Source: Deltaproteobacteria bacterium
Lineage (GTDB): Bacteria > Bdellovibrionota > FAC87 > UBA2466
Length of the DNA: 64,000 nucleotides
Direction of reading: 5' to 3'
NCBI GenBank assembly: GCA_016196825.1
Contig: JACPWY010000024.1
Span: forward strand, 1-64,000
Part shown: piece by piece, positions 1 through 64,000 of the stretch
Numbering within the stretch: the first letter of the stretch is position 1
Layout: each line of letters begins with the position of its first letter
The notes under the pieces: model-generated
What the model saw: the letters and a program-made list of their open reading frames with translations, nothing else
Database searches by the model: none
Told to the model about the DNA's origin: nothing
Made by a program: the position numbers and the translations under genes

Positions 1-1
1 A

Positions 2-133
2 AAAAGACTGCCGCCGGAAGTCGCCCTCGAAGACTGGCTCAAAGATGCTCTCGACCAGATCTCTCAGAATCCCAAACTCAATATCTACGACCTGCTTCCA
101 CCCGAGCGGGGACCAGATCCCACCGGTAACTGA
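2..133 (+). CDS. C-terminal fragment of an unidentified protein
   Basis: An open frame runs in from the left edge of the window (frame starting at base 2) and stops at TGA 131-133. The 43 visible residues look like a natural protein tail: acidic and hydrophobic residues with ALEDWLKDAL and IYDLLPPE, then a proline-rich end. The family cannot be told from so little. It converges on the VOC gene and the two reading frames overlap by 49 bases. It may be a chance frame, but residue usage resembles real coding sequence. Confidence 0.4.
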   Translation, partial: KRLPPEVALEDWLKDALDQISQNPKLNIYDLLPPERGPDPTGN

Positions 134-567
134 GCCCTTACGTTTCTAGTTTCTTTTCGATTGACGAGCATTCCATTTTGAGAGGGTGACTGGGTCACCT
201 CCCAATGATTCCCATCGGGATCGATCAAGAGAAAACTCTTCTCCCCCCAAGGATGACTCTTCGGTGCTCCCTCGTGACTTCCGCCCAATTTGTCGTTGAG
301 TGATTCGTACCTCGTGAAAAACGCATCGACATCGCTCACCGTAATCCCCAGACTGAAAACCTTTCGCGACCCCGAAGCATCAAATGTCTTCGCGGTTTTC
401 CCAACCGGTCGAAAAAACGCCACCCGAAACCCACTTTTCAAAACAAACTCACTAAACTCTTTGTTTGCGAAGTAGGGCATAACCTCAAACACAGTTCCAA
501 AAAAACCGGTCATTCGCTCAACATCTTCAGTCGCCAAGGTCACATGCGAAATCGCCAAGGTAGCCAT
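85..567 (-). CDS. VOC (glyoxalase/bleomycin-resistance) family protein
   Basis: A 160-residue protein with the vicinal-oxygen-chelate layout. The N-terminal strand has HVTLATEDVERMTGFF, the middle has the VFSLGITVSDVDAFFTRY helix-strand unit, and the end has LLIDPDGNHWEVTQ, the usual last strand with its metal-ligand-type Glu. Proteins of this fold are metal-dependent isomerases, dioxygenases or drug-binding proteins; the substrate cannot be deduced. The domain is complete by about residue 130, and the last 30 residues, rich in Arg and Gly, overlap a frame on the other strand and are probably a non-functional tail. The start codon is ATG at 567 with no strong ribosome site. It stands alone, downstream of a palindromic repeat array. 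Confidence 0.8.
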   Translation of the reverse strand: MATLAISHVTLATEDVERMTGFFGTVFEVMPYFANKEFSEFVLKSGFRVAFFRPVGKTAKTFDASGSRKVFSLGITVSDVDAFFTRYESLNDKLGGSHEGAPKSHPWGEKSFLLIDPDGNHWEVTQSPSQNGMLVNRKETRNVRAQLPVGSGPRSGGSRS

Positions 568-616
568 TCCAAAAAACTACCACCCCTTCCACCCACTTTC
601 ACTCTGGGTTTTTGAA

Positions 617-666
617 GGGTGAGGTACCACCAGGGTGAGGTACCATACCACCAGGGTGAGGTACCA
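617..666. repeat. Three direct copies of GGGTGAGGTACCA
   Basis: The 13-mer GGGTGAGGTACCA occurs at 617-629, 633-645 and 654-666, spaced 16 and 21 bases apart. An inverted partial copy (TGGTACCTCAC) lies at 693-703. Each copy contains the self-palindromic GGTACC. The array fills the gap between the VOC gene and the lipoprotein gene. Confidence 0.85.
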
Positions 667-703
667 AGTTACTTTTCGGCCGAAAAGTAACTTGGTACCT
701 CAC
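656..703. terminator. Perfect 48-bp palindrome, possible terminator
   Basis: Bases 656-679 are the exact reverse complement of 680-703, a 24+24 palindrome with no loop bases, centred on CGGCCG. It lies 21 bases past the end of the minus-strand lipoprotein gene, where a terminator would be expected. There is no clear T-run outside the stem, although the stem itself carries TTTT. The sub-sequence GTTACTTTTCG recurs in the hairpin at 14610-14634. As DNA it could also extrude as a cruciform. Confidence 0.5.
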
Positions 704-724
704 ACCAGAACGTTACGTTCCTCC

Positions 725-1285
725 TCAATGGGCAGGGACAGGTGTCGGACTCGGATGAATCGCCGAGAGGAACGTCGCTATGAATGACTGGATCACAGGC
801 ACCAGGCTGATGATTGCCGAGATGATCGGGGCAAACTGGGGCGCCACGAACATCAGCACCGGCAGAATCAGGTTCGCCACGCTCAAGATCTTGCTGAGCA
901 CGGAACTGGCTGAACTGGGGCTACCGCCACTGGCGTTGACCATGCCATTGGCTAATGCCGGCACCGTCGTGGCACCGCCTTGGATCTGGCCGAGCAACGT
1001 GGTGAGGCCCGAGAGATCGAGCGACGCCTTGGCGTGACCGTTCAGACTGCCCTGGTTTTCTTGGATGATGCGAATCAGCTCTTCAGCTGAAAGATCGCTC
1101 TTGTCACCGGTGACAGCGGTCCCACCCTCTTCCATTGGCATCGCAGCGAGATTTTTCATCGCATCGTTGGCCGACATCGGCGCGACACCCCCGGACTGGG
1201 TAGCCTGTGACGAGAGATTCATACGGCCGCAGCTGCTCACGATAAAGGCAACAGCGACTAAGGTCGCAAGTATAGGTTTCCTCAT
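725..1285 (-). CDS. Predicted lipoprotein of unknown function
   Basis: This 186-residue protein begins with a lipoprotein signal: MRKPILATLVAVAFIVSSC, with the lipobox SSC placing Cys19 as the lipidated residue. A strong ribosome site (GAGGAG) sits about 8 bases before ATG 1285. The middle is rich in Ala, Gly, Ser and Thr. Near residues 135-175 there is a hydrophobic stretch (VANLILPVLMFVAPQFAPII followed by more aliphatic residues) that could be an amphipathic or membrane helix pair. No family was recognised. It is a single gene; its upstream 160 bases (1286-1445) hold no gene and no promoter I would defend. Confidence 0.8.
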   Translation of the reverse strand: MRKPILATLVAVAFIVSSCGRMNLSSQATQSGGVAPMSANDAMKNLAAMPMEEGGTAVTGDKSDLSAEELIRIIQENQGSLNGHAKASLDLSGLTTLLGQIQGGATTVPALANGMVNASGGSPSSASSVLSKILSVANLILPVLMFVAPQFAPIISAIISLVPVIQSFIATFLSAIHPSPTPVPAH

Positions 1286-1445
1286 TTTTTCGACTCCTCT
1301 TTTAGAGCTTTGTAGAGTTATTGGGTGACTAGGACGTACCGGACTGGCTGAGAGCTGACGTGAGCAGTGAGCTGGAGTAGAAACAGTCTAATGCAGAATC
1401 CGACATGGCTTAATGATGGGAATGTGGAGCCTTCGGCACAATTCA

Positions 1446-1647
1446 TCCCTCAGCTCGGTTGGGTTTGCTCAATCGGCGAGGGGATTTTGGCTGTCCGCGA
1501 GGACGCACAAGAGAGGCCCCGGAGGCGTGTTTACCAGAACCGGAACATGCCACCGGGCATGTTCCGGCATCTCCGAGCCGAGCGCGGAGGACGAAGTGGA
1601 CGGCCAAAAGCACCCGCCCAGGGAGTAAACGCAACCGAGCTGAGGGA
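1446..1647. repeat. Large hairpin element, copy 1 (family 1, long-apex subtype)
   Basis: Terminal arms 1446-1461 and 1632-1647 are perfect 16-bp inverted repeats (TCCCTCAGCTCGGTTG on the left). The similarity extends one mismatch further outwards. Inside are a second stem (TTTTGGCTGTCC against GGACGGCCAAAA), two same-strand GAGGACG motifs at 1499-1505 and 1587-1593, and a central hairpin CCGGAACATGCC/GGCATGTTCCGG. The inner 97 bases match the copy at 58039-58240, reversed, with about six differences. The stop codon of the methyltransferase gene (1648-1650) abuts the right end. Open frames within it are by-products of the repeat and show no protein-like features. Confidence 0.9.
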
Positions 1648-2529
1648 TTAATGGGACAGACGCTTCTGAAGGAGCAACAATCGATAGGTCTTGTACTGTG
1701 AAAAGCTCTCTGCCGTGAGTGTGCCCTGAAAATACTTGCTGTCGAGCTTGGCAAATCGGATTCTGAACTTCCAGGCTAGGAATTTGTACAGGCTCGGATG
1801 GCGTGACTCGATAAAGCGGCAGATGATGTCCTTCACCGGCCGAGCGGTAGTGTCAAGGAGCTGGCCAAACATCCCCATGGTTGGCGCGGTCTCAGTGGTG
1901 ATGTCTTGATCGCTGACAAGGGTCATTGGAAGCCTCTCAAGCAGCCCACGAAACTCACCGATGAAATGCCCGCCTCCGAGTGGCCCCTCAGGGCCAGCGG
2001 TCTTCTTGAAGAAGTCGGAAATGAGAATGTGGCCGCCGGGGTTGAGGACGCTGATGGCCTTTTTGAGAGCGAGCTCCATATTCACGTACTGAAAACTCTC
2101 ACTAAACAAGACAAGATCATATTTCCGATCGGGCTCACAACTCTCAATGGTGGAGGGGTAAAGGGTGACCTTCTCTCCGAGTCTCTCCTGAATTTTGGCG
2201 GAGAGGTAAAGGCTTGGTGAGACGCAATCGACGTTGTAGCCGCGGGCGATCAGGCGCTCGGCCTGTTTGCCGCTCCCAGCGCCGACATCCAAAATAGTTT
2301 TCACGCCCGGTGGGATGCGGTTGAGAAGAAAAAGCGAGTAACGTTCTTGGGCCTCGGCGAAATTGCGAAGTGTCGGTGCAAGACTGTCGGTCCATAGGCC
2401 GTAGTGCAGGTCTTCAAACCCAAAGAGCTCAGCGCCTAATATTTGGCCTATCGCAAGGCCAACATCCTTTGAATCGACGACTTCCATGTTTCTAAAATCT
2501 ACTGCAAGGAGGCAGGTCTCGCCAAGCAT
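1648..2529 (-). CDS. SAM-dependent class I methyltransferase
   Basis: A 293-residue protein with the Rossmann-type methyltransferase core. Motif I is TILDVGAGSGKQAERLI at about residues 78-94. The post-motif acidic position is VDCVSPS, motif II-like is YDLVLFSESFQYVNMELAL, and the motif III region is LNPGGHILISDFF. The layout fits small-molecule methyltransferases such as the UbiE/ubiquinone group, but the substrate is unknown. The ATG at 2529 gives an extra 14 residues compared with an internal ATG at 2487; neither has a convincing ribosome site, so the start is uncertain. The gene ends exactly at a hairpin element, and its last codons lie beside the repeat arm. Confidence 0.85.
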   Translation of the reverse strand: MLGETCLLAVDFRNMEVVDSKDVGLAIGQILGAELFGFEDLHYGLWTDSLAPTLRNFAEAQERYSLFLLNRIPPGVKTILDVGAGSGKQAERLIARGYNVDCVSPSLYLSAKIQERLGEKVTLYPSTIESCEPDRKYDLVLFSESFQYVNMELALKKAISVLNPGGHILISDFFKKTAGPEGPLGGGHFIGEFRGLLERLPMTLVSDQDITTETAPTMGMFGQLLDTTARPVKDIICRFIESRHPSLYKFLAWKFRIRFAKLDSKYFQGTLTAESFSQYKTYRLLLLQKRLSH

Positions 2530-2566
2530 TTGTGCCCCGCGTGAGGCCTGTGTTAGAAGTTGGGAG

Positions 2567-3076
2567 ATGAAAAATGTGCTTTTCCTCGCATTAGTCTCAC
2601 TTTCCTCATGGGCCGCGGTCTACTCAACGGGGCCCATTCGCCTCCAGTATGACGATTCCCACTGGCGCATCGGCGCTGCGCACAATGACAAGGGCAACGC
2701 CCAGAGCGAGGTACTCGTAGGGCTTGAAGAGAAGGAGAGCTTTGAGCGTTACCACTCCCGCTTCACGGTCGTCGCCGAAGATGTGTCAAAATTCCACACT
2801 GAGACTCCGGCTGGCTTGAAGAAGTACTATCGAAGCGTCGGCGAATTCTTGACCAACCAACGGTTTCAAATCACCAATCGCAAAGACACTCAGTTGGGAG
2901 GGCGCGCGGCCTATGAGATCACGGCAAACCAGCGCGATTTTGGATTGGGCTACCGCCAATGGGTGGTGGTCGAGGGCAACAAGGCCTATCTCATGACCGC
3001 CTCAACTCGACTCTCCAAATTCGATGAAAAGGCTCCCGCACTGACGGCGATGGCCGAAAGTTTTAACCTGAAGTAG
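2567..3076 (+). CDS. Exported PsbP/DcrB-like protein
   Basis: The 169-residue product starts with a Sec signal peptide (MKNVLFLALVSLSSWAAVYS); this start is preferred over one 27 codons upstream, which would run into the methyltransferase gene. The mature part has the pattern of PsbP-like/DUF1795 proteins: a short strand ending in DDSHWRI, a central QLGGRAAYEITANQ, then VVVEGNKAYLMTAST, and a final helix-strand ending MAESFNLK. Such proteins are periplasmic or lipid-anchored and of mostly unknown function. It lies in a divergent pair with the methyltransferase, 37 bases apart. Confidence 0.7.
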   Translation: MKNVLFLALVSLSSWAAVYSTGPIRLQYDDSHWRIGAAHNDKGNAQSEVLVGLEEKESFERYHSRFTVVAEDVSKFHTETPAGLKKYYRSVGEFLTNQRFQITNRKDTQLGGRAAYEITANQRDFGLGYRQWVVVEGNKAYLMTASTRLSKFDEKAPALTAMAESFNLK

Positions 3077-3215
3077 CGGTTCAGCCAGCCGCTCAAGATT
3101 TAGACTCTCCCACGACTGTATTCCTTTGGTGACCACGCACGCGGCGAGCGGCCGCGTCTTTGCATTACTTGTGTTCAACGCGAGTCGGTCACACCCAAAA
3201 TTCGAGGAAGACCAT

Positions 3216-4487
3216 ATGAAGATCATTTTCTGCGCCGTGATGATGGCCGTTTTGCCTGCATTCGAAGCTTTGGCGGAGGGCCATGACACCACATCCGTCT
3301 CTCTTTCCGGCCGGGAGCTTGGAGACACGGTCATCCGGATCACAAATGGCGGGCAAGGACCGAAAAACGCGAGTGAACGCCAGTTGTTCGTCGAAATGGG
3401 AGAGCGCACTGAGAGCCACAAGCTCCTCGTGGACCTCCTCACAAAATATGGAATGACCCCGGAGCAGGTCATCCAGCGTTTGAATCTCGGGCATGACTCA
3501 AGCATCAAAGACCCGAGCTGGGACGAAGTGGCGTGGGTCGCCGTGGGAATCGGTGGTGGTGCGAACTACATCCGGGAACTCACTGCTCTTCAGAAGGCGA
3601 ACCCCGATGACCCCTTTCTGAAGAAATTGATGTGGGCTCGTCGGTGGGAGTCTTTCACTGCCGAGCAAGTGCGCTCGTATCACAGTGCAGAATGGCCTCA
3701 GTATCAGGAATTCGCGAAGGCCCGGGCGAAGTGGCTCAGTCGTTCTGTAAAGGACGAAACACTACTCAGTCAAATTGTGGTCAGTGATGGGCACGGAAAC
3801 CTAGTCGTGAAACCGGGCTCTAAAGATCGGGCAACAAGTTTTGTGAGAAACGATCTGCGGCCGTCCGATTGGTACCGGGGGGAATCGACCGGGTGGAAAC
3901 AGAGAGCTCTTTTTCTTCATAACCAAATTGTGGCAAAAGGCGAAATCTCTGAGGTGGACGCGAAGAGTCTCATCGATCCTCGCTGTCTATTTCCCAGTGG
4001 GATGGACTCCTCGAACTTGGACGAGGTTCTCCGGTTCAATGTCGAATGTGAAGCCGAACACGAGGTGGTGAGACTCGTGAATCTCCATCGAGCGCGCAAT
4101 GGCAAACAGCCTGTCAGTTATAATCGAGAGGTGTCCTACATAGCGCGGGAACTCGCGAATAAACACGGCTACGTCGTGCACAATCGATTCCCAATGCAAT
4201 ATATGAAAGACTACGACACACTCTTTCCCGGTAAACGAAAATATCTCTTTAGAGCTGAGAATGCGTATATGAAATTTGACCAAGGTTGGACTGCCAAGGA
4301 GATCGCCTTTAATTTGCAAGAGTCTCAGGCGGCAGGGAGCGACAAATGGCCGCGGGGCTGGAGCTTTCACCCTGGCCACGCCGGTAACGTTCTGACGGAT
4401 TGCAAAGAGGTCGCCGTTGGGGTGGCCATTGATCCCGTGACGAAAGAAACGGTGGGGTACGAAATCTTTATCGATCCGATGCCCTAG
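3216..4487 (+). CDS. Exported protein with C-terminal CAP (SCP) domain
   Basis: The start at ATG 3216 is supported by GAGGAAG seven bases upstream and by the signal peptide MKIIFCAVMMAVLPAFEALA, giving 423 residues. The first two thirds (about residues 25-275) are not recognised. The last 150 residues form a CAP/SCP/PR-1-type domain: an N-terminal helix VVRLVNLHRARNGKQPV, a His in KHGYVVHNRF, the Glu in FRAENAYM, and the closing SFHPGHAGNVL with VAVGVAID. These match the His-Glu-Glu-His cavity residues of the family. The role is unknown; CAP proteins are extracellular. It overlaps the convergent glycosyltransferase gene by 4 bases. Confidence 0.8.
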   Translation: MKIIFCAVMMAVLPAFEALAEGHDTTSVSLSGRELGDTVIRITNGGQGPKNASERQLFVEMGERTESHKLLVDLLTKYGMTPEQVIQRLNLGHDSSIKDPSWDEVAWVAVGIGGGANYIRELTALQKANPDDPFLKKLMWARRWESFTAEQVRSYHSAEWPQYQEFAKARAKWLSRSVKDETLLSQIVVSDGHGNLVVKPGSKDRATSFVRNDLRPSDWYRGESTGWKQRALFLHNQIVAKGEISEVDAKSLIDPRCLFPSGMDSSNLDEVLRFNVECEAEHEVVRLVNLHRARNGKQPVSYNREVSYIARELANKHGYVVHNRFPMQYMKDYDTLFPGKRKYLFRAENAYMKFDQGWTAKEIAFNLQESQAAGSDKWPRGWSFHPGHAGNVLTDCKEVAVGVAIDPVTKETVGYEIFIDPMP

Positions 4488-5665
4488 GCGGTCTGGTAGG
4501 CGGCGAGTGTGGCGGCGATGTGGCGAGAGCGAGTGTAGGTGTTTTTCATCAGGTCAGCGCCTGCCGAGCCGAACGTGTGGCGCTTCGCAGGATCGCTCAA
4601 GAGTTCGTGAATTTTCTGAGCTATGTCATTCTCATCACCGCGAGCGGCAAGAAGCCCTGTCTTTCCCGAAAGAATTGTTTCATTGAGGCCCGGCACATCA
4701 AAGCCGACCACCGGTATGCCAAGAGCGCTTGCCTCGGCTGCGGCCAGACCGAACGATTCGGGGCCCAAGTTGGGTTGAAGAAAAAGCGCGCTGCTCCTGA
4801 TGACAGAGTGCAGTTTCGTGCGCGGGAGAGCGCCCCGAAACGCGACTCTGCCCGCGAGCGCCAGTGTTTGGGTGAGTCCTTCGAGTTTGGCGCGTTCGGG
4901 CCCTTCGCCAGCGATCCAAAGGGTCCAGGGGTCGGATTCAATTTTCTTGAGAGCGCGCAGTACGCGATCGATCCCCTTCATGGGGACGAGGCGGCTGGCG
5001 ATGGTCATGAGATTGGCGGGCGAATGGGCGAGTGTCGTTGCCGTGATCAAGGGCACCGGATTGGGGACGAGGTTCACGTTCTTCCAACCCTCGGCCTTCA
5101 AGAGGTCGCAGATGTAACGACTGGGCCCAAGAACAGAAGCGATCCTCTGGTGGCTTTTTTTACGAGCGAGATATTCATGTACGGCGTGCGCGCGCCGGAT
5201 ATCGTCTTTCAGATAGTTGAGGCAGCCGAAGCGCTTGTTGTAGGCGAGGCACATCCACCCGCTACGTTTTTCACAGACCTTGTCTCCCAAGATCACTCGA
5301 CAACTCGAAGGGCTCGTAGTGGCAACTGTGTGTGATGTCAAAACAACGTGGTACCGGGCTAAGATTGGCTCGAGAATCTTCGGGTCGAGCTGATCCATAA
5401 GATGAATGATGTCTGGCGAGAATGTTTGGGCTAATCGCAGCAGGCGGTCGTTGGTTTCGCGCACAAGCGTTCGTGACGAAAAGGAGTTGATGGCAAAGAG
5501 GCTATCCAGGAAATCGCCGGGGAACGCGGGGAGGGGACCCGAGCCGCGGCCCGCGACAAAATGCACTGTATGCCCGGCCTCCGTGAGCCCTTCACCGGTC
5601 TCCTTCACCACCTGCTCCGTGCCGTAGCTTTCACCGATGGTCGGCGTCAAAATGAGAATTCGCAC
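4484..5665 (-). CDS. Glycosyltransferase, GT4-type (GT-B fold)
   Basis: A 393-residue, two-domain glycosyltransferase. The N-terminal domain has LTPTIGESYGTEQVVKETG, the usual glycine-rich acceptor loop; GTEQVV is typical of GT4 enzymes. The C-terminal domain has ASRLVPMKGIDRVLRAL, LWIAGEGPERAKLEGL, VAFRGALPRTKL and the donor-binding FGLAAAEASALGIPVVG with an EAxAxGxP motif. A Cys-containing insertion (KVCEKRSGWMCLAYNKRFGC) is seen around residues 130-155. It starts with GTG at 5665, 41 bases from the divergent ribD start. A TACAAT box at 5673-5678 on this strand would give a nearly leaderless mRNA. It probably acts on envelope or capsule sugars. Confidence 0.87.
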   Translation of the reverse strand: MRILILTPTIGESYGTEQVVKETGEGLTEAGHTVHFVAGRGSGPLPAFPGDFLDSLFAINSFSSRTLVRETNDRLLRLAQTFSPDIIHLMDQLDPKILEPILARYHVVLTSHTVATTSPSSCRVILGDKVCEKRSGWMCLAYNKRFGCLNYLKDDIRRAHAVHEYLARKKSHQRIASVLGPSRYICDLLKAEGWKNVNLVPNPVPLITATTLAHSPANLMTIASRLVPMKGIDRVLRALKKIESDPWTLWIAGEGPERAKLEGLTQTLALAGRVAFRGALPRTKLHSVIRSSALFLQPNLGPESFGLAAAEASALGIPVVGFDVPGLNETILSGKTGLLAARGDENDIAQKIHELLSDPAKRHTFGSAGADLMKNTYTRSRHIAATLAAYQTA

Positions 5666-5706
5666 CCTTGCTATTGTAACAAATGGGGGTGTGGTAAGAG
5701 TCGCTT

Positions 5707-6765
5707 GTGGACGCCAAGTACCTGAAATTAGCTCTAGAAGAGGCCCTTAAGCGAAAAGGCTTCACCGCGCCAAACCCGGCCGTTGGGGCTGTGGTCGTGC
5801 GCAATGGCGAGTTTGTGGCCGCGGGCACCCATTGGGAGCGGGGTAAGCCCCATGCTGAAGTCGATGCCCTTTTGAAAGCTGGCGCGCGGGCCCAGGGGGC
5901 GACGCTCTATGTGACGCTCGAACCCTGCAACCACCAGGGCCTGACTCCTCCGTGCACTGAGCGCGTGCTTGAGTCGGGAATTCAGCGGGTTGTGTATGCC
6001 TTTTCCGATCCGAACCCCCATGTGAAAGGGGGCGGTACTCTGCGGCTGCGGGAAAATGGTGTTGTGGTGGAACGCCTGGCCCTTCCGGAGATCGACGCCT
6101 TTTACCAGAGCTATGCCAGGTGGGTGACGACGGGTCGTCCGACGGTGCACCTCAAACTGGCCATGACTCTTGATGGCAAGATCGCAGGGCCCGACGGGCG
6201 ACGCGAGAAAATCTCCGGGCCGGCCTTCGATGAGTTTTCCCACCTCAACCGACGACGATCGGATGCCATTCTCACGACCGCCCAAACCATTTTGAACGAC
6301 AATCCTCGCTTTGACGTGCGAGCGCCCGTTGAGCCGTGCCGAAAACGAGTGTATGTGCTCGACTCCGAGCTGCGTCTTTTGCCCAGGCCCGATCTCAACG
6401 TTTTTTCGCACGCCAAGGAGCTTGTGATCTTCCACCGTGGGCCCGAGGAGAGGTCGCGGGACCGGGCGCGCCTTGTCGCGGTGCCTCGCTGTGACGATGC
6501 CATGGATCTTGTCACAACTCTCAAGACCATAGGCCAAGAAGGGGTGCATGATCTTTGGGTGGAGTGTGGGGCGCGGCTCACGCAGCGCTTATGGTCTTTG
6601 GATCTCGTCGATGAAATGATCATTGCGGTCGCGCCTAAGTTTTTGGGGCCAGACGCTTTGGCCGCCCCGGGCGACCTGTCTTTCACGGGGCGAGAGGTCC
6701 AATGGCGTATTTTGGGTGACGATGCTATCTGTACCGTGAGGAGACATGTTCACAGGAATTGTTGA
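5707..6765 (+). CDS. ribD: Bifunctional riboflavin deaminase/reductase RibD
   Basis: A 352-residue protein, the usual length for RibD, catalysing the second and third steps of the riboflavin pathway from the GTP side. The N-terminal deaminase has the zinc site: HAEVDALL, then TLYVTLEPCNHQGLTPPCTERV with the two Cys ligands. The C-terminal reductase begins at about residue 145 (TVHLKLAMTLDGKIA), with SDAILTTAQTILNDNPRFDVR and a C-terminal VECGARL segment. The start is GTG at 5707. It heads the ribD-ribE-ribBA-ribH operon and overlaps ribE by 20 bases. No FMN riboswitch was seen in the short leader. Confidence 0.95.
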   Translation: MDAKYLKLALEEALKRKGFTAPNPAVGAVVVRNGEFVAAGTHWERGKPHAEVDALLKAGARAQGATLYVTLEPCNHQGLTPPCTERVLESGIQRVVYAFSDPNPHVKGGGTLRLRENGVVVERLALPEIDAFYQSYARWVTTGRPTVHLKLAMTLDGKIAGPDGRREKISGPAFDEFSHLNRRRSDAILTTAQTILNDNPRFDVRAPVEPCRKRVYVLDSELRLLPRPDLNVFSHAKELVIFHRGPEERSRDRARLVAVPRCDDAMDLVTTLKTIGQEGVHDLWVECGARLTQRLWSLDLVDEMIIAVAPKFLGPDALAAPGDLSFTGREVQWRILGDDAICTVRRHVHRNC

Positions 6766-7342
6766 TCACTTGGCCAGGCTCGAAGAGGTGAAGCCTCAAG
6801 GAACGGGTCTATTGCTTCGCCTTAAGACTCGCTTTTCTCAATTCACCCCAGGCGAAAGCCTCGCTATCGACGGGACCTGTCTCACCGTCGTGGATTTTGG
6901 GTCGGATTGGTTTGATGTGCAGCTGTCTGTTGAGACCCTTGATACGACCATTGCGCGCAGTTATCAGGTCGGCGGCCTGTGCAATCTCGAGCGTGCGTTG
7001 CGGGTGGGCGACGCGCTCGGTGGTCACTTTGTTTCTGGCCATGTTGATGGCACGGCCAACGTGACGCGGGTCGGGGTGGACGGGGACTATCGCGAAATTG
7101 CCTTTGAGGCTCCCTGTGACCTCATGATGGAAAAGGGATCGGTGACCCTGAACGGTGTTAGTCTCACTGTGAATACAGTCGATAGGGTCGCGCAGCAATT
7201 CACCGTGATGCTCATTCCTCACACGCTCGAACGAACTAATCTCAAGATGCTCAAGGCCGGTGATCGGGTGAATGTTGAATTTGATCTCTTTTATAAAATG
7301 GTGCGGGACCAATTGAGCCACTGGAAGGGAACCGTATGTTAG
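6746..7342 (+). CDS. ribE: Riboflavin synthase alpha subunit RibE
   Basis: A 198-residue protein made of two tandem lumazine-binding barrels. The first begins [14 protein letters not shown], the second near residue 98 with [13 protein letters not shown]. Landmarks are [38 protein letters not shown] in the first barrel and [20 protein letters not shown] in the second. The enzyme turns two molecules of dimethyl-ribityllumazine into riboflavin. It starts inside the end of ribD and overlaps ribBA by 7 bases, so translation is probably coupled. Some databases name this gene ribC. Confidence 0.95.
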
Positions 7343-8541
7343 ACACAATCAAGGATGTTTTAGAGGATATCAAGAACGGCAAGATGGTGATCCTTGTCGA
7401 TGATGAGGATCGCGAGAATGAGGGTGATCTTGTCATCGCCGCGGAGAAGGTGACCAAGGAATCGATCAACTTCATGGCTACCCAAGGGCGTGGTCTGATT
7501 TGTCTTGCGATGTCGGGCGATGACATCGATCGCTTGGGACTCCCAATGATGGTGAAGAATAACGCCTCCCCTTATCAGACGGCGTTCACAGTTTCGATTG
7601 AGGCGGCCTCAGGCGTGACGACGGGCATCTCAGCGGCCGACCGAGCCCACACCGTGGCCGTGGCGGTTGATCCCAATTCCGGGCCGCGCGAACTCGTGAG
7701 CCCGGGCCACGTTTTCCCGCTGAGGGCCAAAGAGGGCGGAGTCCTTGTGCGCGCGGGGCAGACGGAGGGCAGCGTGGATCTGGCGCGCCTGGCGGGGCTC
7801 AAACCCAGTGGCGTCATCTGTGAAATCATGAATGACGATGGAACGATGGCGCGGATGCCGCAGCTTCTGGGTTTTGCAAAGAAGCATGGCCTGCGCATCG
7901 CCTCTATCAACGAGCTCATCAAGTATCGTATGGAGCATGAGTGCTTGGTGAAAGAGGTCGCCAACGCTCGCCTGCCCATCGAGGCGCTTGGCGAATTTCG
8001 CATTCGCGTTTTTGAGAGCACGATCGATGGAAGCCAGCACGTGGTATTGAGCCACGGCGAGATCGATCCCGCGAAACCCACCTTGGTGCGCGCCCACTCG
8101 GAATGTCTCACAGGTGACACTCTCGGGTCGTCGCGTTGTGATTGTGGCTGGCAACTTTCAGTCTCATTGGAAAAGATCGCCAAAGAGGGAGGCGTTCTCC
8201 TCTATATGCGACAGGAGGGGCGGGGAATCGGGCTCGCCAACAAAATCAAGGCCTATGCGCTTCAGGACACCGGGCTCGACACCGTTGAGGCCAACCATCG
8301 GTTGGGTTTCAGGGAGGATCAGCGCGATTACGGAATCGGCTCCCAGATTTTGCGTTTCATTGGACTTAAGCAAATTCGCCTTCTCACGAATAACCCTCGC
8401 AAGATTTACGGCATCAGCGGATTTGGTCTAGAAATCGTCGAGCGCGTCCACATCGAGATGAAGCCCACGGTGGAAAACGAAGGCTACCTCAAGACGAAAA
8501 GGGACAAATTAGGCCATCTTCTCCGCTTTCCACTCCAATGA
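7336..8541 (+). CDS. ribBA: Bifunctional DHBP synthase/GTP cyclohydrolase II RibBA
   Basis: A 401-residue fusion. The first half is 3,4-dihydroxy-2-butanone-4-phosphate synthase: acidic loop [17 protein letters not shown], then [11 protein letters not shown], and [20 protein letters not shown]. The second half is GTP cyclohydrolase II with the zinc site [20 protein letters not shown] (three Cys), [19 protein letters not shown], and TNNPRKI. All key residues of both domains appear intact, so both activities are expected. The two activities start both branches of riboflavin synthesis. The ATG overlaps the ribE end, and ribH follows after 104 bases. Confidence 0.95.
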
Positions 8542-8570
8542 ATTCCTCAAAAGGAAAGCTCCACCTTCTG
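8542..8570 (+). other. Imperfect hairpin after ribBA
   Basis: ATTCCTCAAAAGGAA at 8542-8556 begins directly after the ribBA stop, and CAAAAGG can pair with CCTTCTG (one mismatch) at 8564-8570. The same 15-mer opens the clear terminator hairpin at 40884-40915. It may be a weakened terminator or an attenuating hairpin between ribBA and ribH. The 75 bases that follow contain AAGGAG, the ribosome site of ribH. Confidence 0.4.
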
Positions 8571-8645
8571 CTGCGCGGCAAAAACGTTGTGGTTTGGGGG
8601 AATATTGGGTTTAATGAGACTCTAGATTTTCTTTAAGGAGAACAC

Positions 8646-9110
8646 ATGAAAGTTATTGATAGCAGGGACGCCAAGTCGACCTTCACCATTGGGTTGGTCG
8701 TCAGTCGTTTCAATTTGGAAATTTCGAAGATGCTTCTCGACGGTGCCCTCGGGCGCCTCAAAGAGGCCGGTTTCAGTGAAAACCAGATCACGGTTTGCTG
8801 GGTGCCGGGTGCTTTTGAGATTCCGATCACGGCCCAACGTCTTGCTCAACAGGGCGTTTTTGAGGCGGTGATCTGCTTGGGCTCGGTCATTAAGGGTGAG
8901 ACGGATCACTACGAGCACATCTGCACGAGCGTGACACAGGGTTGTCAGCAGGTCGCCATCACAAACGACATCCCAATTGTTTTCGGCGTTCTGACGACGC
9001 ACACTGAGCAGCAGGCCCGTGAGCGTGCCGGCGGCAAAGAGGGCAACAAGGGCCGCAGCGCTGCTGAAACGGCCATTGAGATGGTCGTATCGCTCCGCCA
9101 AATTGGCTAA
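8646..9110 (+). CDS. ribH: 6,7-dimethyl-8-ribityllumazine synthase RibH
   Basis: A 154-residue protein of normal length for the family. It has the substrate-binding SRFN near residue 20, the WVPGAFEIP loop, LGSVIKGETDHYEHI with the phosphate-binding region, and the catalytic-His-containing HYEH. The ending NKGRSAAETAIEMV is typical. It joins the ribD and ribBA branch products into lumazine, the substrate of RibE. The ribosome site AAGGAG lies 7 bases before ATG 8646. The gene ends 4 bases inside the convergent transporter gene. Confidence 0.95.
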   Translation: MKVIDSRDAKSTFTIGLVVSRFNLEISKMLLDGALGRLKEAGFSENQITVCWVPGAFEIPITAQRLAQQGVFEAVICLGSVIKGETDHYEHICTSVTQGCQQVAITNDIPIVFGVLTTHTEQQARERAGGKEGNKGRSAAETAIEMVVSLRQIG

Positions 9111-10015
9111 CGCCGTATCCATTCTTTGAGGCGAGGGGTTGTGGCGAGAATAGTGGCAAGCCCCGAGGCGAGGATCAGCGCGCCTCCCAACCATTGGGTG
9201 GCCTGCAGAGTTTCGCCGATGGCGAGATAGGCCATGATGGCCGTAATCGGTGATTCCATGAGATAGATGAGACTCACCGTTGTGGGCGAAAACACCCGTT
9301 GCACTCGGATCTGAATAGAGAAGGCGATGAGGTTAACCGCGGTGACGAGATAGCCCAGCCAGAACCAACTCATCCCCCAAGGTGCGAGATGAACCCCCTC
9401 GGTGAAATAGGCGAGCGGCAAGGTAGCGATTCCCGCCCAGAGTGCTTGATAGAGATTGAGTCCGAGCGTTGAACTGTGCTTTTTGCCCGCCCGGGAGATG
9501 AGCATGATGTGGGCAGCCGCAAGAAGCGAACTGGCCAGCGTGACGAGATCGAAAGGGTTGAACTGGGCCTCAAGCACCTGGCACATCAAGGCGGTGCCCA
9601 CGAGTGAAGAAAAAAGGGCCAGCCACAAGACTGGGGAGGGCCCCGTTCGTGAAATAATCCATTCAAAGACGGGCACGAAAACAACGTAAAGGGTGGTGAT
9701 AAAGACCGTATTGGAGACCGACGAGTTTTTGAGTCCCAGAGTGTTGAGACTGATCATCACGCCCAAGGTCGAGCCGACCAGGGCGGTGTCGCGAAACCAA
9801 GCCTTGTGGAATGACCATGGATAACGCCGCTTCAAAAGCCAGGGAAGCCCGACGAGAAAAACAAGAAAGAAGCGCAAGAGGGCCAGGGTGAGAATGCCAA
9901 AGGATTCGAGCGCGAAACGACAAGCGAGAAAACTTCCCGCCCAGATATGGACGGCCAGAAAGAGCTCGGCCCAGTCGCGGGCCCGTGCCCGTGGGTTGGC
10001 GGTCAGCTCGGCCAC
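9107..10015 (-). CDS. EamA-family (DMT) transporter
   Basis: With the GTG start at 10015 the protein has 302 residues and ten predicted membrane segments in two five-helix EamA halves. The first half runs from LFLAVHIWAGSFLACRFAL and the second from about residue 160. A longer frame upstream is rejected because it would lie inside the outer-membrane protein gene. The upstream stop and this start share a base (TAGTG), with GGAG about 10 bases before, showing translational coupling. Family members export amino acids, nucleotides or other metabolites; the substrate is unknown. It is third in a unit with the sigma-54 activator and the outer-membrane protein. Confidence 0.85.
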   Translation of the reverse strand: MAELTANPRARARDWAELFLAVHIWAGSFLACRFALESFGILTLALLRFFLVFLVGLPWLLKRRYPWSFHKAWFRDTALVGSTLGVMISLNTLGLKNSSVSNTVFITTLYVVFVPVFEWIISRTGPSPVLWLALFSSLVGTALMCQVLEAQFNPFDLVTLASSLLAAAHIMLISRAGKKHSSTLGLNLYQALWAGIATLPLAYFTEGVHLAPWGMSWFWLGYLVTAVNLIAFSIQIRVQRVFSPTTVSLIYLMESPITAIMAYLAIGETLQATQWLGGALILASGLATILATTPRLKEWIRR

Positions 10016-10812
10016 TAGAAGGGGACTCCGGCCGACAGCGTGAAATCGGGCAGTAGGGCTGCGGTCCAGGCGGTCGAGGTCTGAGAGTTGGGGTCGACTT
10101 CGTTTCGGGAACGAATGTGCCAAAGCGCTGAGGCGCGCATTTGCGTGAGGCCACTGCGATATTCGATCCACGGCCCCACACCCACGAGCGAGATCTCATG
10201 ATTTACGTTGTCGCTTGCGGCGGGATTGGAATCCACAAGACGTGTCTGGGCTGACGCGCGAGCCCCTATCCACAAATCGGAAACCATTCGCACTCCGAAG
10301 CAAAGCCCCACCGTGAGAAAGCTTCGACTCTGGTTGAGCGCAAGAAGTGCGCCGGAATCGATCTGAAACAGAGTCTGATCGGTTTGACGACCTGAAAGCA
10401 TTCCGAGGCGCAGGTAGGCGTCCTGGTCGGGGAGAAACGCAAACCCGCCCAGCCCGAAGCGTCCGAAAACCTCCGTATGGGAGACGAAATAACGTCCAAT
10501 CTCAAGGCCCAGTATCGAAGCCTTGCTGTTCCAGTCATTGCGAACGGGGCTTGTCATCGTCTCGAAGGGAAATAGGATTTGCTTGGCCGAGGCCTCAATC
10601 TCTACAGCGCGGGCATCGATGCGAGCAGAGAAGCCCGCAATGGCCGACCCTTGGTAGTTCGACAACTGGCCGGCCACCCCTTCACGCCCCGTGAGGGGGG
10701 CCGTGATTGGTGGCGGAGTCCCGAGATTCTCAAACACCCAGAGTTCCTCTTGGCCATATGGCAGAGCCCAAGAGCTCATTACGAGCGAAAGGAGCCAGAT
10801 CTTAGTGAGCAA
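10015..10812 (-). CDS. Predicted outer-membrane beta-barrel protein
   Basis: A protein of about 265 residues, unrecognised by family. After a signal-like segment (KIWLLSLVMSSWALPYGQ) it shows alternating hydrophobic/polar strands with many aromatic girdle residues. It ends in LPDFTLSAGVPF, a terminal Phe as in barrel-assembly signals. The start is uncertain: the frame is open to an ATG at 10884, which would overlap the previous gene by 83 bases, while TTG 10812 overlaps by only 11 and places the signal peptide correctly. It sits between a sigma-54 activator and an EamA transporter, apparently in one transcript. Confidence 0.65.
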   Translation of the reverse strand: MLTKIWLLSLVMSSWALPYGQEELWVFENLGTPPPITAPLTGREGVAGQLSNYQGSAIAGFSARIDARAVEIEASAKQILFPFETMTSPVRNDWNSKASILGLEIGRYFVSHTEVFGRFGLGGFAFLPDQDAYLRLGMLSGRQTDQTLFQIDSGALLALNQSRSFLTVGLCFGVRMVSDLWIGARASAQTRLVDSNPAASDNVNHEISLVGVGPWIEYRSGLTQMRASALWHIRSRNEVDPNSQTSTAWTAALLPDFTLSAGVPF

Positions 10813-11752
10813 AGAGCTGCGAAGAGGTGTCCTCTTCTTTGTACTTTCGGATTTTTTCAAAGAGGGTCGATTTCGAGATTCCAAGTTCCTTGGCCGCCAG
10901 CTTCTTGTTTCCTTGGCAAAGTCTTATCTTAGATTCGATAAATTGTCGCTCGATGTCGGCGAGTGTGAGACGCGACACATCACGGTCGGCATGGACCGCC
11001 TTTGGGAATCGCCGGCGCTCTTCGATAACGAGTTGATCGATCTGTAGGCTTGAGATCTGGTTGCGGCTCATGGCTCCGGCTCGAACGAGCACGTTACGAA
11101 GCTGGCGCACATTGCCGGGCCAGTCGTAGTCCTTGAGAAGCTGAAGAGCCTCGGGTGTAATCGAGAGGCGCTGGGTCTGGCAGAGGTGATTGGCGATGAG
11201 GGGAATGTCTTCAGGACGATCGGAAAGCGGCGGGACCTCAAGACGCAGGACGCTGATTCTTTCCAGTACATCATGGCGAAAGGCTCCCGAGCTCACGGCC
11301 TGAAAGAGATCCGCATTTGTTGAGGCGATTACGCGCACATCCACATGGTCGGTTCGCGTGGACCCGACGCTGCGCACCTCCCCTGACTCAAGAGTTCTTA
11401 AGAGCTTGGATTGCAGCCCAGGATCCATATCGCCGATCTCATCTAGAAGCAGAGTTCCCCGGTGGGCAGCCCGAAAGAGTCCCGGCTTTGACGTCATCGC
11501 TCCCGAAAAGGCCCCCTTTTCATAGCCAAAGAGCTCACTCTCAAAGAGCTGGGGCGGCAGGGCCGAAGCGTTGAGCGTGAGCAGGGGGTGGCTCGCTCTG
11601 GACGAGAGCCGGTGGATGTAACGAGCGATGAGCTCCTTTCCGACGCCGGTCTCCCCCAAGATAAGGACCGGCCAATCGGTCGAGGCATAGCTTTCCACCA
11701 ACTCCATGAAGACACGAAAACGCGGGGAGGCCCCAAAGACTAGACCTTCCAT
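10802..11752 (-). CDS. Sigma-54-dependent activator without a sensor domain
   Basis: Starting at ATG 11752, preceded by AAGGGAG, the 316-residue protein goes almost straight into the AAA+ domain. Walker A is GETGVGKE, the sigma-54-contact loop is GAFSGA (GAFTGA in most members) within ESELFGYEKGAFSGA, Walker B is LLLDEIGDM, and the arginine-finger region is VRVIAST. The C-terminal Fis-type helix-turn-helix is LAAKELGISKSTLFEKIRKY. There is no response-regulator or GAF/PAS domain, so it may be regulated by another protein or by its amount, as in PspF. It heads the unit with the outer-membrane protein and EamA genes. Confidence 0.9.
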   Translation of the reverse strand: MEGLVFGASPRFRVFMELVESYASTDWPVLILGETGVGKELIARYIHRLSSRASHPLLTLNASALPPQLFESELFGYEKGAFSGAMTSKPGLFRAAHRGTLLLDEIGDMDPGLQSKLLRTLESGEVRSVGSTRTDHVDVRVIASTNADLFQAVSSGAFRHDVLERISVLRLEVPPLSDRPEDIPLIANHLCQTQRLSITPEALQLLKDYDWPGNVRQLRNVLVRAGAMSRNQISSLQIDQLVIEERRRFPKAVHADRDVSRLTLADIERQFIESKIRLCQGNKKLAAKELGISKSTLFEKIRKYKEEDTSSQLFAH

Positions 11753-11890
11753 TCCACAAACTCCCTTCGGCTCACGTTCTTGTTCAGAAGAACGCAATGC
11801 AAAGCATGCCAAACGTAGTGGGAGCGAATTCACACAGGAATTCACGCGCGCGGGAGTCCTAATTACGGGCAGGCGTCCTAAAATCGGCCG

Positions 11891-12127
11891 CTAGACAGCG
11901 GCTTCGGAAACCGCGGGCTTCGGTTGGTGTTTACGGACGACGGGCTTAATCAGCGAGCCGCTGCGCAGGCAACGGGTGCAGACATAAACCCTCTGGACCA
12001 GACCATCCAAGGTGGCACGAACCTTCTGAAGATTCGGGAAATGTCGAAGCTTCGTCTTGATATTGGAATGGCTGACCTTATTTCCGACTACGGGAGTTTT
12101 TCCGCAGTACACACATCGACGGGCCAC
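11891..12127 (-). CDS. rpmB: 50S ribosomal protein L28
   Basis: A 78-residue protein with the L28 pattern: [21 protein letters not shown], then [13 protein letters not shown], and [11 protein letters not shown]. Two CxxC pairs (Cys5/Cys8 and the CTRC pair) make this the zinc-binding form. The start is GTG at 12127 with GAGGTG four bases upstream. It is a component of the large ribosomal subunit. It is a single gene with its own promoter, divergent from the YdcF-like gene. Confidence 0.95.
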
Positions 12128-12152
12128 AGTTCACCTCAATTAAAGTCGTTCA

Positions 12153-12181
12153 TTTTTAGTGAAATTTCGCTACTATTTCAA
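12153..12181 (-). promoter_or_regulatory. Probable sigma-70-type promoter of rpmB
   Basis: On the minus strand TTGAAA (12176-12181) and TAAAAA (12153-12158) are 17 bases apart, a good -35/-10 pair. Transcription would begin about 20 bases before the rpmB start codon, leaving room for the GAGGTG ribosome site. Confidence 0.5.
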
Positions 12182-12219
12182 GGTCTTTTTGTCCAAATTG
12201 AAGAAGAGGTTAGGCGTTA

Positions 12220-12864
12220 ATGAAGTGGCTCCGATGGGCTGGCTGGGTGTTGATTTTTGCGGCGGTGGTAAGCCTGTCGTACGACTTTTACCGCTTTGCC
12301 CGGGTTGGCTTTGCCAACTACCGCCTCTCTTTTGCCTGGGACTATCAAGACCACCCTGGCACCGAAGGCATCATCGTATTGACGGGCGACAGGACCAGAA
12401 TCCCCAAATCATTCGAGCTGTTGAAGCGGCGAAAGAGTGAGTGGCTTCTCATTTCAGGCGCCGGCCGGGGTATCACGCTCACCGAGGTGGTCAATCAGCA
12501 GGGCGACTCCGCCAACTCAATCCATGAACTCTGGGAAAGAATCATCTTGGAATCCCGCTCAACGACCACGATCGAAAATGGCCTAGAGTCGACGGAGATC
12601 ATCCAAACCCGAAAGCCGAACCGTGTGATCTTGGTAACAAGCGACTACCACATGCCCCGAGCCGCCACGATTTTTCGAGACCTCATGCCCCAAACCGAGA
12701 TTCTCGAGTTCCCCGTCTCAAGCGGACTTATGGGCCCTCACTTCATCTCCGAACGTCTCCCTCGTCTCCTCTGGATCCTGGGCCTAGAATACTGGAAATA
12801 CCGCCTCTACCTAACCCACCGCAGCCTCGACCCCACCTACCCCAACACAAAACGAAGACCGTAG
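12220..12864 (+). CDS. YdcF/ElyC/SanA-family (DUF218) membrane protein
   Basis: A 214-residue protein with one N-terminal membrane segment (WAGWVLIFAAVVSLSYDF), followed by a DUF218 domain. The domain starts EGIIVLTGDRTRIPKSFELL, with LLISGAGRGITLTEVV, then the conserved RSTTTIENGLESTEII and VILVTSDYHMPRAATIF. ElyC and SanA relatives affect the envelope barrier and lipid-carrier or peptidoglycan metabolism; a role at the periplasmic face of the inner membrane is inferred. It is followed by a large hairpin repeat, not by another gene in the same direction within 350 bases. Confidence 0.85.
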   Translation: MKWLRWAGWVLIFAAVVSLSYDFYRFARVGFANYRLSFAWDYQDHPGTEGIIVLTGDRTRIPKSFELLKRRKSEWLLISGAGRGITLTEVVNQQGDSANSIHELWERIILESRSTTTIENGLESTEIIQTRKPNRVILVTSDYHMPRAATIFRDLMPQTEILEFPVSSGLMGPHFISERLPRLLWILGLEYWKYRLYLTHRSLDPTYPNTKRRP

Positions 12865-12973
12865 ACCGAGACGTTTTTTTTGCGACTCCCAATGAAATTC
12901 CCAACCCGATCTTGCGGTTCTGTCGAACCCCATTGATCTCCATCACACGAATCCCGATCAGCGAAGCGACGTT

Positions 12974-13149
12974 GAGGCGGGGATGTGGATGGGTCGGATT
13001 GGTTGTGGGGGTGGCGCGGGACGGAGCGGGTGGCAGCGGAGGGGTTTTGGTGGCCCCAATGGGACAGCCAAAACCCCACAGCTGACAGGACCCGCCCGCC
13101 CCGCGCCACCCCCACAACCAATCCCCCAACCCTGTCCCAGCCCCGCCTC
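12974..13149. repeat. Large GC-rich hairpin element (family 2, full copy)
   Basis: The two halves of 12974-13149 are imperfect inverted repeats. The longest perfect stretch is 25 bp, 12996-13020 against 13100-13124, and the apex has GGGGTTTTGG (13041-13050) pairing with CCAAAACCCC (13068-13077). A 46-base piece, 13050-13095, is repeated at 35945-35990 with six mismatches. The GGACAGCCAAAA next to the apex also occurs, reversed, in the family 1 copy at 1485-1496. The 100 bases between the YdcF-like gene and the element contain nothing I recognise. The element lies 70 bases upstream of the porin gene. Confidence 0.85.
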
Positions 13150-13220
13150 GCGTCACGGCACTGAGATACATGTGATGTATAGTAATCATGTTGTTCGACA
13201 AAACTACCAAGGGAGGGGTC

Positions 13221-14207
13221 ATGAGGGCTGTCAATTTCATTGCAGTAGTCGGGGCGCTTCTAATCGTAGGCAACGTCCACGCGGCCGATACCAAAGTCAG
13301 CGGTTTCGTGGATGCGCAGTATCACTGGAAGAGTGACGGGACTGGCGACGGATTCACCGTGGATGACGGTGCGGTCTACATCAACAGTGAGATGGGCGTG
13401 TGTTCGGCTACCGTGGATGTGCCGTTCCAGTCAAAGGCAGCTAGTGGCGCCTTCAGCATCGCGACGAATAAGATGCAGGCCTATGTGGGTCATAAGTACA
13501 ACATGGGCGTGGGTTGGAAGATGGGCCAATACGACACGCCGTTTGGCCTAGAGGCCAACGACGCCAATAACCGCGTCTTTGTCCGCAAGGGCATCGTGGG
13601 GACGAATATACTTCCGGTGGTCCAGACCGGTGTGTTGATCGACTACGCGATTGGCGGCACCAAGCTCAACCTCTTAGTGGGCAACGAGCATGACAAGGGG
13701 ACCAACCCGGCGGGTGGACAACCGGAGTTTGGAGCGGTCGTGAACATGGCCTTTGGCTCAATGAATCTCGATCTGGGGTTCTTGGGGCAATCCAAGACAG
13801 CGGGTATGACCTATCTCATCGATGCAGTGTTGAAGTACGGGATGGGCCAGCTGAATATTGGGGTTGAGTTCGCCATGAAAAACGACCCGACCTCGCCGAC
13901 TTCGACGGCGCCGGGGGCATCGGCGAATAGCAACAGTCAGATGGGCATTGGCGCTCTGATCGGTTTCGCGATGACCGATACCATGAGCCTCGACGCCCGC
14001 TTTGGCTACCTGTCAAAGGCCACGGTGGGTGCAGGCACCACCACTGGAGCGGTGGTCGATTCGGCGATGGATATCGCGGTGGGGCCGTCGTTTGCGATGT
14101 CTAAGGCGCTGAAATGTGCTCTTCAATACACGATGATGAACTCAACGACTGGTGGCACGAGCACTACGTCACACATGGGCACCATCTCTTCGATCTATTC
14201 ATTCTGA
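13221..14207 (+). CDS. Outer-membrane beta-barrel porin
   Basis: The start at ATG 13221 is chosen over one 11 codons upstream because GGGAGG lies just before it and a clean signal peptide follows (MRAVNFIAVVGALLIVGNVHAAD). The mature protein of about 305 residues is made of short amphipathic strands with Gly-rich turns and ends in ISSIYSF, an aromatic C-terminus. Phrases such as MGQYDTPFGLEANDANNRVF and GVLIDYAIGG resemble the OmpL-like/BBP2 porins. It probably allows diffusion of small solutes; specificity is unknown. A strong terminator follows after 9 bases. Confidence 0.8.
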   Translation: MRAVNFIAVVGALLIVGNVHAADTKVSGFVDAQYHWKSDGTGDGFTVDDGAVYINSEMGVCSATVDVPFQSKAASGAFSIATNKMQAYVGHKYNMGVGWKMGQYDTPFGLEANDANNRVFVRKGIVGTNILPVVQTGVLIDYAIGGTKLNLLVGNEHDKGTNPAGGQPEFGAVVNMAFGSMNLDLGFLGQSKTAGMTYLIDAVLKYGMGQLNIGVEFAMKNDPTSPTSTAPGASANSNSQMGIGALIGFAMTDTMSLDARFGYLSKATVGAGTTTGAVVDSAMDIAVGPSFAMSKALKCALQYTMMNSTTGGTSTTSHMGTISSIYSF

Positions 14208-14216
14208 TACGGCATC

Positions 14217-14248
14217 TCGGTGCCGAGCCTTTCGAGGCTCGGCACCGA
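14217..14248. terminator. Hairpin with TTCG tetraloop between convergent genes
   Basis: A perfect 14-bp stem, TCGGTGCCGAGCCT (14217-14230) against 14235-14248, closed by TTCG, directly follows the porin stop codon. It also follows the end of the convergent small gene at 14255, so it can serve both strands. T-runs are weak on both sides, so part of its work may be mRNA 3'-end protection. Confidence 0.75.
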
Positions 14249-14254
14249 ATCGAA

Positions 14255-14557
14255 TCATTTGCAGGCTGGGTTCGAATTCAATGAGGCCCAGCACGTGTCC
14301 GCCGTGTAAAAACTCCAGCCCAAGAGCAACTGTCGATCGCCAACTAAAAGAGTTGGATAATAAAAGGGAGTTGGGGCTATTTCTTTGTGCACTGTTAATT
14401 CGCAGGCACATTTTGGTGTGGAAGATCCTTCACAGTGAACACGAGTCGTTTCCGCCAACCTCTCGAGCACAACACCTTCGCCAGGTTTAATAGTGACGGA
14501 TTGATCACCTAAAGCCATCGCGCCAAAGACAAACGTAATCAGGGACATTGTTTTCAT
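14255..14557 (-). CDS. Small exported Cys-containing protein, unknown
   Basis: Translation probably starts at ATG 14557, preceded by AAGGAGAG, giving 100 residues. It begins with a signal peptide (MKTMSLITFVFGAMALG). The mature part of about 80 residues has five Cys, including CACEL and the pair in TCWASLNSNPACK, suggesting disulfides and export. No family was recognised. It is a single gene between two hairpin terminators. Confidence 0.65.
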   Translation of the reverse strand: MKTMSLITFVFGAMALGDQSVTIKPGEGVVLERLAETTRVHCEGSSTPKCACELTVHKEIAPTPFYYPTLLVGDRQLLLGWSFYTADTCWASLNSNPACK

Positions 14558-14609
14558 CGGTCTCTCCTTTACGCATCGCATAACACGCAACTGAAGAGGG
14601 CCACAAGAG

Positions 14610-14634
14610 GAAAAGTAACGGAGTGTTACTTTTC
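14610..14634 (-). terminator. Terminator hairpin after waaA
   Basis: GAAAAGTAAC (14610-14619) pairs perfectly with GTTACTTTTC (14625-14634) around a 5-base loop, 45 bases past the waaA stop. The 3' arm on the minus strand carries TTTT. The arm sequence GTTACTTTTCG is shared with the palindrome at 656-703. Confidence 0.55.
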
Positions 14635-14678
14635 GAATGGATACGGTGTCGAGCGGTCTCTGGCCCTGCTGGTCCCGA

Positions 14679-15890
14679 CTAGGTCAGGATTTTCTCGGCG
14701 TACCGGGTGGCGACACCATGGTTACGGTCGAAGAAGTGGGTTTGAATCGTTGATATCGTGTCTTTGTCCAATACTGCTTTTTCGAGAATCGAGACTGTGT
14801 TTTGACCCGAATCGATCACGAAGAGTGAGCCCAGATCTTTGAGCTCGCGGGCTTCAGCCGAGTTTTGGATTTTGGGGCCCGTGAGAATTGGTATTCCGTA
14901 GGCGGCGGGTTCGGCGATGTTGTGGACGCGGGATTTGAAGCTGCCGCCGACAAAGGCGGCGGTGGCGATGGAATAGAGATCGGCTAGCACTCCTACGCTG
15001 TCGACTATGAGGTGCGATTGATCATCGGGAGAGCGCAGGAAATGGCTCCAGCGGCGCACACCGCCCCAATTTTTTCCAATCGTCATGATGGCACTCACGA
15101 AGCGGGGGGTGGGCTCGTGAGGGACAAAGATGAGGCGCCAGCCCTTCTTGGCGAGGACGGGAAACGTGTCTCGCAGCGCCAGAAAATCATCCGGCCAGAT
15201 GCTGCCCAGAACGAGATTTTGGCCAGTGAAGAAGTCTGCCCAGGGTTTAAGGGTCTGCTTGCGGGCGAGGATTCTTTCGATTCGGGGATCGCCCATAACC
15301 GTCACGGAGTGGGCGCCCAGTCTTTCGAGATAGGCTTTCGAACCTTCATCCACGGTTCCGATCCAATCGAAATCAAAGAGGGCGGGGCCTTGGCCTCCCG
15401 TGTGTTTGGCGAAGAAGCTTGCGATGAGACTGAGCGGAATTCTCCTGCTTTTCGCCTGGTGGGTGAGCTCGGGCCAGAGCTCGCGGTTAATGACGACGAG
15501 GGCGCGGGGGTTGAGCGCATCGTAATAGCGGCTTGCGAGCGGGGCAAAGTCAAACGGCGCATAGTCGGCGGCTCGCCAGGGAGGCGGGTGATTTCGGCGT
15601 TTGGCTTCGCGCTCAATGGCGCCACGGGCCGAGGGGGAAAAGTACGAGAGAAAGATCGGGATCTCGGGGGAGCGGGCGTGGACAGTGTCGATAACGCTTA
15701 AGCTTTGTTCAAACTCACCGGCCGAACTGAAATGAAACCAAAGCGGTTGAGAGAGTTTGAGTTTTCGAATACGGGCGGTGAGTCCAATGCGGCCCCAAAG
15801 GCCGCGCCGAAGCTTTTGCGAAAAGGGAGCGAGAAGCAGTGTGAGGAGAAAGGCTAAGGGCCAAAGCAGTCTGTAGAGTGTGAGCGTCAT
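14679..15890 (-). CDS. waaA: 3-deoxy-D-manno-octulosonic acid (Kdo) transferase
   Basis: A 403-residue GT30-type enzyme that adds Kdo to lipid A on the inner membrane. It starts at ATG 15890, where ATGA overlaps the stop of the previous gene; a longer frame is rejected. It has a short N-terminal membrane anchor (LYRLLWPLAFLLTLLLAPF). Family marks are LWFHFSSAGEFEQSL (usually WxHxxSxGE), FLSYFSPSARGAIE, INRELWPEL (usually ExExWPN), LVLGSIWPDD, FVPHEPTP, and AFVGGSFKSRVHNIAEPAAYGIPI. The glutamate of the base position in SAGE is present. INRELWPE departs from the usual ETELWPN, so the enzyme is somewhat divergent. Confidence 0.85.
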   Translation of the reverse strand: MTLTLYRLLWPLAFLLTLLLAPFSQKLRRGLWGRIGLTARIRKLKLSQPLWFHFSSAGEFEQSLSVIDTVHARSPEIPIFLSYFSPSARGAIEREAKRRNHPPPWRAADYAPFDFAPLASRYYDALNPRALVVINRELWPELTHQAKSRRIPLSLIASFFAKHTGGQGPALFDFDWIGTVDEGSKAYLERLGAHSVTVMGDPRIERILARKQTLKPWADFFTGQNLVLGSIWPDDFLALRDTFPVLAKKGWRLIFVPHEPTPRFVSAIMTIGKNWGGVRRWSHFLRSPDDQSHLIVDSVGVLADLYSIATAAFVGGSFKSRVHNIAEPAAYGIPILTGPKIQNSAEARELKDLGSLFVIDSGQNTVSILEKAVLDKDTISTIQTHFFDRNHGVATRYAEKILT

Positions 15891-16930
15891 GGAGCGTGTT
15901 TGAGCTGTTCTACCACGTGGCGGGCCTCTTCCAAAACCACCTCGGGGGCTATCTCTAGGCACACTCTTCGCCCTCGAATGCACGGGGCCTGGCCATTCTT
16001 GGAGCAGGGGCGGCACCAGAGGGTTTTCTCGATTATGCGGTGCAAAGGGTGGAAGGGCTCGCAGCCGAGCTCCTTTGCGGTGGGGCCTAGGATCACGACC
16101 GGTGGCACGCCTAGAGCGTCCGCCATGTGCATGAGGCCGGTGTCATTGGCGATGACGAGATGGCATTTCTTGAGCTCGACCGTCGTCTCTTTCAGCGACA
16201 GGCGACCCTGCAGGTTATGAACTCTTGTGGGATCAAGATCTCGGGCAATAGACGAAGCGAACCCATCGCCGGGGCCGGCAAAGAGTGTGATGTTCCAATC
16301 GGTTTTTTCCAGGATGAGCCGAGCGAGTTCAGTGAACTGCCCCCACCTTTTCCCCGGCCATTGTGCGGATGGGATGAAACCGATTTGAGGTCTTTCGAGC
16401 CGGGTTTGGGGCGGGCAGGGGAGCTCGGGGCCCTTTTTGTCGAAGGCCACGCCCCATCTTTCCAGCGGCGCGATGTAGCGGACAACCATGCGATCGAAAT
16501 GCTTCAGCAGGGGAATCTTGAACGTGAGAGCAAGGGATCGCCTCAGATAATGTTTTTGGTAATGGGCGCTGAGTCTTGGGCGTAAGAAGCCCGAGAGAAT
16601 GCGCGACCTCAGACTGAAATGAGCGTCATAGATCAAATCATAGTCGTTGTGTTTCAGTCGTTGGTAAAGACGCCAAAGCCCTCGCCACCCCGTTTCCCGC
16701 GAGAGCCCCATCTTGAGATCAAGATGGGGATTGTGTTCGATGAGCTCTAGGAAATCTTCCCTCACCACCATATCGATGCGGGCGGCAGGAAAGCGGGCGC
16801 GCAGGCACCGGATCATCGCTGTTGCCATGACGATGTCGCCGAGCGAACTGAATCTCAAAATCAGAATGCGATGGATGTTGTCGCTGACTCGATTCACACC
16901 ATTCACGCCATTCACATTTGGGGCGGGCAT
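15887..16930 (-). CDS. Heptosyltransferase-like GT9 glycosyltransferase
   Basis: A 347-residue GT9 enzyme, probably adding heptose to the LPS inner core. The N-terminal domain has ILILRFSSLGDIVMATAMIR, the signature of ADP-heptose:LPS transferases. The C-terminal domain has FIPSAQWPGKRWGQFTELA, NLQGRLSLKETTVELKK, NDTGLMHMADALGVPPVVI and the late WCRPCSKNG Cys pair. Before the first strand the N-terminus carries a small tandem repeat (NVNGVNGVNRV, from repeated GTGAATGG-type units near 16890-16915), which also offers several GTG starts. It overlaps argS by 19 bases and waaA by 4 bases, so the three genes are translated as a set. Confidence 0.87.
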   Translation of the reverse strand: MPAPNVNGVNGVNRVSDNIHRILILRFSSLGDIVMATAMIRCLRARFPAARIDMVVREDFLELIEHNPHLDLKMGLSRETGWRGLWRLYQRLKHNDYDLIYDAHFSLRSRILSGFLRPRLSAHYQKHYLRRSLALTFKIPLLKHFDRMVVRYIAPLERWGVAFDKKGPELPCPPQTRLERPQIGFIPSAQWPGKRWGQFTELARLILEKTDWNITLFAGPGDGFASSIARDLDPTRVHNLQGRLSLKETTVELKKCHLVIANDTGLMHMADALGVPPVVILGPTAKELGCEPFHPLHRIIEKTLWCRPCSKNGQAPCIRGRRVCLEIAPEVVLEEARHVVEQLKHAP

Positions 16931-18651
16931 TGGATGTTCAGAAGTTTGAGGCCGTTCTCAAGGGTTTGACCTGTCGCTGCAACGAGGGAAAGCCGCATAG
17001 AGCGCTGTTTGTCGTCGGTGCACTGAAGCACAGGCATCTTGAAGTAAAAGCGGCTATAGGCCTTGGCGAGATCGATGAGATAGGAAGTGAGGTAGAAGGG
17101 CTCATCCTCGCGAATGGCTTTGTCGAGCTCGCCTCTGAAGCGTGCAATCTGAAGGATGAGGGCGTCCTCTTCGCTGGAAAAATCGGTGTCGATGGGCCCG
17201 TGGGCGATGGTCTCTTTCTTCTCCAAGGCTTTTTCCAAAAGCGAACGGCAGCGCACGAGGGCGTATTGCACATACGGTCCGGTCTCGCCGTCGAGGGCTA
17301 GGACCTGTTCCCAAGAAAAATGGATGTCGCGGGTGCGGTGATTAGAGAGCTGACCAAAGATAAAGGCCCCCATGCCGACCGCTTCAGCGACGCTATCCTT
17401 GTCTTTCAGATCGGGGTTTTTCTCGGTGCAGGCCTTGAGCGCGAGATTATGGGCCTGATCGAGGACCTCATCGAGGAGCACCACGCGCCCTTCACGCGTT
17501 GACATCTTCTGGCTGCCAAATAACACGGTGCCAAATCCGACGTGGGTGCACCGCTCGCCCCAGGCGTATCCCATCTTCATGACCACGCCGAAGAGCTGTT
17601 GGAAGTGAAGCCTTTGTTGATCCGAAACGACGTAGAGCATCTTGGCAAAATGCAGGCGCTCTTCACGGGCGATGGCCGCCGCGATATCGCGGGTGAGATA
17701 GAGTGTGGTTCCATCGCGCTTTTGGATGAGCGCTGGTGTTGAGATGCCCTCGAGCTCCACGATCCAGGCGCCTTCAGAGATAACGGCGTTCGCCCTCTTC
17801 TTGATTTCGGCGAGGGTGGATTCCATCGCGTCGATATAGGCGCTCTCACCCTCGACGGTGTCGAAGTCCACGCTCATGCGACTCAGCGTCGCGGTCATGG
17901 CGGCGACACTGACGGCGCGAATGGATTTCCAAAGCCCCCAGGCGGTCTCATCCTTTTCCTCAAGGCGTTTCAGCCACGTGTTGGCTTTTTCGACCTGGGT
18001 CGGATCGGTCTCCATCACCTTGTGAAACTTTACGTACACCTCCATGAGGTGATCCATCGCCTCACTGGTAGTGGCGGCAGAGGAAGTGGCTTGTTGCAGC
18101 TTTGTTTTGTCGCCCCACTGGTGAAAGGCGGCGAGAAGGCGTGCGAACTGAGCGCCCCAATCGCCGACAAAATTGAATCGATGGAGTGTGTACCCCTGGG
18201 AGCGATAGATATTGGCCAGCACGGCGCCAATGAGCGTACTTCGGCTGTGCTGAAATGCGAGCTTCTTGGCCACATTGGGGGAGCAGTATTCAATGGCGAT
18301 CGTCTGGCCTTGGCCGGAAGTGGAGGTTCCGTACGTGTCTTTTTGTTGGAGCACCTGCGGAATGGTTTTCTGAAAGAGGTTGGGCGTAGACCATTTGAAA
18401 TTCGCATAGGGGCCGGCGGGCGTGGCAACGAGCTCGGCCCCTTTAATCTTTTCGCAAAGTTCGTGCGCGATCTGATCGGCGGGCCTTTTCAGGGTCTTTG
18501 CCATTTTGAAGGTCGGCAGTGCCACATGGCCCATCATTGGGTTAGGCGGGTTTGCGAGGTCGTGAAAAATAACTTCTGGAGTGAGATCCGCAAGATTCAG
18601 CGCATTCGAGATTTCCCGCGCAAGTGTTCTTTTTAACTCAAGAAAAGGCAT
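16912..18651 (-). CDS. argS: Arginyl-tRNA synthetase
   Basis: A 579-residue class I synthetase of normal length that charges tRNA-Arg. It has the N-terminal additional domain, then IEYCSPNVAKKLAFQHSRST, where the HIGH-type signature would be; here the usual HVGH reads AFQH. The catalytic core continues with FNFVGDWGAQFARLL, DGTTLYLTRDIAAAI, VVSDQQRLHFQQLFGVV, and the second signature KMSTREGRVV. The C-terminal anticodon-binding domain ends with the SRFYFKMPVL region. It is first in an argS-GT9-waaA cluster, an unusual partnership of translation and LPS genes. Its 5' side, 39 bases away, holds a large hairpin element. Confidence 0.93.
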   Translation of the reverse strand: MPFLELKRTLAREISNALNLADLTPEVIFHDLANPPNPMMGHVALPTFKMAKTLKRPADQIAHELCEKIKGAELVATPAGPYANFKWSTPNLFQKTIPQVLQQKDTYGTSTSGQGQTIAIEYCSPNVAKKLAFQHSRSTLIGAVLANIYRSQGYTLHRFNFVGDWGAQFARLLAAFHQWGDKTKLQQATSSAATTSEAMDHLMEVYVKFHKVMETDPTQVEKANTWLKRLEEKDETAWGLWKSIRAVSVAAMTATLSRMSVDFDTVEGESAYIDAMESTLAEIKKRANAVISEGAWIVELEGISTPALIQKRDGTTLYLTRDIAAAIAREERLHFAKMLYVVSDQQRLHFQQLFGVVMKMGYAWGERCTHVGFGTVLFGSQKMSTREGRVVLLDEVLDQAHNLALKACTEKNPDLKDKDSVAEAVGMGAFIFGQLSNHRTRDIHFSWEQVLALDGETGPYVQYALVRCRSLLEKALEKKETIAHGPIDTDFSSEEDALILQIARFRGELDKAIREDEPFYLTSYLIDLAKAYSRFYFKMPVLQCTDDKQRSMRLSLVAATGQTLENGLKLLNIQCPPQM

Positions 18652-18690
18652 GAGCGGCTAATCTACCCCTAACCCCGATGGCCAGCAAGC

Positions 18691-18875
18691 TAGTGCTCCT
18701 CCCGCATAAAGACGGGCGGGCCTGCCAGGGGATTTTGCCCTATGGCGAGGACGCAAGAAGTGGCGGCCCGGAGGCGGCCCCTCTGCGGGCCGTCGAGGAC
18801 CGACGCGACTGAGGACGAAGTCCAGAGGGCAAAAGCACCGGCAAGACCACTCGGATTTATGCGGGAGGAGCACTA
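18691..18875. repeat. Large hairpin element, copy 2 (family 1, short-apex subtype)
   Basis: Outer arms TAGTGCTCCTCCCGCATAAA (18691-18710) and its exact complement (18856-18875) form a 20-bp perfect stem. Inside, GATTTTGCCC pairs with GGGCAAAAGC-type sequence. The two same-strand GAGGACG motifs are at 18747-18753 and 18811-18817, and a GC-rich apex lies between. A further GAGGAC occurs at 18795. The last three bases are the stop codon (TAG on the minus strand) of the flavoprotein gene. The element separates that gene from argS. Confidence 0.88.
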
Positions 18876-20411
18876 CGCGGCTTTTTGGGTGAGATTTTCG
18901 ACGCAGGACATCCCGACGAAGGGGATGGGGCGGCGGTCGTAGCCCATGAGGCTTGAGAGGGGCGTGAACTGGTTGGCGCCCGTGCAGATCTCGATGTCGC
19001 GGCCCGTGAAGAGGGCGGGGTGTTCGTACCCTGCTGCGTGGGCAAGCGAAATCAGCTCTTTGCGGAAACTCTTCACGTAGCGGGAGAGGCGCTCCGCCTT
19101 TTGCTCGACGTTTAAGCCCGACTGAAGCCAGCGGTTTTGGGTCGCGATGCCGGCCGGACAGTGATCGGTATGGCACTTTTGCGCCTGAATGCAGCCGATG
19201 GAGAGCATCGCTTCGCGGGCGATGTGGATGAGGTCGCACCCCAGAGCAAAGGCAATCGCGGCGCGATCGGGGAAGCCGAGTTTGCCTGATCCGATCCAGA
19301 CGATCTGATTGTCTATCTCTTGGCGCATGAAGATGGGGTAAACGCGAGAAAAGCCGATCTTAAAGGGCAGGCTGACATGATCGGCAAAGGTTAAGGGTGC
19401 CGCGCCCGTGCCGCCCTCTGAGCCATCGATCGTGATAAAGTCGGGACCTTCGTTGCGCTCCTTCATGCGGCGGGCAAGAAGGTCCCAGAAAATGAGCTCA
19501 CCTACGGCGCTCTTGATGCCGACGGGAAGGCCGGTGCGCGCGGCGATTATCTCGACAAAATCGATGAGGCTGTCGACATCTTGGAATTCCCGGTGAGAGT
19601 TGGGGGAGATGCAGTCCTTTCCAGCTGCCACCCCGCGCACGTCGGCAATTTCTTGGGTAACCTTTTTCGCGGGGAGGATGCCGCCTTTGCCGGGCTTGGC
19701 GCCCTGGGAAAGCTTGATCTCGATGGCGCGAATCTGCGTGTGTTTTTCGACGCGAGCTGCGAGAACTTCCAGCGAGAAGTTCCCGCTCTTGTCGCAGGCG
19801 CCGAAGTAGCCCGTTCCGATTTGAAAGATCATGTCTGCGCCGAGCGCGTGGTAGCGGCTAAAGCCGCCTTCGCCCGTGTTTTGATAACAGTTTGCGAGCT
19901 GTGCGCCTCTGTTGAGCGAAGAGACGGCGCGTTCGCCAAGTGATCCAAATGACATCGCCGAAATGTTAATCACCGACGATGGATGAAACGGCCGGCGCCG
20001 GCCGGGGCCCATGACCTTGAGGCACGGCACCGCTGAGGGATCGCCGCCGATGTAAATGGCTTTTGAATCCGGAAACGGGAAGGTCGAATGCTTAATGATC
20101 GGGTAGCCCGTTGAGTAGAGCTGCTCGCTCGTGCCAAATCCTGAGTGGTTGTTCTGGCCCTTTGCGGAGGCATAGACCCACGCACGTTCGGAGCGACTGA
20201 AGGGCAGCTCCTCTTTGTCGTTGGCTACCCAGTATTGCCTGAGCTCTGGCCCAATCATCTCAAGCCAGTAGCGCAGATGGCCCACGATGGGAAAATTGTG
20301 CTGAATGGTGTGGTGGCTCTGGAAGAAAACATCGCGGATGGCCACGCCGAGAAGGAAGAGGCCAGCGCCTGCGATGAGGTACAGACCCCAGTTGTCCGCG
20401 AGAGAGGGCAT
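18873..20411 (-). CDS. FMN-binding glutamate-synthase-family protein (GltB central-domain type)
   Basis: A 512-residue protein with an N-terminal membrane helix (WGLYLIAGAGLFLLGVAI), then the FMN- and iron-sulfur-binding barrel of glutamate synthase. Marks are NISAMSFGSLGERAVSSLNRGA, NTGEGGFSRYHALGADMIFQIGTGYFG, IEIKLSQGAKPGKGGILPA, DFITIDGSEGGTGAAPL, and AREAMLSIGCIQAQKCHTDHCPAGIATQ with the cluster Cys residues. It lacks the amidotransferase domain of true glutamate synthase, so its reaction is unknown; stand-alone versions are common and often membrane-tethered. Its stop codon is the last three bases of a hairpin element. The two-component system lies upstream on the same strand. Confidence 0.9.
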   Translation of the reverse strand: MPSLADNWGLYLIAGAGLFLLGVAIRDVFFQSHHTIQHNFPIVGHLRYWLEMIGPELRQYWVANDKEELPFSRSERAWVYASAKGQNNHSGFGTSEQLYSTGYPIIKHSTFPFPDSKAIYIGGDPSAVPCLKVMGPGRRRPFHPSSVINISAMSFGSLGERAVSSLNRGAQLANCYQNTGEGGFSRYHALGADMIFQIGTGYFGACDKSGNFSLEVLAARVEKHTQIRAIEIKLSQGAKPGKGGILPAKKVTQEIADVRGVAAGKDCISPNSHREFQDVDSLIDFVEIIAARTGLPVGIKSAVGELIFWDLLARRMKERNEGPDFITIDGSEGGTGAAPLTFADHVSLPFKIGFSRVYPIFMRQEIDNQIVWIGSGKLGFPDRAAIAFALGCDLIHIAREAMLSIGCIQAQKCHTDHCPAGIATQNRWLQSGLNVEQKAERLSRYVKSFRKELISLAHAAGYEHPALFTGRDIEICTGANQFTPLSSLMGYDRRPIPFVGMSCVENLTQKAA

Positions 20412-20456
20412 ATGGACTCTTCGGCCCTCTGCAGAGGATTTGTTATCGCGGTGAGT

Positions 20457-21944
20457 CTAGACAAAGTCCTTCGCGGTGGCCGTCTTTCGGAGGGTGACTT
20501 GGAATGTTGAGCCAATGCCGAGGCGGCTTTCGACGAAAAGAGAGCCAGAGTGAACCTCGGCGATCTTCTTGACGATGGCGAGCCCCAGGCCAAAGCCGGG
20601 GACGGTGGTGGATTTTTTCGGATCGCGCCAGAAGCGACCAAAAATATTGGAGACCTCGGTCTCGGTCATTCCCTTTCCGGAATCTGACACCTCTATTCTG
20701 TAATCATCGCGCGATTCGATGAGGCGCACGGTGACCGCGCCGTTGTCGGGGCTGTATTTGATCGCATTCTCCATCAGGTTTTCTAGAAGGCAGCGGATGA
20801 GATCCGGATCGCCTCGGTATTCAAAGTCGATAGCGTCGAGGGCTTGGTGAGTGAACGGCTTAAGATCGGTGGAGATTCTGACGCCTTTTCGGCGCGCCAC
20901 AAATTTCAAGCGGCCCGAGGCTTCACTCAGGAGCTCATCGAGGCGCAACTTATGGAAATCGATCATGCCAAGCCCAGCGTCGACTCGTGCGAGCATGAGG
21001 AGGTTTTGCACGAGCCCGATGAGCTGACTCACCTCTTGGGAGGTGTCTTGAAGAGCGTCCTTCACATCCGTTGGATGGTCCTGCCTGGCCTGAAGGAGTT
21101 CCAGCTGGCCACGAATGATCGCAAGGGGTGTCTTGAGTTGGTGGGATGCATCGGCGATGAATCGTTCTTGGGCTGTGAGCGCGTTTTCAACTTGGTCGAG
21201 GAGTTGATTCAGGGTTTTCCCAAGATCCCTGATTTCAGCGTCGCTCTCTTCGACCTCAATACGCGTCTTGAGATTAGAGACCTCTATCCCTTGAGTCTTT
21301 GCGATCATGTTGCTTACGGGCCTGAGAGCGCGGTGAGTGGCCCAGTACCCTAAGCCCCCCGACACGAGAAGCGAAACCGGGATAAGAATGAAGAGCAGCA
21401 CGAGAAAGTCTCTCTTCTCTTCTTCGATGAGGGTGAGGGGTGCCGCCATCTGCAGGTAATACGGCCTTGGGGTCCTAGAGAGGCGATAGGTCAAAAGGCG
21501 GTAGGGGGTATTTTCCGGCGGAAAACGGCGCACCGTCTGATATGAGGCCCCCTTTTCGAGTGCGAGCGCGCGTTCGGCGGCGCTTGAGGGGAAGATCACG
21601 TCGGGGTTGAGGCCGTTTGAATGGGCGATGAGGCTTCCGTCTTCATCGATAATGCGTGCATAGGTCTTCTCAACGGCGAAGAGGCGGTGTTTTCTGGGTA
21701 GGTAGTCGGATTCGGCGAGCGCGGAGCCCTTTTTCAGGCTTTCGATATGGAGGGGGAGCGAGGCATCGATGGCGAGATTGTAAAGAAAGGCATCAAAATC
21801 GGACTGATGAGTGCGGCTAAAGATCTTGTAGCAGACGAAGCTCGTCCCAATGAGTGCAGTGGCAACGACAACGAGTATGAGAAAGCTGATACGAAGTCGG
21901 ATACTCGGGAGAAAAAGGCTGGCGAGGCTCAGTGGCCTATTCAT
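20457..21944 (-). CDS. Sensor histidine kinase
   Basis: A 495-residue membrane kinase. Membrane segments lie near residues 17-40 and 180-203, enclosing a periplasmic sensor region of about 140 residues with no recognised fold. A HAMP domain follows (WATHRALRPVSNMIAKTQGI and ISELGKTL-type helices). The phospho-acceptor box is FIADASHQLKTPLAII. The ATP domain has the N box LLENLMENAIKYS, G1 SDSGKGM and G2 FGLGLAIVKKIAEVHSG. It overlaps the upstream response regulator gene by 8 bases, so the two are one operon. The signal is unknown. Confidence 0.93.
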   Translation of the reverse strand: MNRPLSLASLFLPSIRLRISFLILVVVATALIGTSFVCYKIFSRTHQSDFDAFLYNLAIDASLPLHIESLKKGSALAESDYLPRKHRLFAVEKTYARIIDEDGSLIAHSNGLNPDVIFPSSAAERALALEKGASYQTVRRFPPENTPYRLLTYRLSRTPRPYYLQMAAPLTLIEEEKRDFLVLLFILIPVSLLVSGGLGYWATHRALRPVSNMIAKTQGIEVSNLKTRIEVEESDAEIRDLGKTLNQLLDQVENALTAQERFIADASHQLKTPLAIIRGQLELLQARQDHPTDVKDALQDTSQEVSQLIGLVQNLLMLARVDAGLGMIDFHKLRLDELLSEASGRLKFVARRKGVRISTDLKPFTHQALDAIDFEYRGDPDLIRCLLENLMENAIKYSPDNGAVTVRLIESRDDYRIEVSDSGKGMTETEVSNIFGRFWRDPKKSTTVPGFGLGLAIVKKIAEVHSGSLFVESRLGIGSTFQVTLRKTATAKDFV

Positions 21945-22632
21945 TGCTCAGGAGATATCCCACACCCACGACGGTGCGGATGAGCTTGACGGGGTTGTCT
22001 TTGTCGACCTTCTTCCTCAGTGTGTTCACGTAGACGTCGATAATATTGCTTTCATTGTCGTAGTGCATGTCCCACACGCTTTCAGCGATGGCCACTCGGG
22101 AGACGGGTCGACCAGCGTGGCGCATGAGGAACTCAAGAAGCGAGAATTCCTTTGGTGTCAGCTGAATTTTCTCAGTGCCTCGAGTCACTACGCGCGTAAT
22201 GAGGTTGATCTCGAGATCTCGAATTCTCAAAACTGAATTGACCCCCGATTGCGACTCCGTGGCTCGGCGGAGAAGCGCCCGGAGACGAGCCTCCAGTTCA
22301 CCAAAGTCGAAGGGCTTTGAGAGATAGTCATCTGCGCCGGCATCGAGCCCGTGAATGCGATCTCTTGTGCCTGAGAGCGCCGTCAGCATGAGAATGGGGC
22401 CGCGGTAACCGTCAGCGCGGAGGTGCCGGGCGGTGTCGATGCCGCTCCTGTCGGGGAGCATGACGTCCAGAATGACGACGTCGTAGGGGTTGCCACTCAC
22501 GAGAGATTCCGCTGCCCCTGAGCTTTCGGCGATGTCAACGGTATAGCCCGCTTGGGTAAGCCCCTTACTGATAAAGGATGCCATCTTCACTTGATCTTCC
22601 ACAACTAGGAGTCTCACGGGTTTCCTCTCCAC
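21937..22632 (-). CDS. OmpR/PhoB-family response regulator
   Basis: A 231-residue regulator. The receiver domain has the acidic pair VVEDQ, the phosphorylation site DVVILDVMLPDRSG at about Asp56, the conserved Thr in LMLTAL, and Lys in DDYLSKPF. The winged-helix domain (residues about 130-228) has IQLTPKEFSLLEFLMRHAGRPVSR and NIIDVYVNTLRKKVDK. It is made just before its partner kinase and presumably binds DNA when phosphorylated. No target site was identified. Confidence 0.94.
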   Translation of the reverse strand: MERKPVRLLVVEDQVKMASFISKGLTQAGYTVDIAESSGAAESLVSGNPYDVVILDVMLPDRSGIDTARHLRADGYRGPILMLTALSGTRDRIHGLDAGADDYLSKPFDFGELEARLRALLRRATESQSGVNSVLRIRDLEINLITRVVTRGTEKIQLTPKEFSLLEFLMRHAGRPVSRVAIAESVWDMHYDNESNIIDVYVNTLRKKVDKDNPVKLIRTVVGVGYLLSNE

Positions 22633-22689
22633 GAGTGTTTAAATAGTCTAAACCCACTGTGGTTGCTGCTCAATCAAATGAATTTGAGA

Positions 22690-24675
22690 TTAGTTTTTTC
22701 TTAATGAGATTTTCTGGGTTGCGCAGCCGGGGCTCGTGTGGAGATCGATGAGTGAGCCCGAGGTGTCGACCAGATAACGAAAATGCAGGTCGTGGCAGAG
22801 CGTGTCGAATCGCTTTTCCTCGGCGAGGTGTCGGATCCCATTTCCGCTCTCCACGAGTCTTTGCGGCACGCGGGCAATATAACCGAAGGCCATGGGGTGG
22901 TTGTGAACCGTCTGATAGTAAAGCTGCTCCGTCTCCTTGCTTGCAAGATCGACGACGGCGCCTTCCGGAGCGAGCTTGAGCTTTTCGACATAAGAGGGGA
23001 CGTCCAATGGGCTCGCGGGCAGATCGGAGGGAATGTGCTCAAAGAGGGCGACGAGAAGGAGCGCTCCCAAGAGAGCCGGGCTGGTTCCCCGAAGAAGGAG
23101 GAAGGCCTGGGCGGCAAGAACAGCGGCTGCGAGAGAAATGATCATCACAAATCGAATCGGGACTCCGGAAAGTGCAAACCCGGGCACATTGCGAACGAGA
23201 AAATTGTACGGCAGACCCAGGGGAAGCTCGCGCCCCCAGACGTTGAGATAGGACCCGAGGCTTAAGATCCAGAATGTGACGAAGAGGCAAAACCACGGGC
23301 GGGCTTTCTCGCGTGAAGGTGGGGAAAACCAAAGAGTCAGAAGAAGAATCACGACGCCGAAGCCCAGATGAACGCTGGCCTCGTGACCGTTGGCAAGAAT
23401 TTGGGTCCAATAGGCTCGAGTGAAATGGGAAAAGCGCCAATGGGCGCCTGGAATGAAAAGACCCAGAAGGTCCATTGAGTTGTCGACGGGGCTATGCGCG
23501 CCGGTCCAGTGATCGGTGACAGTGGAGATCAGTGTGGGAATGATGAGAGGGCCGCAGAGGACGGCGGAGCTTGCGGCAAGGGCCGTGAACCCTCGGACTG
23601 ACTCCTTCATCCAGCGGCCCCGATTCTTTGTGACCAAAAGGTGCCATGATAGGAAAAAAAGTGCGAGGAGAGCGCTATAGAGGAACGCGTAGTGGTCCGA
23701 GAGAAGGTTGATCAGAAGAAGAAGTGCGGCCAAGAATCCTCGGCGAATCGAAGGGCGATGAAGAAACAGAAAAAAAACAAGAAGGAAAACTGGAATCCAT
23801 TCACTTGAAATCGTGTGGAGGTGTCCGTTGGCGTGGGCAAACCGATTGTTCGAAAACGCGAAGAGAAAACCACCCAGCAATGAGGCGATAGAATTCTGGG
23901 TGAGACCCAGGCAAAGCAGAAACGCTCCGACTCCATTGAGAACAAAGGTGATGATGATGAGTGCGTTATAGGCCTCGCTCAATGTCAGCCAATTGAGAAG
24001 GGGCAAGGCCATGAGGCTCTTCAGAGGATGAAAGGAAGCGCCCAATAGAGTCGCGCCCCAAGGGGCGTGGAGGTAGTCCGTGAACCAAGGGTTAGTGCCG
24101 TCCGTGAGGGCTTTCTTAAACCACCAGACGTTCCAGTACATTTGATAACCATCACCCGGGTCGGCCCAAAGAGAAGACGAGAACGTGTGGATGTGCGGGT
24201 AGGTGAGCGCAAGAAAGGCCAGTGTGTAAACAACGGCCGAAACGCCTATCGCGGGCAGGGTCCGTCGCCAGGGCGGCAGAGCGAGGGTGATTGGCGACAT
24301 ACCCGCAGAAATTCTTTGCAGGAATCGACGACAGGAGGGCGCTATCTGCCAGAGAGCCACCAGCAGAAGCGGCCCCCGGATCCAGCCTGCGGCGGTTCTG
24401 TCGATCGGGATGCCAAAAACATTGAAATCGTAAGAGATGGCTGTGAGCAAGAGCCAGCCGTTGAGTGTCCTGAGCGGCCACTTCCCGTGAAGAGCGAGAA
24501 GGGTGAGCCCTCGGGCCAGAAGAAGGCTAGAGAACCAAAGAAGGGCTTGGGTCGAAGCCATGAGGCCAAAGCCCTGACCCAACACGCTCGGCTGGCGCTG
24601 GAAAAAAATAAAGCCCAAGGTGGGGTAAAACACCAACGTCAGCAGTGCCGTCGTGAGGAGCTCGAGACGACTCAT
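22690..24675 (-). CDS. Polytopic membrane protein, probable GT-C-type glycosyltransferase
   Basis: A 661-residue integral membrane protein with a dozen or more hydrophobic segments. Near residue 170 there is a large loop with SSSLWADPGDGYQMYWNVWW, whose Asp pair resembles the catalytic loop of GT-C enzymes using lipid-linked sugars; WADPGDG is consistent with that. The C-terminal 120 residues are soluble and exported. The start is taken as ATG 24675, whose ATGA overlaps the stop of the GT2 gene; a TTG at 24684 is an alternative. Pairing with the GT2 enzyme suggests that one makes a polyprenyl-linked sugar and the other transfers it; this is inference. Confidence 0.7.
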   Translation of the reverse strand: MSRLELLTTALLTLVFYPTLGFIFFQRQPSVLGQGFGLMASTQALLWFSSLLLARGLTLLALHGKWPLRTLNGWLLLTAISYDFNVFGIPIDRTAAGWIRGPLLLVALWQIAPSCRRFLQRISAGMSPITLALPPWRRTLPAIGVSAVVYTLAFLALTYPHIHTFSSSLWADPGDGYQMYWNVWWFKKALTDGTNPWFTDYLHAPWGATLLGASFHPLKSLMALPLLNWLTLSEAYNALIIITFVLNGVGAFLLCLGLTQNSIASLLGGFLFAFSNNRFAHANGHLHTISSEWIPVFLLVFFLFLHRPSIRRGFLAALLLLINLLSDHYAFLYSALLALFFLSWHLLVTKNRGRWMKESVRGFTALAASSAVLCGPLIIPTLISTVTDHWTGAHSPVDNSMDLLGLFIPGAHWRFSHFTRAYWTQILANGHEASVHLGFGVVILLLTLWFSPPSREKARPWFCLFVTFWILSLGSYLNVWGRELPLGLPYNFLVRNVPGFALSGVPIRFVMIISLAAAVLAAQAFLLLRGTSPALLGALLLVALFEHIPSDLPASPLDVPSYVEKLKLAPEGAVVDLASKETEQLYYQTVHNHPMAFGYIARVPQRLVESGNGIRHLAEEKRFDTLCHDLHFRYLVDTSGSLIDLHTSPGCATQKISLRKN

Positions 24676-25448
24676 TGGGGGCAAGGAGCGGCGGTGAATG
24701 GCATTCGGTAGCGGTCGGGGCTATAGGCGTGTGGCAAATCCGAAAAGGCCTCCGAAAGACTGGTGAAGAGATTGAAACGGAGCAGATGGAAAAGAGCGGC
24801 AATGCCATCTTTGACGCCGATCTTTTTTCCCTGCAGACGAGTTCTTGGATAATAGTGCGCGGGGAGCTCAAAAATGCGCGCCGAGGTTTTGGCCAGATAG
24901 GCTGTGAATTCGATTTCGATCCCGAAGCGTGCCGATCGCAGATTCATTGCCTGAACGAGATCACGACGGAAGAGCTTGTAACAGGTCTCCATGTCGGTCA
25001 GGTAGATGCCTGAGAAGATGTTGCTCATCGCGGTGAGAAAGCGATTGCCGAAGTAGTGGAAGGTTCGGTGGACCTGGCTCCCGCTCTGTTTGAAACGGCT
25101 CCCATACACTGCATCGGCGCTTCCCGCGATGAGGGGTTCAAGCAGGCGTGGCACATCGGTGGGGTCGTATTCGAAATCGGCGTCCTGGACCATGACAAAC
25201 GTACCGGTGGCCGCTTTCAGACCAGCGATGATCGCCGCCCCTTTGCCCCGGTTTTCGGGCTGTTCGATTAGCTCAAATCCATATTGGGATTTGAGCTCCC
25301 GGAGAATGTCCGTTGAGCCGTCAGTTGAGTGGTCGTTGATGACGATCCATTGCCGAGCGATGGGACAGGGCGATGTGAAGAGATGTTGAAACACCTCTTT
25401 AAGTCGTGCGCGCTCGTTGTAGACAGGGACCAGTACCGTGAGGTGCAT
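24672..25448 (-). CDS. Glycosyltransferase family 2 (DPM1/polyprenyl-phosphate-sugar type)
   Basis: A 258-residue GT-A enzyme. It starts LTVLVPVYNERARLKEV, has the nucleotide-binding NDHSTDGSTDIL, NRGKGAAIIAGLKAATG, the DXD-type motif VMVQDADFEYDP, and ending signals ITAYL-like followed by PAHYYPRTRLQGKKIGVKDG. The last two are typical of dolichol/polyprenyl-phosphate mannose or glucose synthases. No C-terminal membrane helices are seen, so it is of the soluble, peripheral type. It is coupled to the following membrane protein gene by a 4-base overlap. Confidence 0.9.
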   Translation of the reverse strand: MHLTVLVPVYNERARLKEVFQHLFTSPCPIARQWIVINDHSTDGSTDILRELKSQYGFELIEQPENRGKGAAIIAGLKAATGTFVMVQDADFEYDPTDVPRLLEPLIAGSADAVYGSRFKQSGSQVHRTFHYFGNRFLTAMSNIFSGIYLTDMETCYKLFRRDLVQAMNLRSARFGIEIEFTAYLAKTSARIFELPAHYYPRTRLQGKKIGVKDGIAALFHLLRFNLFTSLSEAFSDLPHAYSPDRYRMPFTAAPCPQ

Positions 25449-25540
25449 AAGCTAAAAGTTGTAGCACCAGCGGCTGGGGCCCGTCCACCCTGCTGTCTCC
25501 CAAACCTCCTGGGGAGCGACCAGTGCCTATTGGATAGGGG

Positions 25541-26743
25541 TTAAGTTTGAGGGGAGGGGTGGGTGAGGCGTTTTGCGACCTTCTTCCCGACGACCTCGGT
25601 GTAGATTTCACGCGCCACGCGGAAAGATCCGGCGGGGTATCTCAGGTGGCAATGATGGTCGGGAGCGATCCAAGAGAGCTGTTTGTTGCGTGTGTGATGA
25701 GAGTGAAGGCGGGCGCGCGCAAATTGTGGGATGAAACCTCTCTCTAATGTTGTCTGCGCGGTTTCCTGTGATCCCTTGCGCCCCTTTCCGTCGAGGGGAA
25801 TCGTAGTCTCTAAGGTCCCTTGATCGAGAAACGGCATTTTGTCGCGAAGGCGGGCAAGCGGCTCCTGTGCCTTTGCCGTCACCGCCTCCAAATCGATGGG
25901 GCGATTGGCGCGGACCCACATCGTGAGGCGCGTGGCCTCTGCGTGTTCGCAGTCGATTGCGTGAATTTCGGTCTCGGGATCGGGGATGGAAACAGAATCA
26001 AAGATTAGGGTGACTGGCGCAAGCACCGACGGGACAAAGCCCTCTTTTACGGACAGCGAGACAGGCACGAGTCCGCGATCGTCGCCGCGCATCGCCATCG
26101 ATGCGAGAGCACTCCTAATGAGAGGGTGATGGCTCGAGAGCTTTTCAATTTCTGGGAAACTCAGCGCAACCACGATGTGCTTCGTGTCCCAGGTTTGTCC
26201 GTCAAAAGTGACGCTAAATTCCCCTCTTTCCAGAAAATCGATCTCGGTGATCGATTCGGGGCCCGCGATCGTGGCCTGGGAGATCGCCTCCGGGAGACGG
26301 GGTTGCCACCAGGTGAATCGATCCTGAAGGAGCGCTTTGAGATAGGTTTCGGGGGTCAGAGTTTGCACTCGCGAAAAACGCTTCCAAAGTCCTTGGCACA
26401 GTCCCAAGAGTTCAGGGTGACGGGTGAGAGCGACACCCAAGCCTTTTAGCGTCGGGTTATTGAATAGTTCGGGATCGAGGCGTGTAAAATTTTTGAGCAG
26501 AGTTTCCCGTTCCCAAAGAAAATTGCCCGATGGTGTGGCGATCTCGACCGACCAGGGATTTTCGAGCGGCAGAGAATACTCTTGGGCGACGCGCGCATCG
26601 ACCGCAACGGGGGCGCGGGCGAGCGCGTCACTTTTGAGATGGGCCAGGCGCGTCGCGGGAAGTGATTGGTGGAGCTGGCCGAGAAGCCACAGTGCACCAG
26701 GTTCACTCCCAATGACGAGCAAATCGTATTTGGAATCGCTCAC
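25541..26743 (-). CDS. Flavoprotein-like protein of unknown function
   Basis: A 400-residue protein beginning with a dinucleotide-binding strand-loop-helix, YDLLVIGSEPGALWLLGQL, a degenerate GxGxxG (GSEPGA). A later HIVVALSFPEIEKL fits the second FAD-contact strand of the same fold. The rest, residues about 90-390, is not recognised. It may be an amine-oxidase-like or NAD(P)/FAD-dependent protein, but catalytic residues cannot be named. It is a single gene; the 92 bases between it and the GT2 gene contain a GC-rich imperfect hairpin (about 25460-25525) that could act as a terminator. Confidence 0.55.
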   Translation of the reverse strand: MSDSKYDLLVIGSEPGALWLLGQLHQSLPATRLAHLKSDALARAPVAVDARVAQEYSLPLENPWSVEIATPSGNFLWERETLLKNFTRLDPELFNNPTLKGLGVALTRHPELLGLCQGLWKRFSRVQTLTPETYLKALLQDRFTWWQPRLPEAISQATIAGPESITEIDFLERGEFSVTFDGQTWDTKHIVVALSFPEIEKLSSHHPLIRSALASMAMRGDDRGLVPVSLSVKEGFVPSVLAPVTLIFDSVSIPDPETEIHAIDCEHAEATRLTMWVRANRPIDLEAVTAKAQEPLARLRDKMPFLDQGTLETTIPLDGKGRKGSQETAQTTLERGFIPQFARARLHSHHTRNKQLSWIAPDHHCHLRYPAGSFRVAREIYTEVVGKKVAKRLTHPSPQT

Positions 26744-26793
26744 TTGAATTACCTAACTCCAGTCGGGGATAATATTACGAAAGGGACTCAAGC

Positions 26794-27357
26794 GTGAACT
26801 CGAAAATGAAGGCACTGGCGTTTGTGTTGGGATTTAGCATAAGCCTGCTGTTTGGGGCCATCGACCGCACCATCTACCTCATGCCCATGAATTGCGCCGA
26901 GCTGGTCCCTGATTCAGGGCCCTTCTTGAGCTTTTTTGAGTCCGTAGCCCGGGGACTCGCCGTGAACAACAAGATTATGGCTCGCCGCCTCTTTCGGGTG
27001 CTCGCGATGCGGGACAAGCTGGCGTCTGAGACGGGGAGGGTGGGGGACGCCAACCCAGTCGACCCCTTGATACGACGCTTCCTTTGCTATTATCGGGAAC
27101 AGCGAAATCCGACCGCCCTGGTGAGCTATGACGACGGCCAGTTTCTGGCGTTCGTGAAAAAGGAGCTCATTGCGCTTGAGAAAAATGTGGACTTGGCTGT
27201 CTACGCCGTGGCTGTTGAAGAGCACAATCGCAAAGAATTTGAGCGAAGGATGCGCGCCCAGCAGAACCTCGTCGAGACGCTGAAGCAAGAGGCCGATGAA
27301 GAGGCCGCCCTAGTCTTTGAGCGTGCGGCCAAACAGGCTAAGGCCGCCCGTCCGTGA
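26794..27357 (+). CDS. Small membrane-anchored or exported protein, unknown
   Basis: A 187-residue protein. The start is GTG at 26794 or ATG 26806. It has an N-terminal hydrophobic segment (ALAFVLGFSISLLFGAI), either a signal anchor or a signal peptide, then a mostly helical, charged body with a coiled-coil-like end rich in Glu, Ala, Arg and Lys (RRMRAQQNLVETLKQEADEE). No family was recognised. It overlaps suhB by 4 bases (GTGA), so it is co-translated with it. Confidence 0.65.
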   Translation: MNSKMKALAFVLGFSISLLFGAIDRTIYLMPMNCAELVPDSGPFLSFFESVARGLAVNNKIMARRLFRVLAMRDKLASETGRVGDANPVDPLIRRFLCYYREQRNPTALVSYDDGQFLAFVKKELIALEKNVDLAVYAVAVEEHNRKEFERRMRAQQNLVETLKQEADEEAALVFERAAKQAKAARP

Positions 27358-28139
27358 AGTTTCAGTTCAAAACGTTTTTAAGCTCTGTCGCGAAGCACGC
27401 CGGTAGAGTTCACATGAAGTATTTTGAGAAGACTCACCGTGTCTCTCGAAAATTCCGAGCGGGCATAGTCACCGAAGCCGATACCGAGGCTGAGCGCACG
27501 ATCTTAAGACACATTCGAAAGGCCTATCCGAAAAGCTCCATCATTACGGAGGAGAGCGGCCGGTTTGCCGGAAATGAACTGACCTGGATTATTGATCCCT
27601 TAGATGGGACCACTAACTATGCTCACAGCTTTCCCTGGTTTTGTGTCTCCATAGGGGTGTGGCGCGATGGGAAGCCGCTGGCGGGCGTCATTTACAATCC
27701 AGTTTATCGAGAGCTCTTTTTTGCCGAAAAGGATAAAGGTGCCTATTTCAACGGCAAAAAAATCGCGGTCTCGGCGACAGGCCAGATGCGAGACGCGCTC
27801 TTTGGAACGGGCTTTTATTACAGCCAGGGCCGAAGAATGGGCGTGGAACTTGAGATCTTTCGGGAACTCAACGAGGTGGCGCTCGGTGTCCGGCGGCCCG
27901 GCTCGGCGGCGCTGGACCTGGCTTATGTCGCCTGCGGCCGGTACGACGGATTTTGGGAGCGTGGCCTTTCCCCATGGGATGTGGCGGCTGGCTGGATCCT
28001 CGTTGAGGAAGCCGGTGGAAAAGTCTCCGATTATGCGGGTGGCCCGGCCCGTATCGATGGGCGTGAGATCGTTGTCTCAAATGGGCGGCTTCACAGAAGC
28101 CTCGTGTTTCACATTCAAAAGGCGCAGCGCTCAGCCTAA
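27354..28139 (+). CDS. suhB: Inositol monophosphatase family protein (SuhB-like)
   Basis: A 261-residue phosphatase of the Mg/Li-sensitive superfamily. The metal-binding signature is IIDPLDGTTNYAHSFPWF, preceded by SSIITEESG with the Glu ligand. The C-terminal motif is GLSPWDVAAGWILVEEAGG (the WDxAAG signature). All ligands appear present. Substrates may be inositol phosphates, related sugar phosphates or, as for SuhB, a role in rRNA transcription. The start is GTG at 27354, inside the end of the previous gene. Confidence 0.9.
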   Translation: MKFQFKTFLSSVAKHAGRVHMKYFEKTHRVSRKFRAGIVTEADTEAERTILRHIRKAYPKSSIITEESGRFAGNELTWIIDPLDGTTNYAHSFPWFCVSIGVWRDGKPLAGVIYNPVYRELFFAEKDKGAYFNGKKIAVSATGQMRDALFGTGFYYSQGRRMGVELEIFRELNEVALGVRRPGSAALDLAYVACGRYDGFWERGLSPWDVAAGWILVEEAGGKVSDYAGGPARIDGREIVVSNGRLHRSLVFHIQKAQRSA

Positions 28140-28163
28140 CTCTTTTGGAGAAAGGGCGATTCT

Positions 28164-29018
28164 ATGAGTGGTGAGATTCGCTGGATCGTGCTGATTCAAA
28201 AAACCCCGAAGGGGCCGTTCACGACGGCTGAGGTCGAGAGCCTCATCGCACAGGGGCTGATTCGCCGAAATGATGTGGCCTTCCAGACGATGGAAGGGGA
28301 ACCCAAGGCGCACACGGGGTGGAAGTTCATTTGGCAGTTCCCGGACTTCGAGCGCCGCACGCCGAAAGCGACTCCCCAGACACCCAAACCCCATGAACCG
28401 CAGCAGGATCGGCGCACGACCCCGCGAGCGCCGAGCACCGACGAGATTCCCGCCGAGATCGCAGCGATTCGGCCCGATGATCTCGTTGTCACCGGGAAAG
28501 CAAAGATTTCGCGCCATCTGCCGGTGCCCGAAGGCCAAGGGGACCCGAAAGTGGGCGAGGGGCGCCGATTCCCTTTGGGTTGGGTCGTGAGTGGGGTGGG
28601 GATGGCGGGCCTCATCTTTGCCTGGCTTGCGATCCAAAGGGCGTCGGGCCCGATGTTCAATAATCTTGTGCCGAAGGTGGAGGCGCCTGCCTCGCGTGCG
28701 CCAGCTTCCACGGCTCAGCGGCCTACACCACCCATCAGTGTTCCAGTCCGGCCAGCGGTGGTGGCTAAGCCCGCTGAGCCTGTGAAACCGGTCGCGCCAG
28801 CGCCGCGCGATGAGCCACGGGAGCAGGGTGAGATTTCCAAAGATGACGCATTTCACAGGGAGCCTCGGGAAGGGGATCGTGAGCCGTCGTCGACGCTGTC
28901 AGAAGAAGAAGAAGAAGAGGCCGCCGCTCTTAAGAGAGTGAAGCGACGTCGGCGTATGCCTATCGACGAGGATGAGAATGGCCTTGTCATCGAAGAGCCG
29001 GCTCCTGAAGAGGAGTAG
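28164..29018 (+). CDS. GYF_2-domain membrane protein with long charged tail
   Basis: A 284-residue protein. The N-terminus (about residues 5-60) is a GYF_2/DUF4339-type domain: WIVLIQKTPKGPFTTAEVES, LIAQGLIRRNDVAFQ, GWKFIWQFPDF. A linker of about 80 residues follows, then a single membrane segment (WVVSGVGMAGLIFAWLAIQ), then a Pro/Ala/Lys-rich and finally acidic tail ending EEEEEEAAALKRVKRRRR and an acidic stretch. The domain faces the cytoplasm and may bind proline-rich partners; function unknown. It follows suhB with 24 bases between. Confidence 0.8.
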   Translation: MSGEIRWIVLIQKTPKGPFTTAEVESLIAQGLIRRNDVAFQTMEGEPKAHTGWKFIWQFPDFERRTPKATPQTPKPHEPQQDRRTTPRAPSTDEIPAEIAAIRPDDLVVTGKAKISRHLPVPEGQGDPKVGEGRRFPLGWVVSGVGMAGLIFAWLAIQRASGPMFNNLVPKVEAPASRAPASTAQRPTPPISVPVRPAVVAKPAEPVKPVAPAPRDEPREQGEISKDDAFHREPREGDREPSSTLSEEEEEEAAALKRVKRRRRMPIDEDENGLVIEEPAPEEE

Positions 29019-29036
29019 ACTCAATTTTCCTTAGCC

Positions 29037-30461
29037 TTAGGGATTACGCAGGATAAGAAGACGGATCTCGGTCATGTCTTCAATCGCAAATCGAATGCCT
29101 TCTCGGCCGAGGCCGCTGTCCTTTACGCCACCATAGGGCATTGAATCCACCCGCCACGATGGGACGTCATTGATCACCACTCCGCCCACCTCGAGCGTGT
29201 CCCACGCTTTGTGGGCTTTGAAGATGTCGCGCGTGAAGAGGCCGGCCTGCAGGCCGAAGTGGCCGTTGTTGATCTCTTTGAGTGCGGAGTCGAAGTCAGA
29301 AAAGCGGCTGAGAACCGCGACGGGGCCGAAGGCCTCCTCGGCACAGAGAGGGAGATCGTTTGGTACATTTTCTAGCAGAGTGGCTTCGAGAATTGCCTGC
29401 GAACGTTTCCCGCCGCAGAGAATGCGGGCGCCCCGATCGCAGGCTGATCGGATCCAGCCCTCGAGACGTTCCGCCTCCTTCACCGCGATCATGGGACCGA
29501 TGAAGGTGTCCTCATTCTTGGGATCCCCTGATTTCAAACTCTGTGTGCGGGCGATGAGCTTCGTCTTGAACGGGTCGTAGATCGAGTCGTGGATGAGGAT
29601 GCGTTGGACACTGATGCAGCTCTGACCCGATTGATAGAATGCGCCGATGATGATTCGCTCGACAGCATCGTCGAGATGGGCGTCGGAATCAACGAGAACG
29701 GCCGCGTTGCCGCCGAGTTCAAGAACCACCTTTTTTTTGCCGGCGCGAGCTTTGAGATCCCACCCAACGGACGGAGAGCCCGTGAAGCTCAACAGTTTAA
29801 GTCGGGGATCGATGGTGAAGAGATCGGCGCCATCTCGTGAACAGGGAAGAATCGAAAAGGCGCCTTGTGGGAGTTCGGTCTCGGCGAGGACCTCGCCAAC
29901 GAGGATCGCGCTGATCGGGGTGAGGCTTGCCGGCTTTAGAATAAAGGGGCAACCCGCCGCAATAGCCGGAGCTATTTTGTGGGCGGTGAGGTTGAGGGGA
30001 AAATTAAACGGCGAGATGAATGAGCAGGGGCCTACCGGTACCCGCTTCCATTGGCCGGAGTATCCCTTGGCGCGTTCGGTGACATCGAGCGGAAGCACTT
30101 CGCCGTAAATGCGGACACTCTCTTCAGCTGCGCACTGGAAGGTATCGATGAGACGCGTGACCTCACCGCGGGCATCGCGAATCGGCTTTCCGGCTTCAAC
30201 GCACAGCATCTCCGCAAATTCGGTCTGGCGCTGCTGAAAACGTTTTACGCAATGCTCGAGAATTTGTTTTCGCTTAAAGGCCGGAAGTTGGCGCATGGCC
30301 TCTTGCGCCGAGACTGCGGCCGCGATGGCAGCATCGATCACTTGTGCCGTGGCCCGGGTCACGGTCGCGACCGTTTGGTAAGAATATTTGTCGGTGACCT
30401 CAAGGCGTGGACCCTCATCTATGGGTCGGTTCCCAAGATAGAGCGGGTAATGCTTCTTCAT
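29037..30461 (-). CDS. Aldehyde dehydrogenase (NAD(P)-dependent)
   Basis: A 474-residue enzyme of the ALDH superfamily. Marks are FSPFNFPLNLTAHKIAPAIA for the cofactor pocket, FTGSPSVGWDLKARAG, the catalytic Glu in VLELGGNAAVLVD and the catalytic Cys in FYQSGQSCISVQRI, and LCAEEAFGPVAVLSRF. The ending VVINDVPSWRVDSMPYGGVKDSGLGREG is typical of the succinate-semialdehyde/lactaldehyde group, but substrate is not assignable. The start is chosen at ATG 30461; frames opening up to 12 codons earlier would overlap the divergent tilS. Confidence 0.92.
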   Translation of the reverse strand: MKKHYPLYLGNRPIDEGPRLEVTDKYSYQTVATVTRATAQVIDAAIAAAVSAQEAMRQLPAFKRKQILEHCVKRFQQRQTEFAEMLCVEAGKPIRDARGEVTRLIDTFQCAAEESVRIYGEVLPLDVTERAKGYSGQWKRVPVGPCSFISPFNFPLNLTAHKIAPAIAAGCPFILKPASLTPISAILVGEVLAETELPQGAFSILPCSRDGADLFTIDPRLKLLSFTGSPSVGWDLKARAGKKKVVLELGGNAAVLVDSDAHLDDAVERIIIGAFYQSGQSCISVQRILIHDSIYDPFKTKLIARTQSLKSGDPKNEDTFIGPMIAVKEAERLEGWIRSACDRGARILCGGKRSQAILEATLLENVPNDLPLCAEEAFGPVAVLSRFSDFDSALKEINNGHFGLQAGLFTRDIFKAHKAWDTLEVGGVVINDVPSWRVDSMPYGGVKDSGLGREGIRFAIEDMTEIRLLILRNP

Positions 30462-30486
30462 GGGGGAGATGCTATACCGGCGTTTC

Positions 30487-31647
30487 ATGAGAGACAAATT
30501 GGCGAGACAACTCGAGAGGCTGGCGCCGGGGTGGCGAGAGGGTGGGCTTGTTATCGCCTGTTCGGGTGGGGTCGATTCGATGGCGCTTCTTCACGCTTTC
30601 GATGCGTTGGGAGGGCACGCAGTGGTGGCTCACTTTCACCATGGCCTGCGGGGTGACGAGGCTGATGGAGATGCGGCTCTTGTCGAGAAAGTGGCGAAAA
30701 GGGTGGGGTGGGACTTTGTGCGCGGGGAACGCGCAGGGAGTGCCACATCGGAATCGGCGCTTCGGCGTGAGCGCCGAAAGTTCCTGCGGGAGGTCCGGCG
30801 GGACTCAGGGGCGAAATTCATTCTGACCGCCCACCATTTTGACGACAACCTCGAGACCGTTCTGATGAGGCTTGTGCGCGGTACGGGGCTTAAGGGTCTG
30901 GGGGCGATGAGGCCGAAGCTGGGACCGTGGCTGAAGCCTCTTTTGGACGTGAGTCGCAGCGAGATTGAGGCTTATGCTCGGACCCACGGCGTGATTTTTC
31001 GGGAAGATGCGACCAATCGAGAGGGAATCTATTTCCGTAATCGGGTGAGGCAACGCTTGATTCCGATCGTGCGCGAGCTGGCCGACGAATTTGGCGGAGC
31101 TGAGGGGCTTCGAGAACGGCTGACGGGCCTTCTCGCGGACGTCCGGTGGGCTGGCCGTGAGCTGAAGAGAAAGAGTCTGAGGCTTGAGAAGAAAATCGTG
31201 ACTCGCTCAGAGTTTTTCTATCGACTGGATCGCACGGAGCTCGATCGAGCTCCCGGCGTGGTTCGCAGAGCCTTGGTGCTTCGTTTGTTGGGTGAGCTCA
31301 CTGACGGAGAATTTTCCCGCCGCGACATCGACCGCGTCCTTTCTGTCGGCGGTGGGGCGGTGAGAGGCAATATTCTGGCGAGTGGCTCGATGGGGTTTCT
31401 GTATCTTCAAAACGGGGATCAGCGGGAGCGACTGCGGGTTTGGGAACTGGGGGGGGGGAGCATCAGGCCAGGTGATCGATTGAAGGGGAGCGGGAAGAAG
31501 GTGAGTCGGTTTCTTCAAGAGCTTCGGATCCCGCGGCTTGAGCGGCGGCTCGTCCAGATCCGGCGGGATGAGGCCACGAGTGATGTGATTGGGATGCGTC
31601 TGAGTGATATCTCTAATGCGCCATATAAAGAATTGAATTTCCCATAA
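30487..31647 (+). CDS. tilS: tRNA(Ile)-lysidine synthase
   Basis: A 386-residue enzyme that puts lysine on C34 of the CAU-anticodon isoleucine tRNA, changing it to read AUA. It has the N-type ATP-pyrophosphatase loop CSGGVDSMALLHAF, AHFHHGLRGDEAD, and ILTAHHFDDNLETVLMRLVRGTGLKGL, with RNREG-type NREGIYFRNRVRQRLIP following. The C-terminal domain (about residues 300-386) is the tRNA-binding part, ending in RLVQIRRDEAT. Starts at 30460 and 30469 are also possible; none has a good ribosome site. It is divergent from the aldehyde dehydrogenase with only 25 bases between. Confidence 0.9.
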   Translation: MRDKLARQLERLAPGWREGGLVIACSGGVDSMALLHAFDALGGHAVVAHFHHGLRGDEADGDAALVEKVAKRVGWDFVRGERAGSATSESALRRERRKFLREVRRDSGAKFILTAHHFDDNLETVLMRLVRGTGLKGLGAMRPKLGPWLKPLLDVSRSEIEAYARTHGVIFREDATNREGIYFRNRVRQRLIPIVRELADEFGGAEGLRERLTGLLADVRWAGRELKRKSLRLEKKIVTRSEFFYRLDRTELDRAPGVVRRALVLRLLGELTDGEFSRRDIDRVLSVGGGAVRGNILASGSMGFLYLQNGDQRERLRVWELGGGSIRPGDRLKGSGKKVSRFLQELRIPRLERRLVQIRRDEATSDVIGMRLSDISNAPYKELNFP

Positions 31648-31704
31648 CTTATCGCTAGTCGCTGTGGGTGTTTCCGGGCACTCGGCGGGCCTAATGATTT
31701 GGGG

Positions 31705-31734
31705 TGTTTCGACCGATGAGTCTTTGTCGAAACA
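31705..31734 (+). promoter_or_regulatory. Inverted repeat 6 bases before ftsH
   Basis: TGTTTCGAC (31705-31713) and GTCGAAACA (31726-31734) form a perfect 9-bp inverted repeat with a 12-base spacer, ending 6 bases before the ftsH ATG. No Shine-Dalgarno sequence is seen between the repeat and the start codon. It could be an operator for a dimeric repressor, or an RNA hairpin that controls access to the start codon. Confidence 0.55.
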
Positions 31735-31740
31735 AATCCT

Positions 31741-33651
31741 ATGAAATCATCTCAAAAGACGGTTCTCGGGTGGTTGGCGTTAACGGTGATGGCCCTGATT
31801 CTCTTTCACTCGGCTCGCGCTCCGATGCCGATGGCGAGAATCCCATTCAACAAATTTATCGAGCACGTGAAGCTCGGCCACATCGATAATGTGACGTTTC
31901 GCAACCACGGCCACATCGAAGGAAAATACGCCGCTGGTTTTGAAAATGGCGCGGCCTTTGAGACGGTCGGCGACACCACGAGCGAATTCTACGTGAAGCT
32001 TCTGAACGAGAAGGGCCTTGTGCCCAACTACGATATCGATGACGAGAACACAGGGCTCTCCCACATTTTGCTTTCGCTCGCACCGATGCTCATCATCTTT
32101 GCGGTCCTGCTGTTCTTTTTGCGCCAGATTCAGGTGAGCGGTGGCAAGGCCATGCAATTCGGGCGCTCACGGGCCAAGCTCTTGACCGAGGGCCACACCA
32201 AAGTCACCTTCAACGATGTCGCCGGTTGCGATGAGGCGAAGGAAGAATTGAAGGAGATAGTCGATTTCCTGCGCGACCCGAAAAAATTTACACGCCTGGG
32301 TGGCCGAATCCCGAAGGGTGTGCTTCTTGTGGGAAGCCCGGGGACTGGAAAGACTTTGCTTGCGAAGGCAGTCGCTGGAGAAGCAGTGGTCCCATTCTTT
32401 AGCATTAGCGGTTCTGATTTCGTCGAGATGTTTGTCGGCGTGGGAGCCTCTCGTGTGCGGGATCTCTTTGAGCAGGGAAAGAAGCACGCTCCTTGTATTA
32501 TCTTTATTGATGAGATCGATGCGGTGGGGCGCCAACGTGGCGCAGGCCTGGGCGGCGGGCACGATGAACGTGAGCAGACGCTGAATCAGCTTCTAGTCGA
32601 GATGGATGGATTTGATTCGAAAGAGGGTGTGATCCTGGTTGCCGCGACCAACCGCCCTGACGTCCTCGATCCGGCTCTTTTGCGCCCCGGACGCTTTGAC
32701 CGCAATGTCGTCGTGTCGAAGCCCGATGTGAGAGGCCGCGAAGGAATTTTAAAGGTGCACGTTCGCAAGATCCCGCTGGCGAAAGATGTGGATCTCACAG
32801 TGGTCGCGCGCGGCACCCCTGGATTTTCGGGGGCCGACCTCCAGAATCTGGTGAACGAAGCGGCGCTGCTCGCGGCTCGCAAGAATTTAAGTGTGGTGAG
32901 CCATCACGAAATGGAACAGGCCAAAGACAAGGTGCTCATGGGGACCGAGCGCAAGTCGATGTTCATCGGGGCCGAGGAGAAGCGGGCCGTGGCTTACCAC
33001 GAATCGGGCCACACGATCGTCGGAAAGTTCTTGAAGCAAATCGATCCCATTCACAAGGTGACTATTATTCCGCGTGGGATGGCGCTGGGCTTGACCCAGA
33101 CGTTGCCCAGTGAGGATCGGCTGACGCTGTCAAAGGAAAAGGCCGAGAACATGATCGCCTTCCTGATGGGCGGCTGCATCGCTGAGAGCATTGTGCTGGG
33201 ACAGCAGACCACCGGTGCCGGGAATGACATTGAGCGGGCTACGGATCTAGCGCGTAGGATGGTCTGTGAGTGGGGCATGAGCGAGGCGATTGGCCCTGTC
33301 GCGATTGCGAAGAAGGAAGAGAACGTCTTTTTGGGCCGTGAGATTAGCCAATCGTTGACCGTGAGCCAGAGGACCGCGGAAATTGTCGACAGTGAGATTC
33401 ATCGCATTATTACGACAAACTACAATCGAGCTGTTCAGATATTGAAAACGAATATCGATATCTTGCATCGCATGTCGGCAGCACTTCTAGAGCGCGAGAC
33501 GCTCGACATGCAAGAAATCGAGATGGTGGTACAGGGTAAGACACTACCGCCGTTTGAGCCGGCGAAGCCGGTCGTCGGTGCGGATGCCGTGAAGCCTGTC
33601 GAAGTGCCCGTCGTGAATCCCTTCCCAAAGACTAATACTGAAGTGGCGTAG
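31741..33651 (+). CDS. ftsH: ATP-dependent zinc metalloprotease FtsH
   Basis: A 636-residue membrane protease. Two membrane segments (residues about 8-23 and 107-128) flank a small periplasmic domain. The AAA+ domain has Walker [11 protein letters not shown] (Ser in place of the usual Pro), the pore motif [11 protein letters not shown], Walker [13 protein letters not shown], and the second region of homology [14 protein letters not shown]. The protease has HESGH at about residue 420 and the third ligand region [14 protein letters not shown]. It degrades unassembled membrane proteins and regulators such as LpxC. It follows tilS by 93 bases; in many genomes tilS and ftsH are likewise neighbours. 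Confidence 0.97.
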
Positions 33652-33668
33652 CCTGGGTTTCTGAGCCC

Positions 33669-35036
33669 TCAATTTGTTATGCGGCCCTGTGCATCGAACT
33701 CGAGAGTTTCACCCTTTTCCTTCCACACCGTAACCCCCTGAGTATTATAGAGTTCCGTCTTCTCCATGAGACGAGCCGTCTTCGGCACCCCCGAGGGGTG
33801 AAAACCCCATCCGGATCCTAAAGAGGCGGGGATTCCACCAAACACCTCAAACGTGGCCGAGGCAAAATGACCCAACTGCGCCAATCCGTTGGGGTAAAAG
33901 GTTATGTATCTATTATCCTCACCCCACACCTTAAGCATAAACACCTTCCCACCCAATGTTGAGTGACAGAGCACGACAGGAGCAAGATTCTCGGAGTGTT
34001 CAAGAACAGCGATTCGGCCCGTGTCGAAAAGCCTGAACTGGTTCCCTGTTTGAATTTCCAGTTCGCAGTTTTCATATTGTAAAACCGAAAAAGACCGACC
34101 GGCGATGCCCCCCGAGACCTTCTGATTCTCATCCACAAAAAGTGGCATACCCACAAGCTGCCGGGAACCCGTGACAAGTTCCAGTTCTACGGGAGCCGTC
34201 AGAGATCCAGTTAATTGCGCGATCTTTCCGCTAGGATGGAACCAAACCATTCCTGAACCAGAAAACGATAGCGTTTTTCCCTGAATCACAAACGGCTTTG
34301 CCAGCTCAGAAGGATAGAAAAAATAGCCCGCCCTGACCTGCCCGTTTTCATAGGTGATGGAGCTCAAGAGATACCCCTGAAAATTGAGATAACCGACTGG
34401 AAAACGAATACGTTGCAGCAGCAACGAGTATTCAAATACCGTGGGATCCCCGAACTCCTTGGCGGCTAGTAGGCTATTAAAATAACGCACCCGAATGGAA
34501 TTCTTGTGAGATTCCAGGACCTCGCGATAGAGAATCTCGTGGACCATGAGCCCAGCGCGATGAGAAGGGGTCATATCGTCCCAAAGATCCTTACTGACCG
34601 TGTACCGCTTTTCCTCAGGGAACTGAGGAATCAGTTGAATGGCAACCTGTTCGACCGCGCACCCCTTTGGCAGCGCGATGTGCTCACTGTCGGGAACATC
34701 GATCAAGGTCGTATTCGGGATAAACAAAGCCTCGTTCATAAACGTCCCCAACTGATCGAGATACATTTTTCTGCGGATTGGGTCGACCGACATCCGCTCA
34801 ACTAAGTGTTGGGCAATCACCGTCGGTGCCTCCGACTCCTCCTGGATTAAATGAAATCCGTAACGAGTTTCTCCTTCGTAGTAATCCAATAGGAAGGTAC
34901 CCGGCATCGCGGTACCCTTCGGACACACCAAAACGTCTCCGCCATTGCCGACATCTTGACCGTCCTGAAACTCTGGGAGCTCGATTGCGGCCAGTCGTAT
35001 AGCGAAAAGTAAGGGGATTAGAAATAGAGGCTTCAT
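33669..35036 (-). CDS. Exported GNGGDV-motif protein of unknown function
   Basis: A 455-residue protein with a signal peptide (MKPLFLIPLLFAIRLAAIEL) and, after it, QDVGNGGDVLVCPKG. Secreted proteins opening with GNGGDV are, to my knowledge, frequent in Bdellovibrio-like bacteria. A VHEILYREVLES segment at about residue 165 resembles the HExx part of a metal site, but a full zinc-protease motif is not seen. The second half has many short beta-type repeats (SGKIAQLTGSLT, NGLAQLGHF, DAQGRITN), like self-associating toxin-type or MORN-like repeats. It overlaps the upstream regulator gene by 4 bases (ATGA), so the two are co-translated. Confidence 0.7.
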   Translation of the reverse strand: MKPLFLIPLLFAIRLAAIELPEFQDGQDVGNGGDVLVCPKGTAMPGTFLLDYYEGETRYGFHLIQEESEAPTVIAQHLVERMSVDPIRRKMYLDQLGTFMNEALFIPNTTLIDVPDSEHIALPKGCAVEQVAIQLIPQFPEEKRYTVSKDLWDDMTPSHRAGLMVHEILYREVLESHKNSIRVRYFNSLLAAKEFGDPTVFEYSLLLQRIRFPVGYLNFQGYLLSSITYENGQVRAGYFFYPSELAKPFVIQGKTLSFSGSGMVWFHPSGKIAQLTGSLTAPVELELVTGSRQLVGMPLFVDENQKVSGGIAGRSFSVLQYENCELEIQTGNQFRLFDTGRIAVLEHSENLAPVVLCHSTLGGKVFMLKVWGEDNRYITFYPNGLAQLGHFASATFEVFGGIPASLGSGWGFHPSGVPKTARLMEKTELYNTQGVTVWKEKGETLEFDAQGRITN

Positions 35037-35830
35037 GTTCCATTTTCTCCAGGTGATAGGTTAAAGAACTGAATCGCACAGCAATAAAGGCGCTCTTTGC
35101 GAGACTTCTCGCTGATCGTTTTGATCTCTTCGAGGCAACGATCGATCTTTTCTCGGACTAACGCCATGCCGTGCCTGTCCACCGCCAAGATCAGGGAGCG
35201 CAGATACCGCTCATCCAGACTTTGCCGATGCACGCTGTCGTGGGCCTTGGCGATGATTTGAGAATGAAAACGTCGAATAGAAGAGGAGCTGATGCCACTT
35301 TCGACTCGGTTCGAACGTGTTACCGCCACGAGCGTTGTTCCCATCTGGGTAAGGAGACCGGCATTGATGAGGCGCCCGATCGCAGGGCGGACGAAAGACC
35401 GTTTGAGACCTAGTGCATTTGCAATCCATTTATCTTCATTCTTGAAACCCGACAACTGAACAAGCTCTAGAAGCGCCAGGTGGTACCAATCTGAGATCGA
35501 ACTGAAACTGCGAAGGGAAATGCCATGTTCAGTACACAACAGGGATTGCAGGGTCTTCTTGGCTTGAATCCGGCCACGTGCGCTACGTGCGTGAGCACTC
35601 ATCGTGAGGGTAAAGAAGTATTCCGCCTCCGAGCCACTCAGACCCAAGACCTCGGCGATTCGCCGAGCGTTGGCCTCCGAGAGTCCTGCCCCCCGGTTGA
35701 GAATCGCGCTGAGCCTTCCGGGCGACAGGTTGAGATCTCTGGCAAAGCTTCGCAGCGAGTAACTCTCGTTTCGAAGCGTGCGCATCTCAAACTCTCGCTT
35801 GAGGAAATCTCGGAATGTGATTTCCAGCAT
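35033..35830 (-). CDS. TIGR02147-family (DUF4423) transcriptional regulator-like protein
   Basis: A 265-residue protein with the family layout. The opening is FRDFLKREFEMR, then a helix-turn-helix-like SLRSFARDLNLSPGRLSAIL with a following SEANARRIAEVLGLSGSEAEYFFTL. A long C-terminal DUF4423 part includes WYHLALLELVQLSGFKNEDKWIANALGL and a final FFNLSPGENGT close to the conserved ending. Such proteins are reported mainly from Fibrobacter and Bdellovibrionota and are thought to regulate adjacent secreted-protein genes. Here it is co-transcribed with such a gene. Confidence 0.87.
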   Translation of the reverse strand: MLEITFRDFLKREFEMRTLRNESYSLRSFARDLNLSPGRLSAILNRGAGLSEANARRIAEVLGLSGSEAEYFFTLTMSAHARSARGRIQAKKTLQSLLCTEHGISLRSFSSISDWYHLALLELVQLSGFKNEDKWIANALGLKRSFVRPAIGRLINAGLLTQMGTTLVAVTRSNRVESGISSSSIRRFHSQIIAKAHDSVHRQSLDERYLRSLILAVDRHGMALVREKIDRCLEEIKTISEKSRKERLYCCAIQFFNLSPGENGT

Positions 35831-35944
35831 CCAAGAATTCTTTCATAGGATTTTTTTCCGGACAATCGTTTGCGGAACATAATGTTTCTCGAGTTAAGAC
35901 TCTTCGCGTCATGCTGAGGCGCCTAATTCACACCGGCCTCGGGA

Positions 35945-35990
35945 GTGGCCCGAATGGGACAACCAAATCTCCGCAGCAGACAGGACCCGC
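35945..35990 (+). repeat. Partial degenerate copy of hairpin family 2
   Basis: These 46 bases match 13050-13095 at 40 positions, including AATGGGACA and GACAGGACCCGC. The left arm that would make the stem is degenerate here. It lies in the 246-base gap between the regulator gene and cdaA. A TATAAC box at 36031-36036, 41 bases past the repeat, may be the -10 of the cdaA promoter, with no clear -35. Confidence 0.6.
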
Positions 35991-36076
35991 ATAACCACAT
36001 GCGCAACAAGTATTTCCCTCCTTACTCCGATATAACTTCTGGAGTCCCCTAAGCCTAAAGCAAGGATGCGCATGGC

Positions 36077-36913
36077 ATGTTAGGTCAATTTCTTCAAAAT
36101 TTGCGCGAGATAGTGCGGTGGCACGATCTGGTGGATATCCTGATCGTGAGCTTCATTATCTATCGTGTGCTGCTTCTGATCCGGGGCACGCGCGCGGTGC
36201 AGATGCTGACGGGCTTTGGCATCGTGCTGATTCTGTATTACGCGTCAGAGCGGCTTGGATTTCACACACTGCACACGATCCTGATCGAGTTTTTCAATAA
36301 CTTCATTTTGATTATTATCATCGTGTTTCAGGAGGAGATCCGTAAGGCGTTGGCGCAGGTGGGGCGCAATCCGTTCTTTACGAGTACGAACACGATTGAG
36401 GAGGTGGCTATTGTAGAGGAGCTCTGTACTGCGGCCGTTGTGCTTGCGCGGGGTCGGATTGGTGCGCTGATTGTCATCGAGCGAGAGACGGGGCTGAAAA
36501 ATTACATCGAGGCGGGGACGGCACTGGATGCGAAGGTGACGAGCGATCTTATCGTCAGCATTTTTCACCCTGATTCGCCCATCCACGATGGCGCGATCAT
36601 CATTCGCAATGCACGGATCTCGTCGGCTGGGTGCCTTTTGCCGATCTCTCGAGACCCGGCCATCCAAAAGGAATTTGGCACACGCCACCGGGCCGCGTTG
36701 GGACTGACCCATGAGACCGATGCTGTGGTGATCGTCGTCTCCGAAGAGCGGGGTGAAATCAGTCTGGCTCACCACGGTACGATGGTGCGCGATCTGGACG
36801 GTGCGAAATTGCGGACACAGTTGCTGAATGTTTTGGGACTGAGAAAGTATGAGGCGCGTTACCAGGAGGAACTCCAACGCTCACGCGAGCGGGAGGAGAA
36901 CCATGCACCTTAG
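36077..36913 (+). CDS. cdaA: Diadenylate cyclase CdaA (c-di-AMP synthase)
   Basis: A 278-residue membrane protein with three N-terminal hydrophobic helices (to about residue 90) and a DAC domain. The catalytic motifs are DGA in SPIHDGAIII and RHRAALG in GTRHRAALGLTHETDA, both intact. It joins two ATP into c-di-AMP, which controls potassium and osmotic balance and cell-wall homeostasis. The order cdaA-cdaR-glmM is the same as in Firmicutes, where CdaR and GlmM regulate the cyclase. It overlaps cdaR by 11 bases. Confidence 0.95.
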   Translation: MLGQFLQNLREIVRWHDLVDILIVSFIIYRVLLLIRGTRAVQMLTGFGIVLILYYASERLGFHTLHTILIEFFNNFILIIIIVFQEEIRKALAQVGRNPFFTSTNTIEEVAIVEELCTAAVVLARGRIGALIVIERETGLKNYIEAGTALDAKVTSDLIVSIFHPDSPIHDGAIIIRNARISSAGCLLPISRDPAIQKEFGTRHRAALGLTHETDAVVIVVSEERGEISLAHHGTMVRDLDGAKLRTQLLNVLGLRKYEARYQEELQRSREREENHAP

Positions 36914-37619
36914 AGCCAATTCAATAATTGGTTTCTGGTGCGCGCGGATGCAGGAAGAACGCGGCAACATTCAGCTCAGCGAGAGCCTAGCGTTGAAAGC
37001 TGTCGGCCTACTATTAGCTCTGATTCTTTGGGTAACGATTCTGGGCTTTAAGCGAGAGGAGCTTAAGAAAGCCGTTAAACTCGAGCCTCTTTTGCCCCCC
37101 GGAATGATGATCACCAACAAAGTCCCATCGAGCATTCTCTTCACCTTCACAGGGCCACGCGTTTTGCTCAAAGACATCGAACGCAGGCTCCAGCCTATTC
37201 GTCCCGACCTTCGGCGTACACGAGACACGACCATCGGTTTCTCGATCAGCGAGGACCTTCTCGGCGAATTGCCCAGTGGAATTCGCGTGGTGGGGTTCTA
37301 CCCGCCCAACATCCTGATTCGGCTCGAAGAGCTGGTGGAAAAGAAGATCAAGGTTCACCCGACGATCACGGGCGTTTTGCCGGTGGGGTACCGCCTTGGA
37401 AAGGTAGTCTCGACCCCCGATTCGGTGAAGGTCCTGGGGCCCAAAAGTCTTATAGAATCGACCACTAGCTTGGGAACCGCCCCCATCGACATTAGCAGTC
37501 TGAAGGGTAGCAAGCAGATCGATGTTGAGGTAGATATAGACACAGAGCAGGGGGTTCAGCTGACTCAGGAACGTGTTGTCCAGGTTAAGGTGAATATCAA
37601 TCCATCCTCGCCGAGGTAG
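36903..37619 (+). CDS. cdaR: YbbR-domain protein CdaR
   Basis: The ATG at 36903 is preceded by GGGAGGAGAA; a longer frame back into cdaA is not used. The 238-residue product has one membrane helix ([19 protein letters not shown]) and an extracytoplasmic part with YbbR-type repeats. Marks of the repeats are [39 protein letters not shown], then [17 protein letters not shown]. In other bacteria CdaR adjusts CdaA activity. It lies between cdaA and glmM. Confidence 0.88.
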
Positions 37620-37621
37620 AA

Positions 37622-38986
37622 ATGGGAAAACTGTTCGGAACCGACGGCATTCGGGGTATCGCAAACCAGCCCCCCATGACATCGGAATTGGCGATGGCCA
37701 TCGGTCGCGCTACGGCCTATCTGTTTTGCCAAAATGATGCGCGTGGATTTCCGAAAAATACGAAAGTTGTGATCGGTAAGGACACGCGTTTGTCGGGTTA
37801 CATGCTCGAGAATGCGCTCGCGGCCGGTTTCTGCTCGATGGGAGTGAAGGTTTTTCTGGTGGGCCCGCTCCCCACGCCAGGCATTGCTTTTATTACGCGC
37901 AGCATGCGCGCCGATGCGGGCGTGGTGATCTCGGCGAGCCACAATCCCTATCAATACAATGGCATTAAGATTTTCGATCGCCACGGTTTCAAACTCCCCG
38001 ATCAAAAAGAAGAGGAGATCGAGGCGATATTGAGCTCGGAGACTCTTGAGAAGTTTCGCCCGACGATGGAGTTTGTGGGGCGTGCGACCCGTATCGACGA
38101 CGCCATCGGCCGGTACATCGTCTATATCAAGGATACCTTTCCTCAGGAATTGACTCTCGATGGAATCCGGATCGTGCTCGATGCGGCGAACGGGGCGGCC
38201 TACAAGATTGCGCCGATTGTGTTTGAGGAACTGGGCGCTGAGGTCTTTACGATCCACAACACACCCAACGGCCGTAACATCAATGACCAGTGTGGGGCGG
38301 TCTATCCGCAGTCGATGTGCAAAGCTGTGCATGAGCACCGCGCCGAGATTGGAATTGCGCTCGATGGCGATGGCGATCGCGTGACGTTGAGTGATGAGAA
38401 TGGCGAAATAGTGGATGGCGATCAGATCATGGCGATCTGTGCGCTTAATATGCTCGCCAACGATGAATTAAAAGAGCGAACGCTGGTCGCGACCCCCATG
38501 AGCAACATGGGGCTTGAGGTCGCGATTCGAAAGGCCGGCGGCAAGGTGATCCGAGCGCCGGTGGGCGATCGGTATATAGTCGAAACGATGCGCAAGCATT
38601 CCTTGAACCTGGGTGGCGAGCAGTCCGGCCATATCGTTTTTCTAGACCACAACACAACTGGCGATGCGCTCATCGCGGCACTCAAAGTGCTTGCGATTAT
38701 GAAACGCACGGGGCGGCCATTGTCGGAACTCAAGCGGCAGATGGTGCAGTACCCACAGGTCCTTGAGAATGTCTTCGTTCGCAATAAGGAGGACTTTGCT
38801 CAGTACCCGAAGATCGTTCAGACCATTAAGCGAGTGGAGAACGCGCTCGGTGAGGGTGGACGGGTCGTCGTGCGGTACTCGGGCACTGAGCCATTGGCGC
38901 GGGTGATGGTCGAGGGTGAAGACTTCCAGCAGATCCAACGCTATGTTGAGGAGATCGCTCACTCCATCCGCGCCCAGCTGGGCTAG
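37622..38986 (+). CDS. glmM: Phosphoglucosamine mutase
   Basis: A 454-residue enzyme converting glucosamine-6-phosphate to glucosamine-1-phosphate on the way to UDP-GlcNAc. It begins [15 protein letters not shown] and has the phosphoserine loop [18 protein letters not shown], the metal loop ALDGDGDRV, the sugar-binding [10 protein letters not shown], and the phosphate-binding [15 protein letters not shown]. All four sites are complete. It follows cdaR after 2 bases. In other species GlmM binds CdaA and lowers c-di-AMP output, so the cluster can link wall-precursor supply to the second messenger. Confidence 0.97.
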
Positions 38987-38994
38987 CACTGACA

Positions 38995-40446
38995 ATGGAA
39001 CCCTTACTCACAGTAGATGAGATGCGCGCGCAGGATGCCGCCGCCATACAGAAAGGCATTCCCGAAGTTGTGCTGATGGAGCACGCGGCCCTGGGCCTTG
39101 TGTGTGCTTTGGAGGAGCGCTTTGCGGGGATTTTGCCGAGTTGCCGAGGGATCGTACTTGCTGGACCTGGTAACAACGGCGGCGACGCGCTAGCGGTGGC
39201 ACGGATCTTGTGGCTGAAAGGGGTTCGCAATTTTGAAGTTGTGCTGACGGGCGAGTCGGCATCGAACCTTGCGAAGAAACATCTGGCGGTGCTTCTCACG
39301 CTGAAGGTGCCGATAGCGAAGCAGCTGCCCGATTCTGTCGATTGGATCGTGGATGGCATCTACGGCACCGGTCTTTCGAAACCACCGGAGGGTGTGGCGA
39401 GGCGCTGCATTGAATGGGCGAACACAATGACACCGCGTCCGTGGGTGGTGTGTGCCGATATTCCAAGCGGTCTTGATGGCGACACGGGCCAGCCGGTGGG
39501 CCTGGCTATCGATGGGTCAATGACCGTGACCTTCGGATTTTTGAAACGCGGGCTTGTGACGGCTAGAGCAGCGAACTACGTGGGTCAGCTCAGACTCGAT
39601 CCCATCCAGATCCCGCGTGACGGCGGCGAGTTCTCGACATTTTTATTTGAGGCGGGCGACATTGCTCTGCCTCGTCGCCCCGAGGCAAGTCATAAGGGAA
39701 CCTTTGGCAGTGTGAAATTCTGGTGTGGAGAAAAGCCCGGCGCGGCTCTGCTGGCGGCAGGGGCCGCGATGAGAACCGGCGTGGGGCTTGTCGCCGTGGT
39801 AGGTGAAGAGAAGGCGCTTGCCCAGGTGGAAGATCGTATTAACCCTGAAATATTGGTCGAGCAGTGGAACGGCGCCGTGGGAGCTGCCGCGATGGGGGTG
39901 GGCCCGGGGATGGGTGTTCACGAATTCGATCGATTGGAGGAGCTTCTCGAGAAGACCGTGGCACTCGTGCTAGACGCCGATGCGACGACGATCATCGCCG
40001 GGGATCCGCAGCGTTTCATCCCGCTCATCAAGGAACGTCGCTCCATCACTGTCATGACACCACACCCGAAAGAGGCCGGGCGCCTTTTGGGTGAGATGGA
40101 TGTGGAGATGGATCGTTTCGCAGCTGTGAAGAAACTGAGCGACACGTTCGGGTGTCCTGTTCTTCTCAAAGGGAAGGGGACATTGGTCGCCTGCCCCGAG
40201 GAACCGACCGTTGTGGTGTGGGAAGGCAATCCGGCGCTCGCCCGAGGTGGCGCGGGGGATCTTCTCACCGGAATTGTCGCGGGCTTTCTCGCGCAGGGAA
40301 TGGGTGGCCGTGAGGCACTGATCCTGGGCGCACATCTTGAAGGGGCCGCGGCCCTAGAGGTGACTCGCAGGCGGGGAGCTAGCCGCACACCCAGCATCTC
40401 CGAAATCTCGGACGCCTTGGCTACGGTCATCGATGGCTACCGTTAG
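38995..40446 (+). CDS. nnr: Bifunctional NAD(P)HX epimerase/dehydratase
   Basis: A 483-residue fusion that repairs hydrated NADH and NADPH. The N-terminal YjeF epimerase part has EHAALGLVCALE, LAGPGNNGGDALAVARIL, and DGIYGTGLSKPPEG. The C-terminal ribokinase-like dehydratase has AAGAAMRTGVGLVAVV, VGPGMGVHEF, DADATTIIAG, TPHPKEAGRLLG, and ARGGAGDLLTGIVAGFLAQG with the catalytic Asp. Both halves look intact. It overlaps tsaE by 14 bases, a neighbourhood seen in many genomes. Confidence 0.95.
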   Translation: MEPLLTVDEMRAQDAAAIQKGIPEVVLMEHAALGLVCALEERFAGILPSCRGIVLAGPGNNGGDALAVARILWLKGVRNFEVVLTGESASNLAKKHLAVLLTLKVPIAKQLPDSVDWIVDGIYGTGLSKPPEGVARRCIEWANTMTPRPWVVCADIPSGLDGDTGQPVGLAIDGSMTVTFGFLKRGLVTARAANYVGQLRLDPIQIPRDGGEFSTFLFEAGDIALPRRPEASHKGTFGSVKFWCGEKPGAALLAAGAAMRTGVGLVAVVGEEKALAQVEDRINPEILVEQWNGAVGAAAMGVGPGMGVHEFDRLEELLEKTVALVLDADATTIIAGDPQRFIPLIKERRSITVMTPHPKEAGRLLGEMDVEMDRFAAVKKLSDTFGCPVLLKGKGTLVACPEEPTVVVWEGNPALARGGAGDLLTGIVAGFLAQGMGGREALILGAHLEGAAALEVTRRRGASRTPSISEISDALATVIDGYR

Positions 40447-40879
40447 CCTCCAATCTGTGCAGGATTTGAGAGCCTGGGTGGACCGCAAGCTCAAGGAGTG
40501 GCCTGCGGGCAGTGTGATTCTCCTATCGGGAGATCTGGGCGCCGGAAAGACGGAGCTCGTGCGGCAGGTTGTGCGCACGAAGCTTCAGGCACAGGGACTT
40601 CCCGAAGGGCGCGTGGTGAGTCCAACGTTTGTCATCCACCAGAGTTACCCCAAGGTTGGCGTCGAGCATTTCGACCTGTACCGATTTGAAGGGGCGGGCC
40701 GCGAGGCGCTGGTCGAAATAGGCTATTACGATGCCCTTTCCCGCGTGAGGGCAGAAGGCGGCCTGGCCTTCGTAGAATGGCCCGAGAAGGTCGCCGATCC
40801 CAAAGACCTCGACGCCGATCGTAGAATCTCGATCTCTCTCCAAACCGACAGCTCCCGAATAATCACTGACACCCCATAG
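40433..40879 (+). CDS. tsaE: tRNA threonylcarbamoyladenosine biosynthesis ATPase TsaE
   Basis: A 148-residue P-loop protein of normal size. It has Walker A LLSGDLGAGKTELVRQVV, the VVSPTFVIHQSY segment, HFDLYRFEG and the final FVEWPEKVADP. It supports TsaB-TsaD in making t6A37 in tRNAs that read ANN codons. It is last in the cdaA operon and is followed after 7 bases by a clear terminator. Confidence 0.95.
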   Translation: MATVSLQSVQDLRAWVDRKLKEWPAGSVILLSGDLGAGKTELVRQVVRTKLQAQGLPEGRVVSPTFVIHQSYPKVGVEHFDLYRFEGAGREALVEIGYYDALSRVRAEGGLAFVEWPEKVADPKDLDADRRISISLQTDSSRIITDTP

Positions 40880-40886
40880 AGCGATT

Positions 40887-40915
40887 CCTCAAAAGGAAGT
40901 CCGTACCTTTTGAGG
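40887..40915. terminator. Terminator hairpin between convergent genes
   Basis: CCTCAAAAGG (40887-40896) pairs perfectly with CCTTTTGAGG (40906-40915) around a 9-base loop, followed by GTTTA. It sits between tsaE (ends 40879) and the convergent gene ending at 40918, so it may act on both strands. Confidence 0.7.
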
Positions 40916-40917
40916 GT

Positions 40918-41562
40918 TTAGCGGGGTTGGCAGCTGATGCGGTACATTTTTTCGGTGCCGTAGGCGGTGAGGGTGAGGTTGTTCAGTGTGGCGGCGGTGG
41001 CTTCGGCGATGACTTCGACCCATTGTTGGTTGTTCACCAATTCATGCCCCACGATGATGAGGCGATAGCCCTTTTCTTCCTGAAGGATGCGGGCCTTGAG
41101 GACCGCTGTGCCTTCTTCGGTGGCGCCACCGGCGAGCGTGAACTTGCTGTCGTTGCTCAAGATCAATCGAAAGTCGCCGGCCGATTTCAGAGTGTTACTG
41201 GAAAGTTCCAGGCTTTGAACAAGCGATCGATCACTGCGGCTCATGACCTCGATGCCACACGCGGCAATCTCAAGAATGGCGAGCGAGGCGTTCAGTTCCT
41301 GGAGTCGCCCCGCGAAACCCTCTGTGGCCTGTTGGAGCGCGGTCTCTGAAAAGCGTTTGCCCGCTCTTAAATCAAGGATCAGTTTTAGAGTGGCTTCAAT
41401 TCTCTGAGGGGCGTCCAGCGCTTCGCCTGCGCTGATTCGGTCGAGGATCGTTCTCTGAAGGTGTTGTTTGAGGGAATCCGAATCATCGGTTGTATTGGCT
41501 GAATTTTCGGCAAAGCCTAGGAGAGAGAAAAACGCAGAAAGGACCAAGAGACTTCGGACCAT
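40918..41562 (-). CDS. Exported protein of unknown function
   Basis: Starting at ATG 41562, the 214-residue protein has a signal peptide (MVRSLLVLSAFFSLLGFAEN). The mature part is largely helical up to about residue 130, with one Cys pair (AACGIEV and the final ISCQPR), followed by a beta-rich C-terminal half. No family was recognised. A frame that begins 20 codons earlier is not supported. It is a single gene; the 200 bases upstream contain no recognised signal. Confidence 0.65.
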   Translation of the reverse strand: MVRSLLVLSAFFSLLGFAENSANTTDDSDSLKQHLQRTILDRISAGEALDAPQRIEATLKLILDLRAGKRFSETALQQATEGFAGRLQELNASLAILEIAACGIEVMSRSDRSLVQSLELSSNTLKSAGDFRLILSNDSKFTLAGGATEEGTAVLKARILQEEKGYRLIIVGHELVNNQQWVEVIAEATAATLNNLTLTAYGTEKMYRISCQPR

Positions 41563-41766
41563 GAAACACCCCCACACGTTCAAAGTGGCGGAAGTGTACA
41601 GAATTGCGTGAAGTGATCTCAAGCAAAAGCGTGTAAGTCCTTAGAAGGAAGAGCTAATCGGCAAGAATAGGGGACACTCTCATTCCAAATTGAGTTCCTC
41701 CGTGATCGCCGTAAGAAGGGATCGTGCTAACAACAGTATACTTCGCTTCATATAGGAGAAAGTATC

Positions 41767-41982
41767 ATGAGTGATGTCTTGATGTTGAAACGGGTAAAGA
41801 TGAAACGGCACCGAGCGTTAGATATACTATTACACCATGAGAAAGCTCCCCAAACCTTCAAGATCGCCGTGGAAGACGCTGTCTCGGAAGGTGAAGTACG
41901 ACAATCGATGGATTCGGGTGACCGAGGCCCAGGTGATCAATCCGGGTCGTCAGAAAGGGATCTACGGCACCGTTCATTTTAA
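41767..41982 (+). CDS. Possible small ORF overlapping the Nudix gene
   Basis: A 71-codon frame starts at ATG 41767 with an excellent ribosome site (AGGAG, spacing 8), and a TATACT box lies 24 bases upstream of it (41737-41742). It then runs 146 bases into the Nudix gene in a different frame. The first 25 residues (MSDVLMLKRVKMKRHRALDIL) are basic. It may be a short leader peptide that hands ribosomes over to the Nudix gene, or the site may belong to a Nudix frame that has shifted. It is unlikely to be a long functional protein. Confidence 0.3.
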   Translation: MSDVLMLKRVKMKRHRALDILLHHEKAPQTFKIAVEDAVSEGEVRQSMDSGDRGPGDQSGSSERDLRHRSF

Positions 41983-42418
41983 GAACCGAGCGATTGGGAT
42001 CATTCCCATCGAGCCAAACGGTGACACCTATCTTGTGGGGCAATATCGGTATGCGTTGAGCGAGTACTCTTGGGAGATTCCAGAAGGAGGAGGCGCTATC
42101 GGCGTGCCCCCCCTCAAAACGGCAAAACGAGAGCTTCTTGAGGAGACTGGGCTTAAAGCTCGTCGATATCAAGAGATCTTGCGGATGCATCTTTCCAATT
42201 CTGTCTGTGACGAGCTGGCGATTATCTATCTGGCCTTTGGTCTTACGCAGTGGGAACCGGAGCCGGAAGAGGACGAGCTTCTCGACATTCGCCGGGTGCC
42301 GCTAAAGGCAGCGTATGAGATGGCGATTCGCGGTGAGATTACGGACTCAATGTCTGTGGCGGGGCTTCTGCGGGCCTATGAGATAGTGCGGGGAAAAGGG
42401 CGGAGAGCGCTTCGATGA
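41837..42418 (+). CDS. Nudix hydrolase
   Basis: A 193-residue hydrolase with the ADP-sugar-pyrophosphatase layout: WKTLSRKVKYDNRWIRVTE at the N-terminus and LVGQYRYALSEYSWEIPEGG before the Nudix box. The box reads GGGAIGVPPLKTAKRELLEE, with the REL.EE part intact, but Val stands where the first Glu of the consensus GX5E should be. It presumably cleaves ADP-ribose or a similar nucleotide sugar. Start ATG 41837 has no ribosome site of its own; a small ORF with a strong one begins 70 bases earlier. It overlaps the convergent glycosyltransferase by 80 bases. Confidence 0.85.
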   Translation: MRKLPKPSRSPWKTLSRKVKYDNRWIRVTEAQVINPGRQKGIYGTVHFKNRAIGIIPIEPNGDTYLVGQYRYALSEYSWEIPEGGGAIGVPPLKTAKRELLEETGLKARRYQEILRMHLSNSVCDELAIIYLAFGLTQWEPEPEEDELLDIRRVPLKAAYEMAIRGEITDSMSVAGLLRAYEIVRGKGRRALR

Positions 42419-43556
42419 GGGGTTTGAGTTGGGTTTCATAGTTGAAACGCTCGCGGTGAAGGCGGTAGCCCTCGGCTCCCATGGCCTTTGCCCCTTTCGG
42501 ATTCTCAAGAATCTTTTGAATGGCTGCGCTTAGGGCCCCGGGTTCACCGGAGTCTACGAAAAGGCCCACGCGATTCTCAGTCAAAAAGGCCCTGAAATCG
42601 GGACTGATCCCACCCACCATTGGTTTTCCGGCTGCCATTGATTCGAAGAGTTTATTGGAGGGGGTGGCGTTGCAGCGCATTCTTAGGTTGGCGGGCTTGT
42701 AAACACAAAGGGTTAGGTCGGAAGCTTCAAGGAGTTTCCATTTAGCCTCCCCGCGAATCGGACCGAGGAGGTGAACGCGATCCTCGACGCCAAATCTCTT
42801 GGCGGCCTCCTCGATGAGTCGACGATAGGGGCGATCGCTCCAGCCCGCGATCGCAAAGTGAAGCCCTGGGATCTGACTTGCGGCGATCACGCCTTCCACG
42901 ATCGCATTGTCGTCGCCAATGCCACCGACGTAACTCATCACGCGCGATTCGGCGGGAACTAAGAAGGGGAGTGTGCCGCCCCGGAGTTCCCTCAAGCGAG
43001 GACAATTGGGGATCACAAAAATCGATTGATGGAGTTGATAGCGAGTGACGTAAATATTTCGTCGTTCATTCCCAGGAAAGATCAAATATTTCGCCTGGCG
43101 AAGACAGAATCTCTCTAGACTCAAGAAGAGGCGATTGACCGGGGAGAGGTCCGCAGGATCGTAGATTTCGTGCACATGAACGAGATAGGGGATCTTGAGA
43201 ATGGTCCCAACGCAAAAGGCGACGATCTGTTCCAGGATCCCGTGCGCCACAAGAAGTTTGGGCCGTCCGTTTCGACGGATTTTCCGGACAAGCGCACCGG
43301 CGCTGTAGAGGCACAAAAGGATTGGCCTCAAAGGGCCAAACCAGGCCAAGAGGGGTAGGTGGAGAGTGAAGGTGGGGCAGGGCTCTTGCGCTGTTAGTTC
43401 ATGACTTCCCAGCTGGGCAACTCTGCAATCGACACCCCGATCCAGAAGGATCTCGGCCATATTCTGCGCCGGCGGCAGGTGTGCGAGTCGGTTCAGCCGA
43501 ATGATGAGCAGAGTGTCTTTAAGGGAGTGTCCTGCCACAGCGATCCAGTATAGCAT
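42339..43556 (-). CDS. Glycosyltransferase, GT4-like (GT-B fold)
   Basis: A 405-residue glycosyltransferase. The N-terminal half has LLIIRLNRLAHLPPAQNMAEIL and LVAHGILEQIVAF, YLVHVHEIYDPADLSPV; the C-terminal half has VMSYVGGIGDDNAIVEGVIA, HFAIAGWSDRPYRRLIEEA, VHLLGPIRGEAKWKLLEAS and the donor site SNKLFESMAAGKPMVGG. The frame is open far upstream (to 44075) but that part is the antisense of the next gene, so ATG 43556 is used; GTG 43538 is also possible. It is divergent from the methyltransferase-like gene with only 9 bases between. It likely acts on surface polysaccharide. Confidence 0.82.
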   Translation of the reverse strand: MLYWIAVAGHSLKDTLLIIRLNRLAHLPPAQNMAEILLDRGVDCRVAQLGSHELTAQEPCPTFTLHLPLLAWFGPLRPILLCLYSAGALVRKIRRNGRPKLLVAHGILEQIVAFCVGTILKIPYLVHVHEIYDPADLSPVNRLFLSLERFCLRQAKYLIFPGNERRNIYVTRYQLHQSIFVIPNCPRLRELRGGTLPFLVPAESRVMSYVGGIGDDNAIVEGVIAASQIPGLHFAIAGWSDRPYRRLIEEAAKRFGVEDRVHLLGPIRGEAKWKLLEASDLTLCVYKPANLRMRCNATPSNKLFESMAAGKPMVGGISPDFRAFLTENRVGLFVDSGEPGALSAAIQKILENPKGAKAMGAEGYRLHRERFNYETQLKPLIEALSALFPALSHRPAEAPPQTLSP

Positions 43557-43565
43557 TACGACTGC

Positions 43566-44498
43566 ATGGCAAAAGTGAACAACTCGGTCTATTTCACGGG
43601 GCTTTTGGTGCTCGAGGGGCTCACGCTTGTCGGCCTCTTTCTCATCTTTCGCACGCAGTCTCACCCCTTCACGGGCGGGGCTGCCGAGCTCTTGGGGAGT
43701 CATGATCCTTCGCAGAGGGTGAGGGGAGATTTGATTCCACCGCCCGATATTCTGGCCAAAGACATTACGTACAATGCGAGTTTCTTCCAGAGCAACGATC
43801 TGAAGTCCTATCTCGCCGCATTTCCGATAGCCTTTGCGCGAAGACTCACTCAATTGGGCGCGAAAGGACGGCTCCTCGACGCAGGAGCGGGCGAGGCCCT
43901 CTTCGCGGAACAGCTCGTGAGCCTCGAAAAGGACCCAAGCCCTGAGCTGACCTTCAATGACGAGCGCGAAGATCTTTTTCGACAGCTTCTGGAACGCCCG
44001 CTCATCGAAAGGCCTGTCGTTGTGGCGGTCGACGTCGAGATCAAGCGAAAAGATATCCCTCGCCACGATGGCCACCTCGAGATTCTTTCCGGAAGACTTT
44101 TCGAAGAAATTCCCATGGGGATCTTAGCGACATTTGATGTGATCGTAGACAACCAAGGGGTGCTCGCCTTTTCATCGAGTCCCGTGGACCAGACGTTGGG
44201 CCGGTATCTAGCCATCTTACGAGAAGACGGCGCCATCTTCGTTTCTCTGGGCTCAGAAGACAGCAACTACGCTGCTGCGAGCCGCGTACGTACTCCCGAT
44301 CGCGGCTCGATTAGCCTTCTCGATTGGCTCTATTCAATAGAAGGCCTCAGCATTCAAATGGGAAGCGTCGACAAAGACCACCGCGCCCTGATGATCTCCA
44401 AAGTCTCTCGCACGGTGACGTTGCCACGTCTTAAGCTGGAATCGATGAAGCCGCGGGGTTCTGAGGCGCCTGTGCGGTTTTATGTGCAGGAGCGTTGA
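43566..44498 (+). CDS. Membrane-anchored methyltransferase-like protein
   Basis: A 310-residue protein with one N-terminal membrane segment (VYFTGLLVLEGLTLVGLFLIF) and a soluble domain with a SAM-binding-like motif GRLLDAGAGEALFAEQL at about residue 100. Later VIVDNQGVLAFSSS and LGRYLAILREDGAIFVSLGS fit motifs II and III. The orientation of the domain and its substrate are unknown. Nine bases separate it from the divergent glycosyltransferase, so the two share regulatory DNA inside each other's coding regions. Confidence 0.6.
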   Translation: MAKVNNSVYFTGLLVLEGLTLVGLFLIFRTQSHPFTGGAAELLGSHDPSQRVRGDLIPPPDILAKDITYNASFFQSNDLKSYLAAFPIAFARRLTQLGAKGRLLDAGAGEALFAEQLVSLEKDPSPELTFNDEREDLFRQLLERPLIERPVVVAVDVEIKRKDIPRHDGHLEILSGRLFEEIPMGILATFDVIVDNQGVLAFSSSPVDQTLGRYLAILREDGAIFVSLGSEDSNYAAASRVRTPDRGSISLLDWLYSIEGLSIQMGSVDKDHRALMISKVSRTVTLPRLKLESMKPRGSEAPVRFYVQER

Positions 44499-44543
44499 TA
44501 TGGGATTAGTGATTTCTTTAGAATGTCGTATAAGAGACATTAT

Positions 44544-44574
44544 GTAAACTCATGCCTTTTTGATATGGGTTTAC
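44544..44574. terminator. Hairpin between convergent genes
   Basis: GTAAACTCAT (44544-44553) pairs with ATGGGTTTAC (44565-44574), with one G-T pair and an 11-base loop containing TTTTT. It lies between the ends of the genes at 44498 and 44580 and probably stops transcription from both sides. Confidence 0.5.
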
Positions 44575-44579
44575 TTTGT

Positions 44580-45794
44580 CTATCGAAGAGAGAAGAAGAC
44601 TGGGGCCTTAGCGAACCAGACGTCGGCGACTTCGCCCAAGTGGGATCCGGTTCTGTTGTGATACTTGACCTTGGCTGTCTGGAAGATTCTCGCTCTTCCG
44701 CTGTAGTCGACGGCGTTGTTTTGACTATAGTTGAGCGAGATGGATTCGATGCCTATCGATCTGAGGCGTTTCATTTCACTGTCTTGGGAGATTCCATCAG
44801 CGTTCATATCGCGCCAGGCGATGATCTTCTCGAATACCTTGTCCTGAGAGTCGATAACACCATCGTGATTTGAGTCGAAGTTCTTCAACGCTTCAAAGCC
44901 ATTGCTCTCGGTTACGCTCCCAAAGAGTTGCTTGGCTTGGGTTATTTTACCGATGCCCTTTGTGTCGAGCGCCAGGAAATAGCCAGGGGCACCCTTTTCA
45001 ACCCAGAACGTTTGCTGCCCTGGGTATAGGGGGAACTTGCTCTTGCCGCTGAATGACGGGCGCGCCTCACCCAGAAACACCATCAACGGTGACACGAATC
45101 CTCCACATTCACCAACCTCACCTGGAAGGCTGATCTCCATTAGGATCGTCTTCCCGTCCGCGCTCACCGAGTGTGTTTCGTTATAGGTCACAGGGCCATT
45201 CTGTGCCAGACCGTACCCGGTCACGTCACCCTTTGTTAGAGTCTGCGTGATGGTCACGCCTTTGATCGATAGGCCGGGAGTGCCACACATCAGATTACCG
45301 CTTGAGTCCCATTTGATCTCATTGGGGGCACGACTCACCTGAGCCTGAACGAGCTTCGATGTCGGATCCATAGTGAGTGAGGTGACGATCTGTTGCGAGT
45401 TGGCATCCACCGACAGGGGCGCTGAAGGCGGACAACCCTGCTCTGCTGTCGCGATCTGGCCGTGAACTTTCACCGCCGCAAACGGAATCGACTGTTCCGG
45501 AATATTGAAGGTGATCGGCTGGCCGAACTCCTTCACATCCAGTTTCACATGGAGCATGCCGCAACCATCCATTGGCGTTGGCACCGAACGAAGGTTCCTG
45601 CCATAACAGCTGACAGCCATCTGCACCTTGACGTTATTGCCATAAGCCACCGAGGCCGGTGCCCCGATGACAAGACCGCTGAAGTTTTCAAGGGTCCCGG
45701 GTGCCACGGCACTCGTTCCAAACACGGCGGCCGAGCCACTTGCTAAGATGGCTTGAGCCGATACCAGGAACAGGGTCACTATGTACTTTTTCAT
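44580..45794 (-). CDS. Exported protein with C-terminal EF-hand-like module
   Basis: A 404-residue exported protein (signal MKKYIVTLFLVSAQAILAS). The first 270 residues are beta-rich with several Cys and unrecognised. The C-terminal 130 residues are a calcium-binding module also found in large secreted RTX-type proteins: NGFEALKNFDSNHDGVIDSQ is the EF-hand loop, followed by a second loop WRDMNADGIS and the SIGIESISLNY strand. The same module ends the lipoprotein at 50181. It is last in a minus-strand cluster with three pilin-like genes, so it may be exported with or displayed on the same apparatus; this is inference from position. Confidence 0.75.
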   Translation of the reverse strand: MKKYIVTLFLVSAQAILASGSAAVFGTSAVAPGTLENFSGLVIGAPASVAYGNNVKVQMAVSCYGRNLRSVPTPMDGCGMLHVKLDVKEFGQPITFNIPEQSIPFAAVKVHGQIATAEQGCPPSAPLSVDANSQQIVTSLTMDPTSKLVQAQVSRAPNEIKWDSSGNLMCGTPGLSIKGVTITQTLTKGDVTGYGLAQNGPVTYNETHSVSADGKTILMEISLPGEVGECGGFVSPLMVFLGEARPSFSGKSKFPLYPGQQTFWVEKGAPGYFLALDTKGIGKITQAKQLFGSVTESNGFEALKNFDSNHDGVIDSQDKVFEKIIAWRDMNADGISQDSEMKRLRSIGIESISLNYSQNNAVDYSGRARIFQTAKVKYHNRTGSHLGEVADVWFAKAPVFFSLR

Positions 45795-45813
45795 ACGTCC
45801 TCCTAAGTCCGCC

Positions 45814-46800
45814 CTAATTTGCGTTGAACTGCTTTAAGTCGCCGCTGAACTGGTACTGGATCACAGGTGTGGCAGTTGTCTGTCGAAAAAACTCTACGCT
45901 CTGAAGGCCCGTGGCGATAAGGCTGCAGCCCTTCGTCAGCTCCACTCCCCCGCACTGAGGAAAGGTCGTGCCATTAAAAACCGCGCGCAAAAGACGCCCG
46001 GTTACACCCCGGGTGGTCCTGACCGTGTCCATCGTGTAGCGAACCGGTTGAACCGCCTTCACGAAGGCGAACGCGCCGTTGCCCGCCACATTGGGCATCG
46101 ATCGGAAAAAGGTGTCGGCCGTGTCGAATGGTTTCAGAGTAGCCGGGTGACGCTGAGGCGCAAGGCCCGTGAAGCTCGAGGCTGTGACGGCCCCACCCTT
46201 CATCACCCCAAGAAACGCCACCACCTTGGGAGGCGTGGTGGTGCCAGCCGGGCGCAAGCGCACCGGGCTATAGAACAATAGGTTTTGATTGTCCTGCGTA
46301 AGATTGAAAGCGCCGCCCCCGAGCCCCTCGAGCGTGGTCTTGAACTTTGTAGCGTTGAAAGCAAGCGTCCCTGAGACCGTGGCGGTTGGATTCGTTACGA
46401 GATCGTAGAAGGGAACCGGGTTTAAGGGTAGCGATCCAACGACCAATCGACTCACATCATCGACCATCACGAATGACTTCCCGTTCGTTGGTGTGAGAGT
46501 CATCGAGCGCTCGCAATTGGAGCAGTTTTGTTCTGGGGTGTAATCGTAGAAATTGGAGTTGGTGTCGCTAGGGACGCTTAAGAGGTCGAAAGACGAACCG
46601 CTGGCACTCAAATCATGGGAGATTAAGGCACTGCCCGCCAAATCGCTTGAAATCGCATCCAACCGCTCATTGAGACCGGCCTGGGTCTTTACACTCATCT
46701 TCATGAAGCTCGCAAAGGCCATCACGAAGAATGCGGAGATGACTGCGCCCACCGTGAGCTCGATGATCGAGATGCCCTGATTGTTTTTCCAATTCTTCAT
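45814..46800 (-). CDS. Pilin-like protein (PilW/minor pseudopilin type)
   Basis: A 328-residue protein starting MKNWKNNQGISIIELTVGAV, a type IV prepilin leader: short basic leader, Gly at the cut site, Ile next, and Glu at position 5 of the mature hydrophobic helix (ISIIELTVGAVISAFFVMAF). The rest is a soluble domain with a CSNCERS Cys pair and is divergent. By size and position it resembles PilW or GspJ/K minor pilins. It follows the PilV-like gene by 3 bases. Confidence 0.85.
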   Translation of the reverse strand: MKNWKNNQGISIIELTVGAVISAFFVMAFASFMKMSVKTQAGLNERLDAISSDLAGSALISHDLSASGSSFDLLSVPSDTNSNFYDYTPEQNCSNCERSMTLTPTNGKSFVMVDDVSRLVVGSLPLNPVPFYDLVTNPTATVSGTLAFNATKFKTTLEGLGGGAFNLTQDNQNLLFYSPVRLRPAGTTTPPKVVAFLGVMKGGAVTASSFTGLAPQRHPATLKPFDTADTFFRSMPNVAGNGAFAFVKAVQPVRYTMDTVRTTRGVTGRLLRAVFNGTTFPQCGGVELTKGCSLIATGLQSVEFFRQTTATPVIQYQFSGDLKQFNAN

Positions 46801-46803
46801 ATG

Positions 46804-47256
46804 TTAGTTGAGCGTCGCCAGAAATTGATAGTCTCTTCGGGCTCCACTATAGAGGTCCGAGCTTGTCACCCTCACCGTGATCTGAAACATCCCCGGCAAC
46901 GTGTCGACCGGCTGAATCACATAACCCATCCGTCCGGCGCAGCTCACACATTGGTCCACAGGGCCCACAAAATTCTTTGACCAGGCAAGTGGAAGATTAC
47001 TGAGAAGGTTTTCGCTCACCAGTTTGCCGTTGGGAGCCAGGGTCCCAACGGGCACATTGGTGACCTGGTAGAGCTTTGGATTCGATCGAATATTGAGGAT
47101 TAAGGTCGACACAGCTCGATCACGCGCCGAAACACTGGCGACATTGCGAATTCCGGTCGTCGTGAGCTTGCTGGAGAAGGCAAAGGCCATGACACCGATC
47201 GCTAATAGCCCCATCGCCACAAGGACCTCGAGAATAGACTGGCCACGTTGATTCAC
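46804..47256 (-). CDS. Pilin-like protein (PilV type)
   Basis: The start is GTG at 47256, sharing one base with the stop of the gene before it (TAGTG); a longer frame is rejected. The 150-residue product begins MNQRGQSILEVLVAMGLLAI, a clean prepilin cleavage site with Gly before the cut and Glu5 in the helix. A CVSCAGRM Cys pair is present. It is probably a minor pilin that primes assembly or exports a tip protein. It is coupled to its neighbours on both sides. Confidence 0.87.
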   Translation of the reverse strand: MNQRGQSILEVLVAMGLLAIGVMAFAFSSKLTTTGIRNVASVSARDRAVSTLILNIRSNPKLYQVTNVPVGTLAPNGKLVSENLLSNLPLAWSKNFVGPVDQCVSCAGRMGYVIQPVDTLPGMFQITVRVTSSDLYSGARRDYQFLATLN

Positions 47257-49781
47257 TAGATATTCCCTCCTGTCGAGAGAACCTTGACCGTGTAGCGCAT
47301 CGGATGCTTCTTGCAGGTCGTGGAGGTGCCCCCCGAGATGAGCCCGCAATCGGGATCAGTCATGGTCCAGCGAAACGGATCAGCGACCCTGAGTGCGTTG
47401 GGATTGCAAACATAGAGCTGAGCAGCGTCCTTGTCGGACAGAGCTGGGCTCCAGGCCGGCTGGTTGAGCGTGTCGCAAGAACTCCCCTGCCCCAGAATCC
47501 CGACCTGCTTAAGCTCATCGATCGCGCTCGGATTGTAGATGGAGCTCCACAGAATCCCCTGGTCGATAGCCGAACGATCGATATTGGTAGAGCCCACGAT
47601 GAATGTGCCGATAATTCGCAGTGGTTTGGCCCGGGCGGCAATTGTGAGTTTGTCGCAAACATAGAAACCGGTCACAAAGTCGGCGGTCGATGGGATCACG
47701 CACTGACCTACGTTAATCGACGACGGAGGTGAGGTCTCGGCTATCTGCGTGAAGACCTTCCAGGGGAAAAACTTGGTGGCCTGGATCGTCGCCGTGAGCT
47801 GGGCCTTATTGTAGTCGCTAGAAGACATCGTGAGAGTCGGGATGACCGCGCTGGTCGCAGGGTCTGTGATGGGGGCAAAGAGCCATGATTTTCGACTGAC
47901 CGTAGAAAAATCATAATCATAGTCCGCCACGCGACCACCACTCTGGCATTGGGTAACGAGAATACTGAAGTCGGTGCCATCAGGAATTCCTTGGGTGACA
48001 GGGACGGAACCATTGGGGTTTGCCGTGACGTAAATCCCCTGCTGAACCGTGGTCGTTGGGGTGATTTGGCTTGGCGCCGCCTTGCCATAGATGAGAGCCA
48101 CGTTGTTCGAGACCATCTGGTTGCTTGCATCCCGCAGCGAGCCGCCCGCGCCATTGGAGCCGTACTCGTAGGCCATGAGGTTAATCGTTGGGCCCACGTT
48201 GATCGAAGCGGTGCTCTCAAAGGCCACACTGACTGAAAGCTGATCGGGCTGGATATTGCCGCCAAGGACAACCGGCGAGAATCGGATGGTCAGCACAGCG
48301 GGGGTAGCGGCCAGCGCACGATCCGCCGGATCACTTGCCTCGATGCGCACTACGCTGTCGCGGGCGACTTCGGCATTCACCACGGCTGCCTGCCCGGGAA
48401 AAGGGAAATTCACGGTGACGCGGGCAATGGGTAAGCTATTCGCGGCTGAGAAGTTGGTTGCGGTTTTGATACCAGGTTGATTGAGAAAACTAACACCTGT
48501 CGAGAGCGAAAGCTGATCCTCGAAGACATTGCGGTAGGTGAGCGCGAATCGATACTGGTAGGTCGGATTATTCGCTGGCGTTGTCGCCGCTATAGCCGTC
48601 ACAACGAGAGTGGATTTCGATGAAAAGGCCAGGTCGGTCTGCATCTTGTTGCGGTCGACGCAGGCCTGCATGAGCGTTGCATCCGGCGTCGCCTCGGGGC
48701 CCGGGACCGCATTGGTTCTAAAGAGGTAGTCGAGCCCTCGATCACGGCCGATATCCTTAGCGGTCCCCTGCAGAAGGCCACCGAAGCCCGCTGTGAGTTG
48801 GCTGTAGAATTGGTCGCTCACCCCGCCGGCGGTCGAAGGTTGAGTCGCGACCAACTTGCCCTTTTGGTTTTCGAGGACCATGCCGCCGCCAAAATACAAA
48901 CTGTCACCAAACGTCGTAGCATTGTAGAGACCATCACCACCGTTCAATTTGGACGCGCTCACCACCAGGTTGCCATTGACAAAAACTGGGCTACTAAAAA
49001 TCAACCCGGACGTAGTTGCGGGAACTGCGCTTTTTTGGATGTAAGACGGCACGTAAAAGTCGCCCTGCCCTCCCGCTCCGTTTTGGGAATCCAGATGCAT
49101 GTCACCCGCGACAAAAAGTGCGAATGTGCTGACCTCACGCGGAAAGAAGCCCGCCACCGATTCTAGGTACGGATCCGACTTGCGGCCCAGCACGGAAAGG
49201 CCTCGGGCCACAAGGCTTCTGTCGAGAAGAAGGGTGGTTCGAATCTTCAGAAAGATCTCGTTTCCGTTTTGAGGCAGATTGATATTGCTCACGCGCATGA
49301 CATCAAAACGGATGGAGAGGACCTGGCCCAAGATAGGACGAATCGCAACAAAGAGAGGATGAGTCTCGGTCACCTGGGCGAGGGGCACCGTGAAACTAAA
49401 TGGATTGGCTGTCGTCCCGAGGATTGCGTCTTGGTCGTCAATCGGCCGGCCCAGACGAACGTTGAGACCGAATTGGGAATCGCTGAGTCGAGGTTGGCTA
49501 ATAAGAAGGCGCTCGGTGTTGCGTGAATCGGTGGCCCAGGTCTGGATGTTGGTCGAACACGCCGTTTGTGTGCCTTGTTCATTGAGACACCATCTCTCTC
49601 GGATAGCATGCGTCATGTAACCGACAGAGCTTGAAAGAGCGGCCTGGTAGGCCACCAGATCGGACGAGGACTTTTCAATTCTCTGATATTGCGGAAGAGC
49701 CCGCATAATGTAGGCAAGCCCCACCCCTGAGATGAAGAGCCCGGAGATGACCATGAGAGTGATATTGCCTTTTTCGTTCAT
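47256..49781 (-). CDS. Large PilX-like/pilus-associated protein
   Basis: A 841-residue protein starting at ATG 49781. The N-terminus (MNEKGNITLMVISGLFISGV) resembles PilX-type leaders, with a Gly before the helix and no GFTLIE signature. The remaining 800 residues are mostly beta-rich and unrecognised, with a Gly-rich stretch at about 290-340 and several Cys near the C-terminus. It may be the tip or adhesin component of the pilus-like apparatus encoded by the following two genes. The order large tip protein, PilV-like, PilW-like, calcium-binding protein suggests one assembly set. Confidence 0.65.
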   Translation of the reverse strand: MNEKGNITLMVISGLFISGVGLAYIMRALPQYQRIEKSSSDLVAYQAALSSSVGYMTHAIRERWCLNEQGTQTACSTNIQTWATDSRNTERLLISQPRLSDSQFGLNVRLGRPIDDQDAILGTTANPFSFTVPLAQVTETHPLFVAIRPILGQVLSIRFDVMRVSNINLPQNGNEIFLKIRTTLLLDRSLVARGLSVLGRKSDPYLESVAGFFPREVSTFALFVAGDMHLDSQNGAGGQGDFYVPSYIQKSAVPATTSGLIFSSPVFVNGNLVVSASKLNGGDGLYNATTFGDSLYFGGGMVLENQKGKLVATQPSTAGGVSDQFYSQLTAGFGGLLQGTAKDIGRDRGLDYLFRTNAVPGPEATPDATLMQACVDRNKMQTDLAFSSKSTLVVTAIAATTPANNPTYQYRFALTYRNVFEDQLSLSTGVSFLNQPGIKTATNFSAANSLPIARVTVNFPFPGQAAVVNAEVARDSVVRIEASDPADRALAATPAVLTIRFSPVVLGGNIQPDQLSVSVAFESTASINVGPTINLMAYEYGSNGAGGSLRDASNQMVSNNVALIYGKAAPSQITPTTTVQQGIYVTANPNGSVPVTQGIPDGTDFSILVTQCQSGGRVADYDYDFSTVSRKSWLFAPITDPATSAVIPTLTMSSSDYNKAQLTATIQATKFFPWKVFTQIAETSPPSSINVGQCVIPSTADFVTGFYVCDKLTIAARAKPLRIIGTFIVGSTNIDRSAIDQGILWSSIYNPSAIDELKQVGILGQGSSCDTLNQPAWSPALSDKDAAQLYVCNPNALRVADPFRWTMTDPDCGLISGGTSTTCKKHPMRYTVKVLSTGGNI

Positions 49782-50110
49782 ACTTCCTACGTACCGCCTA
49801 ACGAAAACAGCGAGGTCTATTGGTGTGGGATCACAAGATGTGGGGAATCGGGATAGGCGTACCCACTTGTCATGCAAAGCAATCGCCATGCGCGTGAAGC
49901 CTCAAAGAGTACGGGCCAGTGTCTAACTCTTGAGAATTGACAGTGGGGGCTGCCGCTAAAGGATTGATCTCTTTGACCGGAAACTGTCTGGCCCTTAGAC
50001 ACCTTGTGAAGAGACCTTCACAGTTGGCAGGAAGCCATTGATTTGAGACTACAAATAGATGCTTGACGTTATTGAGAAAGAACCGAGTGGGCGAAACTGA
50101 CCAGATGGAA
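49782..50110. other. Gene-free stretch upstream of the pilin-like operon
   Basis: About 330 bases without a credible gene. The only structure noticed is a 7-bp hairpin TGTGAAG/CTTCACA at 50005-50022. The promoter of the minus-strand pilin-like operon must lie at the 49782 end, but no convincing -35/-10 pair was found. A riboswitch was considered and not supported. Confidence 0.5.
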
Positions 50111-50159
50111 ACAAAAATAGGCCGGGCCGGTGGCTATCATGCCACCGGCCCGGCCCTAT
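50111..50159 (-). terminator. Strong intrinsic terminator after the lipoprotein operon
   Basis: A perfect 14-bp GC-rich stem, GCCGGGCCGGTGGC (50121-50134) with its complement at 50141-50154, extends by ATAGG with one bulge and has a 6-base loop. On the minus strand it is followed by TATTTTTG. It lies 22 bases past the stop codon of the lipoprotein gene at 50181. Confidence 0.9.
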
Positions 50160-50180
50160 CGGGGGTTTGGGAGAGAACGT

Positions 50181-52412
50181 TTAGTTTTCGGTCAAGGTCT
50201 GGAACCAGATATCGATGATCTGGAGGGAGTAGACCTTGCTGCCCGAGCGGCGTTTGAAGGTCGAGCGCTGCCGTGTCTGATTGCCGTACTGGTCGACCTC
50301 ATGCACCTCCACATAGTTGAGGGAGATGGACTCAACACCCGCCCGTTTGAGCGTCATCAGCTCGCCTCGATCCGTTACAGCGTTCTTGTTGCGGTCGAAC
50401 CAAAGGCGCAAGGTTGCGTAGGCCGCATCCTTTTGATCAATCACGCCGTCGTGGTTGTCATCGAACTCCTTCAGCGCCTCGAAGCCATTAGCGGCCCTCT
50501 TACCGTTTGAGAGGGTCGTGGCACTACCGAAGAGCTCGCCACCGTCATCGATCACACCATTATTGTTGCGATCGAGCACGAGGAAGGCGTTGTTCGAACC
50601 CAAGATCCACGCGGTCGGGATGGGATTCCCGGTGGCATTGAGATCGAAGATGACACCGCTTGGCGCATCGGTGAGCTTAAAGCCCTCACCGGTGAGGTCC
50701 AGAACCAGTGGACTGTATTGCTTCTCGCAGACCTCCGGATCCTCGGCCAAAGTGAAGTGCCGACCCACCCACACGTCGACAGCAAAGCTCGGCGGGATCC
50801 GGTCGAGCGCGAAACTCGGCGCATTCACCGAGAGAATGCGCACGCCAGTCTCGTCAGTACACCGGCCGTCGGCATTGCGGTCGTCGCAGACAAACGCCTT
50901 CACATAGTAGTTTTTCCAGGTGCGCGGGTACTGACTCTTCACCTGAGAGACGTTGAGCGAAAGCGTCGTCGCAAAGTGCGCATCCAGCATATCGACACCC
51001 TTCATGTCGAGACTCGCGAGCATTTGGCCTGCGGGCACCGCCACTGTCGTCGAACAGAAGAGCCCGCAGCTTTGTTTCTGATTCTTCATCAGCTCGAGCG
51101 TCATGAGAGGATGCTTGGCCTCCTCGAAGAACTCAAACTGTGGAAACGGAATCGTGCTGCGATACGCCGAGCAGACACGGCTCAAGTCCACCTTTACGTT
51201 CGGATTGTTTGTGGGCACACCCGTCGGAGTGGGCTTAGGTGTTTCCGAAGGTTTTGGCGTCACCGTAGGGGCTGGTGTCACGCTGGGTTTCGGCGTTGGA
51301 CTCACTGATGGACTCGGGGCCGGAGAATTTGTCGGAGTCGGAAGCGGAGAAGGGCTCGGCACGGCTGTCGGAGTTGGCGTCGGAATGGTGCCGCCATCCC
51401 CCGGCGTTGGTGTCGAAGCGGGCTGTGGACCATTGAACAGTTGGGTAATGGCACTGACAAGAGAACCCACGCCGCTCGCCAATGACGAGCTCACGCTGCC
51501 GTTATCTCCGGGCACCGCACCACCCGTAGAGGGTTTCGTTGCGCCGTCACCAGACGTCGAGCCAGAATTTCCGCCTGAGGCCACGGTCGTGCCGCCAGTG
51601 CCACTTCCGCCCGTGGATCCAGACCCCACACTCGTGCCGCCAGTTCCGCTCAGGCTACCACCGTCATTGCGGTTCACACCACCCGTTCCGATGGAACCAG
51701 TGTCACCCGGAGCCGCGCCACCTGTCGAGACGACGGTGGTGGAACCCGAGAAGGTGCCTCCGCTTGCCACCGATCCGTTAGTGCCCACACCGCCCGACGA
51801 AACTGTCGCGCCACCATTTCCGGTCGAGATGCCGCCGACCAATACCACGGTCCCGGTGCTGGAACTGGTACCGCTCGCGCCGCCTGAGGCCACCGTCGAG
51901 CCCACCGATCCCGCGCTTGGGATCGAACCGAGATCGCCGCCATTATTAGTATTGTTCGCAATGCTTCCAGAGTCTTGGCTGCCACCGGGCATGACTACGC
52001 TTCCGCCGGAACTCGCCGTGCCACCCGAGCCACTCGATGTTGACCCACCCGTGCTCACTATCATGGTGCCACTGGAGGAAGCCCCTGAACCCGCTGCAGC
52101 GCTTGAAGTTGACCCCGAAGCGACGGTGCCGCTAGATGAGGTCGGAGCGCCCGTGGCCGCCGATGAGCTCACGCCCGTCGAGGGCCCAGCTATCACGCCT
52201 GTGTCATTGCCGCCGCCCGCGGGGCCCGTGATAAATCCGTTGTCGGTAGAGCTGTCGCTCTTCATCGCCGTCATCTGGGGGATAACGGAGCCCGGCGCAA
52301 AAGCGCTCGTTGAGAGCGTCGCCATTTCAGCCTGGGAAGTGGCTGAACCAACTTTTTTGTCACACGCGACCAAAGACAAAAGCACACACGTAGAAACGAT
52401 AAGCGTCTTCAT
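50181..52412 (-). CDS. Large Gly/Ser-rich surface lipoprotein with EF-hand module
   Basis: A 743-residue lipoprotein: MKTLIVSTCVLLSLVACDKK, with the lipobox LVAC. Residues about 60-330 are low-complexity Gly/Ser/Thr sequence with repeated GGS, SGG and VASGG units, about 335-400 are Pro/Thr-rich (PTPTPTAVPSPSP-like), and the region from 410 is a globular domain. The C-terminal 160 residues carry the calcium-binding module: LDRNNNGVIDDGGELFGS, FDDNHDGVIDQKD, FDRNKNAV and VESISLNY. It is probably an extended surface protein whose repeats space the C-terminal domain from the membrane. It is the second gene after the vWA lipoprotein, 26 bases away. Confidence 0.8.
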   Translation of the reverse strand: MKTLIVSTCVLLSLVACDKKVGSATSQAEMATLSTSAFAPGSVIPQMTAMKSDSSTDNGFITGPAGGGNDTGVIAGPSTGVSSSAATGAPTSSSGTVASGSTSSAAAGSGASSSGTMIVSTGGSTSSGSGGTASSGGSVVMPGGSQDSGSIANNTNNGGDLGSIPSAGSVGSTVASGGASGTSSSTGTVVLVGGISTGNGGATVSSGGVGTNGSVASGGTFSGSTTVVSTGGAAPGDTGSIGTGGVNRNDGGSLSGTGGTSVGSGSTGGSGTGGTTVASGGNSGSTSGDGATKPSTGGAVPGDNGSVSSSLASGVGSLVSAITQLFNGPQPASTPTPGDGGTIPTPTPTAVPSPSPLPTPTNSPAPSPSVSPTPKPSVTPAPTVTPKPSETPKPTPTGVPTNNPNVKVDLSRVCSAYRSTIPFPQFEFFEEAKHPLMTLELMKNQKQSCGLFCSTTVAVPAGQMLASLDMKGVDMLDAHFATTLSLNVSQVKSQYPRTWKNYYVKAFVCDDRNADGRCTDETGVRILSVNAPSFALDRIPPSFAVDVWVGRHFTLAEDPEVCEKQYSPLVLDLTGEGFKLTDAPSGVIFDLNATGNPIPTAWILGSNNAFLVLDRNNNGVIDDGGELFGSATTLSNGKRAANGFEALKEFDDNHDGVIDQKDAAYATLRLWFDRNKNAVTDRGELMTLKRAGVESISLNYVEVHEVDQYGNQTRQRSTFKRRSGSKVYSLQIIDIWFQTLTEN

Positions 52413-52438
52413 GACAGCCTCCTACTTCTTTCGAAGTA

Positions 52439-53419
52439 TTATGGTGTTTGGTTATAGGTAATTTCGACGACAGAGTTTTTTGCTGGGACACGAGACATGA
52501 ACACGATCGAGTTCGTCGTGGCCTCGTACACCCAGCCGTCGTCACCATTCGGGATGAGCACACGGTCAACGTAGACAGAAATTCCGACGCCCGTCGAGGG
52601 CCGATCGAGCGGAAAACGGACTCCGCGATCGGCTACAGTATGGGCGATGGCTTCATAAGACTGCTGAAAACTGGACGGGCAGATGCTGCCGCTTTGGCTT
52701 AAACCTCCGAGCTGGCTCGCGACGTCAATGTAGCGTGACCCAACACTCGCCACACCACAATCGGTCGCATTCACGCCAACGATGGGAAAGACATTGATCT
52801 GCGCCCCCTCGTTCGCCTTCACCTGGCTCAAGAAATTGATGTAACGACTCACCGGGAAGGGGTTCCACACCACGTTGTGTTCCGGCTCGGGGCCGTAGCA
52901 GTTGCTCTTGCAGGACCAATCATCCTCGTCCGACACCACAATCACGTTGAGCTGCACGCCTGTACGGCTAAAATCTGCTCGGTGCTGATTCACAGCCTGG
53001 TACACGCTCTCGAGGCACTGTTCCCAGAAGGCTGTTTTGGAACCACTCACATTATCAACGATCATTTGAAACTCTCCGGCCGGGTTCACATCAGTCGATT
53101 TCACGACCGACACGCCCGATGGCGTCTGAATCAGCGCGCCCGCATCACGAAAGAAGTCAGTCGTGACCACGGCCATCTGATAGTCCACGGCCTTTCGCGT
53201 GTTCATGATGTTGATGAAATTCTGGATATTGTCCCGGACGTACTGACGCCGTGGCAACATGCTGCCCGAGCTGTCGAGACACCATAAGAAGTCATATTGA
53301 TGTTCATCGTAGAGCTGAACATGGACATCCGCCCGGAAGTTGTTGCTATAGAACGTCGGGCTCTCTTTGCAACCCATGAGCAAGAATCCCAGGGTTACGA
53401 TTGCGAAACACCGTTTCAT
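52439..53419 (-). CDS. von Willebrand factor A-like lipoprotein
   Basis: Starting at ATG 53419, the 326-residue product has a lipoprotein signal (MKRCFAIVTLGFLLMGC). A vWA fold follows with the metal-ion-dependent adhesion site: FLWCLDSSGSMLPRRQYV has DxSxS, with a Thr in MAVVTTDFF and the acidic VIVVSDEDDWSC later. Cys residues (WSCKSNC, DCGV) suggest disulfides. vWA proteins bind partners through a metal. It is followed by the large lipoprotein in the same direction, so the two likely act together at the cell surface. The 250 bases upstream, up to the divergent PilZ gene, show no clear promoter. Confidence 0.82.
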   Translation of the reverse strand: MKRCFAIVTLGFLLMGCKESPTFYSNNFRADVHVQLYDEHQYDFLWCLDSSGSMLPRRQYVRDNIQNFINIMNTRKAVDYQMAVVTTDFFRDAGALIQTPSGVSVVKSTDVNPAGEFQMIVDNVSGSKTAFWEQCLESVYQAVNQHRADFSRTGVQLNVIVVSDEDDWSCKSNCYGPEPEHNVVWNPFPVSRYINFLSQVKANEGAQINVFPIVGVNATDCGVASVGSRYIDVASQLGGLSQSGSICPSSFQQSYEAIAHTVADRGVRFPLDRPSTGVGISVYVDRVLIPNGDDGWVYEATTNSIVFMSRVPAKNSVVEITYNQTP

Positions 53420-53672
53420 GATTCGATCATACGCTCCCCCCTCGAGGCCAGAGCTCACTGCTGGTCCCAAGACCTCTGCTCTCAAGCGCAACGGCGCGAA
53501 GACCTTCAGGAAAGTGGGAAAGAGGAGTTCTTCTCAACACACTCTTCACATTGTTAACCATTGATTTGATTGGCAAACTCATATTTTCTTGAGGTGGACG
53601 TGCCTTTGATCTCACGGTCCAAAACTCCTACACTGAGCGGGTGGATGATGGCGACTCGTACGAGGTGCTTCC

Positions 53673-54026
53673 ATGATCTCAAAGCCTGCGCGCCTTCAAG
53701 TTTTCAAACGGGTCCAACTCCGTGGAAAGGTGTTTATCCATAATGACGACGAGCTTTACCAGGCCAGCATTGGCAACATCTCTGCTGGCGGCCTGTTCCT
53801 AAATGACGTGACCGAACTGAAACTCGGATCAGTGGTTCGCGTGGTGATTAAGGCACAGGGTCTGGACATGCCGATTCAGGCGGTTGGACGAGTGGTCCGC
53901 ATCGAGGCGGATGACATCCGAACAGGCCTTGCCGTCGAGTTCACCAGCATTTCCCGTCAATCTCGCGAAGACATCCAGAACTGCGTCCATGAAGCGAGAA
54001 TGCGGGATGCTCTCAAAACGGCCTAA
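53673..54026 (+). CDS. PilZ-domain protein
   Basis: A 117-residue single-domain protein. It has the basic N-terminal element KRVQLRGKV and the second element ASIGNISAGGLFL, where the usual D/NxSxxG appears as NISAGG. The ending VEFTSISRQSREDIQ is typical. The Arg pair (RxxxR) of classic c-di-GMP binding is weak here, so binding is possible but not certain. GAGGT lies 6 bases before ATG 53673. It precedes the large TPR gene by 24 bases. Confidence 0.85.
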   Translation: MISKPARLQVFKRVQLRGKVFIHNDDELYQASIGNISAGGLFLNDVTELKLGSVVRVVIKAQGLDMPIQAVGRVVRIEADDIRTGLAVEFTSISRQSREDIQNCVHEARMRDALKTA

Positions 54027-54050
54027 AGTGGATTGCTTCGGGGGAAACCT

Positions 54051-57000
54051 ATGAAGATATCATTCTTTTGGATTCTGATTTTCGCGGTGCCGATAGGACT
54101 TCACGGCGAGAGCATGCGCAATCGCGTGAAGATCAAGAAGAGCTCCGAGCTCATTCAAGAGGATAATGGATCAGACGAGTACACTCTAGAAAAGTTGACC
54201 GTCCTCGCCAAAAAGCGAAAATCCCTGATCCAGGACATTAAGCGATTCCTGCGCGAAGCCAAATCCGAGGATCAAAAGCGTGAACTCAATCTGCGCTTGG
54301 GGACTCTCTTTATGGAGGACTATCACGCCCTTCTGGCACAGGCCCAGGTGAAGATGGATGACAAAAACCCGGAGATCCGGGGATCGGCTAAGGCCGATCA
54401 AAGCGAAGCGCACTCTTCGCTGGATAAGGCCCTCACCATTTACCAGACGATGCTTAACCGCTATCCCAAGCACCCCAGAAGCGATGAGATGCTCTACGCG
54501 CTCGCGATAGCGACCCAAGACAAAGGACGCATGGCTCAGTCGATGCATTATTTTCAGCGCATTTCGGTTGAGGCTCCGCGTTCCAAATACATCGATGACG
54601 CCCGCGTACAGCTCGGCGACTACTACTTCGATCGCAATAACTACAACAAAGCCATGGAGTATTTTGATCAGATTGTCCACGCGAAGAATCGTCGCCTATT
54701 GCCGTACGCGATCTACAAGAAGGCCTGGTGTCTGTATAACCAGCAAAAATATGAGCAGTCGATCAAGCACTTCAAGTGGGTCGCCAAGAGCGACACCAAG
54801 GAAAGCAACGTGCGCGTGCGCGCCGAGGCCATTCGCGACATCGCCCTCCCCTTCGTGGAGCTGAAGACTGTCGATGATGCCGTGAACTTTTACCGCGAGC
54901 AGGGTGACCAGTTTTACCGCCAGGGGCTTGAGTCCTTGTCCGGCCACTTCCAAGAAAAGGGCCGCTACGCAGAGTCCATCTCACTGTACTCAAAGCTCCT
55001 TGAGATCGACGCCAATTACAAGAGCAACCCAACCTACGAGATAGCTATAGTCGACGCTCTTCGTCTCTCGAACCATCATAAGGAAGCGATCTATCGCCTG
55101 TTTTCTCGGTTTCCGCTCTACGGCAACAGCTCCAACTGGTATGAGCTCAACTCCCAAGACCCCGCTACGATCAATGAACTGATGAGTCGGTTCGAGGCCA
55201 CCGCACGCAAGTACGCCATGGAGTACCACGCAGAAGGTCAGCGTACGAAGAATGAATCACTCTACAACGCGGCCAAGACTCTCTATGCGAAATACCTCGA
55301 AAGCTTCCCCCTTTCCTCGCAGGCAGCCCAGATTCGCTTTTATCTCGCCGAGATTCTCTTTAAGCAGAACCAGTTCACCGAAGCGGCCGACCACTACTAT
55401 CTCATCTATAAGGATAAGGCGGCCGGCGCTCTGCGGCTCGATGGTCTTAAGTATTCGTTGGCCGCTCTGGATCGCGTCGTCAACGACGACCGCAAAAAAC
55501 AGGGCCTAGCCGCGATCGATACCAGCACGACGGCTAGGCTCAAGGACAACGACACCTCTAGTGAGCCCGTGCCCTTCAGCCAAATCGAAAGTAAATTCCT
55601 GTCGGTGGCCGATGAGTACCTGGCCCAGTACCCCAATCAAAAGGATGCGCCGGACGTGATGTATGAGGTGGCCTACCTGCGCTATACCCACCGAGAGCTT
55701 TCAGCCGCGCAAAAGGGGTTCTGGAGCCTCATCCAACGGTACCCGAAGCACACGGTCGCCGTCAGCTCCGCCTATCTTGTCCTCGACATCATGAACCGCA
55801 AGGCCGATTACTCGCAACTCATACAGACCTGCAAAAACTTTCTCGGCCACAAGGAGATGACCAAGTCGAGCTTCCGCATCGAGGTCGCCTCGGTCTTGCG
55901 CCAAGCCGAGCTCAAACGTGTCTCGCTCTTCGAAGAAAAGGGGCAGCACAAATCGGCCGCTGACGGCTACATCGAGTACACAAAGGCCTATGGCGCCCAA
56001 GATGACCTTCTCTTTGAAAAGGCCCTGTACAATGCCTCCGTAAACTACACGAAGGCTGAAGCCTACCTAGCTGCCGTCGACACCCAAGAGCGCTTTCTGC
56101 GTCGCTTCCCGAAGAGTGGACTTCGCCAAAACATGCTCCTCAGCGTCGCTCGGACCCATGAGATGATGGCCAATTTCGACAAGAGTGCTCTCTTTTATGA
56201 AGAGTTTGCCAATGAGTACGCAGGAAACGCGCAGGCCCGCAATGCCCTGCGCCTCGCTGGGATCTACTATTGGGGCTCTAACCACCATCGCCAGGCCGAA
56301 AATGTTCTTCTGGATTACCGAAAGCGCTTCCCTGCCGACAGCAAGATCATTGCTAAAGACATTCTGGATCTGTACGAATCGCAGGGACTTGTTCCGAAGG
56401 AGATTCAGTTCTTCCTCGAAGAGCGCGCCCGCCGCGGGATTTCGGCAAGCGAATACATGAGTCTTTCTTACAAAATTTTTGACCTTCAGATGAAGGCCAA
56501 AGGGAAGGTGTCACCCGAGCTCACAAAGGAGATCGCCCGCACCGCCCAACACTATAGGAAGGACCTGCTCCAGACCCCTAAGGGGGCTGAGGCCTACGCC
56601 CGCTTTGTTTTCTCTCAAACCAATATTGTCGACGCCCAGTTTTCGCGTATGCACCTGTCCGGCAAAAACATGGAGAAGGTGCTCAAAACGAAGCTGGCGC
56701 TTCTTAAAAATCTCGAGAACGAATATACGGGGATTGCCAAGCTCGGAAGCCCCGAGTGGGGGCTCGCCTCGATGTATCGCACCGCCTTGGCCTATCAACA
56801 GATGGCGCTTGAGATCTCTCAGGCCCCGGTGCCGGGGGAGCTCTCGAGTGAGCAGATCGACATTTATAGAAAAGAGCTGAACCAGGAGATGATTCTTCCT
56901 TTTACGGAAAAGGCCCGAACTCTAACCAAAACCTGTCTAGAAAAGGCCACCGAATTGAATCTCCTATCTTCCTGGGTGCCGCGCTGTTATAGCCTCGCCG

Positions 57001-58025
57001 CTGAGCTTGCGCCGGACAGTTATCGGAGCGTGCGATCGTTTTACCTGCCGCCTCTGCAGGTTGCGCTATCGATACCTCCCTCAGGGAGCCGAGTGGCTGC
57101 TGGAGATTTCAAACGCTTTTCTTATCCGTTCTATTCTTCTTTCTTGTTTCAGCCTTCGGCAATTGAAAGAAGCGTGACCGCTCTCCCCGATCTCGGCTAC
57201 TCAGGACTTGAGACCCGGTCCGAGGCGCGCATCAATATTCCCAGCGTGATGGACTACCGATCGCTCAACGAAGAACGGAAGAAACTTCTCACCAAACTCG
57301 CCGAGTCGAACCGCCCTCTCGATAACACCGATCTTCCGACATTTGCCTATCTGAATCTTGTCCGCGCCACCAACCCCGGCAAGGCGGTGCCACTGATTCA
57401 AAGGGCGATTCAAAGCGACCCGAAGAACACGGCTCTGCACAATCTTTTGGGAGTTGCGTATCTCGACGAGGGCCATCTCTCTTCGGCCAAGGTGGTTTTT
57501 CTTTCGCTGCTCGCACGAGGAGAAAAAAACGCCGCGATCGCCACCAACCTTGGTGTTATCGCCTACCTGGAGAACCATGAGGGGTTGGCGAAGGAGTATT
57601 GGCTGGAGGCCACTTCAATGGACGGCAGCCGCGAGGCTTCGCTCAACCTGGGCTCAGTCGCACTTAAGTATCACAATGGTTTTGAGGCCAAGAGCCATAT
57701 GGAACGGGCCCTTTCGCAGGGCGATCAGGATGCGGCGGCGAATGTGGGTGCCGCCGTTGCTCTTCTTCAAAATGGCTCATTAGAGGATGCGCGTGAGAGG
57801 CTCACGGACCTCTCAAAGAAATTCAAGAGCGATCCCTATGCGCGTCTTTCGATCGGCTATTTCCTGATGGACATTGATAAAAAGCCCGATGTGGCTGAGA
57901 TGGTTCTGTCAGAGTACATGGAGAGCCACGACAACGTAACTGAGATCCGTCAGGCTCTCAGTGAAACCAAGCGATCACTGGGTTCATCCACCAGCGGTGC
58001 CGGTCTTCCCACGATCGGACAGTGA
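54051..58025 (+). CDS. Very large exported TPR-repeat protein
   Basis: A 1324-residue protein. The start is ATG 54051, which gives a signal peptide (MKISFFWILIFAVPIGLHGE); a TTG 18 bases upstream is not preferred. The rest is helical and built of many tetratricopeptide-type units, such as YDKAMEYFDQIVHAK-like, YEQSIKHFKWVAKS, SAAQKGFWSLIQRYPKHTVA and SLEDARERLTDLSKKF, with the strongest set in the last 250 residues. The protein is probably periplasmic or outer-membrane associated and serves as a scaffold. A hairpin element begins 14 bases after its stop. Confidence 0.85.
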   Translation: MKISFFWILIFAVPIGLHGESMRNRVKIKKSSELIQEDNGSDEYTLEKLTVLAKKRKSLIQDIKRFLREAKSEDQKRELNLRLGTLFMEDYHALLAQAQVKMDDKNPEIRGSAKADQSEAHSSLDKALTIYQTMLNRYPKHPRSDEMLYALAIATQDKGRMAQSMHYFQRISVEAPRSKYIDDARVQLGDYYFDRNNYNKAMEYFDQIVHAKNRRLLPYAIYKKAWCLYNQQKYEQSIKHFKWVAKSDTKESNVRVRAEAIRDIALPFVELKTVDDAVNFYREQGDQFYRQGLESLSGHFQEKGRYAESISLYSKLLEIDANYKSNPTYEIAIVDALRLSNHHKEAIYRLFSRFPLYGNSSNWYELNSQDPATINELMSRFEATARKYAMEYHAEGQRTKNESLYNAAKTLYAKYLESFPLSSQAAQIRFYLAEILFKQNQFTEAADHYYLIYKDKAAGALRLDGLKYSLAALDRVVNDDRKKQGLAAIDTSTTARLKDNDTSSEPVPFSQIESKFLSVADEYLAQYPNQKDAPDVMYEVAYLRYTHRELSAAQKGFWSLIQRYPKHTVAVSSAYLVLDIMNRKADYSQLIQTCKNFLGHKEMTKSSFRIEVASVLRQAELKRVSLFEEKGQHKSAADGYIEYTKAYGAQDDLLFEKALYNASVNYTKAEAYLAAVDTQERFLRRFPKSGLRQNMLLSVARTHEMMANFDKSALFYEEFANEYAGNAQARNALRLAGIYYWGSNHHRQAENVLLDYRKRFPADSKIIAKDILDLYESQGLVPKEIQFFLEERARRGISASEYMSLSYKIFDLQMKAKGKVSPELTKEIARTAQHYRKDLLQTPKGAEAYARFVFSQTNIVDAQFSRMHLSGKNMEKVLKTKLALLKNLENEYTGIAKLGSPEWGLASMYRTALAYQQMALEISQAPVPGELSSEQIDIYRKELNQEMILPFTEKARTLTKTCLEKATELNLLSSWVPRCYSLAAELAPDSYRSVRSFYLPPLQVALSIPPSGSRVAAGDFKRFSYPFYSSFLFQPSAIERSVTALPDLGYSGLETRSEARINIPSVMDYRSLNEERKKLLTKLAESNRPLDNTDLPTFAYLNLVRATNPGKAVPLIQRAIQSDPKNTALHNLLGVAYLDEGHLSSAKVVFLSLLARGEKNAAIATNLGVIAYLENHEGLAKEYWLEATSMDGSREASLNLGSVALKYHNGFEAKSHMERALSQGDQDAAANVGAAVALLQNGSLEDARERLTDLSKKFKSDPYARLSIGYFLMDIDKKPDVAEMVLSEYMESHDNVTEIRQALSETKRSLGSSTSGAGLPTIGQ

Positions 58026-58038
58026 TCACATCGCGTTA

Positions 58039-58240
58039 GAGCCTACCCTAAAACCCCTTCTACTCGGAACGGTCAAAATGTCCTGCCCCTTCGTCCTCCG
58101 CGGTCGGTTCGGAGATGCCGGAACATGCCCGATGGCATGTTCCGGTTCTGGTAAACACGCCTGCGGGACCTCCCTTGTGCGTCCTCGGTCCAGGACATTT
58201 TGCCTCGTTCCTCCCGACGAAAGGGTTTTAGGGTAGGCTC
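58039..58240. repeat. Large hairpin element, copy 3 (family 1, long-apex subtype)
   Basis: Outer arms 58039-58056 and 58223-58240 are an exact 18-bp inverted repeat (GAGCCTACCCTAAAACCC). The core has CTTCGTCCTC and CTTGTGCGTCCTCG in the same orientation, with CGTCCTC at 58092-58098 and 58180-58186. The apex GCCGGAACATGCC/GGCATGTTCCGG is the same as in the copy at 1446-1647, in reverse orientation. The right arm contains the TAA stop (58228-58230) of the cupredoxin gene. Confidence 0.9.
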
Positions 58241-58800
58241 TTAATCCAGATGGGCGCCGTCGAATTGGTCTGATTGCTCATCCCATCATGTTCATAGCAA
58301 GGAGAGGTTGTTGCGGAATTCGGATCGTAGGCCCGCAAGACCTTGAACGAAACGCTCGCACCCGGTTGCAGGGGCGCATTCACCGGCCAATGATCGAAGG
58401 GGCAGCTGCCTCCACCGTGCATAATGTGCGTGACGCTGTCGTTGTTCTTAAAGGTGACCGTGTCGCCCACCTTGAACACGGCCGGCGCGGCCTTGGTGTT
58501 CCAGGGTTTCGTCTGCGAGGTCGCAGCAGCAATCATGAAGCTGGGAGGATTCGATCCAGTTCCGGTTCCTGATCCGGTACCCGCTCCGGTACCCGAGCCA
58601 GTTTCGCTACCGGTGCCACTGTTCCCCGCATTTTCGCTAGAACCTGAACCACCCGAATTGGCAGTGCCGCTCGGTGGGACCACTTCTGCGGGGCCAACCG
58701 TGGAATTCTGTGAGGTGTCTGAGGGTAGGCAGATGCTGCCCATCTTAAAACTGCCGCAGGCTGCGACAAAAAGGGCAAGGGTGATAGAAACTCTTTTCAT
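58228..58800 (-). CDS. Cupredoxin-like (type 1 copper) lipoprotein
   Basis: Starting at ATG 58800, the 190-residue protein has a lipoprotein signal (MKRVSITLALFVAACGS, lipobox VAAC), a linker rich in Gly, Ser and Thr (residues about 35-80), and a C-terminal cupredoxin domain. The copper ligands are visible: a His in SVTHIMHGGG and a Cys-His-Met set in CYEHDGM, at spacing C-x2-H-x2-M. Function is presumably electron transfer or copper handling at the cell surface or periplasm. Its last codons (SLP and the stop) are encoded by the arm of a hairpin element, so the C-terminus may be younger than the domain. Confidence 0.82.
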   Translation of the reverse strand: MKRVSITLALFVAACGSFKMGSICLPSDTSQNSTVGPAEVVPPSGTANSGGSGSSENAGNSGTGSETGSGTGAGTGSGTGTGSNPPSFMIAAATSQTKPWNTKAAPAVFKVGDTVTFKNNDSVTHIMHGGGSCPFDHWPVNAPLQPGASVSFKVLRAYDPNSATTSPCYEHDGMSNQTNSTAPIWIKSLP

Positions 58801-59055
58801 GGCGGCTCCAATTATTCTTCTTCCAAAGTGATGACAGAGCAACCTCCATGCCAAACGATCACTCTCCCCTCCCCTCCAACCTAACCCCCAAACTTTTCAG
58901 CCCTTTATCAGGGGTGGCGCCACACACTGTCGAAGGGATCGATAGCCATCAACTTGATCAACAGCTGATCACAATCCTCACGATTTCCAAGGAACTCTGC
59001 TAACCATTCAGTTTTCTTTGTAAAGCCAATCTGTCCACAGAGTGTGCACGGCCTT

Positions 59056-59739
59056 TTACGCCGAATGCGGGAAGCTTCGTTTTTCTGACAGTGCCCGCCA
59101 GAAATCCCGGAGGTACAGAAAGCCCGACACGAGCGAGATGACAAGCGCAATATAAAGGATCACCGTGCCCACTCGCCAGGCAGGCAGTCCAAAAGCGCTC
59201 CCGTACCACATGAGAAACCCAAGCCCCAACATCTGGAAGATGAGCTTTAACTTCCCGCTTTGCCCAGCGGCGATGATAATGTTTTCCCCGGCAGCAACAC
59301 CACGCAAAGCAGTGATGAGAAGCTCTCGAGAGAGAAGCAGAATCACGAGCCATTCATTCACCCGGTCGAGCTTCATCAGCATCACAAGCCCCACCATCAG
59401 AAGGAGCTTATCGGCAACAGGATCGAGGAATTTCCCGAGCAGCGTCTCGACCTTCCACTTGCGTGCGATGTAGCCATCAAGAAGATCGGTGATGCCGGCG
59501 ATGAAAACGATGAATGAGGCCACCCGTCCCGCCGAGAAGCGGAACATCCAATCCTTCTCGAAGGGTGGTTGATCCCCGTCGTAGGCAAGACAAATCGCCA
59601 TGAGCGGAACCAAAAAGATCCGAAAGATCGTGAGAAGGTTGGGCAAATTCAGGAGATTTCGAGGATCATCGAGGCGGGCCCAGACCATTCCCCGAAGTCT
59701 TTCGAAAAAGGGGGGCAATTTCAAGTTGAAAGTCAGCAA
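59056..59739 (-). CDS. pgsA: CDP-diacylglycerol--glycerol-3-phosphate 3-phosphatidyltransferase
   Basis: A 227-residue CDP-alcohol phosphotransferase that makes phosphatidylglycerol phosphate in the inner membrane. The motif D-x2-DG-x2-AR-x8-G-x3-D-x3-D is complete: DLLDGYIARKWKVETLLG continues into KFLDPVADK. Several membrane helices follow, and NLPNLLTIFRIFLVPLM opens the first helix, as is usual. It lies 25 bases after the gene at 59765 on the same strand and may be co-transcribed with it. The 200 bases on its far side contain no gene. Confidence 0.93.
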   Translation of the reverse strand: MLTFNLKLPPFFERLRGMVWARLDDPRNLLNLPNLLTIFRIFLVPLMAICLAYDGDQPPFEKDWMFRFSAGRVASFIVFIAGITDLLDGYIARKWKVETLLGKFLDPVADKLLLMVGLVMLMKLDRVNEWLVILLLSRELLITALRGVAAGENIIIAAGQSGKLKLIFQMLGLGFLMWYGSAFGLPAWRVGTVILYIALVISLVSGFLYLRDFWRALSEKRSFPHSA

Positions 59740-59764
59740 GGAGCGTTAACCCTATCCTCAAGGA

Positions 59765-60436
59765 TTAGGGCTGAGTGGAGAGGGGTTCGGGTTTGGTGGG
59801 AGCCACCGAGGCGGGAGAGGGAGCCGCATCCTCTTCGTCCGCAGCCGCGGAACCGGAGACCGAATCGGTCTTAGACTTATAGACCTCGACGTTTTGGAAC
59901 ATGAACTCCAGGTTCGGGCGCACGGCCGCGTTTGAGCCCTTCGCAATTTTGCCACAGTGTTTCACGCTGTAACAAAACTCGTGGTCGATCAGAAGGGCCT
60001 CGAGCACTGCCCTCATCCGATCATTTGAGACGCTTCTGCCGACGATATCGGGTCGACCATCGCGAAAGTAGCGCCAGTCATTCATCACGGTTGTTCGGCG
60101 CAGGTCTAATTTCGCCAGGGTGAGCTGGCGATTCACCGAGAGCCAACTCGAGGGGTTGGTCGCCTGGACTACCAGCGCCTCCGCCCTAGCCCGCAAATCG
60201 TTATAAAGCTTCTCGGACTCCAGCACCTTCTTATCAAAGGTGGCAGCCTCGGCATTTTTGAGCACAGTCTCAACAGGCGTCTTCGAAAACGCCGCAATCT
60301 CGGTGTAAACGCCTTCGAGCACAGCAATACGTGCTTTGAGCTCGGCGTCTAAAACCGCCGCCTGGGCCTTGGCAGCATCCTCGGCAGCCTTCTCGGCGTG
60401 CGCGGTTAGGGCAACAAGGATCAAGAGCCAATGCAT
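59765..60436 (-). CDS. Exported helical protein, unknown
   Basis: The start is set at ATG 60436, giving a signal-like MHWLLILVALTAHAEKAAED and 223 residues. A frame open for another 46 codons upstream is only the coding by-product of the hairpin element next to it. The mature protein has a long charged helix (AELKARIAVLEGVYTEIAAF), one Cys pair in HEFCYSVKHCGKIAKG, and an acidic, Pro-rich end. No family was recognised. No ribosome site is seen in the three bases between the element and the start codon, so the element itself must supply the leader. Confidence 0.6.
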   Translation of the reverse strand: MHWLLILVALTAHAEKAAEDAAKAQAAVLDAELKARIAVLEGVYTEIAAFSKTPVETVLKNAEAATFDKKVLESEKLYNDLRARAEALVVQATNPSSWLSVNRQLTLAKLDLRRTTVMNDWRYFRDGRPDIVGRSVSNDRMRAVLEALLIDHEFCYSVKHCGKIAKGSNAAVRPNLEFMFQNVEVYKSKTDSVSGSAAADEEDAAPSPASVAPTKPEPLSTQP

Positions 60437-60439
60437 CTT

Positions 60440-60618
60440 AGAGCGCTTTGCAAAACTAACCCCTACTCGGTCGGAAGAAATGGCCGGGTCCTTCGTCCTC
60501 CGCGCTCGCCTCCTCGACATGCCCCAGAGGGCATGCCTCCGGGGGCTCACTTGTGCGTCCTCGGACCCGGCCATTTTTTCTCTTCCTCGCTCACGGGGTT
60601 AGTTTTGCAAAGCGCTCT
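60440..60618. repeat. Large hairpin element, copy 4 (family 1, short-apex subtype)
   Basis: Outer arms 60440-60463 and 60595-60618 form an exact 24-bp inverted repeat. Inside, AAATGGCCGGGTCC pairs with GGACCCGGCCATTT. The core has CTTCGTCCTCCGCGCTCG and CTTGTGCGTCCTCGG in the same orientation (CGTCCTC at 60494-60500 and 60556-60562), and the apex is ACATGCCCCAGAGGGCATG. It separates the divergent genes at 60436 and 60683 and lies 3 bases before the former's start codon. Confidence 0.9.
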
Positions 60619-60682
60619 TAATATTTTATCAGAACCTTTCGCTCTACGCCGACAGTGATTTGACGCGGCGCTTTCGGATATA

Positions 60683-61225
60683 ATGAGGAGACAAATCCAC
60701 TCATACTCAATGCACCTCATTCATTTCTGTCTTCGCGTTCTTCTCTACGACAAAACCTCCCAGGCGATCGCCTGGGCGCTTCTTCCCGGGTACGCGCTCG
60801 GAGTGTTCCCTCCCACTTCATTGCAGTGGTTTCTGGCGCTCTTCTCGATCGCGCTCTTTCGAGTCAACGTGCTCACCACAATCCTTTCCGCCCTCTTCTT
60901 CTTTATTTTGTCTCATTGGGCTGATGGATTTGCCGGAACCCTGGGAAATTACCTGCTCACCCAAAATGGCCTTTTCATGAAGATTTGGCCACGGCTCTAC
61001 CACGCACCCATTGTCCCCTTCACGCTTTTCAACCAGACCGTGGTGATGGGCTACCTTATTCTGACAGTAGCGATGATCCCGCTTTGCCTCTCGGCCACCT
61101 CGTTCCTCGACAGCTACTCGAGTGCCCTCGTCAGGTGGGCTTACAGCACAGATTTCTGGCAATCCTTCATTGCCTCACGTTTTTATCGTCGATTCAGCCA
61201 ATATCTGCGCTATGAAATTAAATAA
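60683..61225 (+). CDS. TIGR03546-like integral membrane protein
   Basis: A 180-residue protein with about four membrane helices (WALLPGYALGVFPPTSLQWF, ILSALFFFILSHWADGFAG, VVMGYLILTVAMIPLCLSAT). The sequence pattern fits TIGR03546, a small family found next to TIGR03545. The start at 60683 is uncertain; ATG 60710 is an alternative with a closer signal-like start. It overlaps the next gene by 14 bases. Function is unknown, but the linkage suggests one envelope complex. Confidence 0.72.
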   Translation: MRRQIHSYSMHLIHFCLRVLLYDKTSQAIAWALLPGYALGVFPPTSLQWFLALFSIALFRVNVLTTILSALFFFILSHWADGFAGTLGNYLLTQNGLFMKIWPRLYHAPIVPFTLFNQTVVMGYLILTVAMIPLCLSATSFLDSYSSALVRWAYSTDFWQSFIASRFYRRFSQYLRYEIK

Positions 61226-62993
61226 CGCTCTTCGGCCATACGCCTTAAAGGTGATCCTGGGGACCTTTGCCGCTTTGGTCCTCTACTATTTCACGCTCTT
61301 CGACGCCAATCTTCTGTGGCTCGTCGAAACGGTAGCCACCAAGGTGAACGGTGCCCGCATCGAGGCCCATGGTTTAAAGACCAGTCTCTGGAAAGGCAGC
61401 TTCCAGATTAATGGCCTTTCCATCGCCAATCCCTTCAATCCATCTGAGAATATCGTCCAGTTTGATCGCGTGAATGGTCGAATCTTGATCGCGCCGCTGT
61501 TTCGCCGCAAGCTCGTCGTCGATTCGGTTGACTTCATTGGTGCCCATTTTTTCGTTGAACGGCAGTCCTATGGCGGCCTGGTCGCAGAAAACGAAGACCC
61601 GAACAGTATCTTTGACCGAACAGCGCCCGGTTTCACCTCCCCCGTAATGGCCAATATCGCCCAGACACCGCTGCGCCTCCTCGGCCACCTCGAGACAAGC
61701 AGTGAGCTCAAAGGAAAGCTCAGCACCACCTCGAACCTTTCCACATATCGCCGCTTCGATGAACTCTCCCGCGACATCGCGGCGCTTACCAAACTCAAGG
61801 ACTCGGTCCTTTCCGACAGTGAGTCACACAAGAAACTAGCCGAGCTCAGCGGCCGACTCGAGAGACTAAAAGCCGGCCGCAGCCCTTCCTCCGTTTCCAG
61901 CGACAGCTGGGTTTCCCTTCACCGGGACGCGCTCTTGAGCGTAGCTCCGCTCAGCACCACCCTCGACCAGGTTCGTGGCCGCTTCAATCGCATCCGTGCG
62001 AGCCTCGACTCACTGGATCCCTTTATCCGTAAGGACGTAGCCCAACTCAAAAGCCAGATGCATCTGCCCAACCTCGACGGCGAAGATCTCTCCATCGATC
62101 TCTTCACGCCGTCGATCATGCACTACCTCGATCGCACCGCCTATTGGCTCGACGTCTCTCGCCGCCGCATGCCCGGTGGCACGCCGAAATTGGTCCGCCA
62201 AAACAAGGCCCGAGGAGCTGCGATTCATTTCGGCCATGATGGAGGCTGGCCGGCCATTCTTGTCCGACGAATCACTTTCGTCCCCTCCGACAATAACGCC
62301 TCCGACTCGATGAGTGGTGAGCTCACCAATCTGACATCCGATCCTTCGATCTTGCAAAGTCCACTCGCCATGTCGGTCGTGATCAATTCGCCGCACTCGG
62401 CGGTGAGTAATCTCAAACTCGATGTCAACATCGACCACCGCACGACCACCCCTCATGAAACCATTAATATCTCCGCCGACTCGATCCCCGTCCGTAGTTT
62501 CGGGCTCAACGAGAGTTACGATCTCAAGTTCCTTCTCGCCAGCGCCAGATTGCACGGGACTTCCACGCTCGACATCACTGGAGACTCTCTGTCGCTCGAA
62601 TGGGACTCGTCATTCGAGGAGGTGAAGTACAACATCAACTCCCGTTACCATCAGATCCAGAGCTCACTCGAAGATGCGGTTGGGCCAGTCACCAACTTTA
62701 ACCTGTCTGGCCGCGCCGAGGGCCCCTTCACAGAGATCCGCTTCACCATAAGAAGCGAGCTCGGCAAGTCTATCGCCGAAAAGATCCACCGCGACTTCAA
62801 GCACCAGATCTCAGCCTTCGACGAAACTCTGCGCAGCGAGCTTCTCGACAAGGTCGATCCGAAGCGCAAAAGCCTCCAATACGAGATAGACACGCTCGAG
62901 CAGGCAGTCACCGCCGACTTTCAAAGTCGGATCACCCTCCTCAAGGACATTGCCACCATAGCAATGGCCCGCGCCAAAAAGATCCGCTCTTAA
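61212..62993 (+). CDS. TIGR03545-like protein (AsmA-type, membrane anchored)
   Basis: Starting at ATG 61212, the 593-residue protein has one N-terminal membrane anchor (VILGTFAALVLYYFTLFD). It then has an AsmA-like opening: TSLWKGSFQINGLSIANPF and a following FDRVNGRILIAPLFRRKLVVDSVDF, as in proteins that bridge the two membranes. A helical middle (residues about 190-330) precedes a beta-rich second half. The C-terminus ends in a helix (DTLEQAVTADFQSRITLL). Pairing with TIGR03546 is typical. It may take part in lipid or LPS transport; this is inference from the AsmA relation. It ends 4 bases inside the oxidoreductase gene. Confidence 0.75.
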   Translation: MKLNNALRPYALKVILGTFAALVLYYFTLFDANLLWLVETVATKVNGARIEAHGLKTSLWKGSFQINGLSIANPFNPSENIVQFDRVNGRILIAPLFRRKLVVDSVDFIGAHFFVERQSYGGLVAENEDPNSIFDRTAPGFTSPVMANIAQTPLRLLGHLETSSELKGKLSTTSNLSTYRRFDELSRDIAALTKLKDSVLSDSESHKKLAELSGRLERLKAGRSPSSVSSDSWVSLHRDALLSVAPLSTTLDQVRGRFNRIRASLDSLDPFIRKDVAQLKSQMHLPNLDGEDLSIDLFTPSIMHYLDRTAYWLDVSRRRMPGGTPKLVRQNKARGAAIHFGHDGGWPAILVRRITFVPSDNNASDSMSGELTNLTSDPSILQSPLAMSVVINSPHSAVSNLKLDVNIDHRTTTPHETINISADSIPVRSFGLNESYDLKFLLASARLHGTSTLDITGDSLSLEWDSSFEEVKYNINSRYHQIQSSLEDAVGPVTNFNLSGRAEGPFTEIRFTIRSELGKSIAEKIHRDFKHQISAFDETLRSELLDKVDPKRKSLQYEIDTLEQAVTADFQSRITLLKDIATIAMARAKKIRS

Positions 62994-64000
62994 TTCCAGT
63001 GCCTTAAGACCTTGCGGGCTGCGATGAGCCCCGGTGAGCCCATCACACCGCCGCCCGGGTGAATCGCCGATCCACAGAGGTGAAGGTTCTTCACCGGCGT
63101 CGTCGAGTCCACAAAGCCCGGCATGGGGCGCATAAAGAAGAGCTGATCGAGTGTCATCTCCCCGTGGAAGATGTTTCCGCCCGTGAGCCCAAAGTCACGC
63201 TCCAGATCAACGGGCGTGAGAATCTGATAGTTCTCAATCGATTTCGTGAAACCCGGCGCATAGCTCTCAACCTCGCGGAAAATACTGTCCGCAAAGGCCT
63301 TCTTCGTTGTTGCGTCCCAAGGTCTCCGATCTTTGCGCTCATACGGGGCGTACTGCACAAACATCGACATGACATGTCTGCCCTTGGGCGCAAGCGTGTC
63401 GTCGACGGTCGACGGAATTGTCATCTCAATCACAGGCCGCTCAGACGGCATCCCATGCTTAGCGTCATCAAAAGCCTTTTCCATGTACTCCATCGACGGA
63501 GAGATGTGGATAGTGCCCCGCAAATGGGAACCATCACCATTCGGCATAGACGTGAACTTCGGCAGCTCCCCTAGCGCCAGATTCACCTTCACCACACCAC
63601 TTCGGTAACGGATTCGCTTCACATTCGTGACGAAGTCGCTTGAGAGGCTCTCCTCTCCAACCATCTTGAGGAATGTCACGTTGGGATCACAGCCACTCAA
63701 GATGCGCTTCCCAAAAAACTCTCTCCCGTCAGCAAGCTCAACGCCATAGGCCTCGTTGTTCTTGATCTTGATCCGCCGCACCTCAGCGCCCGTCATGACC
63801 TGACCGCCCTTCGACTGGACCGACTTGCTCAGAGACTGAGTGATCGTCCCCATGCCGCCACGGATATACCCCCACACACCGGGTCTTCCTTCAGTCTCCC
63901 CCATCACATGATGGAAGAGGACATACGCCGTGCCGGGCGAATAGGGCCCCGCCCAGGCGCCAATCACGCCATCCGATGCCATTCGCACCTTGATTGCCTC
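62990..64000 (-). CDS. Phytoene-desaturase-like FAD oxidoreductase, C-terminal part
   Basis: The frame runs beyond the right edge, so only the last 336 residues are visible and the N-terminal FAD motif lies outside. The visible part has ITQSLSKSVQSKGGQVMTGAE, the substrate-domain VVKVNLALGELPKF, FVQYAPYERKDRRPWD, and a C-terminal FAD-contact segment LHLCGSAIHPGGGVMGSPG. This matches COG1233-type carotenoid dehydrogenases and retinol-saturase relatives. Substrate unknown; carotenoid or other isoprenoid oxidation is likely. It ends convergent with the TIGR03545-like gene, overlapping by 4 bases. Confidence 0.85.
   Translation of the reverse strand, partial: EAIKVRMASDGVIGAWAGPYSPGTAYVLFHHVMGETEGRPGVWGYIRGGMGTITQSLSKSVQSKGGQVMTGAEVRRIKIKNNEAYGVELADGREFFGKRILSGCDPNVTFLKMVGEESLSSDFVTNVKRIRYRSGVVKVNLALGELPKFTSMPNGDGSHLRGTIHISPSMEYMEKAFDDAKHGMPSERPVIEMTIPSTVDDTLAPKGRHVMSMFVQYAPYERKDRRPWDATTKKAFADSIFREVESYAPGFTKSIENYQILTPVDLERDFGLTGGNIFHGEMTLDQLFFMRPMPGFVDSTTPVKNLHLCGSAIHPGGGVMGSPGLIAARKVLRHWN

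Follow-up and report, generated by a model that had tools for sequence, protein, structure and literature searches.

A perfect 48-bp palindrome in a genome of the Bdellovibrionota as a probable symmetric member of the RAYT/TIR-type dispersed repeats

A perfect palindrome that directly follows a short array of direct repeats raises the question of whether it was born where it now stands or came from elsewhere. In the window (the whole stretch of 64,000 nucleotides analysed here), sequence reading and a repeat search place such a palindrome at 656..703, with two 24-bp arms (656-679 and 680-703) that are 100% complementary and have no loop between them. The longest other loop-free arm in the 64-kb window measures 9 bp, and the longest ones in 20 shuffles of the window range from 7 to 11. 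The palindrome encloses a 42-bp unit (AGGTACC...GGTACCT, 659..700) whose inner 40 bp (660-699) form a symmetric repeat composed of an outer half, a core and an inverted outer half; this core, the self-complementary 16-bp sequence CTTTTCGGCCGAAAAG (672..687), is common to the symmetric and asymmetric units discussed below. Ahead of the palindrome, on the plus strand, three direct copies of GGGTGAGGTACCA (617..629, 633..645 and 654..666) follow one another at spacings of 16 and 21, each copy joining local flank to the foot of the hairpin (GGGTGA followed by GGTACCA), and the last 7 nt of the third lie inside the 40-bp hairpin unit. A 21-bp unit, TACCACCAGGGTGAGGTACCA, is common to two of the three copies, and an inverted partial copy, TGGTACCTCAC, sits in the right arm of the palindrome. 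The first-pass annotation, which described three unevenly spaced copies leading into a loop-free 24+24 palindrome that includes the third copy and an inverted partial one, was thus exact in its description. The array as a whole (617..658, plus strand) consists of tandem local flank plus GGTACCA with CCA/TACCA fillers, the repeats having been computed and the junctions, which end at ACCA, assigned by eye. The hexamer GGTACC occurs 15 times in the window, about 11-19 being expected, and is not unusual; close direct repeats (at least 11 bp, within 40 bp) form just two further clusters in the window, and GGGTGAGGTACCA is unique to this locus, where all three of its matches in the 3.54-Mb genome are found.

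The rest of the genome bears directly on the question. The exact 28-bp centre of the palindrome has been found at six genome loci, and forms with two mismatches at two more, the control giving 0 matches. Contigs 4, 26, 62, 63 (the contig of the window), 73 and 74 carry the 40-mer GGTACCAAGTTACTTTTCGGCCGAAAAGTAACTTGGTACC without any difference, while the contig 43 form carries matching changes on both arms and the contig 24 form has two arm mismatches. The flanks of the identical 40-mers are mostly unlike one another, and the copies are mostly intergenic, many of them just past stop codons. Of 59 genomes, own genome included, three contain the exact 16-bp core (this genome, G003 and G011), and variants of the palindrome are present in two other genera. 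The first-pass annotation had seen in the locus a snapshot of palindrome birth; this part of its reading falls, given that the inner 40 bp are identical at six loci and that variants occur in two other genera. Because the same 40 bp stand at other loci, the palindrome was not born at the window locus, and as far as sequence comparison goes it appears to have arrived there, or pre-existed, as a dispersed repeat. An empty site was sought by means of the neighbouring glyoxalase gene, which had a match in eight relatives, and no locus with the neighbouring genes or a palindrome was found among them; gene order is not conserved, which defeated the comparison. Two other identities were rejected: a phage or plasmid element, there being no match to the palindrome in collections of plasmids, phages and viral contigs, and a described RNA family, since the window has 0 Rfam matches. 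When named genomes were scanned with GGTACCNANNTNCTTTTCGGCCG, a single match came up; it had no palindromic partner and was judged to be due to chance.

Related units border transposase genes in the same genome. Matches to PF01797 lie at five places, of which that on contig 64 is over the cut-off and corresponds to a RAYT-type (REP-associated tyrosine) Y1 HUH transposase gene (L053 1235-1951, minus strand) placed between two inverted copies of TAGGTACCAATCTACTTTTNGGCCGAA (46.1 bits, with a shuffle maximum of 20.3). The ends of this gene are asymmetric, each comprising an outer half, a palindromic core and a different inner half with GGTAGC or similar; the window unit pairs one outer half with a second, inverted one. 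The core and most of the outer half of this unit agree with the contig 64 ends, with small changes (AAGTTAC in the window, AATCTAC on contig 64), whereas its inner arm differs from the ends of that gene. A second RAYT, on contig 12, has ends built in the same way, with TAGGCCTA as their core, and the NCBIfam model REP_Tyr_transpos is the best match for both RAYTs (61.6 bits, below the cut-off of 80). In an alignment of 13 frames, picked for having no stops, the HxH motif and one tyrosine, Y128, which we take to be the catalytic tyrosine of the RAYT family, are invariant in all 13. Of RAYTs, 41 matches were listed, and the inverted-end test covered 18 of the 30 RAYT loci L070-L099, these 18 being from this and related genomes; at 16 of these 18 the inverted ends scored above the best of 30 shuffles. 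Neither a solved structure matching the RAYT by sequence nor a transposase whose ends carry the exact AAGTTAC outer half of the window was found; units with the core are present in G003 and G011, yet the RAYTs examined there have other ends. Perfect palindromic REPs have been described as recognised by group 3 RAYTs (PMC8266576). The palindrome is probably a non-coding dispersed palindromic repeat of the RAYT/TIR type; such repeats are already known, and the window palindrome is a new member, of which the symmetric variant is the informative part.

Symmetric and asymmetric units form two separate groups. When 22 units with CGGCCG or AGGCCT cores were scored for complementary positions out of 20, 11 had 18-20 and 11 had 12-15, with none between, and the window unit scored 20 of 20. 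On contig 13 the window outer half is combined with an asymmetric inner half of the GGTAGC type, and this unit is, to judge by its sequence, a plausible ancestor of the symmetric form; on contig 66 a symmetric derivative of the contig 12 RAYT ends is found, and in G011 a different perfect palindrome lies directly past a stop codon. In G003, contig C87 holds an intact inverted dimer predicted to fold as a single long hairpin (-72.5 kcal/mol), whereas the genome of the window yielded none that belongs to the subfamily of the window unit. Other end families behave similarly, as seen when 14 genomes of the bacterial family were searched with two patterns taken from the RAYT ends of relatives. The pattern with the AAGCTT core matched 75 times, in 5 of the 14 genomes, and that with the AATATT core 48 times, in 4 of the 14. 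Symmetric units numbered 4 in the first family and 9 in the second; convergent pairs numbered 3, spaced 65 bp apart, and 8, spaced 54-113 bp apart, respectively. In G011 C54 (L112 1501-1590), a perfect palindrome that follows a stop codon directly adjoins a unit with an AAGCTT core, which belongs to a different family of RAYT ends.

How the symmetric form might have arisen can be proposed as follows. The transposase, or a lost close relative of it, would have moved units as single-stranded hairpins, and the symmetric form would result from the joining of two inverted ends at their self-complementary core. In an inverted dimer the two cores are direct repeats, and a deletion between them would leave an outer half, a core and an inverted outer half; the unit so formed would then have spread through the genome. 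The collapse of a dimer as the origin of symmetry seems to us somewhat short of an even chance. More broadly, we think that a joining of ends at the core common to them, or else template switching, produced the symmetric unit, which then spread; spread is the simpler reading, since the symmetric form is present in six identical copies and one asymmetric copy has that outer half. A bolder and tentative proposal is that the 40-bp unit is a collapsed REPIN that has kept both transposase-recognised ends and is itself mobile, a collapse that took place in several unrelated end families of this bacterial family and gave perfect hairpins that drive local slippage arrays at the foot. If so, few transposable units would be smaller.

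The strongest alternative, nearest to the idea of the first-pass annotation, is quasi-palindrome correction, according to which scattered asymmetric RAYT-end units were each perfected in place: the nascent strand would snap back on the core, copy the outer half together with some flank bases, and switch back. This template-switch mechanism is established in E. coli (PMC7202029), and several features of the copies agree with it. The flank is mirrored beyond GGTACC by 4, 6, 11, 4 and 7 nt at the window and on contigs 74, 62, 26 and 4, respectively (over the eight loci, 4, 2, 6, 11, 4, 7, 0 and 1 nt), a total of mirroring reached by 300 of the 40320 left/right pairings of the flanks, and the arms on contig 43 carry matching changes. 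The same flanks, however, are in part common to different loci (contigs 62 and 73, up to 14 nt; contigs 26, 74 and 43; contigs 4 and 24), and borders of AAAA/TTTT recur in G011, in other genera and in other end families, which makes part of the mirroring an element border. Taken together, the sharing of flanks across loci and the recurrent borders render the evidence from mirroring weaker than it appears: mirrored flanks fit template switching better than dimer collapse, and shared flanks weaken that preference. The arms speak against correction as well, since the joining of two ends is expected to give unequal arms whereas template switching would leave them equal, and of the 13 symmetric units of the AAGCTT and AATATT families, 9 have outer arms with 1-4 bases of difference between them. 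Later mutation can explain some of these nine units, as both arms are found elsewhere in the same genome in only three, one arm in five and neither in one. Finally, correction in place must account for six identical symmetric copies next to the single asymmetric copy with the same outer half. Correction thus stands as a possible but doubtful origin; a search of the literature found no paper joining repetitive extragenic palindromes with template switching.

The array ahead of the palindrome has counterparts at other copies. On the foot side, 6 of 21 units have direct repeats of at least 11 bp within 30 bp, a condition seen in 0.1% of 5000 random 52-mers drawn from the window and the loci; the count covers 21 of the 22 units, with C2b left out as a tandem copy of C2a. 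The six are the window unit and those on contigs 4, 24, 64 (right end), 66 and 73, the repeats lying on both sides on contigs 4 and 24. By eye, these repeats span locus-specific flank into the first few stem bases, and those at the window, on contig 73 and on the left of contig 24 share the endpoint GGTACCA. With a threshold of at least 10 bp, foot repeats accompany 5 of 11 symmetric and 1 of 10 asymmetric units (p = 0.09, suggestive only); a threshold of 8 gives p = 0.006, but the repeats so counted need not include the foot. The foot repeats at 6 of 21 units suggest replication slippage at the hairpin, and the GGTACC array would then be a later event, in which the copying strand stalls a few bases into the stem and re-pairs upstream, thereby repeating local flank and foot. 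Alternatively, the foot repeats may end at GGTACCA through cleavage by the transposase at that point. The template switching put forward in the first-pass annotation survives in part, in that slippage or template switching at a hairpin fits the array, with foot repeats at other copies and mirrored flanks at 5 of 8 loci; element borders common to several loci explain a portion of the mirroring. Arrays of flank plus foot constitute a natural record of what looks like slippage at short hairpins.

The position of the palindrome with respect to genes must also be considered. It lies between two minus-strand open reading frames, just 3' of one that encodes 186 aa with no Pfam match (725..1285, minus strand), whose stop codon is 21 nt away; on the other side, about 90 nt away, starts a 160-aa frame of the glyoxalase family (PF00903; 85..567, minus strand). 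The 186-aa frame (725-1285, minus) begins with what looks by eye like a lipoprotein signal (IVSSCG). As RNA, the 48 nt of the palindrome are predicted to form a 22-bp stem of -35.9 kcal/mol. In the cell, transcripts of the 186-aa gene would bear a stable hairpin at their 3' end, and an effect of the predicted hairpin on that end is possible. A family of bidirectional intrinsic terminators held under selection, and unrelated to transposition, would account for this predicted stability, for the mostly intergenic copies, many of them just past stop codons, and for the AAAA/TTTT borders of some copies. The window copy, on the other hand, has no U tract beside 656-703 on either strand, and neither identical 40-mers at unrelated loci nor matching units on either side of a transposase gene are expected of convergent terminators, which makes this explanation improbable. 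Less probable still is a site for a dimeric DNA-binding protein, such as an operator or a nucleoid site, whose identity is held by selection: perfect symmetry and an identical sequence at six loci would suit it, but the units often lie 3' of genes, their flanks bear slippage repeats, and related units border transposase genes. Twenty bases per arm are, moreover, far above those of usual operators. An assembly artefact, which the nearness of the locus to the start of contig C63 (about 650 bases) might suggest, is barely credible, the palindrome being also inside five other contigs, with similar ones in other genomes, and its 48 bp being shorter than a read.

Instability gives no cause for surprise either. 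The first-pass annotation considered loop-free palindromes of this size unstable in most bacteria, a weak claim in view of E. coli, in which, as reported, recombination-proficient cells tolerate a 246-bp interrupted palindrome and a perfect palindrome of 460 bp is lethal when SbcCD is present (PMC4245961); 48 bp is far below both sizes, and surprise on this account is ruled out because it is far short of the palindromes described there as harmful.

Reading the palindrome as a RAYT/TIR-type repeat connects an odd sequence with transposase-linked repeats of a known class; several described systems resemble it. The closest likeness is to TIRtrons and their TIRYT genes (Di Nocera et al., 2013, PMC3733652), as described, in which a Y1 gene lies between partly self-complementary inverted repeats, related solo and dimeric copies are dispersed, and a GGGGWSAS-like motif is present, here GGGGACAG at C2 and GGGGTCAG in the AATATT family; the present repeats differ in having a perfectly symmetric subfamily, a low copy number and tandem repeats of flank plus foot. 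In REPtrons (Nunvar et al., 2010, PMC2817692), a RAYT gene is likewise reported between inverted palindromes with related extragenic ones elsewhere. Classical REPs usually number over 100 per genome, whereas about 15 units of the present layout are listed for this genome. In contrast to GTAG-tagged REPs, the foot of the window unit is GTGAGGTACC, with no GTAG tag; in asymmetric units GTAG is found mainly in the inner half. Another example is that of REPINs (Bertels and Rainey, 2011, PMC3116915), which, as outlined there, are matched by the hairpin-forming inverted end dimers of relatives, such as that of G003 C87, and REPIN-like spacings of 54-113 bp occur in G002, G007 and G011; the window unit is, however, a single symmetric unit and not a dimer with spacer. 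The quasi-palindrome mutations described in E. coli (PMC7202029) are similar in that imperfect inverted repeats are perfected and flank bases mirrored, although here the same perfect palindrome is dispersed and was not made once. One bacterial family holds all three forms together: single asymmetric ends, dimers in inverted orientation and perfectly symmetric units. These coexisting forms make the origin and spread of perfect palindromes testable by comparison of strains.

Some minor observations concern single loci. Beyond the unit, C62 (L020) and C73 (L018) share a 14-nt flank, TGAGGAAGTCCGTA, as if the flank had travelled with the unit. At C2:79874-79986 of the same genome (L028), an asymmetric unit preceded by GGGGACA is tandem-duplicated with its spacer as a 73-bp repeat. 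Finally, the window holds a larger hairpin at 1441-1652, which has 47-nt arms that are 79% complementary and 118 nt apart and encloses a perfect stem of 12 bp at 1540-1567; the end of one of its arms, GAGCTGAGGGAT, resembles GAAGCTGAGGGATGAG, which stands immediately left of the C73 unit, and this likeness suggests a putative second family of dispersed hairpins.

Follow-up and report, generated by a model that had tools for sequence, protein, structure and literature searches.

The four large hairpins dispersed over the window (the whole stretch of 64,000 nucleotides analysed here) are very probably copies of a non-autonomous, MITE-like transposable element that contains an ancient, selected hairpin core and is moved in trans. 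Sequence inspection found one shared plan in all four intervals named by the initial annotation. The outer stem of each copy is long, as had been described, with 16-24 nt, but it is perfect only in part, as some arms contain one mismatch. The sequence of the outer arms differs from copy to copy. Inward of the arms, each copy contains an A/T-flanked second stem, then two facing motifs on the same strand (CGAGGACGCA and GAGGACGAA), and then a GC-rich apex. Elsewhere in the window, this exact motif pair is absent. The cores of copies 1 and 3 have 6 differences in 98 positions, in agreement with the 94% identity estimated before. A chance origin of the hairpins is excluded, because the window contains perfect inverted repeats of up to 25 nt within a span of 260 nt, whereas none longer than 15 nt arose when the window was simulated 30 times with a first-order Markov model. 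Recognition of the target-site duplications fixed the boundaries of copies 3 and 4; the interval first given for copy 3 is exact, and that for copy 4 was corrected to the one in Table 1. The right boundary of copy 1 coincides with the TAA stop codon (TTA at 1648-1650) of a minus-strand methyltransferase gene (1648-2529), and CTA at 18873-18875, the right end of copy 2, is the TAG stop codon of a minus-strand glutamate synthase-like gene (18873-20411). The scanned neighbour genes are consistent with the earlier remark that no transposase is near.

Table 1 Copies of the element in the window, with their folded cores and target-site duplications.
Feature	Position	Strand	Description
Copy 1	1446..1647	+	A-type arms TCCCTCAGCTCGGTTG.../...CAACCGAGCTGAGGGA; long-apex form
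Copy 1 folded core	1498..1595	+	98 nt; motif 1, stems P3/P4, motif 2
Copy 2	18691..18875	+	G-type arms TAGTGCTCCTCCCGCATAAA / TTTATGCGGGAGGAGCACTA, 20 bp perfect
Copy 2 folded core	18746..18819	+	most divergent of the four cores
Copy 3	58039..58240	-	B-type arms GAGCCTACCCTAAAACCC / GGGTTTTAGGGTAGGCTC; long-apex form
Copy 3 target-site duplication	left 58036..58038, right 58241-58243		3 bp, TTA
Copy 3 folded core	58090..58187	-	
Copy 4	60441..60617	-	C-type arms GAGCGCTTTGCAAAACTAACCCC / GGGGTTAGTTTTGCAAAGCGCTC, perfect
Copy 4 target-site duplication	left 60438..60440, right 60618-60620		3 bp, TTA
Copy 4 folded core	60492..60563	-	72 nt

The four copies are real, but the family is much larger: a search of the host genome (3.54 Mb) with model R1 gave 92 matches. 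This model matches copy 1 at 1474-1617 with 72 bits, and it still matches the core of copy 2, which was excluded from its training, with 66 bits (E 1.7e-15).

Inverted repeats of 16-24 bp form the ends of the element, which inserts cleanly and duplicates 2-4 bp of its target. The arms match each other in 57 of 62 host-genome copies, mostly with 0-1 mismatch. Syntenic gaps in relatives, whose comparison the initial annotation had proposed, contain an empty site: the copy at locus L076 is missing from the orthologous site in all five congeners. The joins there are clean, of the type AGACTA followed by AAAAAGAT, and TA is duplicated in the filled site relative to the empty one. The stop codon at L076 was already there before the insertion. 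In one genome, 39 of 57 copies have exact target-site duplications of 4 bp, where 1.7 would be expected. In the host genome, exact 3-bp TTA/TAA (TWA) duplications flank 26 of 42 copies (12.7 expected), and palindromic flanks are rarer than expected. At locus L023, the end of an A-type copy contains a B-type copy. Terminal inverted repeats, target-site duplication, and presence or absence at orthologous sites, three marks of a MITE, are therefore all found, and both the length of about 160-205 bp and the mostly intergenic position argue that the element is non-coding. Four observations thus favour the non-autonomous mobile element among the candidates offered at the outset: empty sites, duplicated target sites, one copy nested in another, and dispersed copies that are nearly identical. 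The chromosome-architecture site received no positive support.

TA-containing targets are preferred in the host genome, and landing on a neighbour's TAA or TAG is very frequent: 32 of 57 copies are located on a stop codon, whereas 9.6% would be expected from the TA sites in non-coding DNA (p 2e-18). By landing on a stop codon, the element leaves the neighbouring gene intact. This placement would also be expected of a bidirectional transcription terminator or mRNA 3′-end stabiliser kept by the host, for which the 14 copies between convergent genes and the long perfect stems, which would stabilise RNA ends, also speak. We consider this very unlikely, as seven copies are flanked by divergent genes, relatives differ wildly in copy number, genes at empty sites do without the element, and a terminator has no need for a conserved core of two facing motifs.

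The core is rod-like and consists of stem P2, a roughly symmetric internal loop, stem P3, and a terminal hairpin (GGAGGCGTAC..GTACGTCGAGGA). The internal loop is built from the facing same-strand motifs C(A/G)AGGnCGCA and GAGnACGnAG. In an alignment of 52 diverse members (A4), double compensatory changes are found in 26 of 27 pairs, and covariation is 0.77, compared with 0.19 after shuffling and at most 0.18 in slid controls. Two other alignments gave 0.50 against 0.14 shuffled (A2) and 0.79 against 0.20 shuffled (A3), so that all three contain the covariation for a common fold that is expected of a structured non-coding RNA. The core fold is kept by selection via compensatory change across genera, families, and phyla. 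On the core strand there are 66 G.U and 33 A.C pairs, and the core strand therefore seems to be the strand that folds. The sequences behind this excess are related to each other, and it reaches significance only in A3 or on pooling. The terminal arms and the duplication length vary, whereas the core retains its sequence and fold.

The earlier suggestion of a structured RNA is thus correct in part. Selection on the fold is strong, and one strand seems to be folded, but the orientation relative to the neighbouring gene is near even (19 versus 18 copies), which speaks against an RNA acting in cis. Alternatively, the element would be primarily a structured small RNA that acts in trans, or a selfish RNA, with DNA copies that spread because of the RNA. 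Such a transcribed hairpin would contain a putative protein-binding core and act, for instance, as a guide, decoy, or retrotransposition RNA. It would fit with the covariation in every helix over six phyla, the twofold frequency of G.U over A.C on the core strand, and a core more conserved than the ends. Nevertheless, the two orientations are equally frequent, and perfect arms of 16-24 bp with short exact target duplications are features of DNA transposons, so we regard a primarily RNA-based element as rather improbable. The appearance of only one folded strand could also point to folded single-stranded DNA recognised by a recombinase, similar to integron attC or IS200/REP, and moving when exposed at the replication fork; the facing same-strand motifs form a pseudo-twofold internal loop that would suit a dimeric protein. 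However, single-strand transposition of the HUH kind leaves no target duplication, while duplications are clear here, and the distribution of Y1 transposase over 59 genomes does not follow that of the element. This explanation is unlikely. The element does resemble integron attC as an imperfect inverted repeat folding as one strand, but it differs in having short target duplications and no array seen.

When a covariance model was built from the copies and related genomes were searched, a check suggested at the outset, many further copies were found. The element is carried by 14 of 59 relatives, with patchy presence and wildly varying copy number. Sixteen other genomes are true carriers with 3-150 matches each in the model search, and four control genomes have none. 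The carriers include complete genomes of named organisms, with Nitrospira moscoviensis, Bdellovibrio bacteriovorus, and Treponema vincentii among the carriers, as well as Rokubacteria, Phycisphaerae, and Deltaproteobacteria MAGs. The core family spans at least six bacterial phyla. Pattern matches in Arthrobacter, Streptomyces, Burkholderiales, and Gemmatimonadota are due to chance, as those genomes have zero model matches, and one at locus L191 was likewise judged to be chance. Sixteen viral contigs matched two sequence patterns; model R1 matches on them are weak, and the fold fits a true copy in at most one (L289). Phages were rejected as the vehicle, with at most this one probable true copy among the 16 contigs, and plasmids gave no DNA-level match.

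No Rfam 15 covariance model reached its gathering score on copies from the host or from distant genomes, in either strict or permissive searches. We note that a TD-2 RNA match at locus L192 is outside the element. The open literature searched contained no description, including when arm and core sequences were searched as text, and RepRanger and stem-loop surveys apparently do not treat the element. The claim that no described family has this plan therefore stands for Rfam 15 and the open literature searched, and neither outcome that had been named as speaking against the proposal, a lack of further copies or a match to a known family, occurred. The closest comparison is with Correia/NEMIS, ERIC, RUP, YPAL, and bcr1, bacterial MITEs with structured transcripts, which are non-coding, about 100-200 bp long, present in high copy number, and moved in trans, and have terminal inverted repeats, a stable hairpin, and short target-site duplications often at TA (PMC2229807, PMC3733652). 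The element resembles them in these features, being apparently non-coding and presumably moved in trans. Unlike these families, each of which has been described from a single genus or a small number of related ones, its core fold spans at least six phyla, its ends and duplication lengths are exchangeable, and about half of its copies are located on stop codons.

The ends are modular: the core of copy 4 is identical to the cores at loci L001 and L019 on other contigs with different arms, and A-type arms are found on a different core in another family, at locus L082. An autonomous element sharing the B arms was not found in the host genome: none of 66 B-arm matches frames a gene, and all are the element, its deletion remnants, or weak chance matches. 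Far-apart arm pairs of other types, in the stretches examined, have no transposase between them. Among 12 matches to DDE_Tnp_1 transposases in 14 genomes, one has similar ends. This one, an IS1182 (379 bits, cut-off 270) with a CTAG duplication in one relative (G001), has ends GAGCCTGTCC that resemble the element's B arms GAGCCTATCC; as a member of IS5/IS1182 it encodes a transposase, whereas the 160-205 bp, mostly intergenic element is apparently non-coding. IS1182 was rejected as the mobiliser, as its transposase is missing from the host genome and most carriers. Ends in common with an autonomous mover, a further mark of MITEs, were therefore not found for the B arms in the host genome, nor for other arms in the stretches examined, apart from this look-alike in one relative, and this counts against the MITE-like reading. 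Since autonomous partners of MITEs are often lost, the missing partner limits the claim about source, not that about behaviour. It also counts against a plain MITE that one would be expected to keep its ends and lose its middle, while this element does the reverse.

Within the MITE-like reading, a transposase supplied in trans would cut at the arms and insert the element. Its family would differ between hosts, which may explain the differing arms and duplication lengths. The core would be what belongs to the element itself: it would be recognised in folded, single-stranded form, as DNA during replication or transposition or as a small RNA, and would for this reason outlive every replacement of the ends. 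New copies that insert at stop codons would be nearly harmless, which we propose as the cause of the high copy numbers. More tentatively, the element may be defined by its folded core and not by its ends, as a structure-defined parasite of transposases that spread through at least six phyla by acquiring terminal repeats suited to the available transposase and landing on stop codons; we hold this to be possible, with the balance slightly against it. Bacterial MITEs are usually viewed as worn-down insertion sequences of one lineage with meaningless middles. Here, in contrast, the fold of the middle has been conserved across phyla, the ends turn over, and genomes hold tens to more than 100 copies. 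It becomes testable which factor recognises the core, by what means a non-autonomous element outlasts a change of transposase, and why stop codons are used so often. Many bacterial genomes hold this apparently unannotated class of repeats, which can be found with one covariance model.

A palindromic repeat of the REP/BIME/RAYT kind was already disfavoured and is extremely unlikely. REPs are not known to make a target duplication, whereas duplications are clear for this element. Like GTAG-/CGTC-tagged REPs, BIMEs, and TIRtrons, which are extragenic palindromes sometimes located within longer palindromes (PMC3733652), it is palindromic, mostly extragenic, and multi-copy; REP dimers nested within long palindromes have been described, as have RAYT genes with long terminal repeats on either side (PMC3733652), and the host genome contains five Y1_Tnp matches. 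However, REPs are 20-40 bp long and Y1-dependent, whereas the element is 160-205 bp long with several stems, contains no 20-40 bp GTAG/CGTC-tagged palindrome, and is not associated with Y1 tyrosine transposases. RAYT/Y1 transposase was also rejected as the mobiliser: copies do not flank Y1 genes, presence is uncorrelated across the 59 genomes, and five of these (G006, G013, G024, G050, and G058) carry element copies and lack a Y1 match. Separately, the host genome also holds families of perfect hairpins that are related to Y1 transposase ends.

The four window hairpins follow one plan, as the initial annotation had proposed: all show outer arms, an A/T-flanked stem, paired motifs and an apex. 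The arms are 16-24 nt long with 0-1 mismatch and have a different sequence in each copy; inward from them lie the A/T-flanked stem, the two same-strand motifs CGAGGACGCA and GAGGACGAA, and the apex. Copies 1 and 3, put at about 94% similarity by eye, show 6 differences over the 98 positions of the core. The real window's longest perfect inverted repeat (span of at most 260 nt) measures 25 nt, and none in 30 simulated windows exceeded 15 nt.

Positions of the window hairpins and of features at other loci
Feature	Sequence or locus	Position	Strand
Element copy 1	window	1446-1647	+
Element copy 2	window	18691-18875	+
Element copy 3	window	58039-58240	-
Element copy 4	window	60441-60617	-
Perfect 24-bp hairpin, loop absent (GTGAGGTACCAAGTTACTTTTCGG / its complement)	window	656-703	
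Long GC-rich hairpin, 29-bp arms 97% complementary	window	12959-13151	
Divergent hairpin type	L094, source genome (G000:C8; positions of the whole locus)	6500-11500	
Divergent hairpin type	L113, source genome	1178-1295	
IS1182-family element, ends GAGCCTGTCCGAGTAAT, CTAG duplication	L271, relative G001	1343-3435	
TD-2 RNA family match	L192, Treponema vincentii	2975-3072	
Apparent element copy (by fold) with GAGCG..CGCTC ends	L289, viral-labelled contig	7905-7938	

The motif CGAGGACGCACAAG (at most 1 mismatch) occurs 62 times in the 3.54-Mb source genome, versus once for a reversed control, and 62 element copies were extracted and read with their flanks. The core is usually 71 nt; a 98-nt form, to which window copies 1 and 3 belong, has a longer apex; in a 45-nt form the hairpin at the apex is missing. 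Arm subfamilies are A (TCCCTCAGCTCGG), B (GAGCCTATCCC), C (GAGCGCGTTGC), D (AAACAGGGACG), E (GAACCTATCTC), F (GAGTGCGTAAC) and G (AGTGCTCCTCC). Remnants include internal deletions between GAGGACG repeats, and solo arms. A further hairpin type in the same genome is more divergent: its core is GAGGAAGA / CTGACGAAG, its arms are different ones (TATATTTCGTTACA), and it resembles copies in other genera (L065, L069).

The hairpin fold is under selection. When 25 copies from the source genome were aligned, 89.5% of cells paired, both-sided changes occurred in 22 of 27 pairs, and the covariation score was 0.50, versus 0.14 when shuffled and at most 0.19 with slid partners. Scores reached 0.79 (control 0.20) for 27 relatives and 0.77 versus 0.19 for the 52 diverse sequences of the broader covariance model, R2, with double changes in 26 of 27 pairs, these later alignments being fitted to the model and hence biased towards it. 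This bias is unlikely to explain the covariation fully, because the gap is large and the slid controls are low. Non-Watson-Crick pairs on the core strand are G.U in 66 cases versus A.C in 33 (p = 0.001, indicative only, as the sequences are related), as expected if the core strand folds, either as RNA or as single-stranded DNA.

The element is mobile DNA, one of the candidates initially listed. At locus L076 it is present in genome G004 and missing from the orthologous site in all five congeners (filled, ..AGACTA|GAGCGC...GCGCTC|TAGAAAAGAT; empty, ..AGACTAAAAAAGAT), with a clean join in four and unrelated extra sequence in G011. In the metagenome-assembled genome (MAG) Dive96_bin1.91, exact 4-bp direct duplications flank 39 of 57 copies (1.7 expected). 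Of 42 source-genome copies with GAGC...GCTC ends, 26 carry exact 3-bp duplications (12.7 expected), almost all of them TTA or TAA, and palindromic flanks are rarer than expected among these copies; window copies 3 and 4 are flanked TTA/TTA. At L023, one end of an A-type element is interrupted by a B-type copy. Most Dive96 copies examined (L114 and other loci) combine exact 4-bp duplications with near-identical arms; they appear to represent a recent burst and would be a good place to seek an active transposase.

Insertion sites often coincide with gene ends. Of 57 source-genome copies, 32 begin at a TAA/TAG stop of a neighbouring gene (p 2e-18, against 9.6% of non-coding TA dinucleotides within stop codons), a count that uses heuristic gene calls from a simple codon-usage caller and in which some stops could come from the element's own end. 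The TAG at L076 is also present in the empty sites, and window copies 1 and 2 are among the stop-codon cases, with a methyltransferase gene and a glutamate synthase-like gene, respectively. A cis-acting RNA of fixed orientation is unlikely, since genes face the element equally from both sides of the core strand (19 versus 18).

The covariance model built from source-genome copies, R1, gave 92 matches there at E <= 0.01 (E-values are rough, after short calibration), recovering window copy 2, which had been left out of it, and matched 14 of 59 genomes searched, patchily across several families of the phylum. The family also crosses phyla. In a pattern scan with one genome per species, members among the matches listed were true by fold and by R1 in Nitrospira, Deltaproteobacteria, Phycisphaerae and Treponema; those of Bdellovibrio, Desulfobacteraceae and Rokubacteria, likewise among the matches listed, were identified by fold, with weak or no R1 match. 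R2, built without any sequence from the B. bacteriovorus kdesi, Rokubacteria or Desulfobacteraceae genomes, matched N. moscoviensis (46), B. bacteriovorus kdesi (17), T. vincentii (49), one Phycisphaerae MAG (60), one Rokubacteria MAG (50) and Dive96_bin1.91 (4.5 Mb; at least 150), and gave zero matches in four genomes with chance pattern hits only. Host names are those of the deposited records and MAG contamination is possible; three R2 carriers are complete genomes of named species. Several genomes of the host's phylum are filed as Deltaproteobacteria MAGs; loci L140 and L067, for example, share the same element and flanks. Viral contigs are almost without the element, apart from one copy apparently genuine by fold. 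The TD-2 match lies ~1.2 kb from an element copy, without overlap.

The duplications measure 2, 3 or 4 bp, which suggests that more than one transposase is involved. Searches with the arms turned up no gene-bearing element that shares them. The IS1182 ends in G001 resemble B arms, with a CTAG duplication; its transposase is absent from the source genome and most carriers. A second, opposite gene inside this element looks like a Y1 (RAYT-like) transposase. Y1/RAYT transposases were rejected as mobiliser, as their presence does not track the element among genomes. A broken Y1 gene with one internal TGA (L093, G000:C10) lies ~0.7 kb from an element copy, probably by coincidence.

The element behaves like a MITE and, apart from a demonstrated autonomous partner, shows the structural features tested. 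What separates it from described bacterial MITEs such as Correia, ERIC, RUP and bcr1 (PMC2229807, PMC3733652) is that the fold is kept across phyla while the ends change. REP identity was rejected, as size, tags and duplications do not fit and there is no Y1 link. The family was initially called unrecognised; it has no entry in Rfam 15, and a search of the open literature, covering few preprints or subscription papers, turned up no account of it. Two other window hairpins are distinct. The long GC-rich one falls outside the family, and its Rfam microRNA matches are spurious. The perfect 24-bp one resembles terminal repeats TAGGTACCAATCTACTTTT around a REP-associated-type tyrosine transposase in the source genome (L092, G000:C64), and is a separate repeat family, probably tied to a TIRtron.
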